A stretch of DNA of 64,000 bases. Source: Terramyces sp. JEL0728. Lineage: Eukaryota > Chytridiomycota > Chytridiomycetes > Rhizophydiales > Terramycetaceae. Below the pieces are notes generated by a model. That model was not told where the DNA came from. It made no database searches and saw only the letters and a program-made list of their open reading frames with translations. The stretch lies in the NCBI GenBank assembly GCA_027603945.1, contig JADIIU010000014.1, positions 62,001 through 126,000 on the forward strand, written 5' to 3'. Positions 1 to 64,000 of the stretch are shown piece after piece. The position numbers and the translations under genes are program-made. Numbering within the stretch: position 1 is the stretch's first letter; each line of letters starts with the position of its first letter.

Positions 1-170
1 TTGCGTCCATCACTATTTTTAGTTTTGGAGGTACTTCTATACCCAGGTTCAGCTTCAGCTTCGAGCATTTTTCTATTTCTCGTTTGAGGATCCATAGCGG
101 TATCTCTAACTTTCGCAGAAGGAATGCGTCCATTATTTGTCAGTATGGAAAATCCGTTATAAGAGGGCAT
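1..170 (-). CDS. 5' end of an unidentified gene running off the left edge (partial)
   Basis: An ATG at 170-168 opens a frame on the minus strand that stays free of stops to base 1 (56 codons). The peptide begins MPSYNGFSIL and is rich in charged residues (RNRKMLEAEAEPGYR). I do not recognise the family. It is too short to exclude a chance open frame, and an unspliced intron may lie within it. It would be divergent from the PIG-X gene that starts at 1016. Confidence 0.35.
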   Translation of the reverse strand, partial: MPSYNGFSILTNNGRIPSAKVRDTAMDPQTRNRKMLEAEAEPGYRSTSKTKNSDGR

Positions 171-1015
171 TGATAAAGTGAAAAAGTACGCGTCTCTTTT
201 GCTCAAAAACACCGTTCATTAAGAGATGAAAATTTGTCGTTCGTATTCCCAAATTGATAAATTTCAATAACTAAAAGTATCAAACTAACTAGACAACATT
301 TAACTAATTGAAACTCACCTTAACTCTCCTGTGATTCCTGATGGTATTCTTAAAGTTACAAGACTAAACCTCGATTCTCCCATTCACGTTTGAAGTACTT
401 TGATAAATCAAATCGAAGTAAGGGCCAAAGATGGAAACGGCTTCCCTATGGCTGCAGTACTAGTATTTATAAAATATAAACCAAGAATAGAATTGAACTC
501 ATACTCCATATTGTGTTTATCTTTAAACATCGAACAGTAGAAGCTGCACTTTCAAAACTCCTGCAAAACATAAAGTCATCATGCTTACTATTATGAATAA
601 ACCATTACTTTTAATAGAATGAACTCGGATATATTACTGCGAATAACGGGTCGAACTTGATCTTCGAACGAAATACTTACTGGCAATTGCATCTTTTGAA
701 TATACTCATCCAAAGGATGCATTTGCTAGTCTTTAACATTATCTGTAAGTAGGAAAGAAATAAAAAGTTAATAGTTCATTTCCAAACTGAAGACTTGCCA
801 GTGTACAACAACCATTAACGTGTAGAATGTACAGAATACATTGGATTAGAGTATGTTCAATAGTAGCTATTATTCTTGCGCCGTTAAGTCATCTACTCCA
901 TATAGATTATTCAGTGCCGAGGGATTCACAATAATCTGATTTATGGTAAAGGATCTGACGACATCCAAGCTTTGAACAATGAAGATTTCTGTTGATATTT
1001 TTTCAAAATTTTGAA
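171..1015. other. Intergenic, nothing recognised
   Basis: These 845 bases hold no open frame of useful length and no tRNA-like or repeat structure that I can see. They would contain the promoters of the partial leftward gene and of the rightward PIG-X gene. This is a wide gap for a window in which neighbours are usually under 150 bp apart, so a fast-evolving or multi-exon gene could be hidden here. Confidence 0.4.
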
Positions 1016-2057
1016 ATGGAATCAAAACTCAAACCCCAATTGCAATATCTCGAAATACTGCTGGAGCAAAATATACCCGTCTTTGAGTTCATCTATATTA
1101 CGTCTTCAAATGTGGATTCAAAAATATTATGGCCAATATCTGGATTACATATATCAAGCGATTCAGCTTCTTTGACCGATAGCCAGCTGGAATTATTACA
1201 AAAATACTTTAAATTCACTGATAATGTTGAAAATATCTTATAGTAGGTCGAATTTAGTTCAATTGGAGAAATATTTTATGATTTAATCAAAGGTGCTCTT
1301 CCCAGTAACTCCTTGTTGGGAAATTTACAAGCGAAATCACTAGAAAACTTGAACTTCAAATTTCAGGTTGTTGAAACAGAAAATGATCTGAAGCCAAAGT
1401 TAGAGATAACTATAATATCAGCCTCAATATTGGAGCAGAAGGACACGCAATCAAAGGATATTTTGTCTATAGGAGGAAGTGGATACCATCCAAAATTCAA
1501 TTTCAAAGTTGAAGAAGATTCACAAATATTGATCTATGTTCCTCGTGATTACTTTGTTGATCCTTACGAAATTGAAAAGATAATGTTTGATAGCAGTCTG
1601 GACTTTACTCTCTCTGGAAATGTAGACTTGGAGGTTCCACGTCCGTCCAATGATGCTCGACCGCATATACTGGACCTGGCTGTTCTGGGTTCCAAGCAAT
1701 TCCAAATCCCATTCCACATGAGATACCAGGAACCATCTTCCAGCCATGACCGCATAAATGTAGAAATTATATCGCCCATAGTATACAATATCACCGCAGG
1801 TATTTTAAGCTAAGACAGATCCGTGTGAAGGCAATTTAGTGCCAAGAGCAATTAAAAATCTCATTCATCAAAACGATTTCGGGTGTCTTACATCCGAATT
1901 TATCGGGAAACAGGGCTATATTGCTGTCCCGGTAGGAAATAGAGGAATGGAAAGGAAGGTAGCGCAGTATACTTTCATAAATGCAGTGCTTGGATCACTA
2001 CTGCTAATATTGGTGATGCTTTCGACTCTTAATCGCAATAAATTGAAGATTGATTAG
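1016..2057 (+). CDS. PIGX: PIG-X/PBN1-like subunit of GPI mannosyltransferase I
   Basis: Exons 1016-1225, 1247-1799 and 1819-2057; introns of 21 and 19 nt; 333 aa. In known members this ER membrane protein stabilises the PIG-M mannosyltransferase that adds the first mannose to GPI anchors. Seen here: the beta-rich lumenal domain with the family hallmark IPFHMRYQEP (about residue 230), then a single C-terminal hydrophobic helix (FINAVLGSLLLILVMLSTL) followed by a short basic cytosolic tail. The ATG at 1016 is the first in frame; an upstream in-frame stop lies at 980. The first intron starts GTTGAA and ends TAGTAG; it removes two consecutive in-frame stops. The fit to the PBN1/PIG-X family is by motif and topology; sequence in this family is always weakly conserved. 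Confidence 0.75.
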
Positions 2058-2165
2058 CTTTTTGAAGTTCATTTCTGTGCCGAGCACTGATTGTGGAACT
2101 CAAATGTAAAACTATTACCGGATAGAACTTTGTCGTATATTACTTCTAGTTTATTTGGAACAAGG

Positions 2166-5147
<2,982 letters not shown>

Positions 5148-5213
5148 TTCTCTTCTAGAGTCTCAGGATTGAAGTTTAAGAAGCCACAAATTTTTCAGCC
5201 AAAAATTGCCAAA

Positions 5214-6154
5214 ATGGATATTATACAAATCGTTTTGCAAACAGTGATTCTGCTGAACCTGTCCGTATTAATACTAGGATTAGGAGTGCTTCATGGGATC
5301 TTTCGTGTATTAGGGTTAATGGATTTTTCTAACCCATTAAAATACACCAAATTTCCCCTGTGGTTTGAAAGAACCTGTACCGCAATTGTTCTCAAGATAT
5401 TCCCAAGTGAAGCACATTGGCGGGGTAGAAAACCTAAAGCTGGAGAAAAGACTCTGTTTATCCTGAATCACCAAGTTACAGGTAACTTAATTGTTAACTA
5501 GGGATCGATTCCGCAGTGGTGTTTGCTTATATATACGCAACGACGGGGATTTGGCCAAGGGCTCTTGGGGATCGCTGCCATTTTCTGATTCCAATCTGGG
5601 GACACATCTTGCATCTGTTTGGAGCATTCCTTGGTGATCGTGCTTTGTGTGAACAGGTGATGAGCACCGGCTCTCCATTAGTTATCTTCCCTGGTGGTGG
5701 TGATGAAGTCTTACGAAAAAAATCCGTCCCAAAATATTCGTAATCATCTTGTGATTTTAGGTTACAATGGAAGCAAAGAAAAGGGTTTGCCCAGCTTGCG
5801 CTCAAATATGGATACACCATAGTGCCAGTGTCAGCAGTGGGGTTTGACGACATGTTTTATCATTGGCTGGATGTTAGAGTTGGCTACTTTGCTTATCTAG
5901 TTGGCGATAAGAGAACTGATTTCACCTGTCCAATACTGATTCCAAATTTCCAATTCCAAAAGATCTATGTTTCATTTGGACAGCCTGTTGAGACTCAACA
6001 GGATCAGGCACATTGGCAAAAACTGGAAATTGTGGAAAAAGTTCGAGACCAAACCAAATTGGCGGTTGAGGATGGCATTCAATACGGATTAAATAAGCGC
6101 AAATCTGATCCAAACAGATTTGTCTTTAAATTTTTAAAACCAAAAAGCGAATAA
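5214..6154 (+). CDS. TMEM68/DGAT2-like glycerolipid acyltransferase
   Basis: Exons 5214-5481, 5502-5739, 5761-6154 (299 aa; introns 20 and 21 nt). An N-terminal membrane segment (residues ~5-28) is followed by an acyltransferase core: NHQVTGID, the His/Asp catalytic pair in the wider HxxxxxD spacing I associate with TMEM68-type enzymes, then [12 protein letters not shown] and the acceptor-binding block [10 protein letters not shown], then [15 protein letters not shown]. These features place it with ER acyltransferases making diacylglycerol, triacylglycerol or related lipids; the exact substrate cannot be read from sequence. The open frame extends upstream of 5214 only with a TTG, so the ATG at 5214 is used. 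It faces ARPC2 tail-to-tail with 14 bp between stop codons. Confidence 0.85.
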
Positions 6155-6168
6155 ACCTGAATATTTTA

Positions 6169-7159
6169 TTAAGATCTTTTAAAGGTCTTTCCACTAAAGT
6201 TAAAGATAAATACCTTGCGGTTTTCGCTTCGCCAGCTTTCTCTGGCTTTGCACGATTCAAGACTTTCAAGAAAGAGTCAACTCTAGCGCGCATTCTAGAG
6301 TGCATATAAGCCTTTGAGGCTTTGATGTGATAATGGAAGTAGTCTCTAAACATTTGAATCTTTGAAATACAATCGTATGCTGCTTGGCCCTGGAAATGGC
6401 GAGGGAAAAGGACTAGGGTTAATTGAAAGGTACCAAAAGTAATATATCCGACAGATTCGGAATCCTTTAAGTTTAATCCGCGAAGTTCGAGAGGAGGTTC
6501 TCTTTGAGAGTACAGGACTTGTGGGGCAGTTTGTATGGCTGGCAGTCTTCTTGCGTCAACAAATTCCTTGGATTAATATAAAGATACTTGCAAAAACACC
6601 TTTCCGTAAATCCTGTCGGTTTCATCCTTGAATTCGGTTGAAAATATCACGGTAACACGGTCAGGTAGGGCTTTAATATAAATCGCTTCGTTGATGCGGT
6701 ACGGGATTGCCATTAATGACGATTCTTGTTGTTGCTGCTGAGCTGCAAATGCGACTTCAAACGGTGCAGCAAGTGCATTTCTCTTCAATAGCGAGCATGC
6801 TTTGATAAGAGGTTCTAGGGTTATTTAGAGCTATACCGACATCTGCAGGTAGGGTTTGCAGATCGATACTGAGCGTAACATCGTATCCAGCTTCTGGGGT
6901 AGGTTGATAGTAACTTCCATATTCTCTTGCCAACACTTGCGATGCCCCAGATTGTTCAAGTTCCTTAAAACAAATCATTGCCATTGATATTAACAACAGG
7001 TTTTTGTTTTCGCTGTTGGAAATTCGAAATGTTACTCCATCAAAATCGGCTAGAACAGAAATCCCTTTGTCGGCATCACTATATTAATAACAAGTACCTC
7101 CTCAATTTTTCTCGAAGTACTTCTTCAATGATCTTACTGCCTGGTTCTAAAATAATCAT
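6169..7159 (-). CDS. ARPC2: Arp2/3 complex subunit 2 (p34-Arc)
   Basis: Exons from the start: 7159-7098, 7078-6837, 6814-6588, 6566-6434, 6412-6214, 6193-6169 (295 aa; introns 19-22 nt). ARPC2 pairs with ARPC4 to form the core of the actin-nucleating Arp2/3 complex. Diagnostic stretches: [15 protein letters not shown] at the N-terminus, [35 protein letters not shown], and near the C-terminus [20 protein letters not shown] plus [12 protein letters not shown], ending SGKTFKRS. Length equals the usual ~300 aa. The intron at 6413-6433 is 21 nt with no in-frame stop, so unspliced RNA would encode a 7-residue insertion. The last exon has only 25 coding bases. It lies 62 bp downstream of PRP3 on the same strand. 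Confidence 0.96.
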
Positions 7160-7221
7160 GTTGGATTTTGTAGATTGCTGAAATGGATTGGCGCTAAATT
7201 TTGCAGACACAAAAAAGTTTA

Positions 7222-8863
7222 TTAGAATGCATCATCTACATGAGTTTTTGCTGCGTTCCAGTAGTGTCCAACCCCCATGCCTTCCAGGAACTCCCGCACT
7301 TCATAGTCGGCTTTAAAATGCTTTGTCCTAAAGAACCTGAAATTGTGGGAACTAATTTCACCCTCCCAAATTAGTTTACATTCGTTAGGCAGCCCGTCCT
7401 CTTGCGCCGGACCCTCCTCCCATTTGATCCTACTCATCATCAAATTCTTGTAATGTTTGATACCTTTCGGGCCGCCTTCAACTATAACCAAATTTAAACC
7501 TGGATTGATTATACCGATGCCAGTTAACTTGTACTGCTTTGCATTTAGATTTACCACGTTATTTAATCGTTACCTTTTGACAAATGAAGTTTGTTTTCTA
7601 AATTATTCACCTTGAACACCACGACTTTAACAATTTGGCTGGTATCTTCTTGAAGGTTCCTATCTTTTTTTGCTTTTCGCTCCTCTTCTGTCAACTTGCT
7701 TGATTCAATAAGATCCTTGTGTTTTTGTTTTCGTTCTTCAACCTGTTTGGCCATTTCAGCTTCGATCATAGATGGTGCCAGAATCGCGTCTTGACCAAGG
7801 ACTCTCATGAAGTTTGCCTTTGTAATCTTTGGCTGATCTGCCGGAAGAAGACCCAGCTTTACTTTGTATTGTCGATCTCGCTGTATTTCCATTCGTTTTT
7901 GCCTCCTCAATTTCTTTTGTTCCTAACATTAACCATAGTTACCTTTTTGGTTAACATCATTGGCTTTGGCGGAGGAGCTCCTGGTTCTGCTGGCGGTTCA
8001 ATGGGTATCGGGTGCTGTACAAGATTATTAATTATTTCCTTCAGAGATCCATGTGTGATGACAAAATCTTTATAACTTTCATTGACCAGCTTGGCATCCC
8101 ACCATTCAATTGCAGGCGGTTCTTCATTCTACTTAAATATTTTTTACCCTTAATGCTTTGCTGGACACCAATTCTAGTTCCCTCTCCATCCCAGCCTTCT
8201 TTGCTGATTCTGCAATTTCCTGTTTCAACTTCTCCAATTGTGTCTGAATTAAAAAGATATTACCTCTGTACGCAACTGGTTCGCAATATTAATGTATTTA
8301 CCTGGCTCTGCAAATTTGAAGGTTTTCTTTGTCCTTGATTTCGGAAAGTTTGAGGCTATACTACTGTCAAAGTATGGGTTCTTTGATTGATCCGGCAACT
8401 GTTCGTCCAAATTGATCTCTACTGGTTTAAACAGTGTTGTAGCAGCTTTGGCATCGGTTTGATTGGCTTTCACACTCGAGAGATTCGCTTTAGGTAATGC
8501 AGCTGTATTTCTTCCAATCCTCCCAGCTACTTCTGCTCGTAAAATTGGGTGATATGCTACCTTCAATCCTCCTTTTGCTTTAACCTCTTCGTTATGTACT
8601 TCATTCAAAGCAGCCATCCGGATCTGTTCCTGTTGTTTTTTAGCTTCTCGCTGAGCTTTCAGTGCCATTGCCATTTCTTTCTTTCGCTGGACCTCTTCTT
8701 GATTACTCTTCACATTCTTTGCCGTTGCAGCAATCGCAGCCTTCTTTTGCTTGATTGCTTCAAGGGTCTCTATTAGCGACTTTTTTACTTTATCCAAATC
8801 ATCCAATCGTGGTCTCTTTCTGTTTTCATCTTCCTCCTCCAAATCCCTTTTTTTATTCTCCAT
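7222..8863 (-). CDS. PRP3: U4/U6 snRNP splicing factor Prp3
   Basis: Exons from the start: 8863-8264, 8243-8148, 8128-7943, 7922-7574, 7553-7222 (520 aa). Prp3 binds U4/U6 snRNA in the tri-snRNP. Recognised: NPYFD and TKKTFKF, then EIEWWD-like AIEWWDAKLV, LVQHPIPIEPP, LTKKEQKKLRRQKR, ITKANFMRVLGQDAI, and the C-terminal DUF1115 domain with NLVIVEGGPKGIKHYKNLMM and IKWEEG. The basic, Lys/Glu-rich N-terminus is normal. The last intron (7554-7573) can only restore the frame as 20 nt ending in GG rather than AG; see findings. The start codon is 23 bp from that of SYO1 on the other strand. A splicing factor with an apparently non-AG intron is a notable coincidence. Confidence 0.95.
7554..7573 (-). 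other. Apparent GT-GG intron of 20 nt in PRP3
   Basis: Frame and family alignment (LHLSK joined to VNLNAKQYKLTG) require removal of exactly 20 nt beginning GTAACGATTAAAT and ending CGTGG. Every AG within reach breaks the frame. Unspliced reading meets TAA within the intron and would delete the C-terminal domain. Confidence 0.65.
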
Positions 8864-8886
8864 ATTTTTTTTTGTCTTGAAATTGA
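8864..8886. promoter_or_regulatory. 23-bp bidirectional start region PRP3/SYO1
   Basis: The ATG of PRP3 (minus) and the ATG of SYO1 (plus) are separated by 23 bases consisting of a T run and GTCTTGAAATTGA. Either the two 5' leaders overlap or transcripts are almost leaderless. There is no room for two separate core promoters. Confidence 0.7.
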
Positions 8887-10845
8887 ATGGGGAAAAGAAA
8901 GAATAAGGACAAGAAAAAGGAAAAACAACAGAGTGGTAGTAATGAAAAACTTCCAGTTTTATCGACGCTAGCGACAGGAGAAATCGAGGATCGTACCTGG
9001 GCAGCAACGGCAATCTCAAATATCGTCCAAGATGAAGAAAATGCCAAACAATTGATGGCGGCAGGTGTAATCAATGCATTATTAGCTGCTATTAAGGAAA
9101 GTAGCAATAGGCTGGTTTTGGAAAGTGTTGGAGCGCTTCGAAATGTTTTGTCTGTTGTTGGCGAAACTGCCTGTCAAGAATGTATTGAAAAACAAGGGCT
9201 TTTGTCGATTCTTTCTTTGATGCCAAAGGTTCTCATATGTTAATCCTAGTTGGTTACAGAATTGGAAAATTTGTCGTTGTGCCAGCCTCCAGATCCCAAA
9301 AAACCAGACAACTACTATGATTGTTTTATGATGGCTGAGCACATCCTTTCATGTCTCTGGAGTTTAGCAGAGTGCTCTGATAATGCGGTTGATTATCTTA
9401 CTACCGCCACTATGGTTGGATTCCTATTCAACCTGTGGAGTGTAGAGGATTGTCCTCCTGCCCTACAAAGAATCATTGGTAAGTGCGGTTTGATGGTAGC
9501 GCAGTACATGAATACCATTTCTGAAGAAAATAGCAAACTACAAAAAATATTTGCATCAAACTCAGAATATGTCTCCAAACTATTTAATTTATTGCAGAAC
9601 CACCAATCTGTAGAAATCAGGTTGCTTGCTGGGTCAATCTTACATAATATCAAGCAAGAAATGGATGGGTTATACGAATATATACTTTCAACAATAGTCC
9701 AAGTATTAGATTATGATATACAAAGCAAAATTTCGTACATGGATACTGCAGGCAAAGAGGTTGATTTGGTAGATATGAATTAATCAAGGCAATGGCCAAA
9801 CTTCCAATGAATGCACAAGTGCAACAAATCGGGGACATGGATCTTGTAAAGCCTGAAAACAAGAACACAGTAAATATGATTAACCAAAGGAATTCATGTC
9901 AAACATAGTTGGTGAATTGAGAATTATACAGCTCGCATTAGAAATCCTCACCAATATTTATTCAGAAGAGATTCAAGAAGTAGATGATATGGAAGCAGAC
10001 GAGGATCACATGGAGGTTGTGGAGCAAAATGAAAATTCCAGTTACTTGGGCAATGTGCTGGATGAAAAACGTTTGGTGAATAGAATTGTGTCATTCACAT
10101 TGACTAGAATACCGGATTTGAAGCATGATTCGTGCAAGGAATTCAATTCTGAAGTAAATCAAATTTATTCAAAGCATTTCTCCTGTTTGAATAATATTTT
10201 TTTGAATGCGTTTGGAAACAGCTGGATAAGGAATAATGCTGCCGACGCAAAGGCTCTATGGAGTACGTATATCCGGCTGGCAATAGAACTGTCGGTATTG
10301 GAAGAACCTCCTTTGGAATATATTGACAATTTAGTAACTTGCGTCTGGTCTGTTGCAAGAGCATTCAAAGCTTGCGATATCGAGCTATCCCTTGACGATT
10401 CACAAGCAAAATGGTTGGTCAATGCTGCAGATATTGACTCTTCTGCTCCAGAAAGCTTGAAATTAAAATTGGTTGGAATATTAGGGTTGATTGCACAGAA
10501 TAAGAACCAGATCCCAGCAAATAAGGTACCCTGATATTAATGCAGTTTATTGGCGAATGGATTATGGGGCAAATAAAAAAGGCAAACAACGTTGAAATCC
10601 TGGTAGAGCTTTTGAATGCAGTTTTCGACATATATGGCGACAATTTTGACTACAATTATCCAGTATATGTGAAATTGAGTTTTAATTCAATTTTGAAATC
10701 TGCCCTTCCAAACATCAGGGTCCAAGTAAAGTCTGTCGACAAAAGAAGCAACTTTTCATTGCGCGCACATGGCGATGAATGCTTGCTCAACCTCACCAAT
10801 TTCATCAAGTACAAGGACGATGAAGCAAAGTCGCTCTCAAAATAA
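8887..10845 (+). CDS. SYO1: Symportin Syo1 / HEATR3, ribosomal protein import chaperone
   Basis: Exons 8887-9228, 9250-9768, 9789-9869, 9890-10525, 10546-10845 (625 aa; introns 20-21 nt). In yeast Syo1 carries Rpl5 and Rpl11 together into the nucleus for 5S RNP assembly. Seen: basic start MGKRKNKDKKKEK (localisation signal), ARM/HEAT repeats such as TWAATAISNIVQDEENAKQL and RLVLESVGALRNVLSVVG, an acidic loop EVDDMEADEDHMEVVEQNE that matches the acidic Rpl11-binding loop of the family, and the characteristic end AVFDIYGDNFDYNYPVYV with VDKR and FIKYKDDEA. All four introns are phase 0. It ends 83 bp before the elongase gene on the same strand. Confidence 0.88.
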
Positions 10846-10928
10846 ATATATTGCAATCTATCTGGCTTGTGGCTGTTTAGGCTGTCTTTATCAATTTCTG
10901 ATTTTGATCACTGGAAAATCTTTTCACC

Positions 10929-11963
10929 ATGGAGGCGATCTACAAAGAATCGTTGTTGTTTTTGCAAGACTTTATAGATAAGCAACTCCTAGTTCCTTCC
11001 ACTCGCTCCAGATTTTCAGTTATTGTGGATACAAGACTTTGGGATTGGAATCAACTGTCCCAGTATCACAATTTCAAATGGGATGTTGCTAGAACCCCAT
11101 TGGCTAGTTTAGGGGTATTCCGTGAATAATGATAGGTTATCACTGTTACTTGGGCGATTTATTTCTCCACTATACTTTTGTTGAAAGCATTCATGGCAAA
11201 TCGCGAGCCATTCAAGTTGCTTTGGATTACTGCTTTCCATAACCTCTTGCTGTGCGCCGAATCATTTTTCATGTTTGTAGTGGGTATCTACGTAGTGTGG
11301 GAAAAATACAATGTAAGCTTGAATTAACTTGGAATGAACCACTTGGTGAACTTTTCTGCACCAACAGTCGCGCAACCACAGATGGATTATTCTCATGGAT
11401 CATGTACATGTACTACTTGAGCAAGTTCCCTGAATTGCTTGATACTGCTATTTTGATTTTGAAAAAGGTAGTTCCATTCTGACTTTGAAAAACGTTATTT
11501 TCCTCCACTGGTACCACCACGCCATTGTCATGCTAATGGTGTGGGCTTGGATGGAATTCAACATTCCATTTGGAATCTTTGGGCTGATCTTGAATACCGG
11601 TATTCATGTTTTGATGTATTGGTACTACTTTGCCAGTTCGTTTGGCTGGAATGTATGGTACAAGGTAGATTTATTATAACGTAGAAATACATTACCACTG
11701 CGCAAATTGTTCAATTCATTACTTCGTTTGTAATGTCAATTCCTTACATCTACTATGCAAAGTTAAACGACTGCGGGGGATGGAACGCATACTACTTTTC
11801 AATGGCTGTTAGCGGATCTTTCTTGATATTGTTTGTCAATTTCTATCGCAAATCCTATTTGAAGAAGCCAAAAGCTGTTGAAAAGAAGGAAGAAAAGAAG
11901 GAAAGAAAGAACTACTCACCAAGTGCTTCTCCAAGAGCAAAACGCACTCCAAAGAAAAAGTAA
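10929..11963 (+). CDS. ELO-family very-long-chain fatty acid elongase
   Basis: Exons 10929-11114, 11136-11312, 11333-11467, 11488-11664, 11685-11963 (317 aa). The enzyme condenses malonyl-CoA with acyl-CoA in the ER. Seen: several membrane helices, SKFPELLDTAILILKKK, the catalytic histidine box FLHWYHH, NTGIHVLMYWYYF, KKYITTAQIVQF, and a Lys-rich C-terminal tail ending KRTPKKK suited to ER retention. Two of its four introns lack AG: 11313-11332 must end GG and 11468-11487 must end TG for the conserved order EKYN-NEPLGELF and LKK-KNVIFLHWYHH to be read. Both removals restore frame and family match. Substrate chain length cannot be told. Confidence 0.93.
11313..11332 (+). other. Apparent GT-GG intron of 20 nt in the elongase gene
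   Basis: Starts GTAAGC, contains TTAAC, ends TTGG. The next possible AG lies tens of bases away and would delete conserved residues. Reading through meets TAA. Confidence 0.65.
11468..11487 (+). other. Apparent GT-TG intron of 20 nt in the elongase gene
   Basis: Starts GTAGTTCC, contains CTGAC, ends TTTG. Excision joins ILILKK to KNVIFLHWYHH, the standard ELO sequence. The only AG inside is at the fourth base. A short direct repeat (TTTGAAAAA) flanks it, but no window set by that repeat gives GT-AG ends. Confidence 0.6.
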
Positions 11964-12067
11964 CTTTATAAAGTAATTCAATGGCATTCAGGTGCGCCGC
12001 TGATTTGTTCAATTTCAGAATAATCTTCCCGTGAAATGAGTTGATTTAAAACAAAAACTGCTGACCA

Positions 12068-12456
12068 CTACTCCCTTTTTTTATTATAGTTGCGGTCTCC
12101 TCTTCCACGATTATCACGACCTCCTCTTCCTCTTTGATTTCTGTCGTTTGATCGCTTTTGATATCCACCTTGCTGTGCTGCCCTCTCTTGTTCAATTCTG
12201 ACGTTATCTACAATTTTATCCGGAATACGCAAGTATTTAATTGTGTTTCCTCGGATATAGATTTCTGGAATCCTTTGAAACTTTTCTCCATCTTTCGATG
12301 TGAAAATAACTTCCTTCAAAATGATATTCATCCACGCATCGCAAGTTATCAAATGTCCATTATAAGAATCCCCTATATTAGCGCGAATGTACCATTTTTA
12401 AGCTCCACAAGCACTGTACTCGCTAACGCTGCATTTAATAAGCTCAAGGGTAACAT
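12068..12456 (-). CDS. LSM4: Sm-like protein Lsm4
   Basis: Exons 12456-12393 and 12372-12068 (122 aa; intron 20 nt). Lsm4 is part of the Lsm1-7 (mRNA decay) and Lsm2-8 (U6 snRNA) rings. Start [10 protein letters not shown], Sm1 motif [23 protein letters not shown], Sm2 region [15 protein letters not shown] with the Lsm4-specific ending, then a Gly/Arg/Asn-rich tail ([15 protein letters not shown]) as in other fungal Lsm4. It faces the elongase gene tail-to-tail with 104 bp between stops, and is divergent from RPS13 across 336 bp. Confidence 0.96.
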
Positions 12457-12792
12457 TGCTGATCTGGTTTTTTCTTTTCGAGATGTCAAATTCTTTAGGG
12501 CTGGGTTCTCAATTGGTTGCAGCACAACGACTCTGGAAACTCTCGATGGAACATGATTGATTTAATGGATGTCCCATTTGAATTTACAGATAATAACATC
12601 AGAAATCATAGTGTATAGGACAGGATAGGAACTATGCTCAGCGAGAATCACACTGCCCAACTGCAGATAAACTCTTTACCACCTAGCAGTAATTTCTATT
12701 TTCAACTCTAGTGGTTTTCAGGTTAGGGTTAGGGCTATTTTTTTTTCATTTGGATTTTTCAACTCGTACTTTCTTTACACTAACTATTCAAA
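12457..12792. promoter_or_regulatory. LSM4-RPS13 divergent intergenic region with telomere-like repeat
   Basis: No gene is seen in these 336 bases. At 12721-12734 lies GGTTAGGGTTAGGG, two and a half copies of the TTAGGG telomere unit, about 60 bp before the RPS13 start and followed by a T-rich tract. In other fungi telo-box sites of this kind in ribosomal-protein promoters bind Tbf1-class factors; that role is inferred here. Confidence 0.55.
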
Positions 12793-13385
12793 ATGGGTCG
12801 TATGCATGCACCAGGAAAGGGTATTTCATCCTCAGCTTTACCATATCGTCGCACTCCAGCTCCATGGATGAAAACTACAGCTGCTGAAGTTGTTGACCAA
12901 ATTTGCAAATTAGCAAAGAAAGGTCTTACTCCATCACAAATTGGTGTTGTGTTAAGGTTCATTCGATTTTAACAGCTAGAGATTCTCAAGGTGTTGCACA
13001 AGTCAAATCCATTACCGGAAACAAGATTTTGCGTATTCTTAAATCAAGCGGTTTGGGCCCTGAAATCCCAGAAGATCTTTACCAATTGATTAAGAAGGCA
13101 GTTCAAGTCCGTAAACATTTGGAACGTAACCGCAAAGATATGGATGGAAAATTCCGTTTGATTCTCATTGAATCCAGAATTCACCGTATCGCTCGTTACT
13201 ACAAGACTGTTGGACAACTCCCACCTAACTGGAAATAGTAAGTGATATATTGGGCACTCGAGAGTTGTGAATTGCATTCAAATGTAAAAGTTTGAATGGG
13301 GTTTATTCATTGATTCTGGGTTGCTGACGACATGTACTAACTCTTGTTTAGTGAATCCGCAACTGCTTCCACCCTTATCTCTTAA
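12793..13385 (+). CDS. RPS13: Small ribosomal subunit protein uS15 (RPS13)
   Basis: Exons 12793-12956, 12980-13237, 13352-13385; 151 aa, the standard length. [52 protein letters not shown] are near-identical to other eukaryotes. The first intron is 23 nt (12957-12979, ends CAGCTAG). The second (13238-13351) is 114 nt with GTAAGT donor, TACTAAC branch point and TTTAG acceptor: the only conventional long intron found in the window. The stop codon lies only 11 codons into the last exon. Codon choice is more biased towards C/T endings (GGT, CGT, TCC) than neighbours, as expected for a highly expressed gene. Confidence 0.98.
13238..13351 (+). other. 114-nt canonical intron of RPS13
   Basis: Donor GTAAGT, branch point TACTAAC 10 bases before the acceptor, acceptor TTTAG. 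Contains a CTGA at 13324 and a GTGATAT near its 5' end that loosely resemble D and C boxes; RPS13 introns host box C/D snoRNAs in animals, but the C-box match here is poor. Confidence 0.85.
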
Positions 13386-13447
13386 ATCGTTTCTATTTGA
13401 AATAAACGAGGGTTACATTAATTTGCATTGAAAATTTTTTGTCAAAA

Positions 13448-13834
13448 ATGAGCACCGATTTACGACAGCTATCGCAAGAGTACTTGTCTCTGAAAGGAAT
13501 AAAAGGGCACTGGGAAGGAGGCGAGTACACAAAGGAGGTAGATTCGTTCAATTCCAAAAAGCATCAGGCAATGAAAACCCTTGCCGAAAGTATTGCCGTT
13601 GGATCTGACTCGAAAATTATCTTTGACCTTTTCGGCCAACCAGACAAGGTAGAAACAAACACTTTAACATTCATGCCTGGTCCTGCTGTCTCTCAAGCCG
13701 TCCCTTCTGACGTGACCTCGGACGACTTGTTTATGGAATACTATTGGAGGGGAAGACATGATTTCTTGTACTTTCAAGTTGACTCAACAACTTCTGCAGT
13801 TAAAAAAGTCGCTTGGTATAACGCTTTGGAATAA
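13448..13834 (+). CDS. Conserved hypothetical protein, 128 aa
   Basis: Single exon. A TTG at 13439 is in frame, but the ATG at 13448 is the likely start. The sequence contains KGHWEGGEYTKEVDSFNSKK, then a region reading KIIFDLFGQPDKVE and a C-terminal EYYWRGRHDFLYFQVD ending WYNALE. I have an impression of a fungal family of uncharacterised proteins with this H-W-E-G-G-E and Y-W-R-G-x-H-D pattern, but I cannot name it or assign a function. Soluble, no signal peptide, no membrane segment. It lies 62 bp downstream of RPS13 on the same strand. Confidence 0.8.
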   Translation: MSTDLRQLSQEYLSLKGIKGHWEGGEYTKEVDSFNSKKHQAMKTLAESIAVGSDSKIIFDLFGQPDKVETNTLTFMPGPAVSQAVPSDVTSDDLFMEYYWRGRHDFLYFQVDSTTSAVKKVAWYNALE

Positions 13835-14040
13835 ATCGTTGCTAAACCGAATTTCCCACAGATTTTTGTGAATAGGAGCTCACAATCACAGCTCTCTTGC
13901 TCCATGATCATTTGTTCATCTGTTCCAAATGAGAAAGAGCCAATGCTATTCCAGTTTGAGGGAACTGAACTGTCAAAGCGTCTTTCCTTTTTGTAGAAAG
14001 GTGGCTGGATTTTTGCTCCAAAGTTAAAAACCTGTATTCA

Positions 14041-15900
14041 ATGGAAAATCAAACGCTTGCTGTTAGAGATGAAAAAATGATAATTTCGGATAACAGCATG
14101 CCTACACATACTACTGATTTGTCAGTTTCATTGCGGGCTTTGCCAGATAGCGAGGATTGGGTAAATCCATATACAAACACTTATCAGACGTTATCTGGCA
14201 CATCCTGTCCTACATCTTCAAACTTTGGTAGATTTTATCTTACTTTAGATTGCTTTACTCCCTTGCTGAAGCGAAGATCCACTGACAGCCATCTTGAACT
14301 GGAGGATACCGGGTTTAACGATTGGAGCATCGCAAACCACAAACGAACCCGAACAGCTTCATCGGAAGCAACCTTAGCTACCTCGCTACCAACTTTTAAC
14401 TCTAACCACTCCTTTACCAGGAATTACATAAGAACTCGGCAAAACTCAATTTCATCCTCTATGGGATATATGCAAATTTCCAACTATACAGTCGCTCCTG
14501 CTCCGATTTCCGCTGATATCCATAGTTTATTAAACTATTCTTCCAACAACGGAGTAGCTAACCAAGATCAGGTTGTTGATGTGCACAAGGAAATCGATTA
14601 TTTTATCTACGAAGCAAACAACATTGCAGTCCAAGATACTATTAGAAACAGCTCTAGATCACAAGTTAACACCGCTCTCGGTTCTATTGTAGCTTCTGTT
14701 CCTCAAGATTCTTCTGCCCCACTGTCAAGTAGAACTGAGAGCGATGATGTTACTATTTTCCCAATCGACTACATTAATGAAGAATCTAATATTGATTCTA
14801 CCATCTATGGAATGTCTATTCCCCAAGGAAATTCTGATTCCGATACTCAACCAAACTCCGCTACTCCTCAAGACTTTGGGCTAACTCAGACAATCCAAGA
14901 GTTGTCGTCACCCCATGAATTTACAATGACCCAAGATTTTCTTTCAAATCAAGACTATCCATCCTCCACATACAAATTATCCACCCAAGGGCATGAATCT
15001 CAGGATGGGAAATCCAGCTTCTACCAAGATTTTGCTTTGCCAAATGACAATCCAATGATCAACTACAGCTATCCATTATCGATTGATGCCATCAACGCTT
15101 CTTTTCTGAAAAGAGTTGAAGATATTGCCAACCCTCCTCCACCAAAGATTGATCAAGTGGTGACTAAAAAGCCATCTCCAAAAAAGCAAACTCTAGAAGA
15201 GGATGCTACCGTTCGTGCTCAGGATTTAAAGTTTGACACCGACTTATATACCCCCAAGATGGTCCGAAATACCGGTAGCAAGAAAGAAGGTTTCTGTGAA
15301 TTGTGCAAGCCTGGTCGCTGGCTACAACTCAAGAATAGTGCTTTCTGGTATCACAAACAATTTACCCATGGAATTTCTTCAATCTCCTGCCAACCATTCA
15401 CAAACCCTATTGAGATTAGAACGGTCTGGTGCAGCTCAGGACCAAATACAAATGTGGACGAAACGCAAGTTGCTGTATTTCTCTTAACTGAAGGCCTGTG
15501 TCATCGGTGTCACAGTTGGGAACCACTTTACAGAAACAAGAAGCGATTTGCACATTCATTTATTTCCTATGAAGAAGCAATCAAGTGCCTAACCACCCCG
15601 CATAAATTGCAAGCTACCGATCCCGTAATTTTGGAAAGAAATCCATTGAAATTACTAATAGGTAGAACTGCTAGCGGTGAGCTATTTATCCCGCTCGGTA
15701 TGACTGTTTCAAACTCAATGATACAAGATATGAAGTCCCATGAAGCTGGTAAAATGTCTGGCGTATGGTACATATCAATTAAATACAGGTTTCGTCATGC
15801 TCATAAATGTCATAATGGCTCAAAAGAATCTAAAGTCCCTAGAAACAGATCAAAGAGTCAAATGTCATTCGATATTACAGAAGGGTTTTCAGATGGTTGA
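14041..15900 (+). CDS. Rua1-type C-terminal zinc-binding domain transcription regulator
   Basis: One uninterrupted exon, 619 aa. Residues 1-400 are low-complexity, rich in Ser/Thr/Asn/Gln, with repeated Gln-Asp-Phe patterns (TPQDFG, TQDFL, YQDFA) typical of activation regions. From about residue 405 comes the domain called Rua1 C-terminal (DUF4451): GFCELCKPGRWLQLKNSAFW, YHKQFTHGISS, then EGLCHRCHSW and a final HAHKCH, giving three Cys/His pairs for metal. Rua1 of Ustilago regulates ustilagic acid synthesis; in this organism only a DNA-binding regulatory role can be inferred. The domain is to my knowledge fungal. It is the only large gene here without an intron besides short ones. Confidence 0.85.
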   Translation: MENQTLAVRDEKMIISDNSMPTHTTDLSVSLRALPDSEDWVNPYTNTYQTLSGTSCPTSSNFGRFYLTLDCFTPLLKRRSTDSHLELEDTGFNDWSIANHKRTRTASSEATLATSLPTFNSNHSFTRNYIRTRQNSISSSMGYMQISNYTVAPAPISADIHSLLNYSSNNGVANQDQVVDVHKEIDYFIYEANNIAVQDTIRNSSRSQVNTALGSIVASVPQDSSAPLSSRTESDDVTIFPIDYINEESNIDSTIYGMSIPQGNSDSDTQPNSATPQDFGLTQTIQELSSPHEFTMTQDFLSNQDYPSSTYKLSTQGHESQDGKSSFYQDFALPNDNPMINYSYPLSIDAINASFLKRVEDIANPPPPKIDQVVTKKPSPKKQTLEEDATVRAQDLKFDTDLYTPKMVRNTGSKKEGFCELCKPGRWLQLKNSAFWYHKQFTHGISSISCQPFTNPIEIRTVWCSSGPNTNVDETQVAVFLLTEGLCHRCHSWEPLYRNKKRFAHSFISYEEAIKCLTTPHKLQATDPVILERNPLKLLIGRTASGELFIPLGMTVSNSMIQDMKSHEAGKMSGVWYISIKYRFRHAHKCHNGSKESKVPRNRSKSQMSFDITEGFSDG

Positions 15901-15970
15901 TACTGTCTGTTGATCTTCATTAATTGCTCTCGCCCATGTATATCACTTGCAAATAAACTCTCGAAATTCT

Positions 15971-16396
15971 TTATTTCTTTGTCCACCCATTCAACGCTGT
16001 GAATTCGTCAATCAAATCATACGCTTCAGTAACATCAGTGTAATATGCTGTGCTAAAGCTTGGATTCCCTGTAATCATCGCAGAGAGGTTTTGCTGTCTC
16101 CCTCTGTACAAACATAACACTGGTAATTTCAAAGACTCTGCGATCCCCAGTTCATATCCTACTCCTAAAGATGGTACAGTGCACTCGGCAACTACAATCT
16201 TGGATTCTCGAAGCCATTTCATATCCTGGTTCCATATCTCTGTATCTTCTAGATCCATTTGCGCTAGTCGTTTACTATCTCCCACATGTTCCGTTAATAC
16301 CTGCCCGTATGTTTTTAAATGATTGATCAGTTGCTGGTATAAATTGGCATCCTGACTTCCTCCTCTAATTGACCCACAAAAGTAAATTGGGTTCAT
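15971..16396 (-). CDS. DNPH1: 2'-deoxynucleoside 5'-phosphate N-hydrolase (DNPH1/Rcl)
   Basis: Single exon, 141 aa, the family length. The enzyme cleaves the glycosidic bond of deoxynucleoside monophosphates and cleans the nucleotide pool. MNPIYFCGSIRGG is the nucleotide-binding start, TEHVGD and VAECTVPSLGVGYELGIAE carry the catalytic Glu-type residues, and LCLYRGRQQNLSAMITGN is the conserved end of the fold. It is 70 bp from the convergent Rua1-type gene and its start is 17 bp downstream of the UPF3 stop on the same strand. Confidence 0.92.
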   Translation of the reverse strand: MNPIYFCGSIRGGSQDANLYQQLINHLKTYGQVLTEHVGDSKRLAQMDLEDTEIWNQDMKWLRESKIVVAECTVPSLGVGYELGIAESLKLPVLCLYRGRQQNLSAMITGNPSFSTAYYTDVTEAYDLIDEFTALNGWTKK

Positions 16397-16413
16397 AAAA
16401 AGTTTGCGAAAAA

Positions 16414-17304
16414 TTATTGTTTATTACCAATGGCAGACACAGAACCATCCTTCTTGACTAGTACAAATTTAGGGGTTTCCGCAGTGGTTTGTTCGCGTTT
16501 AGGGTCTGAACTTGATTCCTTTTTCTTGTTTCTTCGTTTCTTCCCATCAGTACTCTTTTCCTTTCCAGACTTTGATCGGTCTCCCTTTTGAGAGTTTTCG
16601 TTAGTGCGGGGTCCATTACTTCTCTGCGACAAATCTTTCGATTCATTTCTGCTCTTTTGATTTATCTGCGATTGTGAATTTTCCCTTGAAAGAAGCTTGA
16701 CCTCCTTCATCTTTTTCTTTCGTAACTTGCTTTCCTTTTTGGCTTTAATCGATTCAATTAGAGGTGTTACTTTTGGCTGATGTGCAGGATTACTCATCAA
16801 ATATTCTACATCATTTACATCCACCGTGTTATCAGGCAAAGGATCTTTCTTTAGCGATTCCAAGAATTCCAAGTATTCCGGATCTGCGTCAAACGAGTTG
16901 TACCTTCATTTATAGTATTCATCCTGGCATCAATCTTCTTTTTCTTGCATATGTCAACGACCTTTTGGAATGGAGCAAATTCTACTGCTGCTTTATATTG
17001 ATTTCCTTTACCATCCACAAATGTGTGTCCATTGTAAGATTTACAAAATTCCAGCAAAATATTCAAGTCATCAAATGAAAAATACGCCCTGGAGTACACA
17101 CTTTCCTTGTTTTGGCTTGTTAATTTCCAATTACCTTTTCGCAAGTTTCCCAGGAAAGTACTGGTAAAATTTCAATTTGTCTATCCATTTGTCAACAGAG
17201 GACTTGAATACTTCCTCTGGCAGTGATGGTGGCAGTCTCCTTATTACAATTTTCCTCTTTGGCTCTGGTTCTCGCTTTTGCTCTGGCTGTTGAACAGATT
17301 CCAT
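16414..17304 (-). CDS. UPF3: Nonsense-mediated decay factor Upf3
   Basis: Exons 17304-17135, 17115-16904, 16883-16414 (283 aa; introns 19 and 20 nt). Upf3 links the exon-junction complex or terminating ribosome to Upf2. The RNP-like Smg4/UPF3 domain is clear: KIVIRRLPPSLPEEVF, SVYSRAYFSFDD, FCKSYNGHTFVDGKGNQYKA, VEFAPFQK. The C-terminus is Lys/Glu-rich with SKSGKEKSTDGKKRRNKKK. An additional 18-nt in-frame segment right after EFAPFQK starts GT and ends CAAG; removing it would give a closer family match (277 aa), so it may be an 18-nt intron. Confidence 0.93.
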
Positions 17305-17332
17305 TTGTTGAAAAAGTAGAAAAATATATTAT

Positions 17333-18856
17333 TTAACCCCTGTGATAATCTGGCTGTTCGGCCCATTGATCAACGAGTGGTTTTACACTCCTTGTGGATT
17401 TTTCGGTCCAAATGATGTCCTTTCTTCCTTTGATATCGCTTGGTGCTTTAATATCTCTGCCAAACGGATCAGCTTTTTTTGCACTACATTTAATTCAAAA
17501 TTACGCTTGGCGAGGATCAATTATTGTATAATCGTCTATTTTTGGTTCATACACATTTGCGCCTATTTCTTTTTCAAACTTGAGAGTTGCATTCATCCAG
17601 TCGTCATCATCTTCCTCCTGGATCTGCCCAAAGGTATCTCTACAGCTGGAACAGTTCGGTATAAAGTGCAGAGCGCACTCCCATACTTTTCCGGTAGCTT
17701 CTGGCCTGGCTTCTTGAGGTTTGGATGATTTGACAGTTTTTTTGAGCATTTGTTCAAATCCTTTCAGTTTCTGCTCAACATCCCCTTTGATGTCTTTACG
17801 TATTGCTTGAACTGCGCGTCCAGAAGTCATATATTGCTCTCTCATCCTTGCCACCGACGATTTATCTCTCTTTTCCTTCTTTTCAACGGGCTTTTTTGGT
17901 TGATCCATGCCTTTGATTTCTCCTTGTAATTTCTTGAGCTGCTCTTGTAGCTGATCCAGTTTGTTAGGGTTTGTCTTTGCCTGTTCTTTAATCTGTTTCT
18001 TGACAACCTTTTCTTTCATCTGTTGTTCAAATTCTTCTTCCTCTGTCTTTTCAATTTTTCTCCTTTTTGGGGATGGCAGCCCTACAGCTTTACTACTTAG
18101 CGTAGGATCATTGGTATCATGGCTGCTCTTAATCTTCATTTTGGGGGCGAGATTGTCGTTCTCTGCTTCTTGCCCAAAAGACAGCAGCGAAAAATTTTTG
18201 GTCGCTTTAGGTTTGGAAGCTTCAAGCATTTCCTTTTTCAATTGCTCTTTTTTCGCTTCGATCTCCAGTTTTTCTTCTCGTGTGGTTCTTGGAATGATTT
18301 CTTCGAAAGGGTTATTTAAAACTTGTGTGGTAATTACTTTTGCTTCAAACACTGGACGCTCATCCTTGTCTGTCTCTAACTCTCCAAGTTTCAACAAATT
18401 AAAAATTGTATCTCCAACGACTTTTCCAAATATCGTGTTCTTCCCGTTAAGTTGTGGTGCTGCATCCAGAGTAAAAAAGAACTGAGATTTATTTGCATGT
18501 CTTTGGGTATTCGCCTATTATTAGGGACTGTTACCATGGCGAGCAATCCTCTCATATTGAATTTCAATCTGGAGTGGTATTCATCATCAAAATCGTGTCC
18601 ATAAATACTTTCTCCTCCCATTCCTGTTCCTGTAGGATCTCCGCCTACATTAACTAGACAAACCTTGAACAACAAATCCAGGCACAATTCGGTGGAAAAG
18701 AGTGCCGTCATAATATCCTTCCATGCACAATTGCACAAAATTTCTACAAGCTTTTGGAGCTTCCTTTGGCCACAGTTCGATTTCCAGATCCCCAGCACTC
18801 GTCCTCATTAGTACTTTTCCTTTGGTATTGGGCTGTGATACATAAGCTGACGACAT
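17333..18856 (-). CDS. CWC27: Cwc27, spliceosome-associated cyclophilin
   Basis: Exons 18856-18664, 18644-18535, 18514-17505, 17483-17333 (487 aa; introns 19, 20, 21 nt). The N-terminal cyclophilin domain (residues 1-~170) shows [59 protein letters not shown]. The long charged C-terminal part ends with the Cwc27 signature [13 protein letters not shown] and the block DPR...ADPF, with GRKD and [11 protein letters not shown]27 joins the activated spliceosome with CWC22 and the exon-junction complex. It stops 28 bp before the start of UPF3, so two RNA-processing genes are adjacent and co-oriented. The start codon is 24 bp from ETFRF1. Confidence 0.95.
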
Positions 18857-18880
18857 GGATTGTTTTCTTTTTGATCAAAA
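18857..18880. promoter_or_regulatory. 24-bp bidirectional start region CWC27/ETFRF1
   Basis: Only 24 bases separate the ATG of CWC27 (minus) from the ATG of the LYR protein (plus). The spacer is T-rich (GGATTGTTTTCTTTTTGATC). Confidence 0.7.
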
Positions 18881-19162
18881 ATGAATCCGAAAGTTCGGGA
18901 TGTTTACAAACAACTTTTGTATATTGGAAGAGAGTATCCCAAGGGGTACACTTATTTTCGGGATGGACTAAAGCGAGCGTTTCTAAAAAAGAAGGACTTG
19001 CCAGAATCTGAGGTTGAAAAGGCGGTAGAGCATGCGAAATTTGTGTATAGAGAGTTAGAAGCACTTTGGTTTTTGAAGAAATACAGAACCATGAAGCGAA
19101 ATTATGATCCTGAATGGCAGGAGATGAAGCAAAAGGAGCTGGAGAGAATTGAGCGTTTATAA
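18881..19162 (+). CDS. ETFRF1: LYR-motif protein, ETFRF1/LYRM5-like
   Basis: Single exon, 93 aa. VYKQLLYIGREYPKGYTYFRDGLKRAFLKKKDL matches the LYRM5/ETFRF1 subgroup of the mitochondrial LYR family, which regulates electron-transfer flavoprotein. Remaining helices KFVYRELEALWFLKKYRTMK also fit. Acts in the mitochondrial matrix in known cases, with the acyl carrier protein as partner. The basic N-terminus is compatible with import without a long presequence. Confidence 0.88.
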   Translation: MNPKVRDVYKQLLYIGREYPKGYTYFRDGLKRAFLKKKDLPESEVEKAVEHAKFVYRELEALWFLKKYRTMKRNYDPEWQEMKQKELERIERL

Positions 19163-19235
19163 TTGTCAATCTAATCATTAAATTCTTTTTCAATGTTTTC
19201 ACTATCCGATTTATACAATTTTGGTTTTTACAACC

Positions 19236-20342
19236 ATGCAATCGCCATCCAGAAATGCGCTTTTGAAAAAAACGTCATTCATGGGTTCAGACGACAGAGT
19301 GGTAATTGATTTTGGATCAGCATTCACCAAATTTGGATTCTCGTCGGAACCTACGCCAAGGTATACCATTCCATCAAAAAGTTCCATTTCTGCTACATTC
19401 AAGGAAATCTTTCATTTGATGATTCTTACAGATTTGGGACAGAGAAAGGTTATTATTATAGAAGATGTGAATATGTTAATCAGCAAGAAAAAGGAAATTC
19501 TGGATTTGTTATTGGATAGTTACAATGTAAGCTATGCTGAGGTTAGATTGCGTCGGTTTCATTCCTTCCTTCCAGTTTATTGTCTGTATTAACCACTGGG
19601 CAGCATTTTGGATTAGTAATTGATATGGGATATGAATATACTAGTATTGTTCCAGTAACTGCGATTAATTCAGGTTTATGACAATATCCCACTGCTAAAT
19701 TACCATACCGCAATTCAAAATGCAGGAAGGAATATAGAAGGGGAATTGAAAACACTTTTGGATAAACACGCACTGTTCGTCTCCGAGACACAACAAACAG
19801 AGATCCAGAATCTCGACATTCAAGATCTCACTGTCCGAATATGCAGAGCCGGTAAGGAAAAACAAGATGCACCTAGAAGCACTAGTAAAGATGTGTTGCA
19901 CCGCATAAATCACAATACTTTTCTGAGGATACCAGGCTGGATTAGAGAGACTGCGCTTGAACCATTATTTGAAAGGAACAGTGAAAATACGGATATACAG
20001 ACCCAAATACTAGATTGTATTCTGAAATGTCCTGCGGATATCAGGAATGAGATTTGTTCAAATATTGTATTTGTTGGCGGCACTAGTATGTTTCCAGTAC
20101 TTGCCACTCGATTACATTCAGAACTGACCAAACTTACAGAAACTGAAAGGTATAGCAAATTGCATAAGCTGGTATCCAAGTTTAGGTACTCTTCACTGCC
20201 CTTCCAGCCTATAATAATACCATGGATTGGCGGTTCGCTTGCAGGAGTAGCCAAGATGGGCACATTGAATGAGATCAAAAGAGAGGATTATTCTGGGCAG
20301 GTAAACGATTGGGCTGTCGATTTCCATTTTGTGGAAGAGTAA
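19236..20342 (+). CDS. ACTR10: Actin-related protein Arp10/11, dynactin pointed-end subunit
   Basis: Exons 19236-19526, 19547-19654, 19674-20342 (355 aa; introns 20 and 19 nt). The actin-fold start DDRVVIDFGSAFTKFGFSSE and PRYTIPS, the second phosphate loop region TTGQHFGLVIDMGYEYTS, NIVFVGGTSMFPVLATRLHSEL and PWIGGSLAGVA identify the Arp10/ACTR10 group. It caps the dynactin filament and helps dynein load cargo. The DNase loop region is short as in this subfamily. The first ATG in frame (19236) is used; a second at 19279 is also possible. Confidence 0.9.
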
Positions 20343-20378
20343 TTTCAAAGTTGCAATATATTTTTTTTAACTTTTTTA

Positions 20379-21082
20379 ATGGCAGTGGGGAATATTGTAG
20401 GTTTGTATGGAGAGGATAATTTGGTACAAAAACTGCTGAGTGAATTGGGATCGAACGGCGAACTTTATCTAGACAACAAGTACTATTCGGCGACACTGTG
20501 CCTCAAGAAACAACAGCGTGGAGGTGCAGTTATTTATGTGTTCGACAAGGTAGATCAAACCTAACGTAGGAATTAGAGATTAAAGAACTAGAGAAATTTG
20601 AAGATGCTTCTGTAAAGCTATGTGTGGGAAATAATGACGATTTCCAACTACAAATTCTAGATTTTGGGTTTGAATATGTCGCTGCTGAAGACAAGGAAAG
20701 ATTGATTGAGGCACTGGAATGTAATATTTGGAGCGATATGAAGTTGAAACAGAATGTAGATTACGAGCTGGAAATGAATGCTTACGATGATTCTGTTACT
20801 GTCGGTTCCGAAACTGTAAATGGAGACTTTGGGGATTTGCAAAGCGCAGAAGACTTTGATAAAGTAATCAACAGCATTGATTTTAACGAAATCAACCACT
20901 TGAAGAGCGGGTTTGAAATATCGAGCAAGAATGACGGATTCGAAAGTATTTTGAATGCAATCAAAGACATTAAACGTAATACAAACTTGATGATAGGAGA
21001 TGCAGACACGAAAAATTTGGATGAGAGGCGAAGAATTGCGGAAAACGTCGCATTAGCGTTCTCCATGGCATTTCCAGAGTAG
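20379..21082 (+). CDS. AAGAB: Alpha- and gamma-adaptin binding protein p34 (AAGAB/Irc6 type)
   Basis: Exons 20379-20549 and 20570-21082 (227 aa; intron 20 nt). AAGAB chaperones assembly of clathrin adaptors AP-1 and AP-2. Evidence: DNKYYSATLCLKKQ with AVIYVFDK (small GTPase-like fold with lost P-loop), LDFGFEYVAAEDKERLIEALECNIW, and C-terminal FESILNAIKDIKR with ERRRIAENVALAFSMAF, the AAGAB dimerisation helix. The gene begins 36 bp after the Arp10 stop on the same strand. Confidence 0.85.
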
Positions 21083-21128
21083 ATCTGCGTCTTAATATAC
21101 TGTAGAAATGACAATAAATGAAATCTGT

Positions 21129-21449
21129 TTATTCCGGTAATTGCTCCAAGCAGTTCGAAACCATTTCGTGAGCCTCGTTCAACAAATCCCCGCTATTGTT
21201 ATATACAAATTACAATTCGGCTTGTCCAGGAGCAATAGATCCGTCATCCTCCTTGATTGCCCCATCTTTCCACTGCCGTTAGATCATCGAAACCTTTTCG
21301 TCAATCGCGTGTAATTCGTCTTGTAATGCGGTAATTTCCTTCTCGGTAAACTTTCCACCGTCAAGATATCCTTTCAACTTGATACAAATAGCTTCGACCT
21401 TGTTTTCCAAATCTCTTACCTACTGTCAGACAAATACAACTTTGGTCAT
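21129..21449 (-). CDS. Small unknown protein, 85 aa, spread over four exons
   Basis: Exons 21449-21441, 21419-21294, 21272-21214, 21192-21129; three introns of 21 nt each, every one with GT...AG ends and a TAAC/TGAC box. The first exon encodes only Met-Thr-Lys. The protein is acidic, probably helical: RDLENKVEAICIKLKGYLDG, EKEITALQDELHAIDEKWKD, SIAPGQAEFGDLLNEAHEMV, ending LEQLPE. All four pieces join in frame without a stop, which is unlikely by chance. I do not recognise the family; the look is that of a small helical-bundle or EF-hand-like conserved fungal protein. Convergent with AAGAB (46 bp). Confidence 0.72.
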
Positions 21450-21501
21450 TTTCCCTGTTTAGTGCGTGACAAAAAAAATATGTAAGAACAGTTTATTAGA
21501 A

Positions 21502-22041
21502 TTACAATACCAAAGTAGCAGCAATACCTACAGCAGTGATTAATCCAGCGCAAACTTTGAGGTTAGAAGCGTGAGACAATACACCATAGACTTGAGGTCC
21601 TTGTGAATAGTTTGGAGCAAGGGCAGCACCATAGGTTTGATTTTTCGCATCAGTTGGTACAGCAGCAGCAGTATAAGTAGCAGTAGGAGTAGCAGATGTA
21701 GTGGTTTGCGATGCCAAGTAAGCTTCCCAGTCAGCCAATGACTTGATAACTAATGCAGTCATATTTCCAAAGTCTGAACGGAACTTTTCAGCTTCAGGGA
21801 CATCACCAGCAATAACTTGAACTGCTTTCAATGAAGCAACAAACTCGTCTGATAAGCCTTTAGCAGCATATACTCCGTCAGCAGCCTTGAAGCCAGCAAC
21901 AATTTCTCCAGCACAAGCAGAGTCTGAAATAGTTTTTGCCTCAGTAGACAAGTTTGCCCACAGCTGGCTTTCAAATGGATTCAATTTGTTTGTAATAGTT
22001 TGTGCAGATACTGACAATACAATAAGCGATAGGAACTGCAT
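21502..22041 (-). CDS. Secreted, probably GPI-anchored cell-surface protein
   Basis: Single exon, 179 aa. A signal peptide (MQFLSLIVLSVSAQT) is followed by an Ala-rich helical domain with two cysteines roughly 125 residues apart, a Ser/Thr/Pro/Ala linker (TTTSATPTATYTAAAVPT), N-glycosylation sequons (NLS, NMT, NQT, NYS) and a C-terminal hydrophobic segment (GLITAVGIAATLVL) ending the protein, the pattern of a GPI addition signal. No homologue recognised; it resembles hydrophobic surface-binding or cell-wall-type small proteins only in general layout. Fits a wall or zoospore surface protein. Confidence 0.8.
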   Translation of the reverse strand: MQFLSLIVLSVSAQTITNKLNPFESQLWANLSTEAKTISDSACAGEIVAGFKAADGVYAAKGLSDEFVASLKAVQVIAGDVPEAEKFRSDFGNMTALVIKSLADWEAYLASQTTTSATPTATYTAAAVPTDAKNQTYGAALAPNYSQGPQVYGVLSHASNLKVCAGLITAVGIAATLVL

Positions 22042-22458
22042 TCTAATTTTCTATTTTGGAAGAAAAGCTGAATGGGGTTTTTAAAGTCGCCGCAAGACGG
22101 CACCCTAAATGGAATGATGCCACAAAGAAGCCCAGTCCGAGATGAAACAAACTAATACTCCAATATGGTACTAAAAGTAGTAAATGAATGCAGCGGATTC
22201 CACAAAGGTTAGGAGAGCATTGTTTAATCCAATACTAAGGGACGGAAATATTCAACGGTCACAAATTTTCTGGGACCTAGCCCGGGTCCCAATTGTCCAC
22301 CTTGGTAAAGATGGAATTTAATATAATTGGAAAGTTGATCGTTGGTCAATGAATCGAAGGCGAGGGCGGCTACGAATATTTTGAGATATAAAAAGAAGCA
22401 AATTCAGTCGCAGAAGATTGACTGTGTAACCAAACAAAAATTTTAAAAGCGTGTGAAT
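22042..22458. other. Intergenic; short hairpin at 22271-22291
   Basis: These 417 bases hold no gene that I see. They are the upstream region of the GPI-anchored protein gene and the downstream region of GET3. An inverted repeat GGGACC/GGTCCC at 22272-22290 could form a 6-7 bp stem with a short loop; its role is unknown. Confidence 0.4.
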
Positions 22459-23487
22459 TTATAGAGGGTTGTATGGATGAACCAGCATTTCAGAGAACGA
22501 TTTAATAGTATCAACGCCTCTGATTTCATTAGTTAACAATGGCATCTTGACTACATGGAAATCCTCATACAACTCACCGATTTGTTCCAAATACTTGGCT
22601 TGCATCTTAGCCCTCACTAGACATTGTTCACAATTTGAACCTTTGTCAAGTACAAATACCTTTTTTGGGATATAGCAACTGGTTAACAACAATGTTGTGC
22701 GTGTCGATACGATATGAAGTGAGCTCTTGAATCATACGTTCAGTTTCGTATAAAGACAAGAATTCTGAAATGCACACACACACAAATGTGGTTTTGTCCG
22801 CGTCTTGGAATTGGTTGTTCACTTCTTGAATAGTAGCTCTCATCGATTCCAATTTTGAAAACATATCTTCCTGTCCAACTTCCATCCCCAGCATTGGTCC
22901 AAATTGCTGCATCATCGGACCTAACTGTTGTCCCATTTGTGAAAACTTGCCCAGAGCTTTGTCTAGTACGCCTGGGAAAGATAAGAATCTCAGTGTATGC
23001 CCTGTGGGTGCAGTATCAAATACGATACATGAGTAATCCATAGATTTTACCAATCTGCATTAATTCATTATTACTTCATAACTTCTGCAAATGACATTGC
23101 TTCATCAACCCCAGGAATCGCAAATGCAATATCTTCCAATTGGTTTTTCAGTCCAGTATCTCCAGCTAAATTTAATACGCTATTACATTTTTCAATCATT
23201 TCCTGAATCGCACCATTCGGATCGATTTCCATTGCATACAAATTTGTATATCCCTTGATTAATTCAGGGTTTTTTGAAAACTTTTGGCCAAATGCATCAG
23301 ACAAGTTGTGGGCAGGGTCAGTTGAAATCAACAATACACTTTCACGAACTTTTGCTAACTGGGTTGCCAAACTGCAACTGGTTGTAGTCTTTCCGACACC
23401 TCCTTTTCCACCTACGAATACCCATCGGAGTGAATCTTGATCCAAAATATTTTGAAGCGAAGGCTGCAAGTCAAGATCGTCTGCCAT
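22459..23487 (-). CDS. GET3: Get3/ASNA1 ATPase for tail-anchored protein targeting
   Basis: Exons 23487-23075, 23054-22660, 22640-22459 (329 aa; introns 20 and 19 nt). Deviant P-loop [17 protein letters not shown], switch [34 protein letters not shown] (switch II), the Met-rich client-binding helix region [19 protein letters not shown], and the zinc-binding CEQC pair that dimerises Get3. The protein moves tail-anchored proteins to the ER with Get1/2. The stop of the WDR62-like gene upstream on the same strand is 29 bp from its start. Confidence 0.97.
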
Positions 23488-23516
23488 TTTTAGAAAACTT
23501 TGGAAAAACTGAAAAC

Positions 23517-26500
23517 CTATTTATTCAACTTTGAATGCACTGTTTCTATCAATAAGTCAGAGTATTGTTCTAATAGGTCCCGAACCCATTTGTCTTTGAA
23601 ATCAATACCCACTGCTCCAGCTGAAACTGTTTGCACTTTTTTCATTGCTTGAATAGCTTGTTCATCTCCATATTTCAAAATGCTTTCAGCGGTTCTTTCA
23701 GCCAGAGATTGAAATAGAGCCAAATCATCTTTAGATATTGATGCATTGGGACTATTATCAGAAGTTTCTGATTTTGGCGTTTCCTTCAGCACTTGCTCCA
23801 CCGAGCTATCTTTTGGTTTTAGTATCGATATTCCCATCCCGCTCAATTTTAGATTCACCTTTTCAATTTCATTTTGCGTCTCTTCTCTCCTCCTTTGTAA
23901 TATTTGAGTTGGACTCGCTATGTCATTGAACGTGACTGGAGTCTGAGTTCGCGAAGTGTTATTTGACAGGTCTGAATTGCTGGCAAAAATATTCACTGGC
24001 GAAGAAGCATTGCTTTGTGGAATAGGAGAAACCTTGTTCAAGTATTGTGCAGTCAGACTTGCTGGAGATGTTGAATCCATGTTATTCAATAATACTTTAT
24101 CGTATTCAAATGGGTCTATATCTTCGTCTGAATCCGATTCAATTTGGTCAGCAAACGGTGTTGCAGTAACGATGGAGTCTCTACTCTCCGACATGCGCAG
24201 CTCTGGCCCAGTGCGATCAACATTATGAACTAGCAAGTCTTCAGATTGCAGTAGCGGGTTCGTCGATGGTAATGGCGACGTAAGGAAACGCACCCGAGGT
24301 GTTTCAAATTGCTTTGTCGGAGAGCTGCTTTCCAGCGAATATTTCCTAAACATGGCAGGTTTCGCAATCACTGGCTCTGCACTGGGTACTTCAGAGAATA
24401 ACTCAACGCCAGCAATATCTACCCTCTGTTGTTAAATCAACAATACCTCTGCCCATTTCCCAGTTATTTTAGGAATCTCAATTGGCGCTGAAGTTTGTAT
24501 GTTTGCTGGTCTTGCCCAAACTGGTAAATGGTAATCTTCAAAATCAAACACTATTGGGGATGGGTTTGAACGTTGATGTAACGGATTGCCTGGTTTTTTT
24601 ACTCCAAGCCCATTAATTCTTCTATGTATATGTTCAGGTACTTTCCATACAAATATGGACCCATTCGCACTAGATGACACGATCCTTGTAGAGTTGTTTG
24701 CAAATACTAGTCCTGTTATTAAATCCCCGTGTCCAAACCCTTCACATAGCGAAATTCCCGTCTGCGGATCTATTAGATGGATCGACTTGTCTGAGGAACC
24801 TGCACACATTATGCTCCCAGAAGGATCAAAGATGATTGTATTCAAAAACGGCAGAGATTTAGCATGGGGATCGTGATTCTTGTTTGTTAAATTGAAAGAT
24901 TTTGTCAATTTCCCTGTCGCAACATTCAGAGAGTTGATTTTCTTGTCTTGGGTAATCGCAATCAAGTTTTCATTATCTACAGATACTGTGAAATCGTAAA
25001 CAGTTGATTTTAATGGAGTGTTACGATAAGTAGTGTAATTCTTATTCTATGTTAGTCTAAAGTACTTTATGGATTGATCTAAAGATGATTGATTTATCGG
25101 CTCCACAGCTAACAAGTTTCTTTCCATGATCAGCAAACTGCATTGCTGTCAGAGTAGATGTATGGTCGTCTAATGTCTGGATAATATCAAAAGTTCCAGC
25201 ATCATTAAGTTCAGCATTAAATATATGTACAAATCTATCTCTACTTGCAGAGGCCATCAACAAGTCTTTTCCGTCTTTGTTAGTCAATAGAAACCTAAGA
25301 GAGTGAAATCCAGCGCCATCACTTCTCCATCATGAGCTTCAATAGTGGCAATTTTTTGAAATGAATCGTAAGAGTAAATACCAATATTTCCTAATCTATC
25401 TCCGCAGGCAATCATATTCAATTTAGGGTCAATTGCAAGCGATCTTATTCCTGTTCGTTCTGTACTCGATTTTATATCTACCGAAGACCCGGATTCTTGT
25501 TAAACAACTATTACTTTCTAGATATCTGTACTTGATGGCCCCTTTGATATCTGCCGTAAGAATATTCTCCAGCTCTGGCGTTTGGTGTAGCATACTGTCA
25601 GGATTTAGCATTTCTGTATTCCAAAATCTTACACTGCCATCGGAAGAGTAAGAAATAAACCCGTTCTTGTAATGTCCATCATATTCTTTGAGTCCCCAAA
25701 TACAATCCGAATGAAACTTCATGCTCTTGTACATTTGTATATCTTTCAAGTTTGTTATATCCAGCACAACTAGATTTTTGTTACTGTACAGCACAATCAT
25801 AAAATCTCTGTTTGATTGATGGACTAGTCTGATTGCAACAACTTGTGGGAATATTTTAAGATTAAACTCCTCACTGCATTAAAAAGAATTACCTTTCTTT
25901 AAACTCTGCGCCAACCAGTAGCGGGTCAGGGGAAGGTAAATTCCCCATATGTTTAAAAGTTTTAGGATCAAACAGCCTGATCTTTCCATCAGATCCCCCA
26001 CAAGAAAAGTATTTCTCACTTAGGAAAATACAACTCCCTCTGCTCATTCTAATATCAACCCATTTATCCAGTTCCTTGTTTTCGTTGAACAATAGCACAA
26101 TGCCTTCACTGGTAATACAATAGGTAAACGTTAGATTGTCAATCCTGTGACACTGCACGTCGACAATGGTACTTGACCTGTGTTCTCGCATTATTCCAGA
26201 TTTTCCTTCCAAGATATGCTGATCTTCTTTGTATTCTACATCCCAAAATTTCAAGTGCTTGTGCCCCGCAGTAACAAAGAATTGTTGTTGGGTATCAAAA
26301 GCTACTGCATTGATTTTTACTGCTAATTTTATGCTTGTTTTCCTCTCTGTTTTCCAGTCCCATAATACAACTTGTCCGTCATGGTGGTAGCCAATAGACA
26401 CAAGTTTATTTCCATCCGGCGAAAATACCAGCGATAGGATGCCGTATTTATGTCCAGTTAGTATTTTCTCTACTGTATTTTTGGTGAGACAATAAATTAA

Positions 26501-26786
26501 GATTCTAGGCTGATGTCCAGTCTTTGTTAACTAAAATTACTTCTCCAACAGCAAGATATTTACCATCGCTACTGCAAGCCAAGCAGGATATGCTCCTCAG
26601 TTTCAACGAGTCGTAAATATGGTCAATTTGCTGATCAGTTACATAATCGTAAAATACAATTGATGCTCCGCAAGGATAAATCAAGAGAGATCTGGATGGG
26701 ATGACGCATATTCCTGAGTTATTTGCTGTTATTCCAAGGATAGATTCAATTTCAATCTTTTATTAGATTTTTATTGCCTTTTTCAT
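23517..26786 (-). CDS. WDR62/MAPKBP1-like WD40 protein
   Basis: Exons from the start: 26786-26778, 26756-26541, 26521-25893, 25873-25515, 25495-25295, 25274-25066, 25046-24447, 24425-23517 (1043 aa). Two tandem WD40 propellers: [84 protein letters not shown], the order and wording of the WDR62/MAPKBP1 group (centrosome/JNK scaffold in animals). The C-terminal ~300 residues are Ser/Pro/Glu-rich and end in a helical segment [20 protein letters not shown]. The first exon codes only Met-Lys-Lys; its intron 26757-26777 uses GC. Seven introns in all. A centriolar or basal-body role is plausible given the flagellated organism. Confidence 0.85.
26757..26777 (-). other. GC-AG intron of 21 nt in the WDR62-like gene
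   Basis: No GT exists between the only suitable ATG (26786) and the first conserved residues ([10 protein letters not shown]). A GC donor (GCAATA) with TAAT and AAAG acceptor gives an in-frame three-codon first exon. Confidence 0.6.
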
Positions 26787-27127
26787 TTTTGGAAAGTATT
26801 TTTCAATCAGTGTGGTCTACAAAATCAGTGGATACAATACAAACAGCACTCGCGATGCCTCAGCGCACACGATACAACCAGCATACACCGGATAGAGTAC
26901 ACAACCAGGATCTTTCTGGTCCAATAGCGCAAATATGCATCTTGGAGATTGTACTGTCGATAGAGATCTTGACGACAGCCGATTTGTCCGGGATTTCTAC
27001 GAGATAGGTTGTACTTGAAGTGCTTGAACTCTGGCCAAACGCCTTACGTCATTGCAAAACTACTCGCCTTCTAGCAATGCCCAATCTATCAATGCGTATT
27101 ACAACTTAGCAGAGACATTTTTTATTT
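26787..27127. other. Intergenic, no supported gene
   Basis: 341 bases between the starts/ends of two minus-strand genes. A plus-strand frame from about 26853 (MPQRTRYNQHTPDRV) stops after ~50 codons and matches nothing I know. Probably the promoter of the WDR62-like gene. Confidence 0.4.
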
Positions 27128-28171
<1,044 letters not shown>

Positions 28172-28771
28172 TTAAAGGTTTGCTGTCCCTTTGGCATAAT
28201 AAGTAACCCCAGAATCACTCAGTTTGTATAATAGTTCACCGTTAATACAAGAGCCTTTCTGCGGCCCTTGTTTGACGATTACTTGTCCATCTATCCCATC
28301 TGAATATCCACTTTCCAAAGGATTGCAAGTAATCACAACGTTACTCTGGTACTGTAGCCAAGTATTAAACGAATTCAAGTCTTCATCTCCTTTGATTTGG
28401 TGAGTCAATAAAACCAAGCTTCCCTTTACTAGCTCTATTATTTTTTTCAAGGTTGAAATTGAGGTTTTTAAATCGCTGGTAAATAAAAGTGTTGAAATGT
28501 CATCAATAATTAAATTCTTTTCCAAACTATCCAGTAGAATTTCACTGATATCATTCAAATCCATACAATCAATAAACTTGTATTCAACTGTAATTCCCAA
28601 TCGTTTTTGTATATGTTGGTAATGCTCCTTGTCCTGCGAATATCCCAGAAACAGGATCGGTCCTTGCAAGGTATTTAGAAAGTTAAACAGCAAAAACGAC
28701 CCGCTTGAAATAATTGTGTCTTTGATTAGATAAATTGAATCCGTTTTGTGATTTAAAAGTGATTCAATCAT
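28172..28771 (-). CDS. ELP6: Elongator complex protein 6
   Basis: Single exon, 199 aa. RecA-like fold without a working P-loop, as in Elp4-6: GSFLLFNFLNTLQGPILFLGYSQDKEHYQHIQKRLG, DDISTLLFTSD, VVITCNPLESGYSDGIDGQV and the end GVTYYAKG. The Elp456 ring helps the tRNA wobble-uridine modifying Elongator complex. The start codon is only 11 bp from that of CHS5 on the other strand. Identification is by overall pattern; the family is weakly conserved. Confidence 0.8.
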   Translation of the reverse strand: MIESLLNHKTDSIYLIKDTIISSGSFLLFNFLNTLQGPILFLGYSQDKEHYQHIQKRLGITVEYKFIDCMDLNDISEILLDSLEKNLIIDDISTLLFTSDLKTSISTLKKIIELVKGSLVLLTHQIKGDEDLNSFNTWLQYQSNVVITCNPLESGYSDGIDGQVIVKQGPQKGSCINGELLYKLSDSGVTYYAKGTANL

Positions 28772-28782
28772 TTTTTGAAAAA
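28772..28782. promoter_or_regulatory. 11-bp gap between divergent ELP6 and CHS5 start codons
   Basis: CAT of ELP6, then TTTTTGAAAAA, then ATG of CHS5. The spacer is itself an imperfect palindrome (T5-G-A5). Both genes' start codons are secured by homology of the first residues (CHS5 begins with its FSIGKIDAGLAILL strand). Confidence 0.75.
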
Positions 28783-29641
28783 ATGCAAGTTTCCTCTGTA
28801 CAGTTTTCTATTGGCAAGATTGACGCTGGTTTGGCAATACTCTTATCACCTGATAATCATGTTGTTGAAATCCCTTCTTCAATGCTGCCTGACAGAGTAG
28901 TCGTCGGTAACTTTGGTGTTCATCCTAGGTAGTCAATTTCTAATCAGCAGGATCGATTGTCAATGTAACGATAGAAAGAAACAAGGAAGAGGAATCAAGA
29001 GAATTACAAGAATTTCAAGCACTCCAAACAGAAATTTACCAACAATTCTCTCAGCCTCCAGTAATTCCTCAAATCTCTGTAAAAAAGACTACTCAAACAT
29101 CAATTATAATCAAATGGAATCCACTGGTATTAAACAGCGCGACATTCAGAGGCATCGATGTTTATAGGAACGGAATCAAATTAGGTTTGAAACCCACGCA
29201 GTTGTCTACCCAAGTAAAACTTACTGGATTGAGTGTTGGTAATTAGTAGTAATATAGCTGCGAAATATGAGATTTACATTGTGCTACGAACATCCGCTGG
29301 ATCGTTTACCAGTAACAAGTTGGAAGCAGAAACTCACACAATGGAAAATTTGACTGGATTGTATCCTTGCTTTGGAGCCTTTTCTAACGATGCGGATATT
29401 GATGTTCTCATTGATCTTTTAGGTTTTTACATTTAATATAGGCAGGATTGGTGCAAGTTATAGCGATGATTTGACTAGTGAAAATACTCACTTGGTTTGT
29501 TCATTACCTAAAGGGCCGAAATACGAAAAAGCAACAGAGTTGAATATCCCTATTGTTACTCCTGAATTCTTAAAGTCTTGTGAACAGTTGGGTAAGGTGC
29601 AACCGGCTGGCACTTTTTACATTTCAAAATCATCATTTTAA
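28783..29641 (+). CDS. CHS5: Chs5-like exomer subunit (N-terminal, FN3 and BRCT domains)
   Basis: Exons 28783-28906, 28951-29238, 29258-29422, 29442-29641 (258 aa). Start FSIGKIDAGLAILLSPDNH with the dimerisation strand, then the FN3 domain (TTQTSIIIKWNPLVLNSATF ... VYRNGIKLG ... YEIYIVLRTSAGSF) and the BRCT domain (NLTGLYPCFGAFSNDADIDV ... ENTHLVCSLPKGPKYEKA ... LNIPIVTPEFLKSCEQLGK). This trio is specific to Chs5, scaffold of the exomer that exports chitin synthase from the trans-Golgi. It lacks the long repeat tail of yeast Chs5. The first intron is 44 nt (28907-28950) and looks like two 22-nt introns abutting; the other two are 19 nt. Confidence 0.93.
28907..28950 (+). other. 44-nt intron composed of two abutting 22-nt intron-like units
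   Basis: 28907-28928 begins GTAAC and ends CCTAG; 28929-28950 begins GTAGTC, contains CTAAT and ends GCAG. Each half has the ends and length of an ordinary intron of this genome, with no base between them. Confidence 0.6.
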
Positions 29642-29811
29642 AATAAATAGTTTGATATTGGGGATAGGTAAATAGCTCGCGCGAGATTGAACCTGCAAGT
29701 CATCATCTCTAATAAGTTGATCCGAATTCATTCCCGCAGTCGTGATATTCTGCTTGCTTCATTCAGTTTTTACTGGTACATTTTTTTACAGTACAATTTA
29801 ACTTTAAAACC

Positions 29812-30538
29812 ATGATCAGGATAAAGAATTTCACAGTCCCAATAACAGTCAAATACGCAGAACTACAGCAACACCTGAACAAAATCATGGAATTCAAGCC
29901 ATTCCTAAAATGGCAATCAAACCTAGCTTCTCAAGACCTATCACAAATAAAAATCAACCAAATTGTTATTCAAGATATGGATTTCTTTGGACCTAGGATT
30001 GGATTCATCAAGTTTAAAGTTGACATGGCTTGGCTAGACGGGACACCGCTACCTGGAATTGTTTTTTGTAGAGGAGACGCAGTTGCGATTCTTGTTATCC
30101 TAAAATCCCCTGATATGGAAAAAGTAGTGATGGTTCAACAACCTAGAGTGCCTATTGGATCAATGGGGTTCTTGGAACTGCCTGCCGGTATGCTAGGTAA
30201 CTAAATTTAATGTAGATGATTCGAATTCTTTTGTAGGCACTGCAGCTCAGGAATTGAAGGAAGAAACTGGGCTAGCGATTGAACATGATGAGCTTTTTCA
30301 TTTGAATACTCTTGCTCCATCTCCAGGTGGGTGCGATGAATACTTGGGGTTGTATTATGTGGAAAAGCATATGGAAACCAAAGAGATTTTGGAGCTGGAA
30401 GGGAAAATTTGTGGGTTGAGGGAGCACGGAGAAAGAATCTCGCTTAAACTAGTTGACTTTGATGAATTGTATTCGAGCACGAGTATGTCTGTTTTGGCTG
30501 CTGCTGCTTTGTACAATAAACTCAAGAATAAGCTGTAA
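29812..30538 (+). CDS. Nudix ADP-sugar pyrophosphatase, copy 1 (complete)
   Basis: Exons 29812-30196 and 30216-30538 (235 aa; intron 19 nt). The Nudix box spans the splice: ELPAGMLDDSNSFVGTAAQELKEETGL, with the Mg-binding REUxEExG core read as QELKEETG. The N-terminal helical part plus FGPRIGFIKF, VVMVQQPRVPIG and APSPGGCDEYLGLYY resembles the plant NUDX14-type ADP-glucose/ADP-ribose pyrophosphatases. The left breakpoint of the 6.3-kb duplication falls inside this gene at 29905. It is convergent with phosphoglycerate mutase, 18 bp apart. Confidence 0.9.
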
Positions 30539-30556
30539 AATCATTCCATGAGCAAT

Positions 30557-32129
30557 TTATTTTCTGAGTAAAGATTGGCCGGTCATTTCTTTTGGAACAT
30601 CTAGTCCCATAACTTCCAAAACGGTAGGTGCAACATCACATAGCGAACCAGCAATGTTGTCTCTAAAGACTTGATTTGTGCTGGTCATAATAAACGGAAC
30701 AGGATTGGTAGTGTGTGCAGTATGCGGCTCTCCATTTTCTTGATTGACCATTTTTTCTGCATTGCCATGATCTGCAGTTACAAATAGAACGTAGCCCGCT
30801 TTCTTGCATGCTTCGTAAATTATACCAATTCCCTTATCGGTAGCTTCAACACCCTTTCTGGCAGCTTCATACACACCAGTGTGGCCAACCATATCTGCGA
30901 TTAACTAAGATTACCTGGCGGAGCAAAATTCATAACAACTAATCCGTACTTGTTGGTCAGCACAGTTTCCGCTACCTTTTCAGCAACTTCAATAGCACTC
31001 ATTTCCGGTTTCAAGTCGTATGTAGCAACTTTTGGTGAGGCAATTAATTCGCGATCTTCCAATGGATACGAGGCTTCAGTACCACCATTAAAGAAGAAAG
31101 TGACGTGAGCATACTTTTCTGTTTCTGCAATATGGCATTGGGGGATTTTCTTTTTGCCAATCCATTCGGCCAAAACATGGTCCATTGATTGGGGCGGGAA
31201 GATATTTGAGAACGGATAATCGCTCTTGTATTGGGTCATGGATAAAATGTGCAAGTTTTTAGGTTGTACAGAAGTTTCAAATGGCATTGGCGGGATGCCA
31301 AGTGCAAGAGTAACTAAATTAATAAAATAATACTTTCTCTCATACGATCACTTCGGAAATTGAAGCAAATAAGAACATCGTTATCAGACAATAATCCAGA
31401 TTTGTCTCCAATAATTGGTTTCAAGAATTCATCAGTCTCGTCTTTGGAATAACGGTCTTCAACAGTCTTTACTAAATCAGAGCTTTGTTCTCCTAATCCT
31501 TGAACTAATCCTTCATAAGCAGTTTTAATTCTTTCCCATCTCTTATCACGATCCATGGCATAGTATCTCCCAGTAATAGTTGCAACTGTTCCGTAACCCA
31601 ATTTGCCCAAATATTCCAATAAATCAGTCAAGTATCCTTTTAACGATCTCGGTGCGGTATCTCTGCCATCACCAATAAAGTGAATATAGGTTTTTGGGAT
31701 TCCGTATTCTTTTGCTGCCTTGACCAAATATTTTAAATGATCAATATGAGCATGAACACCACCATCTGATACCAATCCCATCAAGTGTAGTTTTCCGTTG
31801 GTTTTTGCTTTTTTAAAAGCTTCAGCGACATTTGGCAAGCTTTTAAATGTATCTTCCCTGATTGCGAGTTCAATGCGGACAATATCTTGATAAACAACTC
31901 TACCAGCTCCAATATTTAAATGTCCTACTTCCGAGTTACCCATTAACCCGTCTGGTAAACCTACATTCAAACCATGAGCAAATAATTTTGTAGTTGGATA
32001 TTGTTTGGAGAGGAAAGTCATCACAGGAGTATCTGCATGCAAAATAGCGTCTCCGTTGGATTCGTTTTCTGGAGCAATACCCCACCCGTCAATACAAATT
32101 AGACAAGCTTTGTTTTTCAAGTTTTCCAT
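30557..32129 (-). CDS. gpmI: Cofactor-independent phosphoglycerate mutase, copy 1
   Basis: Exons 32129-31334, 31313-30915, 30894-30557 (510 aa; introns 20 nt). Interconverts 3- and 2-phosphoglycerate in glycolysis using two metal ions. ACLICIDGWGIAPE (metal Asp), MGNSEVGHLNIGAGRVVYQD with the catalytic Ser, VSDGGVHAHIDH, IGDGRDTAPRS, FNFRSDRMRE, NFAPPDMVGHTG and VTADHGNAE are all intact. Length matches the family. A TTG-initiated extension to 32174 exists; the ATG at 32129 is used. It differs from copy 2 at only a few residues. Confidence 0.96.
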
Positions 32130-32630
32130 TTTGATTAGATGACAATTCAAATTCCTTTTTTCCTTTTTGAGCAAATTAAATCACCATTTATCAATGCCGA
32201 TTAATCATAATGATTCTCTGTGTAGCTTGGCAATTGGAAACCGGGCCATCCAAAATCAAATATTACTTTTCAGAATAAACATATTTCAGATCCTATTAAC
32301 GACAATGTCGAGTAGCAGGCCTTCTAGTAACCCGGTAATTGCGTTATTTGGCTATTGAAAGACAAGTTAGTTATGGCTGAAAATTGAAAATTAATGGCCT
32401 GCATTTGTGCTGGTAGGAGGAGCGAAATCATCATGATAAACAAATACTCTGATATAACAAATCAGCCGTATCGTCCCGCTACTAGATCAAGGCAAGTCTC
32501 TATACATTCCTGATCCTTTTACCCTTTTTATTCGTGTATAGAACTGAATACCGTTAGACCCAAAATGATTTTTTCCCTATCCAAAAAATCCCCATTTTTA
32601 GGTGCTAATCCTATTTATACTACAATAGAA
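32130..32630. other. Divergent intergenic region, phosphoglycerate mutase / velvet A1
   Basis: 501 bases, repeated with small differences at 38425-38920. No gene seen. Serves as promoter for both neighbours. A 62-codon frame at 32167-32358 is not conserved in the duplicate and is not a gene. Confidence 0.5.
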
Positions 32631-33235
32631 ATGGAGAAATTATTCAATGTAATAATACGACAGGAACCGCAAAAGGGACGAGAAGCAGGATTGAAATTCC
32701 CCTTTATCAAAAGTTTAATGTTCTTGTAGCTAATATAGATATCCAACTTTGATTCTTCAGGTGAACTTTGGAGAAAAGATACCGATAAACAAGGTATACA
32801 TGGCTAACAGGCAGCTTTATTCATATACAATGATCTGCACGATTGTATTATATTCTCCTGAAAAAGACACGGTGTTATCTTCGCTGGAAAACTCTCCTTA
32901 TTCAAAACTGAAATATTCCAACAATCTATTTGGAGAATATACACAGACAGGACAAGTACTGATGGACCCGGAAGATCAGGAATATTATATTTTCTTTCTT
33001 TTTCCAGACATTCACATTAAAGTAGCTGGCGAGTATGTTCTTGAGTGCATAGTAATAGACATCGATAGGTAGTTCTTGCTAACCAAGTATATCAGAGCCG
33101 TGCAGTATAACCACCAGTCCTTTCCACGTACATTTACGCAACAATTTCGAAAAACCGCTGTTCTCTACTGATTTATGCAAAGGGTTCGAAATGCAAGGAA
33201 TTGAATCTTCTGTAATTAAAAAAGTAAAGTACTAA
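32631..33235 (+). CDS. Minimal velvet-domain protein A, copy 1
   Basis: Exons 32631-32719, 32739-32793, 32815-33068, 33088-33235 (181 aa; introns 19, 21, 19 nt). The velvet domain is read in order: IIRQEPQKGREAGLKFPF (standard RQQP..AR..G start), YPTLILQVNF (the PPPIVQL strand), LYSYTMICTIVLYSPEKD, the NSPYSKLKYSNNLFGEY loop (family: L.G..VSS), DQEYYIFFLFPDIHIKVAGEYVLECIVID (family: FFVFPDLSVR..G.FRLKF), and the final SPFHVHLRNNFEKP strand. Velvet proteins are fungal NF-kB-like DNA-binding regulators of development and secondary metabolism. This one is the bare domain without extensions. The middle intron has no in-frame stop. Confidence 0.85.
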
Positions 33236-33625
33236 AATTTTTCATGTTTCATACATGTTTCATGAGCGATTCTTATTCCCGAATCCATTAAAATAAAAGG
33301 TTGGAGAAGCTAGATACTTCCGAGCGAGATTTTAGCGTAAAATGAATTGTTGGCGGTTCAGTTGTCATCTTCGGACTCAATTTCACACTCTCATAAAGCG
33401 AATTTCCGCATGGTTCCCGGCCAATCAAAACGCAATCACCAGCCAATCAAATGATACTCTGACAAATAAACGAGGAAATTCCCTGACTGAAACCTTTCCC
33501 ACAAGGTAAAAGGCCAAGACAACGTAGCTAGAGCGAAGCGATAATAGAGCTCCTCAAATTAATACCGAACCGTACTTTTTTATTATTACAAATTTGTTAC
33601 CAGTTTTCCAGGTGAAAAAAAGGAA
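33236..33625. promoter_or_regulatory. Region upstream of velvet B1 with two CCAAT boxes
   Basis: 390 bases without a gene. GCCAATCAAA occurs twice, at 33420-33429 and 33442-33451, exactly 22 bp apart, about 175-205 bp before the velvet B start. Both are kept in the duplicate (39711 and 39733). CCAAT boxes bind the HAP/NF-Y complex in fungi; function here is inferred. Confidence 0.5.
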
Positions 33626-34234
33626 ATGTCAGAACTAAAAGATATAGTAATAGTTCAAGAGCCAGTGCAAGGAAGGGAGGCAGGACTAAAGAAACCGTAT
33701 ATTAGCAGCTTACTGTAATTATAATTTACCATAGACATCCTACGCTGATATTACAGGCTGTATTCAAATCACCACCAACTTATAATACAGTAGTTTGTTA
33801 CTAACGAAAGCTTAAATCGCAGAATCTGATATGTAATCTGGTCCTGTATTCTCCAGAAATGGATGAAACTCAGTCTGTGGTTGCTAATTCCTATTACTCC
33901 AAGCAACCCTACACCACCAACTTTTTTGGCTGCAGCTCAACCAATAGTTGTGCTTTAATTGATCCACAAACAAATATTCATAATTTATACTTTATATTTC
34001 CCGATATTCATGTCAAAACAGCAGGTGAATATCGGCTACTATGTCAAGTATGCAGTCCAGAAAAGTAATTTCCAAGTTAACGCTAGTCCTGCAAAAGTCA
34101 TTAGTAAATTTACCCGGCCATTCAAAATACTAAGGAGACCAGATTTTGAAAAACCAAAGTCGATTACTGAGCTCTCTGCTGCATTTGAAGACCAAGGGGC
34201 AGAAGCAAAGTATTGTAAACAATTTTTTCAGTAA
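33626..34234 (+). CDS. Minimal velvet-domain protein B, copy 1
   Basis: Exons 33626-33714, 33735-33789, 33811-34064, 34087-34234 (181 aa; introns 20, 21, 22 nt). Exon lengths (89, 55, 254, 148) equal those of protein A. Sequence: IVIVQEPVQGREAGLKKPYI, HPTLILQAVF, LICNLVLYSPEMDETQSVVA, NLYFIFPDIHVKTAGEYRLLCQV, and the best velvet C-terminus of the cluster: RPFKILRRPDFEKPKSITEL followed by SAAFEDQGAEAKY, matching the family pattern PFTVYSAKKFPGM..STELS..FA.QG. This last block is the strongest single piece of evidence for velvet identity. Confidence 0.9.
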
Positions 34235-35385
34235 TCGCTACTTTAAAGTCGCTGCTCTCCTTGGAGAGTAAATATTTAAAGACACTTAATATTACATAAT
34301 ATATATCAATCAGATTTAGTTTGACAAAATTAATATGTATAGCCACAAAAATAGAGATTTCAATTTCCTATATAGCGCAGCCTCACAAACTGCGAGAAAT
34401 CCAACGGCATTTATAGACTTTTATTCCTGAGAAGTATGCAAGTGGGAATAGAAATGATTTCAAGTTTGCTATTGCGAAAAGTACCACCAACAAAGATCTT
34501 GAATTCCATAGGGCGATTCCTTGGAAACACACTTTCTGATAATTCCTCGTTTGCTCCAGTGGTGATTTATGATTGCTAGAAATGCGCAACGAGCAGCCAA
34601 TCGGTCAACAGGATGCCATTCTGATAGAGAAACAAAGTGGCGCCATCGGCCACTTTCCCGCAAATCGAAATTTGTTTATGGCTCCATTTCACTGATAACT
34701 GAGCTAAACTAGAACATAATACCACCCCAATTTGCCAACTTGTTTGCAAATCTAACGAAATACATTTTTATCTTGCTGGTGGGAAAACCCCCGACACAGC
34801 CACAATCAGCATTGTACTTATTGGGGCTTATTGGGAAACCAACACTATAAAGTTTCACATAATAAAAGAAAACAGCCATTTGCTTGCATTAGACAGAGTT
34901 GTTAATTTGAACATACCAGAATATGTAGTTACCAGGTCTTTGGTGGAATTGTGCAAGTTGGCTAAAAACTGCTTGGCACCAAAACATGTTTTCAAAACTG
35001 ATTTGAAATTACTATAATTCAATTAATGCAGCAAGGTTGGTACTCTAGCGTTGCACTATTAGAATGGCCGACAGATAACATGGTAATCAAACCAGTATTG
35101 CATTACCAATGGAGTCCAGCGAAACCAAGCGGTTGTGCATATTACTGTGGTTGAATATAGTAGAAAAATCCCAAAAATTGACTTGCAAGGCCGTCCCCGC
35201 ATTTATTTACTTTGGACTTGGGGCAATAGGCGGTTTCTAGAATCGTCATTAAACTGCAGTTACTAACTTGACGATTCTTCTCTGTTCCCATGGAAAGTAG
35301 CAGGAAAAACATTATTTCCTGTGAAAAGCACTAAAGATTTTTTCTCCTAAAGAAATACCAACTTATTGGGTCGGAAAAAGTAGAC
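34235..35385. other. 1.15-kb spacer between velvet B1 and E1
   Basis: Mostly no gene. Contains a BRCT-like remnant (34862-35017, separate entry). An E2F-like TTTCCCGC lies at 34654-34661 and a GCCAATCGG at 34596. Repeated in unit 2 at 40527-41695 with indels, as expected for unconstrained sequence. Confidence 0.45.
34862..35017 (+). pseudogene. BRCT-domain remnant, copy 1
   Basis: A 51-codon frame reads ENSHLLALDRVVNLNIPEYV then VTRSLVELCKL. It lines up with the BRCT end of the CHS5 protein encoded at 29.4 kb (ENTHLV ... LNIPIVTPEFLKSCEQLGK). No start, upstream domain or splice context is visible, so it looks like a decayed fragment. The same fragment is in unit 2 at 41163-41318. Confidence 0.45.
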
Positions 35386-35994
35386 ATGCAAGATCTTGTA
35401 GATATACACATTATCCAGGAACCAGTGCAAGGAAGAGAGTCGGGGTTAAAGAAACCGTACATTAGTAGTTTACTGTACTTTTTGCTAACTTAGTCATCCA
35501 ACATTAATAATACAAGCAATATTTAAAGGTCAACCGCCACATAATATTGTAAAAAATTGTTAATTGCAGCTCCATTCCAAAAATTTATTATGTAATCTGC
35601 TCCTGTCTTCCCCTGATATGCAAGAAATCCAGTCGACGGTTGCCAACTCTTGCTATTCTAAAAATCCATTTACAAATAATCTATTTGGAAGTACAATCGT
35701 TAAAAGTTCAGTTTTGTTGGATCCATTCACAAATTGTGAGAATTTGTATTTTATATTCCCTCACTTACACGTTAAAACCGCGGGTGAATACCGGTTGCTA
35801 TGTCAGGTAATTAATATTGAAAAGTAAAAAACAAACTAATATTTAGTCCAGTTGAATTAATTTCAAAATATACAAATCCATTCAAAATATTAACGAGACC
35901 GAATTTTCAAAAACCAACCAAAATTACAGACCTTTCAACGTCATTTGAAATACAAGGGGTCAGTGCAACTTATTGTAAACATTTCTTTCAATAA
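35386..35994 (+). CDS. Minimal velvet-domain protein E, copy 1
   Basis: Exons 35386-35474, 35494-35548, 35570-35823, 35847-35994 (181 aa; introns 19, 21, 23 nt). Again 89/55/254/148 exon lengths. Reads IHIIQEPVQGRESGLKKPYI, HPTLIIQAIF, LLCNLLLSSPDMQEIQSTVA, NLYFIFPHLHVKTAGEYRLL, NPFKILTRPNFQKPTKITDL then STSFEIQGVSATY. Closest to protein B. Same inferred role as other velvet factors; velvet proteins act as homo- or heterodimers, so members of this cluster could pair with each other. Confidence 0.88.
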
Positions 35995-36271
35995 ACTGAA
36001 TTAAAATGAATCATATTCGGTATAATGAGCCGATTCCAACAATGTTTCAAGCAGGAACAAATGATTTAGGGGATGTCGCAGGATAGAACTGAAAGTAAAT
36101 GAAGATCAACTGTTATGCATTATAGGATTACACAATTATACTGATTGTCTGTTTCAGTTGGGGAGTCTCACGGAATTTAGGTAATCAATTGTTGGTCGGC
36201 TAAAATGGCAATCAAACCTAGCTTCTCAAGACCTATCACAAATAAAAATCAACCAAATTGTTATTCAAGAT

Positions 36272-36833
36272 ATGGATTTCTTTGGACCTAGGATTGGATT
36301 CATCAAGTTTAAAGTTGACATGGCTTGGCTAGACGGGACACCGCTACCTGGAATTGTTTTTTGTAGAGGAGACGCAGTTGCGATTCTTGTTATCCTAAAA
36401 TCCCCTGATATGGAAAAAGTAGTGATGGTTCAACAACCTAGAGTGCCTATTGGATCAATGGGGTTCTTGGAACTGCCTGCCGGTATGCTAGGTAACTAAA
36501 TTTAATGTAGATGATTCGAATTCTTTTGTAGGCACTGCAGCTCAGGAATTGAAGGAAGAAACTGGGCTAGCGATTGAACATGATGAGCTTTTTCATTTGA
36601 ATACTCTTGCTCCATCTCCAGGTGGGTGCGATGAATACTTGGGGTTGTATTATGTAGAAAAGCATATGGAAACCAAAGAGATTTTGGAGCTGGAAGGGAA
36701 AATTTGTGGGTTGAGGGAGCACGGAGAAAGAATCTCGCTTAAACTAGTTGACTTTGATGAATTGTATTCGAGCACGAGTATGCCTGTTTTGGCTGCTGCT
36801 GCTTTGTACAATAAACTCAAGAATAAGCTGTAA
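36272..36833 (+). pseudogene. Nudix hydrolase, copy 2 (5'-truncated by the duplication)
   Basis: The duplicated unit begins at 36200, inside codon 32 of the gene, so promoter, start and first ~31 codons are absent. The first in-frame ATG (36272) would give an 180-aa protein lacking the N-terminal 55 residues but with the whole Nudix box; exons 36272-36491 and 36511-36833. The remaining sequence differs from copy 1 by very few, mostly silent changes (one Ser/Pro change near the C-terminus). Upstream of 36200 lies the 3' flank of velvet E1, so transcription is uncertain. No inactivating mutation has yet accumulated. Confidence 0.75.
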
Positions 36834-36851
36834 AATCATTCCATGAGCAAT

Positions 36852-38424
36852 TTATTTTCTGAGCAAAGATTGGCCGGTCATTTCTTTTGGAACATCTAGT
36901 CCCATAACTTCCAAAACAGTAGGTGCGACATCACATAGCGAACCAGCAATGTTGTCTCTAAAGACTTGATTTGTGCTGGTCATAATAAACGGAACAGGAT
37001 TGGTAGTGTGTGCAGTATGCGGTTCTCCATTTTCTTGATTGACCATCTTTTCTGCATTGCCATGATCTGCAGTTACAAATAGGACGTAGCCCGCTTTCTT
37101 GCATGCTTCGTAAATTATACCAATTCCCTTATCGGTAGCTTCAACACCCTTTCTGGCAGCTTCATACACACCAGTGTGGCCAACCATATCTGCGATTAAC
37201 AAAGATTACCTGGCGGAGCAAAATTCATAACAACTAATCCGTACTTGTTGGTCAACACAGTTTCCGCTACCTTTTCAGCAACTTCAATAGCACTCATTTC
37301 CGGTTTCAAGTCGTATGTAGCAACTTTTGGAGAGGCAATTAACTCGCGATCTTCCAATGGATACGAGGCTTCAGTACCACCATTAAAGAAGAAAGTGACG
37401 TGAGCATACTTTTCTGTTTCTGCAATATGGCATTGGGGGATTTTCTTTTTGCCAATCCATTCGGCCAAAACATGGTCCATTGATTGGGGCGGGAAGATAT
37501 TTGAGAACGGATAATCGCTCTTGTATTGGGTCATGGATAAAATGTGCAAGTTTTTAGGTTGTACAGAAGTTTCAAATGGCATTGGCGGGATGCCAAGTGC
37601 AAGAGTAACTAAGTTAATAAAATAATACTTTCTCTCATACGATCACTTCGGAAATTGAAGCAAATAAGAACATCGTTATCAGACAATAATCCAGATTTGT
37701 CCCCAATAATTGGTTTCAAGAATTCATCAGTCTCGTCTTTGGAATAACGGTCTTCAACAGTCTTTACTAAATCAGAGCTTTGTTCTCCTAATCCTTGAAC
37801 TAATCCTTCATAAGCAATTTTAACTCTTTCCCATCTCTTATCACGATCCATGGCATAGTATCTCCCAGTAATAGTTGCAACTGTTCCGTAACCCAATTTG
37901 CCCAAATATTCCAATAAATCAGTCAAGTATCCTTTTAACGATCTCGGTGCGGTATCTCTGCCATCGCCAATAAAGTGAATATAGGTTTTTGGGATTCCGT
38001 ATTCTTTTGCTGCCTTGACCAAATATTTTAAATGATCAATATGGGCATGAACACCGCCATCTGATACCAATCCCATCAAGTGTAGTTTTCCGTTGGTTTT
38101 TGCTTTTTTAAAAGCTTCAGCGACATTTGGCAAGCTTTTAAATGTATCTTCCTTGATTGCGAGTTCAATGCGGACAATATCTTGATAAACAACTCTACCA
38201 GCTCCAATATTTAAATGTCCTACTTCCGAGTTGCCCATTAACCCGTCTGGTAACCCTACATTCAAACCATGAGCAAATAATTTTGTAGTTGGATATTGTT
38301 TGGAGAGGAAAGTCATCACAGGAGTATCTGCATGCAAAATAGCGTCTCCGTTGGATTCGTTTTCTGGAGCAATACCCCACCCGTCAATACAAATTAGACA
38401 AGCTTTGTTTTTCAAGTTTTCCAT
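36852..38424 (-). CDS. gpmI: Cofactor-independent phosphoglycerate mutase, copy 2
   Basis: Exons 38424-37629, 37608-37210, 37189-36852 (510 aa). All catalytic motifs listed for copy 1 are present. Differences from copy 1 are few: for example REDTF becomes KEDTF and ERIKTAYEG becomes ERVKIAYEG. Splice ends are conserved. Its promoter region is inside the duplicated unit, so it should be expressed; this doubles the dose of a glycolytic enzyme. Confidence 0.95.
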
Positions 38425-38920
38425 TTTGATTAGATGACAATTCAAATTCCCTTTTTCCTTTTTGAGCAAATTAAATCACCATTTATCAATGCCGATTAAT
38501 CATAATGATTCTCTGTGTAGCTTGGCAATTGCAAACCGTGCCATCCAAATCAAATATTACTTTTCAGAATAAGCATATTCCAGATCCTATTAGCGACAAT
38601 GTCGAGTATCAGGCCTTCTAGTAGCCCGGTAATTGCGTTATTTGGCTATTGAAAGACAGGTTAGTTATGGCTGGAAATTGAAAATTAATGGCCTGCATTT
38701 GTGCTGGTAGGAAGAGCGAAATCATCATGATAAACACTCTGATATGACAAATCAGGCGTATCGTCCCGCTACTAGATCAAGGCAAGTCTCTATACATCCC
38801 TGATCCTTTTACCCTTTTTATTCGTGTATAGAACTGAATACCGTTAAACCCAAAATGATTTTTTCCCTATCCAAAAAATCCCCATTTTTAGGTGCTAATC
38901 CTATTTATACTACAATAGAA
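38425..38920. other. Divergent intergenic region of unit 2
   Basis: Duplicate of 32130-32630, with small indels (for example five bases near 38735) and substitutions. No gene seen. Confidence 0.5.
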
Positions 38921-39526
38921 ATGGAGAGATTATTCAATGTAATAATACGACAGGAACCGCAAAAGGGACGAGAAGCAGGATTGAAATTCCCCTTTATCAA
39001 AAGTTTAATGTTCTTGCAGCTAATATAGATATCCAACTTTGATTCTTCAGGTGAACTTTGGAGAAAAGATACCGATAAACAAGGTATACATGACTAACAG
39101 GCAGCTTTATTCATATACAATGATCTGCACGATTGTGTTATATTCTCCTGAAAAAGACACGGTGTTATCTTCGCTGGAAAACTCTCCTTACTCAAAACTG
39201 AAATATTCCAACAATCTATTTGGAGAATATACACAGACAGGACAAGTACTGATGGACCCGGAAGATCAGGAATATTATATTTTCTTTCTTTTTCCAGACA
39301 TTCACATTAAAGTAGCTGGCGAGTATGTTCTTGAGTGCATAGTAATAGACATCGACAGGTAGTTCTTGCTAACCATAGTATATCAGAGCCGTGCAGTATA
39401 ACCACCAGTCCTTTCCACGTACATTTACGCAACAATTTCGAAAAACCGCTGTTCTCTACTAATTTATGCAAAGGGTTCGAAATGCAAGGAATTGAATCTT
39501 CTGTAATTAAAAAAGTAAAGTACTAA
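38921..39526 (+). CDS. Minimal velvet-domain protein A, copy 2
   Basis: Exons 38921-39009, 39029-39083, 39105-39358, 39379-39526 (181 aa; introns 19, 21, 20 nt). Protein almost identical to copy 1 (Lys/Arg at residue 3, Asp/Asn near the end). The third intron is one base longer than in copy 1 (CCATAG against CCAAG), a natural length variant. Confidence 0.85.
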
Positions 39527-39916
39527 AATTTTTCATGTTTCATACATGTTTCATGAGCGATTCTTATTCCCGAATCCATTAAAATAAAAGATTGGAGAAG
39601 CTAGATACTTCCGAGCGAGATTTTAGCGTAAAATGAATTGTTGGCGGTTCAGTTGTCATCTTCGGACTCAATTTCACACTCTCATAATGCGAATTTCCGC
39701 ATGGTTCCCGGCCAATCAAAACGCAATCACCAGCCAATCAAATGATACTGTGACAAATAAACGAGGAAATTCCCTGACTGAAACCTTTCCCACAAGGTAA
39801 AAGGCCAAGACAACGTAGCTAGAGCGAAGCGATAATAGAGCTCCTCAAACTAATACCGAACCGTACTTTTTTATTATTACAAATTTGTTACCAGTTTTCC
39901 AGGTGAAAAAAAGGAA
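39527..39916. promoter_or_regulatory. Region upstream of velvet B2 with two CCAAT boxes
   Basis: Duplicate of 33236-33625. GCCAATCAAA at 39711-39720 and 39733-39742, spacing 22 bp retained. Confidence 0.5.
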
Positions 39917-40526
39917 ATGTCAGAACTAAAAGATATAGTAATAGTTCAAGAGCCAGTGCAAGGAAGGGAGGCAGGACTAAAGAAACCGTATATTAGCAGC
40001 TTGCTGTAATTATAATTTTACCATAGACATCCTACGCTGATATTACAGGCTGTATTCAAATCACCACCAACTTATAATACAGTAGCTTGTTACTAACGAA
40101 AGCTTAAATCGCAGAATCTGATATGTAATCTGGTCCTGTATTCTCCAGAAATGGATGAAACTCAGTCTGTGGTTGCCAATTCCTATTACTCCAAGCAACC
40201 CTACACCACCAACTTTTTTGGCTGCAGCTCAACCAATAGTTGTACTTTAATTGATCCACAAACAAATATTCATAATTTATACTTTATATTTCCCGATATT
40301 CATGTCAAAACAGCAGGTGAATATCGGCTACTATGTCAAGTATGCAGTCCAGAAAAGTAATTTCCAAGTTAACGCTAGTCCTGCAAAAGTCATTAGTAAA
40401 TTTACCCGGCCATTCAAAATACTAAGGAGACCAGATTTTGAAAAACCAAAGTCGATTACTGAGCTCTCTGCTGCATTTGAAGACCAAGGGGCAGAAGCAA
40501 AGTATTGTAAACAATTTTTTCAATAA
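39917..40526 (+). CDS. Minimal velvet-domain protein B, copy 2
   Basis: Exons 39917-40005, 40027-40081, 40103-40356, 40379-40526 (181 aa; introns 21, 21, 22 nt). One residue differs clearly from copy 1 (Ala/Thr in NSCALID against NSCTLID). The first intron has gained one T relative to copy 1 (20 to 21 nt). Confidence 0.9.
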
Positions 40527-41695
40527 TCGCTACTTTAAAGTCGCTGCTCTCCTTGGAGAGTAAATATTTAAAGACACTAATATTACATAATATATATCAA
40601 TCAGATTAGTTTAATATGTATAGCCACAAAAATGGAGATTCCAATTTCCTATATAACGCAGCCTCACAAACTGCGAGAAACCCAACGGCATTTACAGACT
40701 TTTATTCCTGAGAAGTATGCAAGTGGGAATAGAAATGATTTCAAGTTTACTATTGCGAAAAGTACCACCAACAAAAGATCTTGAATTCCATAGCCAGCCA
40801 ATGGGCGATTTCCTTGGAAACACACTTTCTGATAATTCCTTTTCCATTCGTTTGCTCCAGTGGTGATTTATGATTGCTAGAAATGTGCAACGAGCAGCCA
40901 ATCGGTTAACAGGATGCCATTCTGATAGAGAACCAAAGTGGCGCCATCGGCCACTTTCCCGCAAATCGAAATTTGTTTATGGCTCCATTTCACTGATAAC
41001 TGAGCTAAACTAGAACATAATACCACCCCAATTTGCCAACTTGTTTGCAAATCTAACGAAATACATTTTTATCTTGCTGGTGGGAAAACCCCCGACACAG
41101 CCACAATCAGCATTGTACTTATTGGGGCTTATTGGGAAACCAACACTATAAAGTTTCACATAATAAAAGAAAACAGCCATTTGCTTGCATTAGACAGAGT
41201 TGTTAATTTGAACATACCAGAATATGTAGTTACCAGGTCTTTGGTGGAATTGTGCAAGTTGGCTAAAAACTGCTTGGCACCAAAACAAGTTTTCAAAACT
41301 GATTTGAAATTACTATAATTCAACCAATGCAGCAAGTTTGGTACTCTAGCGTTGCACTATTAGAATGGCCGACAGATAGCATGGTAATCAAACCAGTATT
41401 GCATTACCAATGGAGTCCAGCGAAACCAAGCGGTTGTGCATATTACTGTGGTTGAATATAGTAGAAAAATCCCAGAAATTGACTTGCATCTATTTCAAGG
41501 CCGTCCCCGCATTTATTTACTTTGGACTTTGGGCAATAGGCGGTTTCTAGAATCGTTATTAAACTGCAGCTACTACCTTGACGATTCTTCTCTGTTCCCA
41601 TGGAAAGTAGCAGGAAAAACATTATTTCCTGTGAAAAGCACTAAAGATTTTTTCTCCTAAAGAAATACCAACTTATTGGGTCGGGAAAAGTAGAC
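40527..41695. other. 1.17-kb spacer between velvet B2 and E2
   Basis: Duplicate of 34235-35385 with several small insertions. Holds the second BRCT remnant at 41163-41318 and otherwise nothing recognised; a 74-codon frame at 41436-41660 is broken in unit 1 and is rejected. Confidence 0.45.
41163..41318 (+). pseudogene. BRCT-domain remnant, copy 2
   Basis: Same fragment as at 34862-35017, with a His to Gln change (KHVF to KQVF). Frame still open for 51 codons. Confidence 0.4.
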
Positions 41696-42304
41696 ATGCA
41701 AGATCTTGTAGATATGCACATTATCCAGGAACCAGTGCAAGGAAGAGAGTCGGGGTTAAAGAAACCGTACATTAGTAGTTTACTGTACTTTTTGCTAACT
41801 TAGTCATCCAACATTAATAATACAAGCAATATTTAAAGGTCAACCGCCACATAATATTGTAAAAAATTGTTAATTGCAGCTCCATTCCAAAAATTTATTA
41901 TGTAATCTGGTCCTGTCTTCCCCCGATATGCAAGAAATCCAGTCGACGGTTGCCAACTCTTGCTATTCTAAAAATCCATTTACAAATAATCTATTTGGAA
42001 GCACAGTCGTTAAAAGTTCAGTTTTGTTGGATCCATTCACAAATTGTGAGAATTTGTATTTTATATTCCCTCACTTACACGTTAAAACCGCGGGTGAATA
42101 CCGGTTGCTATGTCAGGTAATTAATATTGAAAAGTAAAAAACAAACTAATATTTAGTCCAGTTGAATTGATTTCAAAATATACAAATCCATTCAAAATAT
42201 TAACGAGACCGAATTTTCAAAAACCAACCAAAATTACAGACCTTTCAACGTCATTTGAAATACAAGGGGTCAGTGCAACTTATTGTAAACATTTCTTTCA
42301 ATAA
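41696..42304 (+). CDS. Minimal velvet-domain protein E, copy 2
   Basis: Exons 41696-41784, 41804-41858, 41880-42133, 42157-42304 (181 aa; introns 19, 21, 23 nt). Differs from copy 1 at a few positions (IHII to MHII, LLLSS to LVLSS, TIVKSS to TVVKSS). All structural blocks kept. The duplicated unit ends about 200 bp downstream, at 42508. Confidence 0.88.
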
Positions 42305-43388
42305 ACTGAATTAAAATGAATCATATTCGGTATAATGAACCGATTCCAGCAATGTTTCAAGCAGGAACAAATGATTTAGGGGATGTCGCAGGATAGACTG
42401 AAAGTAAATGAAGATCAATTGTTGTGCATTATAGGATTACACAATTATACTGATTGTCTGTTTCAGTTGGGGAGTCTCACGGAATTTAGGTAATCAATTG
42501 TTGGTCGGAAAAATATATAGTATAAAATGGATTATCCCTCAGGAATCAGTAGTGCGTAAAAGAAACCTGCATTTATGGCACGATTTTGAACGCTGATTTG
42601 CGAAAAAAGATGGGAATTGAAGGATCCTGCGGTATTCATTCTAGCTCGGTTGATTAATGATACTGAGTCAATATCAATCATCGTCGTACTTTAAAAACAG
42701 TTTTGAATGGCACTAGCCGGCAATACAAGCGCCAATTCACTACCTCTAATGTTCTAGCCAATATAGCATTAAAAATGAATGCAACAATAGCTCGGTGCTT
42801 TGCTGATCAATACACATCACTGGAAAGAACAGTTCTCAAATTTCCAAATATTGCTATTTTGTACAAACCAATATTTAGAGTCGTTCTGGTATAGCACCAG
42901 CAGCGGCCAATCGACAATCGATTCGAAGCCATGTTCAAACGGAAGCAGTACATTGCAATTTTGACAGCAGAGGTATACCAATATTCTCTTGGGAACCTTT
43001 GCACCTTTTGGGAAGAATCTTGAAGAATCTCAAGGTCATGGGTATAAAAATCGACAACGCCACCATAAATAAGGATAGGAAGGCGGATAAGGTTTAACAT
43101 CGTATAATATGGATCCAGTAAATGGAATTTGGAGGAGCACCGAAACAGGCTTCCCGGCAGCTATTCCGAAGGACAAATCCAAGTTTGGAGCTATATCCCG
43201 CTTATACCATGGAAAACTCAATATAGTGTTCGACAATGGTACACCAATATTATTGGGATCCAGCTGTAACATTTTGATTGACGAGAACAAAGACCCAAAA
43301 ATTATTTTAATTTACAAAATTCGGAATAAAGCGAGTGGTTCCGAATTTATTTGCAGAAGTCGTTTTTTTCCTATCCAAATTATTTACA
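42305..43388. other. 1.08-kb region before velvet C; no supported gene
   Basis: The first 204 bases are the end of unit 2. After 42508 the sequence is unique. Two open frames of 63 and 102 codons occur (42703-42894; 43109-43417, containing ILLGSSCNILIDENKDPKII), the second running into the velvet C start. Neither has a recognised motif. They may be decayed gene pieces. Confidence 0.35.
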
Positions 43389-43971
43389 ATGGAAACAGAA
43401 TACAGTATGATAATTGAACAGCAACCGATTGTTGGAAGAGATGCAGGACTTAAATTCCCTTACCTTACGAGTTTAGTGTAACTTGTATTTGATTATCAGA
43501 TATCCTCCCTTAATTCTTAAAATAGCCTTTAATTCCCAAAAGTCGATTCAGGATGTATTGTATTTGATTAATCGTAGCTCATGGCGTATAGATTTGTGTG
43601 TACTATAGTCCTCTTTTGCAACGAACAGCCGGAAGTGTTGTCAATATTAGAAAACTCTCCATTTAGTCGGGTACCACTGTCAGCAAATATATTTGGAGAT
43701 TTAACTTGCAATGGGAAAATATACAGAGATCCCGAAACGTTGGAACCGTCGATTTATTTCATATTTGATAATTTTAACGTAAAGGCAATCGGCTCATACC
43801 GATTATCTTGCCAAGTAGTAGAGCTGAACAGGTAAGATTGGTTTAAAAGTTAGCGCAGTTCTATCCACGATTCAATCTGCTCCGTTCAAGATCGTTATAA
43901 GGACCGAGTACAAGAAATTAAAGGGGAAAACCGAGCTGTCCAAAGCTCTAGAGACACAAATTTATTTATAA
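43389..43971 (+). CDS. Minimal velvet-domain protein C (shortened C-terminus)
   Basis: Exons 43389-43477, 43500-43554, 43578-43831, 43854-43971 (171 aa; introns 22, 23, 22 nt). First three exons have the cluster-wide lengths 89, 55 and 254. Reads MIIEQQPIVGRDAGLKFPYL, YPPLILKIAF, VCTIVLFCNEQPEVLSILEN, IYFIFDNFNVKAIGSYRLSC, APFKIVIRTEYKKLKGKTEL then SKALETQIYL and stop, so the last ~10 residues of the domain are lost relative to B. The strand FIFPDIHVKTAGEY is altered to FIFDNFNVKAIGSY. Confidence 0.8.
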
Positions 43972-45279
43972 TCAGTACCATGGAAAGCAGCCTTGTAATA
44001 ATCCTTTTTAATAAACACAGTATCGTTCGACTCTTGCTGGATCACCAATCTCACGGGATCTCAAGCTTGGATCCATCCTGGCTCTTCATGATCTTTACTA
44101 TTTGTCATGGTTTGGAGCAAGCTTTCGATATTTACGTAGCCTTTTATTGTGTGTGATTTTGTTAGTATCCAAGAAGGGTCGTACAGAAAAAGGAATATTC
44201 ATCAATGGCAAACCACTGTCTCTAAACAAATATCCTCCGCCAAAGATTTATTGTCTCTATTGAAAAGCAGCTTGGGATTAAAAATTTGTCATTATGAGTA
44301 ATCCATGTATGATATCCAAAATTGGGATCTGCAACTCAAAGGCAGAAAGGTATGTAAACGATACCGCTATATAATTTTGAATATGTTTTGATTTCTCCCC
44401 ACAATTATCAAAGGATAACCTATTTCTTTTTCTTTGGGGATATTCAGTGATCAAATTTGGGTCGGGTCCAGGATTGATGCCTGCATTTTACACTTATGGA
44501 ACTTTTGTTTCCGGTTCCTTTTCGGCTTTGCACTCGACTTTCTGTCTATATACTTGACTGTTGATCGTGCAGCTATTCTTTCGTGGATATTTTGCCTAAT
44601 ATTGGCACACAGCCTCATAGCTCAAACGAGAACACCAATGGAGATAGAAAACGGCCAAACGAAAAGATATCTGATGAATCCATCTTAAGTCGTATCCGTA
44701 GTGATTCTAGCCAGGTACAAAGTCGTCGTATTCTCTATTTTGGTTTGTAATTACAAGCACACTAGATATTGGTACTGCTAATAACTAAAATCTTGCAATT
44801 TTTATTTCATCAGCGACCATTTTTGATTTCTGGACTGCCAATTCAAAATTTTGTCGTAGGAGTTATGGTATTGGTTTTACCTTTACTATCTCTCAAACAT
44901 TGTCTCTCTGGCATACCATCTCTCAAACATTGTCTCTCTGGCATACTATCTCTCAAACATTGTCTCTCTGACACTATTTATAATATCTCGCATTGGTTTA
45001 CACAAACGGTTTTTTATGAAACCATTTCCACTATTTCTGAAATATTCTCGGAAATTCTCCGTCCAATCATTGCATTGATTGTCTTCCATCTTGCCAAATT
45101 CGATTGTCAAGAAAAATCATAATTACCAAGATTTTTCGGACTACAGGCTTATATCACCAAATTCTGTTTTAATATCGCTCCAGTGTCATTTTACTGCTGA
45201 AATTTGTCCTACACATATTAAAATTTTTATACTTTACATTGTCCACCAAAAGTTAAAATCACAATATTATTTAGAAAAT
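43972..45279. other. 1.3-kb region between velvet C and D; no supported gene
   Basis: Contains two open frames rich in hydrophobic residues (44434-44688, 84 aa; 44769-45122, 117 aa) and a 30-bp minisatellite inside the second. I recognise neither and the base composition looks intergenic. No duplicate for comparison. Confidence 0.35.
44887..44973. repeat. 30-bp minisatellite, three units
   Basis: The unit ATCTCTCAAACATTGTCTCT (first 20 bases) repeats three times at 30-bp spacing with one to a few mismatches. In the frame of 44769-45122 each unit encodes a ten-residue SLKHCLSGI-type repeat. The period is a multiple of three, so the frame is kept, but no other evidence supports coding. Confidence 0.8.
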
Positions 45280-45858
45280 ATGGAAACCCCTTTGGAACCA
45301 GAATTTGAAGTGAAAATTATCCAACAACCTCTCATTGGACGAGATGCAGGCTTAAAGTTTCCATATCTAGCCAGCTTACTGTAATTTCTTGCTTATATAG
45401 AAATCCTACTCTTGTTCTCAAATTAGAATTCAAAAACCCCAAAACTAGAGAACAAGTAAATCTTTTTGATGCTAGCTGTACTTTTCGACGTATGTGTGCC
45501 ATTTAGCTCTCAATTGCGCAGAGACAAAGGAGAATTTGTCGGTACTGAAAAACTCTCCTTATAGCAGAATTCCCTTTACCAGCAACTTGTTTGGAAACCT
45601 TTGCTCCATTGGTGCAGTATACACTGACAGCACTACTTCCGAGCAATGTATCATGTTTGAATTTGATGACATAAATATCAAGGCGTGGGGAAAATACACG
45701 CTGACTTGCCAGATAGTAGATATGAACAGGTTCTCATTCTTAATTGTAGTTTGAACTGCATGCAAACAATTACCGCCCCATTTGAAATTGTAATTAGGAC
45801 TGCATTCAAAAAACCCAAGAGGAATAACACGAATTTTAATCGTAACCAGTACGCATAG
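45280..45858 (+). CDS. Minimal velvet-domain protein D (diverged C-terminus)
   Basis: Exons 45280-45380, 45401-45455, 45476-45729, 45750-45858 (172 aa; introns 20 nt each). Exons 2 and 3 keep 55 and 254 nt; exon 1 is four codons longer. Reads VKIIQQPLIGRDAGLKFPYL, NPTLVLKLEF, VCHLALNCAETKENLSVLKN, IMFEFDDINIKAWGKYTLTC, APFEIVIRTAFKKPKR and then NNTNFNRNQYA with no TELS or QG block. The end is either lost or replaced. Closest to protein C, so C and D form one branch and A, B and E the other. Confidence 0.78.
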
Positions 45859-46220
45859 CCCGCAAGTTTATATCTCTAGGGCTTACGGATTAGAGTGGAA
45901 GCTGTTTTCTGTTAATATATCACTTTTCCGTAGTGATATTTCGATATTGCCAGAACAAATGGATATCAACCGTGATTTGATCCGGGTATCGTAATCTATT
46001 CACCATGGCTAATACAATCTATTTCCGCGCTGTATATCTTTGTCCTTTGATGTAATTGCAATCAACTCTGGCATATAGTGCCAGTTTGAGCTACCTTAGT
46101 TCAAGTATCTCAAAGAATATAGAATGAATTTATCGAATATGAGATACTTTAACAGCAAGAAGCTGATTCAAACAGCGCCAGTGTAATAAATTGATATCCA
46201 TTTTTTTTTGAAAATCAAAA
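45859..46220. other. Intergenic, nothing recognised
   Basis: 362 bases between velvet D and the mitochondrial ribosomal protein gene, same orientation. Includes a T9 tract just before the start of the downstream gene. Confidence 0.45.
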
Positions 46221-46902
46221 ATGTTGGGAATGGTTCACCAATTCAAAATACAGCCATTGAATTCATTTAAAAGAATGTCCACCAAAGCTACACAGAGGGG
46301 AAAGATGCTGGATGTGCAAATATTTGATCCTTATATTCCACCAGCCAATATTTTCACATTCAATAATTTCATGGAACGAAGCAAGAAGTTCTTTATGGCA
46401 ACAGCAGGGTACTCTTTAATTAACCAAGTGTTGCAATACTGAAATGGAAAGTAAAAGGATGGTCTCCAAAATCATTTGCATTAGCTTCGCAGCAAAAATA
46501 TATTTCAATGAACGAAAGGTTTTCCAAAGGCGACCTTGATGGATTAAAAGAGCTAGTGACAGATGGGATGTTTAGTAAATTAAACCCGGAAATCAAGAAG
46601 GCAAAGGCTATTGGGGAGTATGAATGGAAATATCATGGAGACACGCATCGGCCTAGATTAATTCATGTCAGCCAAGCTAAATTACCAATGCCGGAAGGCG
46701 AAGTTACTATTGTACAAGCTACAGTAGAAATCCAAATCAAACAGGTACCTTGACTTGACATTAGAGCGTTGCGATCTACAGAAACGGTAAAGTAGTAGGA
46801 GGTGATCCCAGCAAGATATTAGATCCAAAAGAATACGTTGTATTTGAAAAATTCATCGATTCTACAGATGATTGGAAAATTAAAGGCAAAATAAACCAAT
46901 AA
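46221..46902 (+). CDS. MRPL45: Mitochondrial large ribosomal subunit protein mL45 (Tim44-like)
   Basis: Exons 46221-46408, 46429-46744, 46765-46902 (213 aa; introns 20 nt). A basic presequence (VHQFKIQPLNSFKRMSTKAT) precedes the Tim44-like domain: FDPYIPPANIF, KWKVKGWSPKSFALASQQKY, RFSKGDLDGLKELVTDGMFS, GEYEWKYHGDTHRPRLIHVS, VAIYRNGKVVGGDP. This is the mL45/Mba1 fold that docks mitoribosomes to the inner membrane. It is convergent with bL32m, stop codons 9 bp apart. Confidence 0.88.
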
Positions 46903-46911
46903 TAGGTTTTA

Positions 46912-47151
46912 TTAGAATACTTTTTTCAAACAATGTCTACATAAATGGTGCATCAATTTATCGTTTCCACAAGCTGGGCATTTTGAGATGTTTCGAAGTG
47001 GTTTTAACCATTTTGAATTCATTCGCATGCGCTTCCTTGAATGTGAAGTCTTTTTCTTTGGTGCTGCTAGTAGAAATCCTGAAAGCCACTCTAGTACTGA
47101 TAATGGGTTTATTAGTGTGTTGGCTGTCAGTGGTTTTAGTATTGCGTTCAT
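46912..47151 (-). CDS. MRPL32: Mitochondrial large ribosomal subunit protein bL32m
   Basis: Single exon, 79 aa. The mature part is unmistakable: AAPKKKTSHSRKRMRMNSKW, then LKPLRNISKCPACGNDKLMH and CRHC, forming the CxxC...CxxC zinc site of bL32m. The first ~30 residues are a presequence that m-AAA protease removes in known systems. Two mitoribosomal genes thus sit tail-to-tail. The ATG at 47151 is preferred; an in-frame extension has no function that I can see. A 19-nt intron-like stretch in the presequence (GTACTA ... TTTCAG) is out of frame if removed and therefore rejected. Confidence 0.93.
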   Translation of the reverse strand: MNAILKPLTANTLINPLSVLEWLSGFLLAAPKKKTSHSRKRMRMNSKWLKPLRNISKCPACGNDKLMHHLCRHCLKKVF

Positions 47152-47287
47152 TAGGATTTGAAAAAAAATATTTTGAGATTGGAAGGTAAATGCAGAAGGG
47201 ATTTAGAGGAGCAACGAGAAATATTGAGACCTGTCTGAGCACAGGATGGTTCACAGCAACAAGTAATAAGGATGATTTATTAAAAAT

Positions 47288-50200
47288 TTAAGCTAGTGTG
47301 GTTAGACATGCAGTTCCTCTCTTGATCCAGAAATCTTGATCAAATCCACCTGCTTTTAATTCTAATGCAATAATAAACGAGGGTCTCTCCCTAGTGCCAG
47401 AGCGTATAGGGAAGATATATAACGGACAGGTGTACATTCCTTTTGCAGCTTTCTTTTTCGCCTCCACTGGCTTGAATAGGATTGCCGGCAATGAAGTTAA
47501 TAGTTCCATTGGCTTTGGTTCTTTCAGGCAGCTGTTCTTTTTATCCCAACTCGCACCTTCCAAGTACAAGTTTCGAATGATAACTCCATCTTTTCCTTGG
47601 AACTGTTGAACTTCTTCGTCTTGCAGCGGTACAAATTCCCATGATAATGCATCCACTGCGATATTGTTTTTTCTCGCTGCTTTTTGCAGCACTGCAGTCA
47701 AGAACCCTGTTGGGAAAGTAAACGCGCCAAGCCAGAACAATTTGGGTTCATTTCTAGATTAGATATTGGTTACCCTTTGGACCATTCATTGAAATGGTCA
47801 ATTCTTTGAATTAAATCACGGATCCAAGATGCCAATGGCTTCAACGAAGAGTATACTCCATTCCAAATAGGAGGCACTTTTCCTTCATATATCGCATTGA
47901 AGGTTTCTTCCAGAGCACTTGTCATCACGACAATACCCTTTATACCATTTTGCAAATCGCCCAGTGACCGTTTCATTTTGGCCAATAGATCGTTGTATCT
48001 CTTGATTTCCTGCAATAAAACAACATTGAATGGATTCATGTCATTCTTGACCATATTGTAGGTGAAATCATAGTCAATCAGCTCTGGGATTCTCTTGGAC
48101 AGGTCTGACGCAGTGGCTAATACCTTTTCTTCTCTGGTCATACCACCACCAGTGCTAACTTGGGGTTGGAGTGATAACAGCGTGTCCAAGATGGCATTTG
48201 ATTCTCTGATCTGTGAAGCAATGTCTGCGTTGGGATGCTGGCCAAATACTTCAGGTTTATCCGCTTGAGGTAATGTAGCAACATATTCTCTAAATGCTTG
48301 CAGATCAGACGCATCTGGAATGTAATATTGCGGCAGTGACGATAATTTGAATTGCGGCGTAGTAATAGCCTCGTCATTAAACGAGTGATTGATGTAACTG
48401 CGCAGCACTCTTCTATCCCAATCGTCAGTTACTCTACCACCATAGTTTGCTTCTGCAATCAGATATTTGAGAGCTTCCCAAGGGGTTTCTTGATATTCTT
48501 CAAGCAAAACTACTGTCAAATTTTCACATATATCGAAATCAGAGTCGTTAAAGTCACAAACAACATTCCATCCCAAAGTCAAAAACTTTCTCCTTTCCAG
48601 CAATACACTATGGAAGAAACATAGAGCAAATAGTAGTGGCCTGTAAACTGTTTGTTTAGAACACCGGCTAAATGCTTCTTCCGTGATGATTGTCGTAAAT
48701 AGCCGTGTCAAGTTTGCTTTCAAACCTTTTGGTGGTTCAGTAGTCATCTTTAACCCAGATTGCAGGATTGAAATTGGGAACTGTGGATGAGGGCTGCTGG
48801 AAAGCCAAATTCGGAAATCAGGATGCGGTTTTTCGTTTGGTATGCTTTCAATAATTTTATCCAATTGGCCCATGTATGAAATCGACAGGTGACAGTTTGC
48901 CAAGAATACCCAGTTCCCATTCTTCAGCCCTTCTTGAATTAATTTGGTAGCTTTTGGTGCTTGCCCTTGCCCGAGTGAAATGTAGTTGAACCTTTCTCCC
49001 ATATCCTTCTTTTGTGCCAGCTGTTGGAGCGACAAAGTCGGGTCTACACCAGGAGACAGCACAAAGATCAATGGGGTTCTTGGAGACGAATCAGATAGCA
49101 CATCCCCAATATCCAAGATCGGAGGTTCAACGAATTTCTGGCCCAAGTTATTTGCAATGAAAGAAGTAGCACAGAAAATAACTCTATCTGGACGAATAGA
49201 GCGCACAACCAACATCTTTTGCAAGTCGTTTAACTTGTTTTCCCAGTCCCCAGGCAAGGCAAGTTCGTCAGGCTGTTCGCTCAAAAACCAATTTTTCCAG
49301 TCCCTTTCATTTTGCTCTAACGAGCTGATAATCCCTGCTAGGGCTGGTATTCCTTCTAACTCGGTCAAATTGTCCCAAGACTCTTCTGTAATCCAGTCTG
49401 AAGATGGGTTTGGTGCCTGGGCATCCTTGTCCAATACTTGACCACCTCGCAAGAAGAAATCGTATTCTTGCTTGTTCAGTTTCGAGCCTGCTTCCAAGAT
49501 CTTTACCGCCATTTGCAGCGAGAATAGGATTTTGTGTTTTTCAAACAATCCTCTACATGTGTTTTTGTAGACAGAGTAGGTATGATATTCGTTTAAACTT
49601 GCGATTCTCTCTGATAAATCTTCATTCTTTTTGGCCTTTGAAATGGATTTATCAAACAATTCAATGTAAGCTTCAAGCGAGAATTGATACATTGGGTCAA
49701 CTGTTGACATATCGTTGAGAACAAAGTATAAAATAGATGCTCTCTGAGCTGCGGGTCTGTATCCTTCTCTGGCAACATCAATTCTTTTTTCAGTCTACGA
49801 TTGAGTCGATGCTTTACCTGTTCAGAAATAACCAATTGCTGTGTAACCTCTTCTGCTATAGATTTTGATGACTGAAGGGTATTTACAAGTTTTTCGTCGT
49901 CCAAGAGAGAACCTTGGGCGGTACTCAAAAGGTAAAGAATCTCGTCTTCTAACTCTACCAACTTTCTCTTTGCTGCCGCCATACTTGTAACCAGATTGGA
50001 TTTCTGCTCTTCTAGTTCTGGTCTTTCTCTTCTAACCAATATACCCAGCAACTGATCTTCAAGCCCCTTTTCTTTTACCGCAAAGTTGACTATAGTAACC
50101 TTGGCAAAGATTTCAGGCGAATACTTTGGATTTGCCATTTTGGTTGTTATGTAGAATCTAAAGTCTGGATTGTATTCAATTTCCTTTTCGCCGAGCTTCA

Positions 50201-53200
50201 TAATAAGCATTCCGCCTTTCTTTACAACACTCTTGTTCAAAATAGGATCTAAAGCTGGGTCGATAACTTCTCCAACGCCTTGTAAAATAACTGGTGAACC
50301 AAACTGTATTGCATTCTCAAGAGTTCTCAGGAAATCTGTCTGCTTCAAATCTATAATTTTCAAGTCTCGCTTCTTCTCCATATTTCTGATCCAAAAATTG
50401 GCTTGCCCTTGAGGGTCAATCATCAATGGCCATCTACGACCTCTGGTTACGATAATGCCGTTTTCGGCAGAGAATGCATCACTAGGGAGGCCTTGAATAT
50501 TCCAATCTCTGATATCTGTTTGCTTTCCGATAAAAGCATCAAAAGAGAAATCCGGACTAAATGGGATTTCTAATGCTTTAATTTGGGCAAGCCAAACGCC
50601 ATTGACCAATCTTTGACGATATGCTGTATTGAATGGCCCAGCATATGACATGAAGGCGGCTGCAAGCAAACAGTCTCCAGGTAGATATCGCATTGCATCC
50701 TCGTACCGCTTGATACTTTTTTCCCAGCGATCTCGTTCACCAGCCAAGCCAGAAACTAATTTTTCAGCACGCAAAAGCTTCAATTCAGTTTGTTCGGATT
50801 CAATACGAAGCTTTTCCTTTAATTCTGCCTTTTCATCATATTGGTTTTTTAAATCGAGCAGTTTCTCTTGGATTTCTTGAAGTTTAGCCTTTGCTTCTTT
50901 TAGAGTTTTCTGCTTCTTCTCTAAAGTTTCAGTAGCTAGCCGCAGCTTTTCTTTCTTTGGTGCTACCTGTCTGAATATAATGCCTGCGATTAGGAATTAA
51001 TTACCGTAGGTTTCCATAGCTCTCACCCACATACACAGAGATTTGGATGCTCCAGACACTCTGCCAACAATATCGGGTTGGAAGTTTTCATCAGCACAAA
51101 ACTGTGAGATTCGCTTGAGGATTTTGTCTGAAATATTATCCTTGTCAAACCCAACCAACTGCTTGATAAAGTTGGGATTGCCAAGCTGTCTTTTTGCTTC
51201 ATCCCATGTTGGTTCGCATTTTTTCAATACCATCACAGCCTCCATTACCTTTTCCACCAGCGGAGGAGGCTTACCATAGGACCTAATTTCGTTCAAATCC
51301 TTTTTGTTGATATTTTCCAAGGCTTTAGTAGCAGCATTCAGAGCCGGGAGTGCTTGGTCTAAATCAGCCTGAGCAGCATCAGCTACAAGCTTTACTTCTG
51401 CTTCTTCCACCCCAAGCTTTTCCGCTTTTGCAGAAACACTTTTTGCTGTATCGTCGGCTTCGCGCTTCTGTTGTACAATGACAACCAGGAAATCTACATT
51501 AAAGAGAAATACCTTCACACTGTTTCTGGAACTGAGCAACTTGCTTTTTGCTAACTTCTAGCTCTACCGAAATCTTCTGGACATTTTCTCTTGTATCATC
51601 GAGTTTGCTCAGCCCGTTTCTTAACTTTGAAGCAGCATCGCCTATCTCTTTACGTTTTTCTTTCAGCAAATCTCTATAGCCATTCACCAGCTCCAAATAA
51701 TTGATTGGAGTGACATAATTGTAACGCTTCAATTCTTCAATCATGCGCAGTGATGTTTCCACTACCGACATATGAACTGATACAAACACCTGAGATACAC
51801 CTTTTTTAATTTGCTCTGTTCCAAGGTCAATGTCAGCAAGATATTTAGTTGCAACTTCCAGCAAGGCGTCGTCCGGCCACTCTGAGAACCAATCGATTGT
51901 CATACAGTTAACAAGGGATGGGAACATTCGAAGTCTTTTTCTGAAGGTTTCTCCGACTGGACTCATACACAGCACGATATGCAGGTTCTGGCGTACTCTT
52001 TCAATGAATAGACTGAAGAGCTGATCGCCGCTTTCTCCGCCTTTGCTTAAAGCTTGCATGCTATTCTTAATTTCTGGCAGCTCATCAGCAGCAAATAGAT
52101 TAGGAACCTATGGTTAGCTCTAAAAACCTCGCCGCTGCTCAAGATATTACTCAAGTCCTCCAAGAAGCTTTCATTGATGATCTGTGCGTCTGTTAGCAAG
52201 AAAACGGTTGGTTTGTTATCCAGCCCAGTTAATCTGTACAGTTTTTTCAAATCTTCTCTGAACTCTGTATGGCGGTAGTTCTTTGAAATTTTGATTTGGA
52301 AAACATTGGTCTGGACTAAATATGCAGCAAGCCTGCTTAAAGATTGCCGTCCGGAGCCTCCAACGCCAATTAAGAATACATTGCCATTTGGTAGACGAAG
52401 AACACGTGTAATTCTACAAATGTGCTCTATCGCGTCATAGAATAGTACAAGATCTACTTGCACGAATCCTGGTTCACTGTTGTATTCTACAAGCTTTTCT
52501 TCAATGAAAGACTTTAGTTTGTCTGTGTTGGTAATTTCTTCGTAGTGTGGATTATCACTAATTCCAATTGTTAGAAAGTCCCCAAATATTGGATACTTTT
52601 TGTTGCATCCCAGCTGGATCAAAGAAGAATTGAAATGTGCAATTATTTTGTCATCTATCAACTTTCTGAAGAATTCTCTGTCCGGTTTATCAATCAAACG
52701 ATCTCCAAATACTCTAACCATTTCATGAATCCACAATTTAATCATTGAGTCTCTAGAGTCGTAATATTCCTTGTTTGAACGCATCATTCCTTGGAAAACT
52801 TTGGAAATATCCCTCAAGTTAAACAGATAGTGGATCTTTGCTGGAGTTGGGAGCAATTGAGTGCTGAAAATATTGAAAATTTCGATTGTAGCCAAAGTGA
52901 TCAAATCGCCCAGTGGTTTTACATCTTCTTCAAAATCTTGCAATTTCTGGTTCAGAATGGTAAAGAATATTCTGTTGATTGAACTTTCATTCGGGAATGT
53001 CATATTTAGGACGGTAAACCTAGCTTGGATTCTTGGACTCAACACATTCCTCCCACCTCCAGGTGGCCCCATTGCTGCCGCTAGGAAAATATCGTTGAAG
53101 TATTTTAGACCTTGTTTTTGTCTATCATAAGCAAATCCATAATCCATGTAGTGCTTGATAAATTCCAGTGGGGGCTGCGATCCAAATGTGTCCTTCATTG

Positions 53201-56200
53201 GCATGTTGAAATCATCTATAAAGGTGAGCATTGCCTTTCCTCCAATTGGGACAAATACGTTCTTTGTCCTTTTCTCCAGCTTTCCTTCTATAATATTCTG
53301 CACGCCATTCGAAGTAGTTTGAGCAGACATATTGATTAATAAAATATTAAAGCTTGTATCAGGTGTGAAGATTGAGTTATGAACCATGGCGGTCTTTCCT
53401 GTACCGACATCGCCCACAAGCAGCACAGGCTTTCTCTTGTTTACCAAAGCTCTGAAAATGAATTCATTTCTTATAGTATCGACTGTGGGAACAAATATCT
53501 TGTAGTACGGAATTGATGTAGAATATCTCCAACTCGTAGGCAGCTTGTCCTCCCAAGGTGTCCAAACTTTATTGGTTTTGTCAACCTGATACTCAAACAC
53601 AGTGTCTTTACTTGGGAACTGGCCTTCTATTTCACGAAGGAAAGAGTCAAACTTCTTTCTGCTTTCCTGAGTTAATGAACCGCCAAGAGCCCAAATAACC
53701 GAGAAAAGGAACCACAGTTCAATCATTCTACCGTACGAATCCGTTTCATCAGGATTGACACCGTTTTCCAATGTGGCTACCGAGTCGAACAAGGTACAGA
53801 AAGACTGAATTGCAGCAGATTCGGGGACTGGAACAAACTGGGAACATGTTCTTCTAAATTCAAGCAGCTGTGCAAGATACTTGTCCGATAATCTTCTGAG
53901 TAAATCAATGGATGATTTGTCTTCTCTGACTGCAATCCACGAATCCAGATAGGGTCTCCAACCGAGATACTGGTAATCAGTATAGATCATACCACAGCGA
54001 CTGACTGTAGCAGGCGAAGCAGTTGATAGATTTTCGACTTCAAAAAGCAGCGATACCTGCTCGGGCAACGCTATTCTTTCCCCGTTAATTAAAGTCAGCA
54101 CTTTGTTATCATCCAGAACTGTGTTCATTGATTCAATCCATAGTGTATCAACCGGTCCATCCAAAACTATCCACTTTTGATCCTTCTTGTCATCTGAGCA
54201 CGCATTTCGCATCACTGTAGAGAGAACACCGTCTGTCCATTCGTTAGTGTTGATATTAAACTCGCCATAAAGTTCGGTCAAAGACAGTGCTTTTGGATTG
54301 AGAGGATAGAATTTTGCTGGTACAAATTGGTCAGGATTCGTTTTAGCAAGTCGGTTCAGCGTGCTTTGGAGTAATTTCCACGAGGTAGATTTTCCAGACC
54401 CGGTTTCCCCCACAATCATGACCCCGTGTCTGCTGCACTTGGTTTCATAGAGCTGAATCACTTTGAGATAGGCGATTTCAACAGGTTGGATGTTGGCCAG
54501 CTTCATTTCTTCCGTGATGGCATTTTTCATTACAGAATAGTCAAACTGCACTGCTTCGACACCTGGGAACAAATCCGACAGCATGGAAGTAAATAATGGC
54601 ACATCTTCAGCTGTAAGCTTTGGAATATTGTTGTCCCTCATGGCCATGTACAAAACGACTTCATCAGAAACATTTGGATCCTGGCGTTTCTTGCTGCCGG
54701 CTGAACGTAGACAAGTAGTCAGTGCTCTCAAACCAAAATCATAATGGTCTTGCTTTGAAAGTTGCTGGATAGAAAGCTTGTAGAGGGTATCAGCCTTTTT
54801 GGCCAAAACTCTAGTGTTGGAAAACCCTTCAGCAAAAAGCATAATTTCGGCAATTAAGGCAGTATCGGGAACCATCATGGACACGGGTCTGAATAAGGAT
54901 TTCAAGTTGTCTGGCAACTCTACACGGCCTGCATACCCCTGATATTAATTATAGTTTACAGGATTCATGGTGATAAATATACCAGCAGAAGTATTTAGTC
55001 TGATTTCCTTTCCTTCAAAAACAAAATGAGACACTTTACGAGAGATTGCGGTCAAGATACATGAAATCTGAAGCGCAACGACAGACAATACTTCGATATC
55101 AATACGATTGAACTCATCAAAACACCCCCATGCACCAGTCTGCACCAATCCGCTGAACATTCTTCCTATGGACTTATAGTCCAAGGCATCGGAACAGTTG
55201 AACACAATTACGTATTTGCCTAGTCCCTTGCCCAAATCTTTCACTGTTTCTGTTTTCCCAGTCCCTGCTGGGCCTTGAGGACTACCACCTCTAAAGAGGT
55301 GAAGAGCAGTAGTCAAGGTCATATAGCAACGGTCAGTTAGAGGGGTGATGACTAATCTGCCGCTGTTGCCGAGATATTCGTATCCATATCTAAAATGGGT
55401 ATTAATCTGTTTGATATAGCAGTCGTCTTCTTCTTTGCCTTCCTTTTCCCAATAGAAACGCAGTTGGCTGAGCCATTCAAAAGCATTAACATTAGAGCAG
55501 TTGCTTTTGACCATTTTTTCTATGACATCCCTGGAGTGCACTTCGATGGTAATTAAAGCAATTAGTTTTTTTCGATCGACTTTGCTAATGGGCATTCTGA
55601 CCAGATCTGCAAACTTTTTGAGACTAGATATTTGCTTTTTCTTCAAGGTTTTCATTGCGGTTTTATCTCCCTTTTCCATTTCGATCAAGCTTTTAGTACA
55701 ATCGGACGTCCATTGAATCAATCCGGAACAAATTAGAAGCATGCCAGCCCAATCTTTCAGCCATTTGTCTTTTTTCGCCTTCTTCAAGTTGGACAGACAT
55801 CCGCCCATGAGTTTTCTTAATGTTGATATCATCATGTTTTCAATATCTATCAACCATATTTCTACCGGACCCTCTACTAGAACCGGGTTGGTAAAAGGAA
55901 CATATTCACCATCGCCAGAATGCATACCTATTGCTTCATTATGGCGTCTACCATCCACCCCCGCCATATTCAACTCCAATTTGTGGAGATTATCAAAGCA
56001 CTTCTTTAGATGAGGCTGGACAGAGTTTGGATCTTTTGCTTGGCCAAGAATTTCGAGCAAATCATCGTTTGATAAAAAGTAGAAACGAGGGAAAGATTGC
56101 CGTTTGGTTTCAAGGTACATGTCGAGAGACTTTTGAATTTTCTCTAGCTGTGCGTTCATGTCCACCAATTGCTCTAGCAAACCAGCTTGGTGGGTGATTT

Positions 56201-59200
56201 TCAAGACATTTTTATCTTTTAGTATTTGGGTCATGATTTTTTTGAAAGCTGCGTTCACTTGGTCAAATACTGCGGATTCTTTTGGAAGCTGTTTTCTAAT
56301 ATCTTCAGTCCCCACAAAGATATTTTCCAAATACATCCATTGTCTTTGAACCATTAGGAGCGTTTCTACAACTTCGACAATGAGAGATAAGCTCCTTTCC
56401 CAATGGTCACATTGTGCTTCAAATGCCTTGAAAAATTTCGAAGCTTTCATTGTTGAAATTGTAACTTGATTATCTTCGAGCAACTCGAAAATCGGATCAG
56501 TGCTTCTAATTTTGTAATAGCCCTTCTCTTCTTTGTAAGGAACAATATCGATTTCCAATTGAGCCCAGGCGTCAGCAATAGTTTGCAGTCCTTGTTCAAT
56601 TGACAATTCTTTGGTAGCTGCCACTGACAATGCGGCGATGCTTTCCGTATGCTGATCTAGACCCAAATCCAAGATTTTATCCAGCGTAAAGTCATTGTCC
56701 GTTATTGAGAATGTCTTTCCAATTTCATCCATAATCATGTTCCAATGTCTTTCTCTCATTGCGGGGTTTCGAAGGTCGAGCAGCAAAGGTATGGTTCGTT
56801 TGGTTTGATTGACTTTTTCCTTCAAGGAGGAAAACACCTCCCAGTCCTTTACTTCTTTCGACATTTTAGTCAATCGCTTTGCAAACTTTTGCACGGTTTC
56901 TTCCATCTCAGCACCGTCCAATTGCAAGAAATACTTTGATTTCCATCCACCGTACACATTACCCCATTCTTGCGCTGCAGTCCATACTTGTGTCAAGAGC
57001 TCGATATCAGCCGTGACAATTTCCATATCCTTTGATGGATTATGTTCGATTTTGAACACTGCCAGGCCTTTTCGAAGATTTTTTTCAGAGTTTGCAGCGT
57101 TTGCAAGCATTCTTCGGTAATCACCAATACTCTTCATTGCTTTTTCCACAGAAAGGTCGGAGGTAAATGGACCTTTGGAGTTGAAATCGTCTTTGATATA
57201 CACAACAGACTTTGCAAACTCATCTGCTGAATTCATTAATTCTGCCCTGAATTTGGACTTTGATTCGTGCAGCTGTTTGTCCGCGAACGCAATAGTTTCT
57301 TGGAACTGTGTCCACACCTCTGGCAACCCTTGGAGTTTGGTTTTTTCCTCTTCTTTGACTTGAACTTCGTATTTCTCTAGAATTTCATACATTTCTCTGA
57401 TAGGTGGGAACTGGGTTTCAATTTTCACAATATCCCCTTGAAGCTGATTGAGCAAAGCAAGTCCGTCGCTTAGCTGGTCTAGATCTTTTGGGGGAGTACG
57501 AAGCTTTTCGGTTGTTTTTGAAAACATTTCAAATAATGCATTCAAATCGGTAATTGCATTTTGATTCAGCAGGGTCGTTAGTTTGCTTTGCCATGCACTG
57601 CAGTGGGATACTAAGGAGTGTTTCAGCAAAGAGCAGTCGAGTCTCACAAAATTAATGTTTGACAATGTTTCCTCCTTCTGAACATTGTTTGCCACTTCAT
57701 TATATCGGTTAATATCGGCATCAAAAGTTGACAGTGCGGGTTTGAGCTTTGCATATCTTCGAATAAACGCATCCTTGTTGATTTCCCAGATTTCTTTATA
57801 GGTGTCCCAATATTTCAGATATGTTTGACATTTTGTAGCATTGTTGGACATTCCATTTTGGATGTGGACAAAGATCTTTAGCACATCGGCTTCAGCTGCT
57901 ATAATATCATAGAACCTAGAAGCATTCTGGTTAGCGTCAGGTGTCAATCTCTGAGTTAATCTTGGTATAATTGAAATCGTAGAAATCATTTCTCTTGCTG
58001 TGGTGTTTAATGAATCTTGCAATTTGGCAAAAGTTGGGCTAAATTCCACCTTTTGACTGTCTAGGACGACGTTAACTTTAAACAGAGGATGGATTTCTCC
58101 CCCACCTTCTCTATTCTTTCCTTCACCATTAATCGCTTTAGACACTTCCGACAACGACTTTTTGACCGTAACCCGCAAAGCTTGTTCGATTTTGTTGTCG
58201 ATTCCTTCAATATATTTGTACCAATACCCTTGCACGTCTCTTCCGTCATTCTTAAAAATCTCGTATGAGGACTGGAGCGTTTCAACGATGCTTTCGTAAA
58301 ACAAAGCTATTTTGCTTTGCACCTTCTTTTGATGCTGGGTCTGACTAATTTCAAATGCATCCAATTCGTATATCCTCTTGTTTTCAATTTCCAATAACGA
58401 AGTGAGTGAAATCGAATTGCAATGTTGTTGAATAATCGCATTGTTCCTAAGGAATTCAGACACAGTCTTTTGAACATCAGTCAAATGCCTTCTGCATTCT
58501 TTAATGAAAAATTCAGTGACTCCTTTGGAATCCCAAGTGAGGGTAGTTAGACCAGGGTTAATTTTCCTGTCCAGAAAGCGGATTCTTTCTCTGAATAGCA
58601 AATGCTCCTGGGGAGATAGAGTTTCGATAATGTCATTGAAATCCCTAACTACCAATAAAACATTTTCCCTAAGAATCCGCAATTCTTCCTTCTTTCCGTA
58701 AATTTCCTGCACATGAAATGGAACATCGCACTTGAGCTTTTGGAAGTATGCCAGTTCTGAAAACAGCCTAACCAAATCTTTGTCAAATTTAACTTGTAGT
58801 GTCTGGCCTGGACCACGAATTAGCAGGACATCGTTGAGCTTTAAATGTAGCTCTGTGCTGATGCTATTTGCCCATTCTAAATGAGTTTTTGAGATATAAT
58901 CTTCCAAAGATGCCACTAAGAGATCATATTGAATTTTTGCTTCCTGGCTCAATGTCGACTGTTGCAGGTAGTAAGCACTGGTCAATGCGTTCATAGGAGA
59001 ATTTATTCGCAAGAGCAGCGATTTTGCCCAATAGGCAGACCCTGAATAATCTGGCTGCGTCCTAAGTATCTGGGGAGTTTTACGATTGGTTTCAAATTCA
59101 ATTTTGACAGCATTGAGTTCTTGAAGCAATAGTTGATACGCATCACTAGTCTTCTTTTCTACCGTTCGCTTGATTGCTTCACGCTTGGCTAAGTGATGGA

Positions 59201-61073
59201 AAACATCCAGTAGCTCTACACTTCCTTCAACGGTATTAGCATCGTCAAAAGCAGATATAATAACATTTTGCATCATAACTTCCAAGTCTTTTACTCCTTG
59301 TTTGAAGTTGGTGTAATCGTCATGCCATCTGGTGGCCTTCACGTCCAAGATATGTCTCCTGATGTTCCATAGACTGGCAATTTGCTTTTCAAACGCATCT
59401 TCAATATCCTCCAGACTTTCATTAAATAGTACGATACCTTTTTGCAATTTCGGGACCTCTTGAGCCGCCAAATACTGGAATTGGTAATTTTTCTCCTCCT
59501 GTAGTTTTTCTAGCAAATTGAATTTGTCCCTCGCAGACTTCAAGCAAATCACGACAACGACGAACGAATCTAAATTAATAATCGAATACGCATCAATTTG
59601 TGCAAAAATACTGCTCTGATCGAAATCCCAAGTCCCTTTTGTATGCTTGGCAATGTGTTGACAATTTTTTCTGTAAATCTTTTTCCACATTTCCCCACAG
59701 TTGATTGAATCCTGTATGCACATGATACTATTTTGAACATCTCCGTGAAAAATATCATCTAGCGAAATTTTAGCACAGCAGCGTCTGATGATCTCATTTG
59801 AAATTTTACGGAGCAGACCTGTCAATCTTTCCTTTGTATTGTAATACTTTGAATTTGCCCAGATCAATCGAACGCAATTCAAAAGCTTTGGTAGGATATT
59901 TAGTATATCTTTAGGTTCAGATTGAGAGAGCAGTTTGCAGTGATCGCTGAGTGTTAACAGGAACTTTAGATTGTCTTTTGCTTCAACGGTGCCTTCTTGA
60001 ATTAAATGGGATAGTCGAAGGAATTGCTCTAAGAAGGAGGACTTTGCAATTTCTAGTACTTTGATGATTGTCTGAACGTCGCTTCGGTTGATTTGATCGC
60101 TAATTCCTGACAAATCGTCACACCTGCTTCTCCAGAATTGAATTTCTTCCATCGGACCCGAATTTTCAGTTGATTCTGATGTGTGCTGAGTATTAATAAC
60201 ATCTTTGATTTGCTTGGTCCAGTGTACAAGAAGCAATTCTAGTCTCTGAATAACGTCTTTTTGCCTGGCAGCTTCTTCGACCACGATTTTATAGCCTTCA
60301 GGTACGTACAACATGGTATGTCCTTTGAATTGGTAGGTGGTGTCAGTCAAAAATGCCTGATGTTAGTGTCGTGTTACCATAAACTTGTGCAATTGATTAT
60401 TAAATTCTTTGCGCACGCTATCCGGCCACTTTTTATTCCCGACGAATATTGGGACATATACTTGGGTCATAGTCTTCAGCAAGCTTTCAAGGATATTTTT
60501 AGTTAGTTTTCCGAACTGCACCTTCTTTTCAAAGTTATGTTCTGTGAGGATATCCTCTGGTGACGAAGACTCCTTGATAAAATATGCCATTTCATTGAAG
60601 CTGTGTAAGGGCAGTGAGCTTTGAACACAAAATAACGGAGGTTTGTGCTTGTCATCAAAATAGAGCACTAGCTTTCTTGCTTCAGTGCTAGTTAAAAAGT
60701 CCTTGATGTAAAGTAAATGTTCCTCCGTAAGCAGACTATCTTCAAATTTGCTTAAGCAAATCGACTTTTTGAATCTCTCCAAAAGAACTTCGTAGTTGAC
60801 AGTTGGTGGATGAACCTCAGATTCCAGCTCTGTGTCTTCAAGCTCGTTGTCTTCAGAAATCTGCTGCTTGTCTACTTCATCTTCAACCAACTGCTCTTCA
60901 TTATTTTCATCGATTTCCAGAGTTTCATTATATTCTCCATTTGCAATATCCACATTTTCATCGTGGGTGTTTGGTTCTGCATTTTCTATGTTTTCACCTT
61001 CTTCTATTGTCTCGCCAACGAGCGCAGGCTGTTCAACGGGAACATGGTCTTCAGAACTGGTGGTTTCTGCCAT
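47288..61073 (-). CDS. DNAH2: Axonemal inner-arm dynein heavy chain, DNAH2 type
   Basis: Exons from the start: 61073-60378, 60356-59590, 59569-59438, 59415-54960, 54938-52128, 52107-51513, 51493-51005, 50983-49818, 49794-47774, 47753-47288 (4532 aa; nine introns of 19-23 nt). Acidic N-terminus, DHC_N1 tail (GPMEEIQFWRSRCDDLSGIS), linker (QRQWMYLENIF, KRQSFPRFYFLSNDDLLEIL), AAA1 P-loop GPAGTGKTETVKDLGKG (~1910), AAA2 GETGSGKSTSW (~2210), AAA3 GDVGTGKTAMV (~2550), AAA4 GVGGSGRQSLSRLAAYL (~2910), the coiled-coil stalk with microtubule-binding tip (VIVQQKREAD ... FQPDIVGRVSGASKSL), AAA5-6 and a C-terminal domain ending in KKAAKGMYTCPLYIFP. Wording throughout is that of DNAH2 (I1/f dynein beta chain), which sets flagellar waveform. 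No disruption seen. Confidence 0.97.
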
Positions 61074-61458
61074 AGTGTATCACTAGAACTTGCTTCACGT
61101 AAACAAAACAATTTATGACGCGTGATCCTGGTCATTTCCAATAGCATCTATAGCTAATTCTACTAGCGGTTGATCGTGAGCTTATATAAAGAAGATTTGA
61201 GACATGTGTTATCTCAAGAATAAGAAACAGATATGCTCTGTGATTTTCAGCAATCGGTCCGCCATTGGACTTGTATTTAAGATCGCAACGGATCTCACCT
61301 ACCCGGCAATGGAGCAAGTATCCATCGTTGCTGTTCTGCAATTTTGCCCAATCAGCTGCTGTGACAACAAAGGCATAACAAATAGTGTCAAACAATAGGA
61401 AAATCCATTTTGTAAAAAGGGTCCACTCATCAACTTTCTTTTTAATTCACAGAATAAT
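61074..61458. promoter_or_regulatory. Divergent region between DNAH2 and the CCDC81-like gene
   Basis: 385 bases between the start codons of two flagellar genes, so probably a shared promoter region for zoospore-stage expression (inferred). A minus-strand frame at 61132-61395 has a hydrophobic segment but overlaps no recognised family and is not called. Confidence 0.5.
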
Positions 61459-63333
61459 ATGGACAAGTTAGATTTTGAGGATGTTATACGCGTGGTTTGT
61501 GATTCAATCAGTAAAAACAAACGCTTCTCCGAACTTTCTCATTTGGAACTTTGTGATTTGTGGAAAGGAGTTTGCAAATTCCTCATTGAACAGCTATTAT
61601 TAAAGAAGGTACCCTTTCACTGAATCAAAGTCGATTAATATTCACGGGATTGGATCATTCTACACTAAAAAAACCAAAAGAGTAACTGGAGACGATATTG
61701 TATGGTCAGTCCATTTTTCGCCTTCCAAAAACTGGGACAAGCTGCCTGGATATCAGATTGATCGGACAATTACCATTGGTACTTTAGGATTTATACTAGG
61801 AACTGCAGCAGCAGAAGCTCTCAATTTGGCTGCTGTTGCACAACAGATAGGGTTTACAAGAGATTTAGTCGAAGCTGGAATCAAGGATATTGTGAACGGA
61901 CTGACCAGAATACTGAAAAGAGGATCTATAGTAAACCTTACAATGGGCGTGTTGGGGAAAATGGTATTTCAAAACCAAGATATCAAATTTCGCTTTGCAC
62001 CAAACTTTTTGAAAACCCTCAATGAAGAACAAAAAGCTTCAAAGTATTTAAGTGTTGATGTAGAAAACCGGCTTTGAATGACAAGCCCAGTGCGGAAAAC
62101 TCAAAGAAAGACAATGCCGAAGATTCACAGAAAATATTGTCAAAAGAAGATGAAAATTTGAGCGAAAAGAAAGCAGTTCAATTTGATAGCGAAAAGGGAG
62201 AGAGGCAGTTAGCCAAAGTCAACGAGGATGAAGGTAATTTGCGATAATCCCAGAAAATGATGAAGAAACTATGCAGATGGTTTCGGAGTTGGATGAAGCA
62301 GCCCAAAAATTGGCAAGATTAGAAGAGCTCATTGACCAAACATTCTCAATTGAAGCTCGAACAGGTAATTAATTTTAAATCAAGTGTCCACTCATACTCA
62401 CCACCATTCCGGAAATAGACTTTGGACAGATCAAAAATGTCCAATTTGTAAGACCAAAGAAATAAACAACTTTGTAGATAGGGAAGCAATCAGAAAGGCA
62501 GAAAAGGATCACGATAAGATGCTATTACATATTTCGCTTGATACCGACAAGGAATACTTTAATAGAAAGAAAGAATTGGAAACCTTGAAATTAAAAGATT
62601 CTCTTGGAACCGCGCAGTATAATCACATGGTTGCATTACAAAGTCATGACAAGTCAAGAGAAAAGCAACCAATGGGGGATTTATTTGAAAAGAGGACCAT
62701 ACAAAAGCCAATCATGTCAACTAGCCAGATGGCAAGCGGCATCCATGAACAGGTTGCAATGTTTTAATCTAGATCTATATGAAAAAAGAAAAACTGTCAA
62801 AAGCAGCTCACCAACACGCTATCCAAGAAAAGTTGATAAGTGAAAGGCTTAGAAAGGAGTATCTACATCATTTATTCTAGAATTAAAGCCGCCGAGCTCC
62901 AAGCGCACTGCGACAAACTTCAACGCTGTCAAAAACAAAGAACTTCATTAGCAGAACAGATTAGAGTGCATCAAGACCTAAGAGAGAAGAAGGAACCGAC
63001 CACTAACGAAAACCCTTTTGCGCGAAGTGAGAGCTTGATGGCGTTGTATCAAAGGGAAAAGGCAAAACAAATGTACTATGAGCAATTGGCGATAGTAAGA
63101 CAACGGCAGGACTATGCCCAAAAAGTAGCAGACATAGAAAAGAAACACGCACTTAATAGGCTAGAATTATCACGAAAAGAGTAACTGCATATTAACTGGT
63201 TAGATTAGAAAAGGATTTGGTGATGATTAAGAAAGGAAAAACTGATATCCGCCATTCACTTGAAACTTATTGGTCGGACCAAATTGAATGGAAAAACAAA
63301 TTGAAAAAGGATTTTGAAGTGGAAGCCAGCTAA
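61459..63333 (+). CDS. CCDC81: CCDC81-like HU-fold and coiled-coil protein
   Basis: Exons 61459-61608, 61631-62059, 62086-62233, 62254-62364, 62385-62752, 62773-62858, 62881-63180, 63204-63333 (573 aa). N-terminal CCDC81 HU domains: LWKGVCKFLIEQLLLKKSIN followed by IHGIGSFYT, then GFTRDLVEAGIKDIVNGLTR and IVNLTMGVLGKMVFQNQDIK. The middle is acidic. The C-terminal half has CPICKTKE, a CxxC pair as in CCDC81, and long charged helices ending LETYWSDQIEWKNKLKKDFE. CCDC81 is centrosomal/flagellar in animals and protists. The second intron is either 26 nt GT-AG (62060-62085, used here) or 20 nt GC-AG (62071-62090); both keep the frame. A further stop-free 21-nt GT...AG segment lies near 61785. Confidence 0.82.
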
Positions 63334-64000
63334 GCTGTTTTACCGCAAGAATCTTTAAATAAACGCATACATTTTGATTTGCTTGTTATGACATAATAGT
63401 TCGCGGTTTTCTCTATGAGTGAAAATGGCTTGTATAAAGAGTTGGTGGGGTTTGATCCAAGAACAGGCACCCCGCACCATCTGCAGGATTCAGTCCGGCC
63501 AGAGTCAGCGTATTTATGTATTGATGCAGCGGTATTTCACCCAATGAAAAAGCAGTGTTTTTGATACAGAAAATATGGCGGTCATACAATATGAAAAGAA
63601 CTTACAAATGGCTAAGACATAATCTATATCGAGCAGTAGCAGCTAATTAAACTAAGGAACGGATGTTTGCAAAAGATATTTTGAAAAAATTATCGCCTCA
63701 CGAAGGCAGCTTGCTCCAGGATCCAACAATCAAATATAAAGTCAGGTTCAGGTAGATTCCACTAATTGAGACTGGATGGACACGAATTTCCTCCAAAAAT
63801 TGTATACAAGATATTTACAACTGGCTCGAAAGTGCAATACTTTAATGGCCACAGCTTTATTCGGTCTGGGACTCTAGTAATATGGGATTTATTCTAGTAG
63901 GCGGCCGAAGACTCTTGTTTTTTAATGGGTGTCAGGCAATATCACGAAAAGATCCTATTGCCAGAAATGACGCAAAAAATACACAAGATAGAGGAATTAT
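63334..64000. other. Right end, unresolved; possible broken gene
   Basis: A 49-codon plus-strand frame from ATG 63415 (MSENGLYKELVGFDPRTGTP, then RPESAYLCIDAAVFHPMKK) stops at 63564. Later stretches have protein-like pieces (FAKDILKKLSPHEGSLLQDP near 63665) in other frames. I could not join them with introns of the type used elsewhere. It may be a degenerate gene or a multi-exon gene continuing past the window. Confidence 0.3.

Follow-up and report, generated by a model that had tools for sequence, protein, structure and literature searches.

Predicted U2-Type Introns of 19–23 nt in Nuclear DNA of the Chytrid Fungus Terramyces sp. JEL0728

Introduction

Uniformly tiny introns are established in a few protists, and the initial annotation of the DNA studied here named chlorarachniophyte nucleomorphs and some ciliates. 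Comparable cases in the literature are the nucleomorphs (18–23 nt), heterotrich ciliates (15–16 nt) and the mikrocytids (16–17 nt), the last of these absent from that annotation. The nucleomorph introns of Bigelowiella natans and Lotharella oceanica are GT-AG with three exceptions, are mostly 18–23 nt long in L. oceanica and are most commonly 19 nt in both species (PMC4035089); they number 951 and 1011 in endosymbiont-remnant genomes that measure roughly 0.37 and 0.61 Mb. In the heterotrich Stentor coeruleus, the AU-rich introns of 15–16 nt have a fixed branch position, with the branch A at 10–11 and a 5-nt tail after it, and they have no strong branch consensus (PMC9505925), while the parasite Mikrocytos mackini, which has a reduced spliceosome, has 224 predicted introns of 16–17 nt with conserved sequence (PMC10245619). 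For human spliceosomes, about 50 nt is stated to be needed between 5′ site and branch, and the two helices in the human B complex are separated by about 15 nm, equivalent to some 21 nt (PMC6692369).

The initial annotation knew of no fungal lineage with such introns, and a literature search likewise turned up no fungus described as having them. Here, ultra-short introns of the kind known in protists are reported in a fungus, a trait that is undescribed for fungi in the literature searched and is partly implicit in GenBank proteins.

Results

The DNA analyzed, referred to as the window, is a 64,000-nt stretch from Terramyces sp. JEL0728. It had been described as fungus-grade, and its source, as protein matches show, is indeed a named chytrid (Chytridiomycota, Rhizophydiales) with a genome of 15.0 Mb, of which 264 kb (the window and 200 kb of contig C1) was examined for introns. 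The pattern GTA, YTRAY, 0–4 nt and YAG at a total length of 19–23 nt occurs 70 times versus 9.7 expected (20 Markov shuffles), and the same scan yields at most seven occurrences at every other length up to 60. A motif-free gene finder that uses GT...AG ends and codon periodicity alone, with flat lengths of 12–150 nt, placed 66 of 140 introns in the window and C1 stretch at 19–23 nt. This length peak is specific to GT-AG and is absent with 11 decoy dinucleotide pairs, for which the counts at 19–23 nt were 2, 5, 5, 6, 8, 9, 10, 10, 11, 11, and 13; gene models made after the decoy test permit GT-AG introns only. A held-out model, which took its signals and its codon model from C1 and allowed flat lengths of 12–150 nt, gave introns of 18–24 nt in 89 of 121 cases when applied to the window and in one of 18 in the reversed window, with a small leak in that the C1 seed introns came from the motif-free run, whose codon model included open frames of the window.

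With a length prior, 421 of 456 introns are 18–24 nt long, and without it 364 of 494, the remainder being scattered over 12–17 and 25–150 nt. In the window, the final model (with the prior) has 35 genes and 110 introns, 100 of them at 18–24 nt (21 of 19 nt, 34 of 20, 28 of 21, 11 of 22 and six of 23), so that the about 100 introns, mostly of 19–23 nt, originally counted in some 33 genes were right to within a few, and the first modeled gene starts at 1016 and the last ends at 63333, exactly the span first assigned. Intron length is hence near-uniform and under about 25 nt, as in ultra-short intron genomes of the nucleomorph, heterotrich, and mikrocytid type. The density of short introns is about 1.6 per kb in the 264 kb, which by extrapolation gives ~24,000 genome-wide if the remaining DNA is alike.

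Introns of this kind occur in the following gene models (all coordinates are window positions). Forward-strand genes are those at 1016..2057 (short introns 1226-1246, 21 nt, and 1800-1818, 19 nt), 5214..6154 (a DGAT2-type acyltransferase; 5482-5501, 5740-5760), 8887..10845 (9229-9249, 9479-9499, 9769-9788, 9870-9889, 10526-10545), 11551..11963 (11665-11684), 12802..13238 (ribosomal protein S13/uS15; 12957-12979, 23 nt), 14041..15900 (14228-14248, 15768-15788), 29812..30538 (NUDIX-like, by eye; 30197-30215), 46221..46902 (46409-46428, 46745-46764), and 61459..63333 (61609-61630, 61779-61799, 62044-62063, 62234-62253, 62365-62384, 62753-62772, 62859-62880, 63181-63203), together with a weaker model at 19236..21082 (short introns 19527-19546, 19655-19673, 20550-20569, 20976-20996), in which further calls of 47 and 76 nt are doubtful. 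Reverse-strand genes include one for a DYRK/YAK1-like kinase, named by eye, at 2166..5147 (short introns 4761-4781, 4544-4563, 4368-4389, 3944-3964, 3800-3820, 3660-3681), one at 21129..22041 (short introns 21273-21293, 21193-21213), an ArsA/GET3-type ATPase gene at 22459..23487 (23166-23186, 23055-23074, 22641-22659), two copies of a phosphoglycerate mutase gene, cofactor-independent at 30557..32129 (31314-31333, 30895-30914) and the second at 36852..38424 (37609-37628, 37190-37209), and a gene for a dynein heavy-chain-like protein of 4546 aa, also named by eye, at 47288..61073 (60357-60377, 54939-54959, 52108-52127, 51494-51512, 50984-51004, 49795-49817, 47754-47773). The reverse-strand model at 23517..27810 (short introns 27270-27289, 26522-26540, 25874-25892, 25496-25514, 25275-25294, 25047-25065, 24426-24446) is probably a fusion of two genes, WD40-like and, at 27128-27810, ubiquitin-AN1-like (names by eye). 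A tRNA scan and an Rfam scan of the window gave no matches.

The consensus unit of the introns is AAG/GTAATT...YTAAY, 1–2 nt, YAG, where the slash marks the splice site. The box of TTAAC/TTAAT/CTAAC type noted near the 3′ end in the initial annotation was recovered as YTRAY inside the last 12 nt of 73 of the 100 short introns in the window, the strict motif being missing from the other 27. Among 364 introns of the window and C1, the best-scoring branch A is at position 14 or 15 in 320 (none at 13, two at 12) and at a distance of 5–6 nt from the 3′ end in 321, so the spacings from 5′ site to branch and from branch to 3′ site are both fixed, as in ultra-short intron genomes. With G-U pairs counted, 4.41 of the 6 positions of U2 GUAGUA are paired by the branch heptamers versus 2.58 by shuffles, a comparison that is biased towards the real heptamers because these were picked by motif; with that bias in its favor, the branch sequence is complementary to U2. 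The 5′ site departs from the U2-type pattern, in which it is complementary to U1 and U6 and has G at +5: G occupies this position in 74 of 421 introns and T in 200 (8 and 31 in the motif-free set of 66). In U2-type introns, G at +5 is a usual preference and not a strict requirement.

Removal of the short introns restores conserved protein frames, which bears on whether the segments are introns at all or are sequencing or assembly indels, sites of programmed frameshifting, or translated in-frame insertions. Eight velvet or velvet-like forward-strand genes in the window carry them: 32565..33235 (32720-32738, 32794-32814, 33069-33087), 33626..34234 (33715-33734, 20 nt; 33790-33810, 21 nt; 34065-34086, 22 nt), 35386..36833, fused in the model with a NUDIX-like gene (short introns 35475-35493, 35549-35569, 35824-35846, 36492-36510), 39008..39526 (39010-39028, 39084-39104, 39359-39378), 39917..41318 (short introns 40006-40026, 40082-40102, 40357-40378), 41696..42304 (41785-41803, 41859-41879, 42134-42156), 43389..43971 (43478-43499, 43555-43577, 43832-43853), and 45280..45858 (45381-45400, 45456-45475, 45730-45749). 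Intron 39359-39378 is 20 nt long versus 19 nt in the copy at 33069-33087, and 40006-40026 is 21 nt versus 20 nt at 33715-33734. Where the short introns of two paralogs share codon and phase (71 pairs, not mutually independent), the difference in length is not divisible by three in 40 pairs, is zero in 21, and is three in 10. Outside the window, the near-identical copies L001 and L002 have an intron of 21 versus 20 nt and share a common frame only once it is removed, and the start of the U1C gene, which was outside the gene-finder training set, is restored by removal of introns of 21 and 22 nt (picked by eye) that flank a 10-nt exon.

In Vps1, junctions are ungapped in 99–120 among the 120 homologs listed at five of the six short introns and in 29 of them at the sixth. 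The reverse-strand ARPC2 gene at 6169..7159 has introns 7079-7097 (19 nt), 6815-6836 (22), 6567-6587 (21), 6413-6433 (21), and 6194-6213 (20), and some of its five junctions do poorly in this test, being ungapped in 91, 42, 102, 69, and 26 among the 120 homologs listed, with small gaps close to some junctions in alignments to PDB. At one Vps1 site, a GT-AG solution of 15–29 nt was sought and none was found. In favor of the segments being retained, the analysis read DNA alone, and 16 of the 90 segments of 21 nt would introduce no in-frame stop, one such segment being translated in GenBank; yet the sharp 19–23-nt class with GT/YTAAY/AG anatomy and the decoy, reversed-window, and paralog tests are all contrary, which makes this explanation highly improbable. 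The other 74 of the 90 would introduce a stop if retained, and a reading of this as selection on 3n introns was dropped because a stop arises mechanically from the branch TAA and because 3n introns that lack a stop are under-detected by the gene finder. We conclude, with a probability of about 0.95, that across the nuclear DNA examined these segments of 19–23 nt are spliceosomal introns of the U2 type.

Some predicted introns longer than 24 nt, of which the window has 10 among its 110, are modeling artifacts, and a second, longer class was rejected in the cases checked. The 66-nt intron of Vps1 is ungapped in none among the 120 homologs listed, a 74-nt call in the PRP3 gene (7500-7573) leaves the C-terminal Pfam match without its first 33 positions and is probably an artifact over conserved coding sequence, a 120-nt paralogous pair is coding sequence conserved between the paralogs, and a 90-nt pair turned into 19 nt in the next gene model. 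A predicted pair of 146 nt is also present among the paralogs, and a 32-nt intron in the kinase gene (4085-4116) may be real.

Three of 285 internal exons in the gene models have zero length, giving three back-to-back intron pairs where random placement alone predicts 0.84. A strict-motif scan for such pairs found none versus 0.3 expected; the three therefore rest on the gene models, together with protein alignment for two of them, and not on a motif excess. The two are in ARL2 and in the CHS5-like gene on the forward strand at 28783..29641 (28907-28928 and 28929-28950, followed by 29239-29257 and 29423-29441), both of which align without gaps to PDB chains over the paired introns. A pair may be lost in two stwintron- or tandem-type steps or in one excision of 40–44 nt.

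Components of a spliceosome were found in the genome. A U2 snRNA is located at C70:14443-14635 (140 bits, Rfam) and contains the canonical branch-recognition stretch GUGUAGUA, and a U1C gene is present. The initial annotation had named PRP3, CWC27, and LSM4 in the window, all on the reverse strand. Pfam bears out PRP3 (7222..8863; introns 8244-8263, 8129-8147, 7923-7942) and an LSM domain (12068..12456; 12373-12392), for which the name LSM4 is that annotation's own; a cyclophilin is confirmed as well (17333..18856; 18645-18663, 18515-18534, 17484-17504), which we take to be CWC27-like. The nonsense-mediated decay gene UPF3 lies at 16414..17304 on the same strand (17116-17134, 16884-16903).

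Searches of the genome for U1, U4, and U6 RNAs and for the U1-70K N-terminal domain identified none of them; the control for these searches consists of the same tool's U2 and U1C matches only. U1 has no Rfam match in the genome, and a pattern of its 5′ end and loop gave 19 matches versus 32 in the reversed control; three matches that were inspected look protein-coding, and three loci lack an Rfam U1 match. For U6, two Rfam candidates reach 27 bits where the cut-off is 44, and they were rejected: both belong to coding sequence, present in two near-identical copies, that a 21- or 20-nt intron interrupts, and after its removal a continuous frame common to both crosses the matched part. A U6 ISL pattern (up to three mismatches) gave 67 matches, all with at least two mismatches, versus 34 in the reversed control, and none of eight loci inspected has ACAGAG in the 60 bases upstream (one has it elsewhere within 200 bases). 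BLAST with the U6 consensus gave no match, a U6 core pattern gave one match (three mismatches) versus one in the control, and a pattern allowing insertions between the core blocks gave none.

Another excision route, ciliate-style DNA elimination or a non-spliceosomal RNA cutter, would account for a span far under the human-spliceosome minimum (PMC6692369). It is rendered extremely unlikely by the canonical GT-AG ends, by a branch motif complementary to the organism's own U2, and by the presence of U1C, PRP3, LSM, and UPF3 genes in the genome.

Some of these introns are implicit in databases already: proteins deposited for this strain in GenBank splice some of 20–22 nt and misread others. The deposited Vps1 (P0123) matches all six short introns of the model (20–21 nt), while ARPC2 (P0002) translates intron 6413-6433 as seven extra residues and lacks 22 residues beside intron 7079-7097. 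Proteins of Boothiomyces are 94–97% identical, and its Vps1 (P0122) has odd residues at a site also misread in Terramyces, which suggests that Boothiomyces too holds an intron there. The introns could hence be real but ordinary for this chytrid branch, in effect known because they underlie GenBank proteins from Terramyces and, probably, from Boothiomyces, an explanation that is less likely than not, given that the trait is undescribed in the literature searched and that the GenBank ARPC2 misreads both a 21-nt and a 19-nt intron.

Discussion

If the segments are U2-type introns, recognition would proceed by intron definition: U1 would read (A)AG/GTAA, and U2 would pair with YTAAY such that the bulged A lies just 13–14 nt from the first intron base. 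The YAG 5–6 nt downstream of the branch A would serve as 3′ site, and the product would be a lariat loop of 14–15 nt with a 5–6-nt tail. The +5 G, the normal partner of U1 and U6, would be mostly dispensed with. Deletions probably shortened the introns until a steric limit was reached at about branch position 14, which would yield the narrow size class.

The Terramyces introns resemble those of chlorarachniophyte nucleomorphs in being GT-AG and of about the same length, and differ in setting, ~24,000 (extrapolated) in a 15-Mb fungal nucleus against about a thousand in each remnant genome. They share with Stentor a fixed branch position, the short tail and AU-richness, but the branch A is at 14–15 and there is a YTAAY box, and with Mikrocytos they share tiny uniform size and conserved sequence. 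Paramecium introns are longer, and 3n introns are reported to be under strong pressure there, whereas the 21-nt introns of Terramyces show no visible depletion (90 of 364), although detection bias is possible.

Where about 50 nt is stated for human spliceosomes (PMC6692369), 5′ site and branch in Terramyces are 13–14 nt apart. Because the introns are only 19–23 nt long, the splicing machinery probably operates in a far smaller space than its human counterpart requires, and we infer that the spliceosome itself may be geometrically altered. That it has a fixed span transcriptome-wide, with nearly all introns at 19–23 nt, a sharp floor under the 13–14 nt that separate the branch A from the 5′ end, loss of the +5 G contact together with matching U1 and U6 changes, and exons down to 10 nt or zero between back-to-back introns excised successively, is a tentative proposal with somewhat less than even odds.

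A spacing of 13–14 nt between 5′ site and branch appears sufficient at what would be tens of thousands of sites in Terramyces by extrapolation. In practice, gene models unable to take introns of ~20 nt contain errors, examples being the deposited ARPC2 and Vps1 proteins. Earlier cases of tiny introns are from ciliates, parasites or relict nuclei, whereas this one is from a chytrid in culture (it bears a JEL strain number), which we take to be a free-living saprobe. With its compact genome and close sequenced relatives, this chytrid would be suited to questions about the timing and mode of intron shrinkage and about the parts of the spliceosome that changed.

Results

Introns of about 20 nucleotides form a distinct length class

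The window spans positions 62001-126000 of contig C14. A motif scan of it returned 70 matches at 19-23 nt where 9.7 were expected. Since a scan of this kind takes the motif for granted, a gene finder was written without it, using only codon periodicity taken from long open frames, ATG, stop and GT...AG, with every length from 12 to 150 weighted equally. Applied to the window and to C1:1-200000 (C1 is the training and comparison contig), this motif-free gene finder placed 140 introns, 66 of them at 19-23 nt with a peak at 20, and when 11 other dinucleotide pairs were put in place of GT...AG this class received 2-13 introns. A held-out model, in which signals and codon model were retrained on C1 alone and lengths were flat, placed 89 of 121 window introns at 18-24 nt, with the caveat that its seed introns came from the motif-free run, whose codon model had seen open frames of the window. 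On the reversed window the same model gave 4 genes and 18 introns, one of which was 18-24 nt long. The initial annotation had claimed about 100 introns in the window, nearly all 19-23 nt, and this is borne out by the model with a length prior (35 gene models; 100 of 110 introns at 18-24 nt), which on C1 yielded 113 gene models and 346 introns (321 at 18-24 nt). In these 264 kb together, 421 of 456 introns are 18-24 nt long and occur in 118 of 148 gene models, a density of 1.59 per kb. Extrapolated to the whole genome (15,016,339 bases in 231 contigs), if it is all alike, this would amount to about 23,900 short introns. A predicted 32-nt intron in a kinase gene model (window 4085-4116) would, if real, exceed the main class.

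Anatomy of the short introns

Anatomy was described from 364 introns of 18-24 nt obtained using a model with no length prior, distributed as 3, 79, 150, 90, 29, 11 and 2 introns from 18 to 24 nt, respectively. Their donor consensus is AAG|GTAATT, and the 3' part consists of a branch box, YTAAY, usually 1-2 nt, and then a YAG that is TAG in most cases. Of the 364, 320 have their best-scoring branch A at position 14 or 15, two have it at 12 and none at 13, and in 321 it is followed by a tail of 5 or 6 nt. At +5 the 421 introns of the final set have T in 200, C in 74, G in 74 and A in 73; G is also scarce at +5 in the motif-free set (8/66) and in the first regex list (3/83), so its scarcity is not a product of training. 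The U2 RNA of the same genome has the canonical GUGUAGUA, and the branch heptamers pair with its GUAGUA at 4.41 of 6 positions compared with 2.58 for shuffles, a comparison that is biased because the heptamers were picked by motif.

Sequence evidence for probable removal of the introns

Removal of these introns from transcripts is inferred, and all of the evidence comes from sequence. Among paralogous proteins, 82 distinct pairs of predicted introns share codon and phase, and both members are short in 71; these differ in length by a non-multiple of three in 40 cases, by zero in 21 and by three in 10, although the pairs are not independent, many coming from the same velvet genes. In two pairs of velvet-family gene copies that are at least 90% identical, the introns are 19 and 20 nt (h24/h28) and 20 and 21 nt (h25/h29), and the flanking frame is kept. 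Two near-identical gene copies outside the training set (L001 and L002, contigs C199 and C111, bases 1350-1800) have introns of 21 and 20 nt and share one uninterrupted frame only when the intron is taken out. Both gave weak Rfam matches to U6, an identification that was rejected on account of the coding frame they share across the intron. The window also contains a duplication (29812-32129 and 36492-38424) with phosphoglycerate mutase, a NUDIX-like gene and velvet-like genes, and about seven velvet-like paralogues lie side by side at 32565-45858.

Homologues were compared at the junctions of ARPC2 (window 6169-7159, minus strand; 120 best listed out of 3719) and of Vps1 on C1 (best 120 of 8000 scored). 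At five of the six short-intron junctions of Vps1, 99-120 of these 120 homologues show no gap within 8 residues, and at the sixth 29 show none; for the five junctions of ARPC2 the number of ungapped homologues is 91, 42, 102, 69 and 26 of 120. The low-scoring junctions include variable and terminal stretches. ARPC2 aligns with PDB chains over nearly its full length, with small gaps near some junctions.

Database proteins of the strain

Terramyces sp. JEL0728 belongs to the Chytridiomycota (Rhizophydiales, Terramycetaceae). Its Vps1 matches the GenBank protein of the strain at 96%, and spliced ARPC2 is 97% identical to that of Boothiomyces sp. JEL0866 and 90% to that of Terramyces sp. JEL0728. 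The latter entry (P0002) has the same letters as the spliced model except for a 22-residue deletion and a 7-residue insertion: a 21-nt intron (window 6413-6433) is translated, and 22 residues are missing beside a 19-nt intron (window 7079-7097). The annotation of this genome may contain many such errors. In Vps1, one site (L017, C1 ~33,870) has a short-intron donor and branch box and lacks AG where expected, the cause being a non-AG acceptor or else an error in the sequence, and the stretch after the site is missing from the GenBank protein. A Vps1 labelled Quercus suber (P0124) ranks amid fungal Vps1 proteins and is perhaps contamination.

Splicing genes, tiny exons and back-to-back introns

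The window encodes PRP3, an LSM-domain protein, a cyclophilin that we take to be CWC27, and the decay factor UPF3. A U1C gene lies outside both window and training set (L054), so a U1 particle is probably present; the zf-U1 family profile also matches the E. coli control genome. This gene for a spliceosome part begins with MPK, a 21-nt intron, a 10-nt exon and a 22-nt intron, with boundaries chosen by eye, and the joined reading agrees with the usual start of U1C. Searches of this genome did not find U1, U4 or U6 RNAs; any one of divergence, internal introns and assembly gaps could account for this, and absence is not claimed.

In three gene models two introns stand back to back with an exon of 0 nt: CHS5-like (window 28907-28950, 22+22 = 44 nt), ARL2 (L023, C1:92337-92376, 20+20 = 40 nt) and a third (L026, C1:126215-126256, 21+21 = 42 nt). 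Each total is twice the usual unit, and with both units out the CHS5 and ARL2 proteins are ungapped at that point against PDB chains. Random placement would give 0.84 such pairs, which is not much below the three observed. Stepwise splicing of these pairs is possible.

Discussion

The short introns are most likely recognized through intron definition, with U1 and U2 very closely spaced, which the 10-nt and 0-nt exons fit. In human spliceosomes about 50 nt are reported to be needed from the 5' site to the branch and the two helices of the B complex are about 21 nt apart, and by that published work the spacing in these introns is too short (PMC6692369). Only a few nucleotides would separate the stretch paired with U1/U6 from that paired with U2, so binding is probably sequential, or else the early complex is differently arranged.

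Comparable introns are known elsewhere. Nucleomorph introns are mostly 18-23 nt, 19 being commonest, with 951 and 1011 per genome (PMC4035089), mikrocytids have 224 introns of 16-17 nt (PMC10245619), and those of Paramecium are ~25 nt (PMC5014332). Stentor introns are 15-16 nt with the branch A at 10-11 and a tail of 5 nt (PMC9505925); the tail is nearly equal to that of Terramyces, and the loop is ~4 nt shorter, which makes up most of the length difference.

In ARPC2 and Vps1, introns of 20-22 nt are already spliced out in the strain's GenBank proteins, and a search limited to open-licence papers, as far as their text was covered, turned up no fungus reported to have introns of this kind. The database therefore contains the fact implicitly, and within the reach of this search it is undescribed. 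These genomes were probably reported by Amses et al. (2022). That work is cited for related genomes in PMC11797018.

When U6 lacks m6A, the presence or absence of A at +4 and G at +5 alter 5' site use, according to a study of U6 methylation (PMC9803359), beside which the A+4, non-G+5 donors of Terramyces are of interest as a possible parallel. The short introns of Terramyces belong to a known kind, seen here in a branch of the tree where it is new, and they have a geometry and a donor signal of their own.
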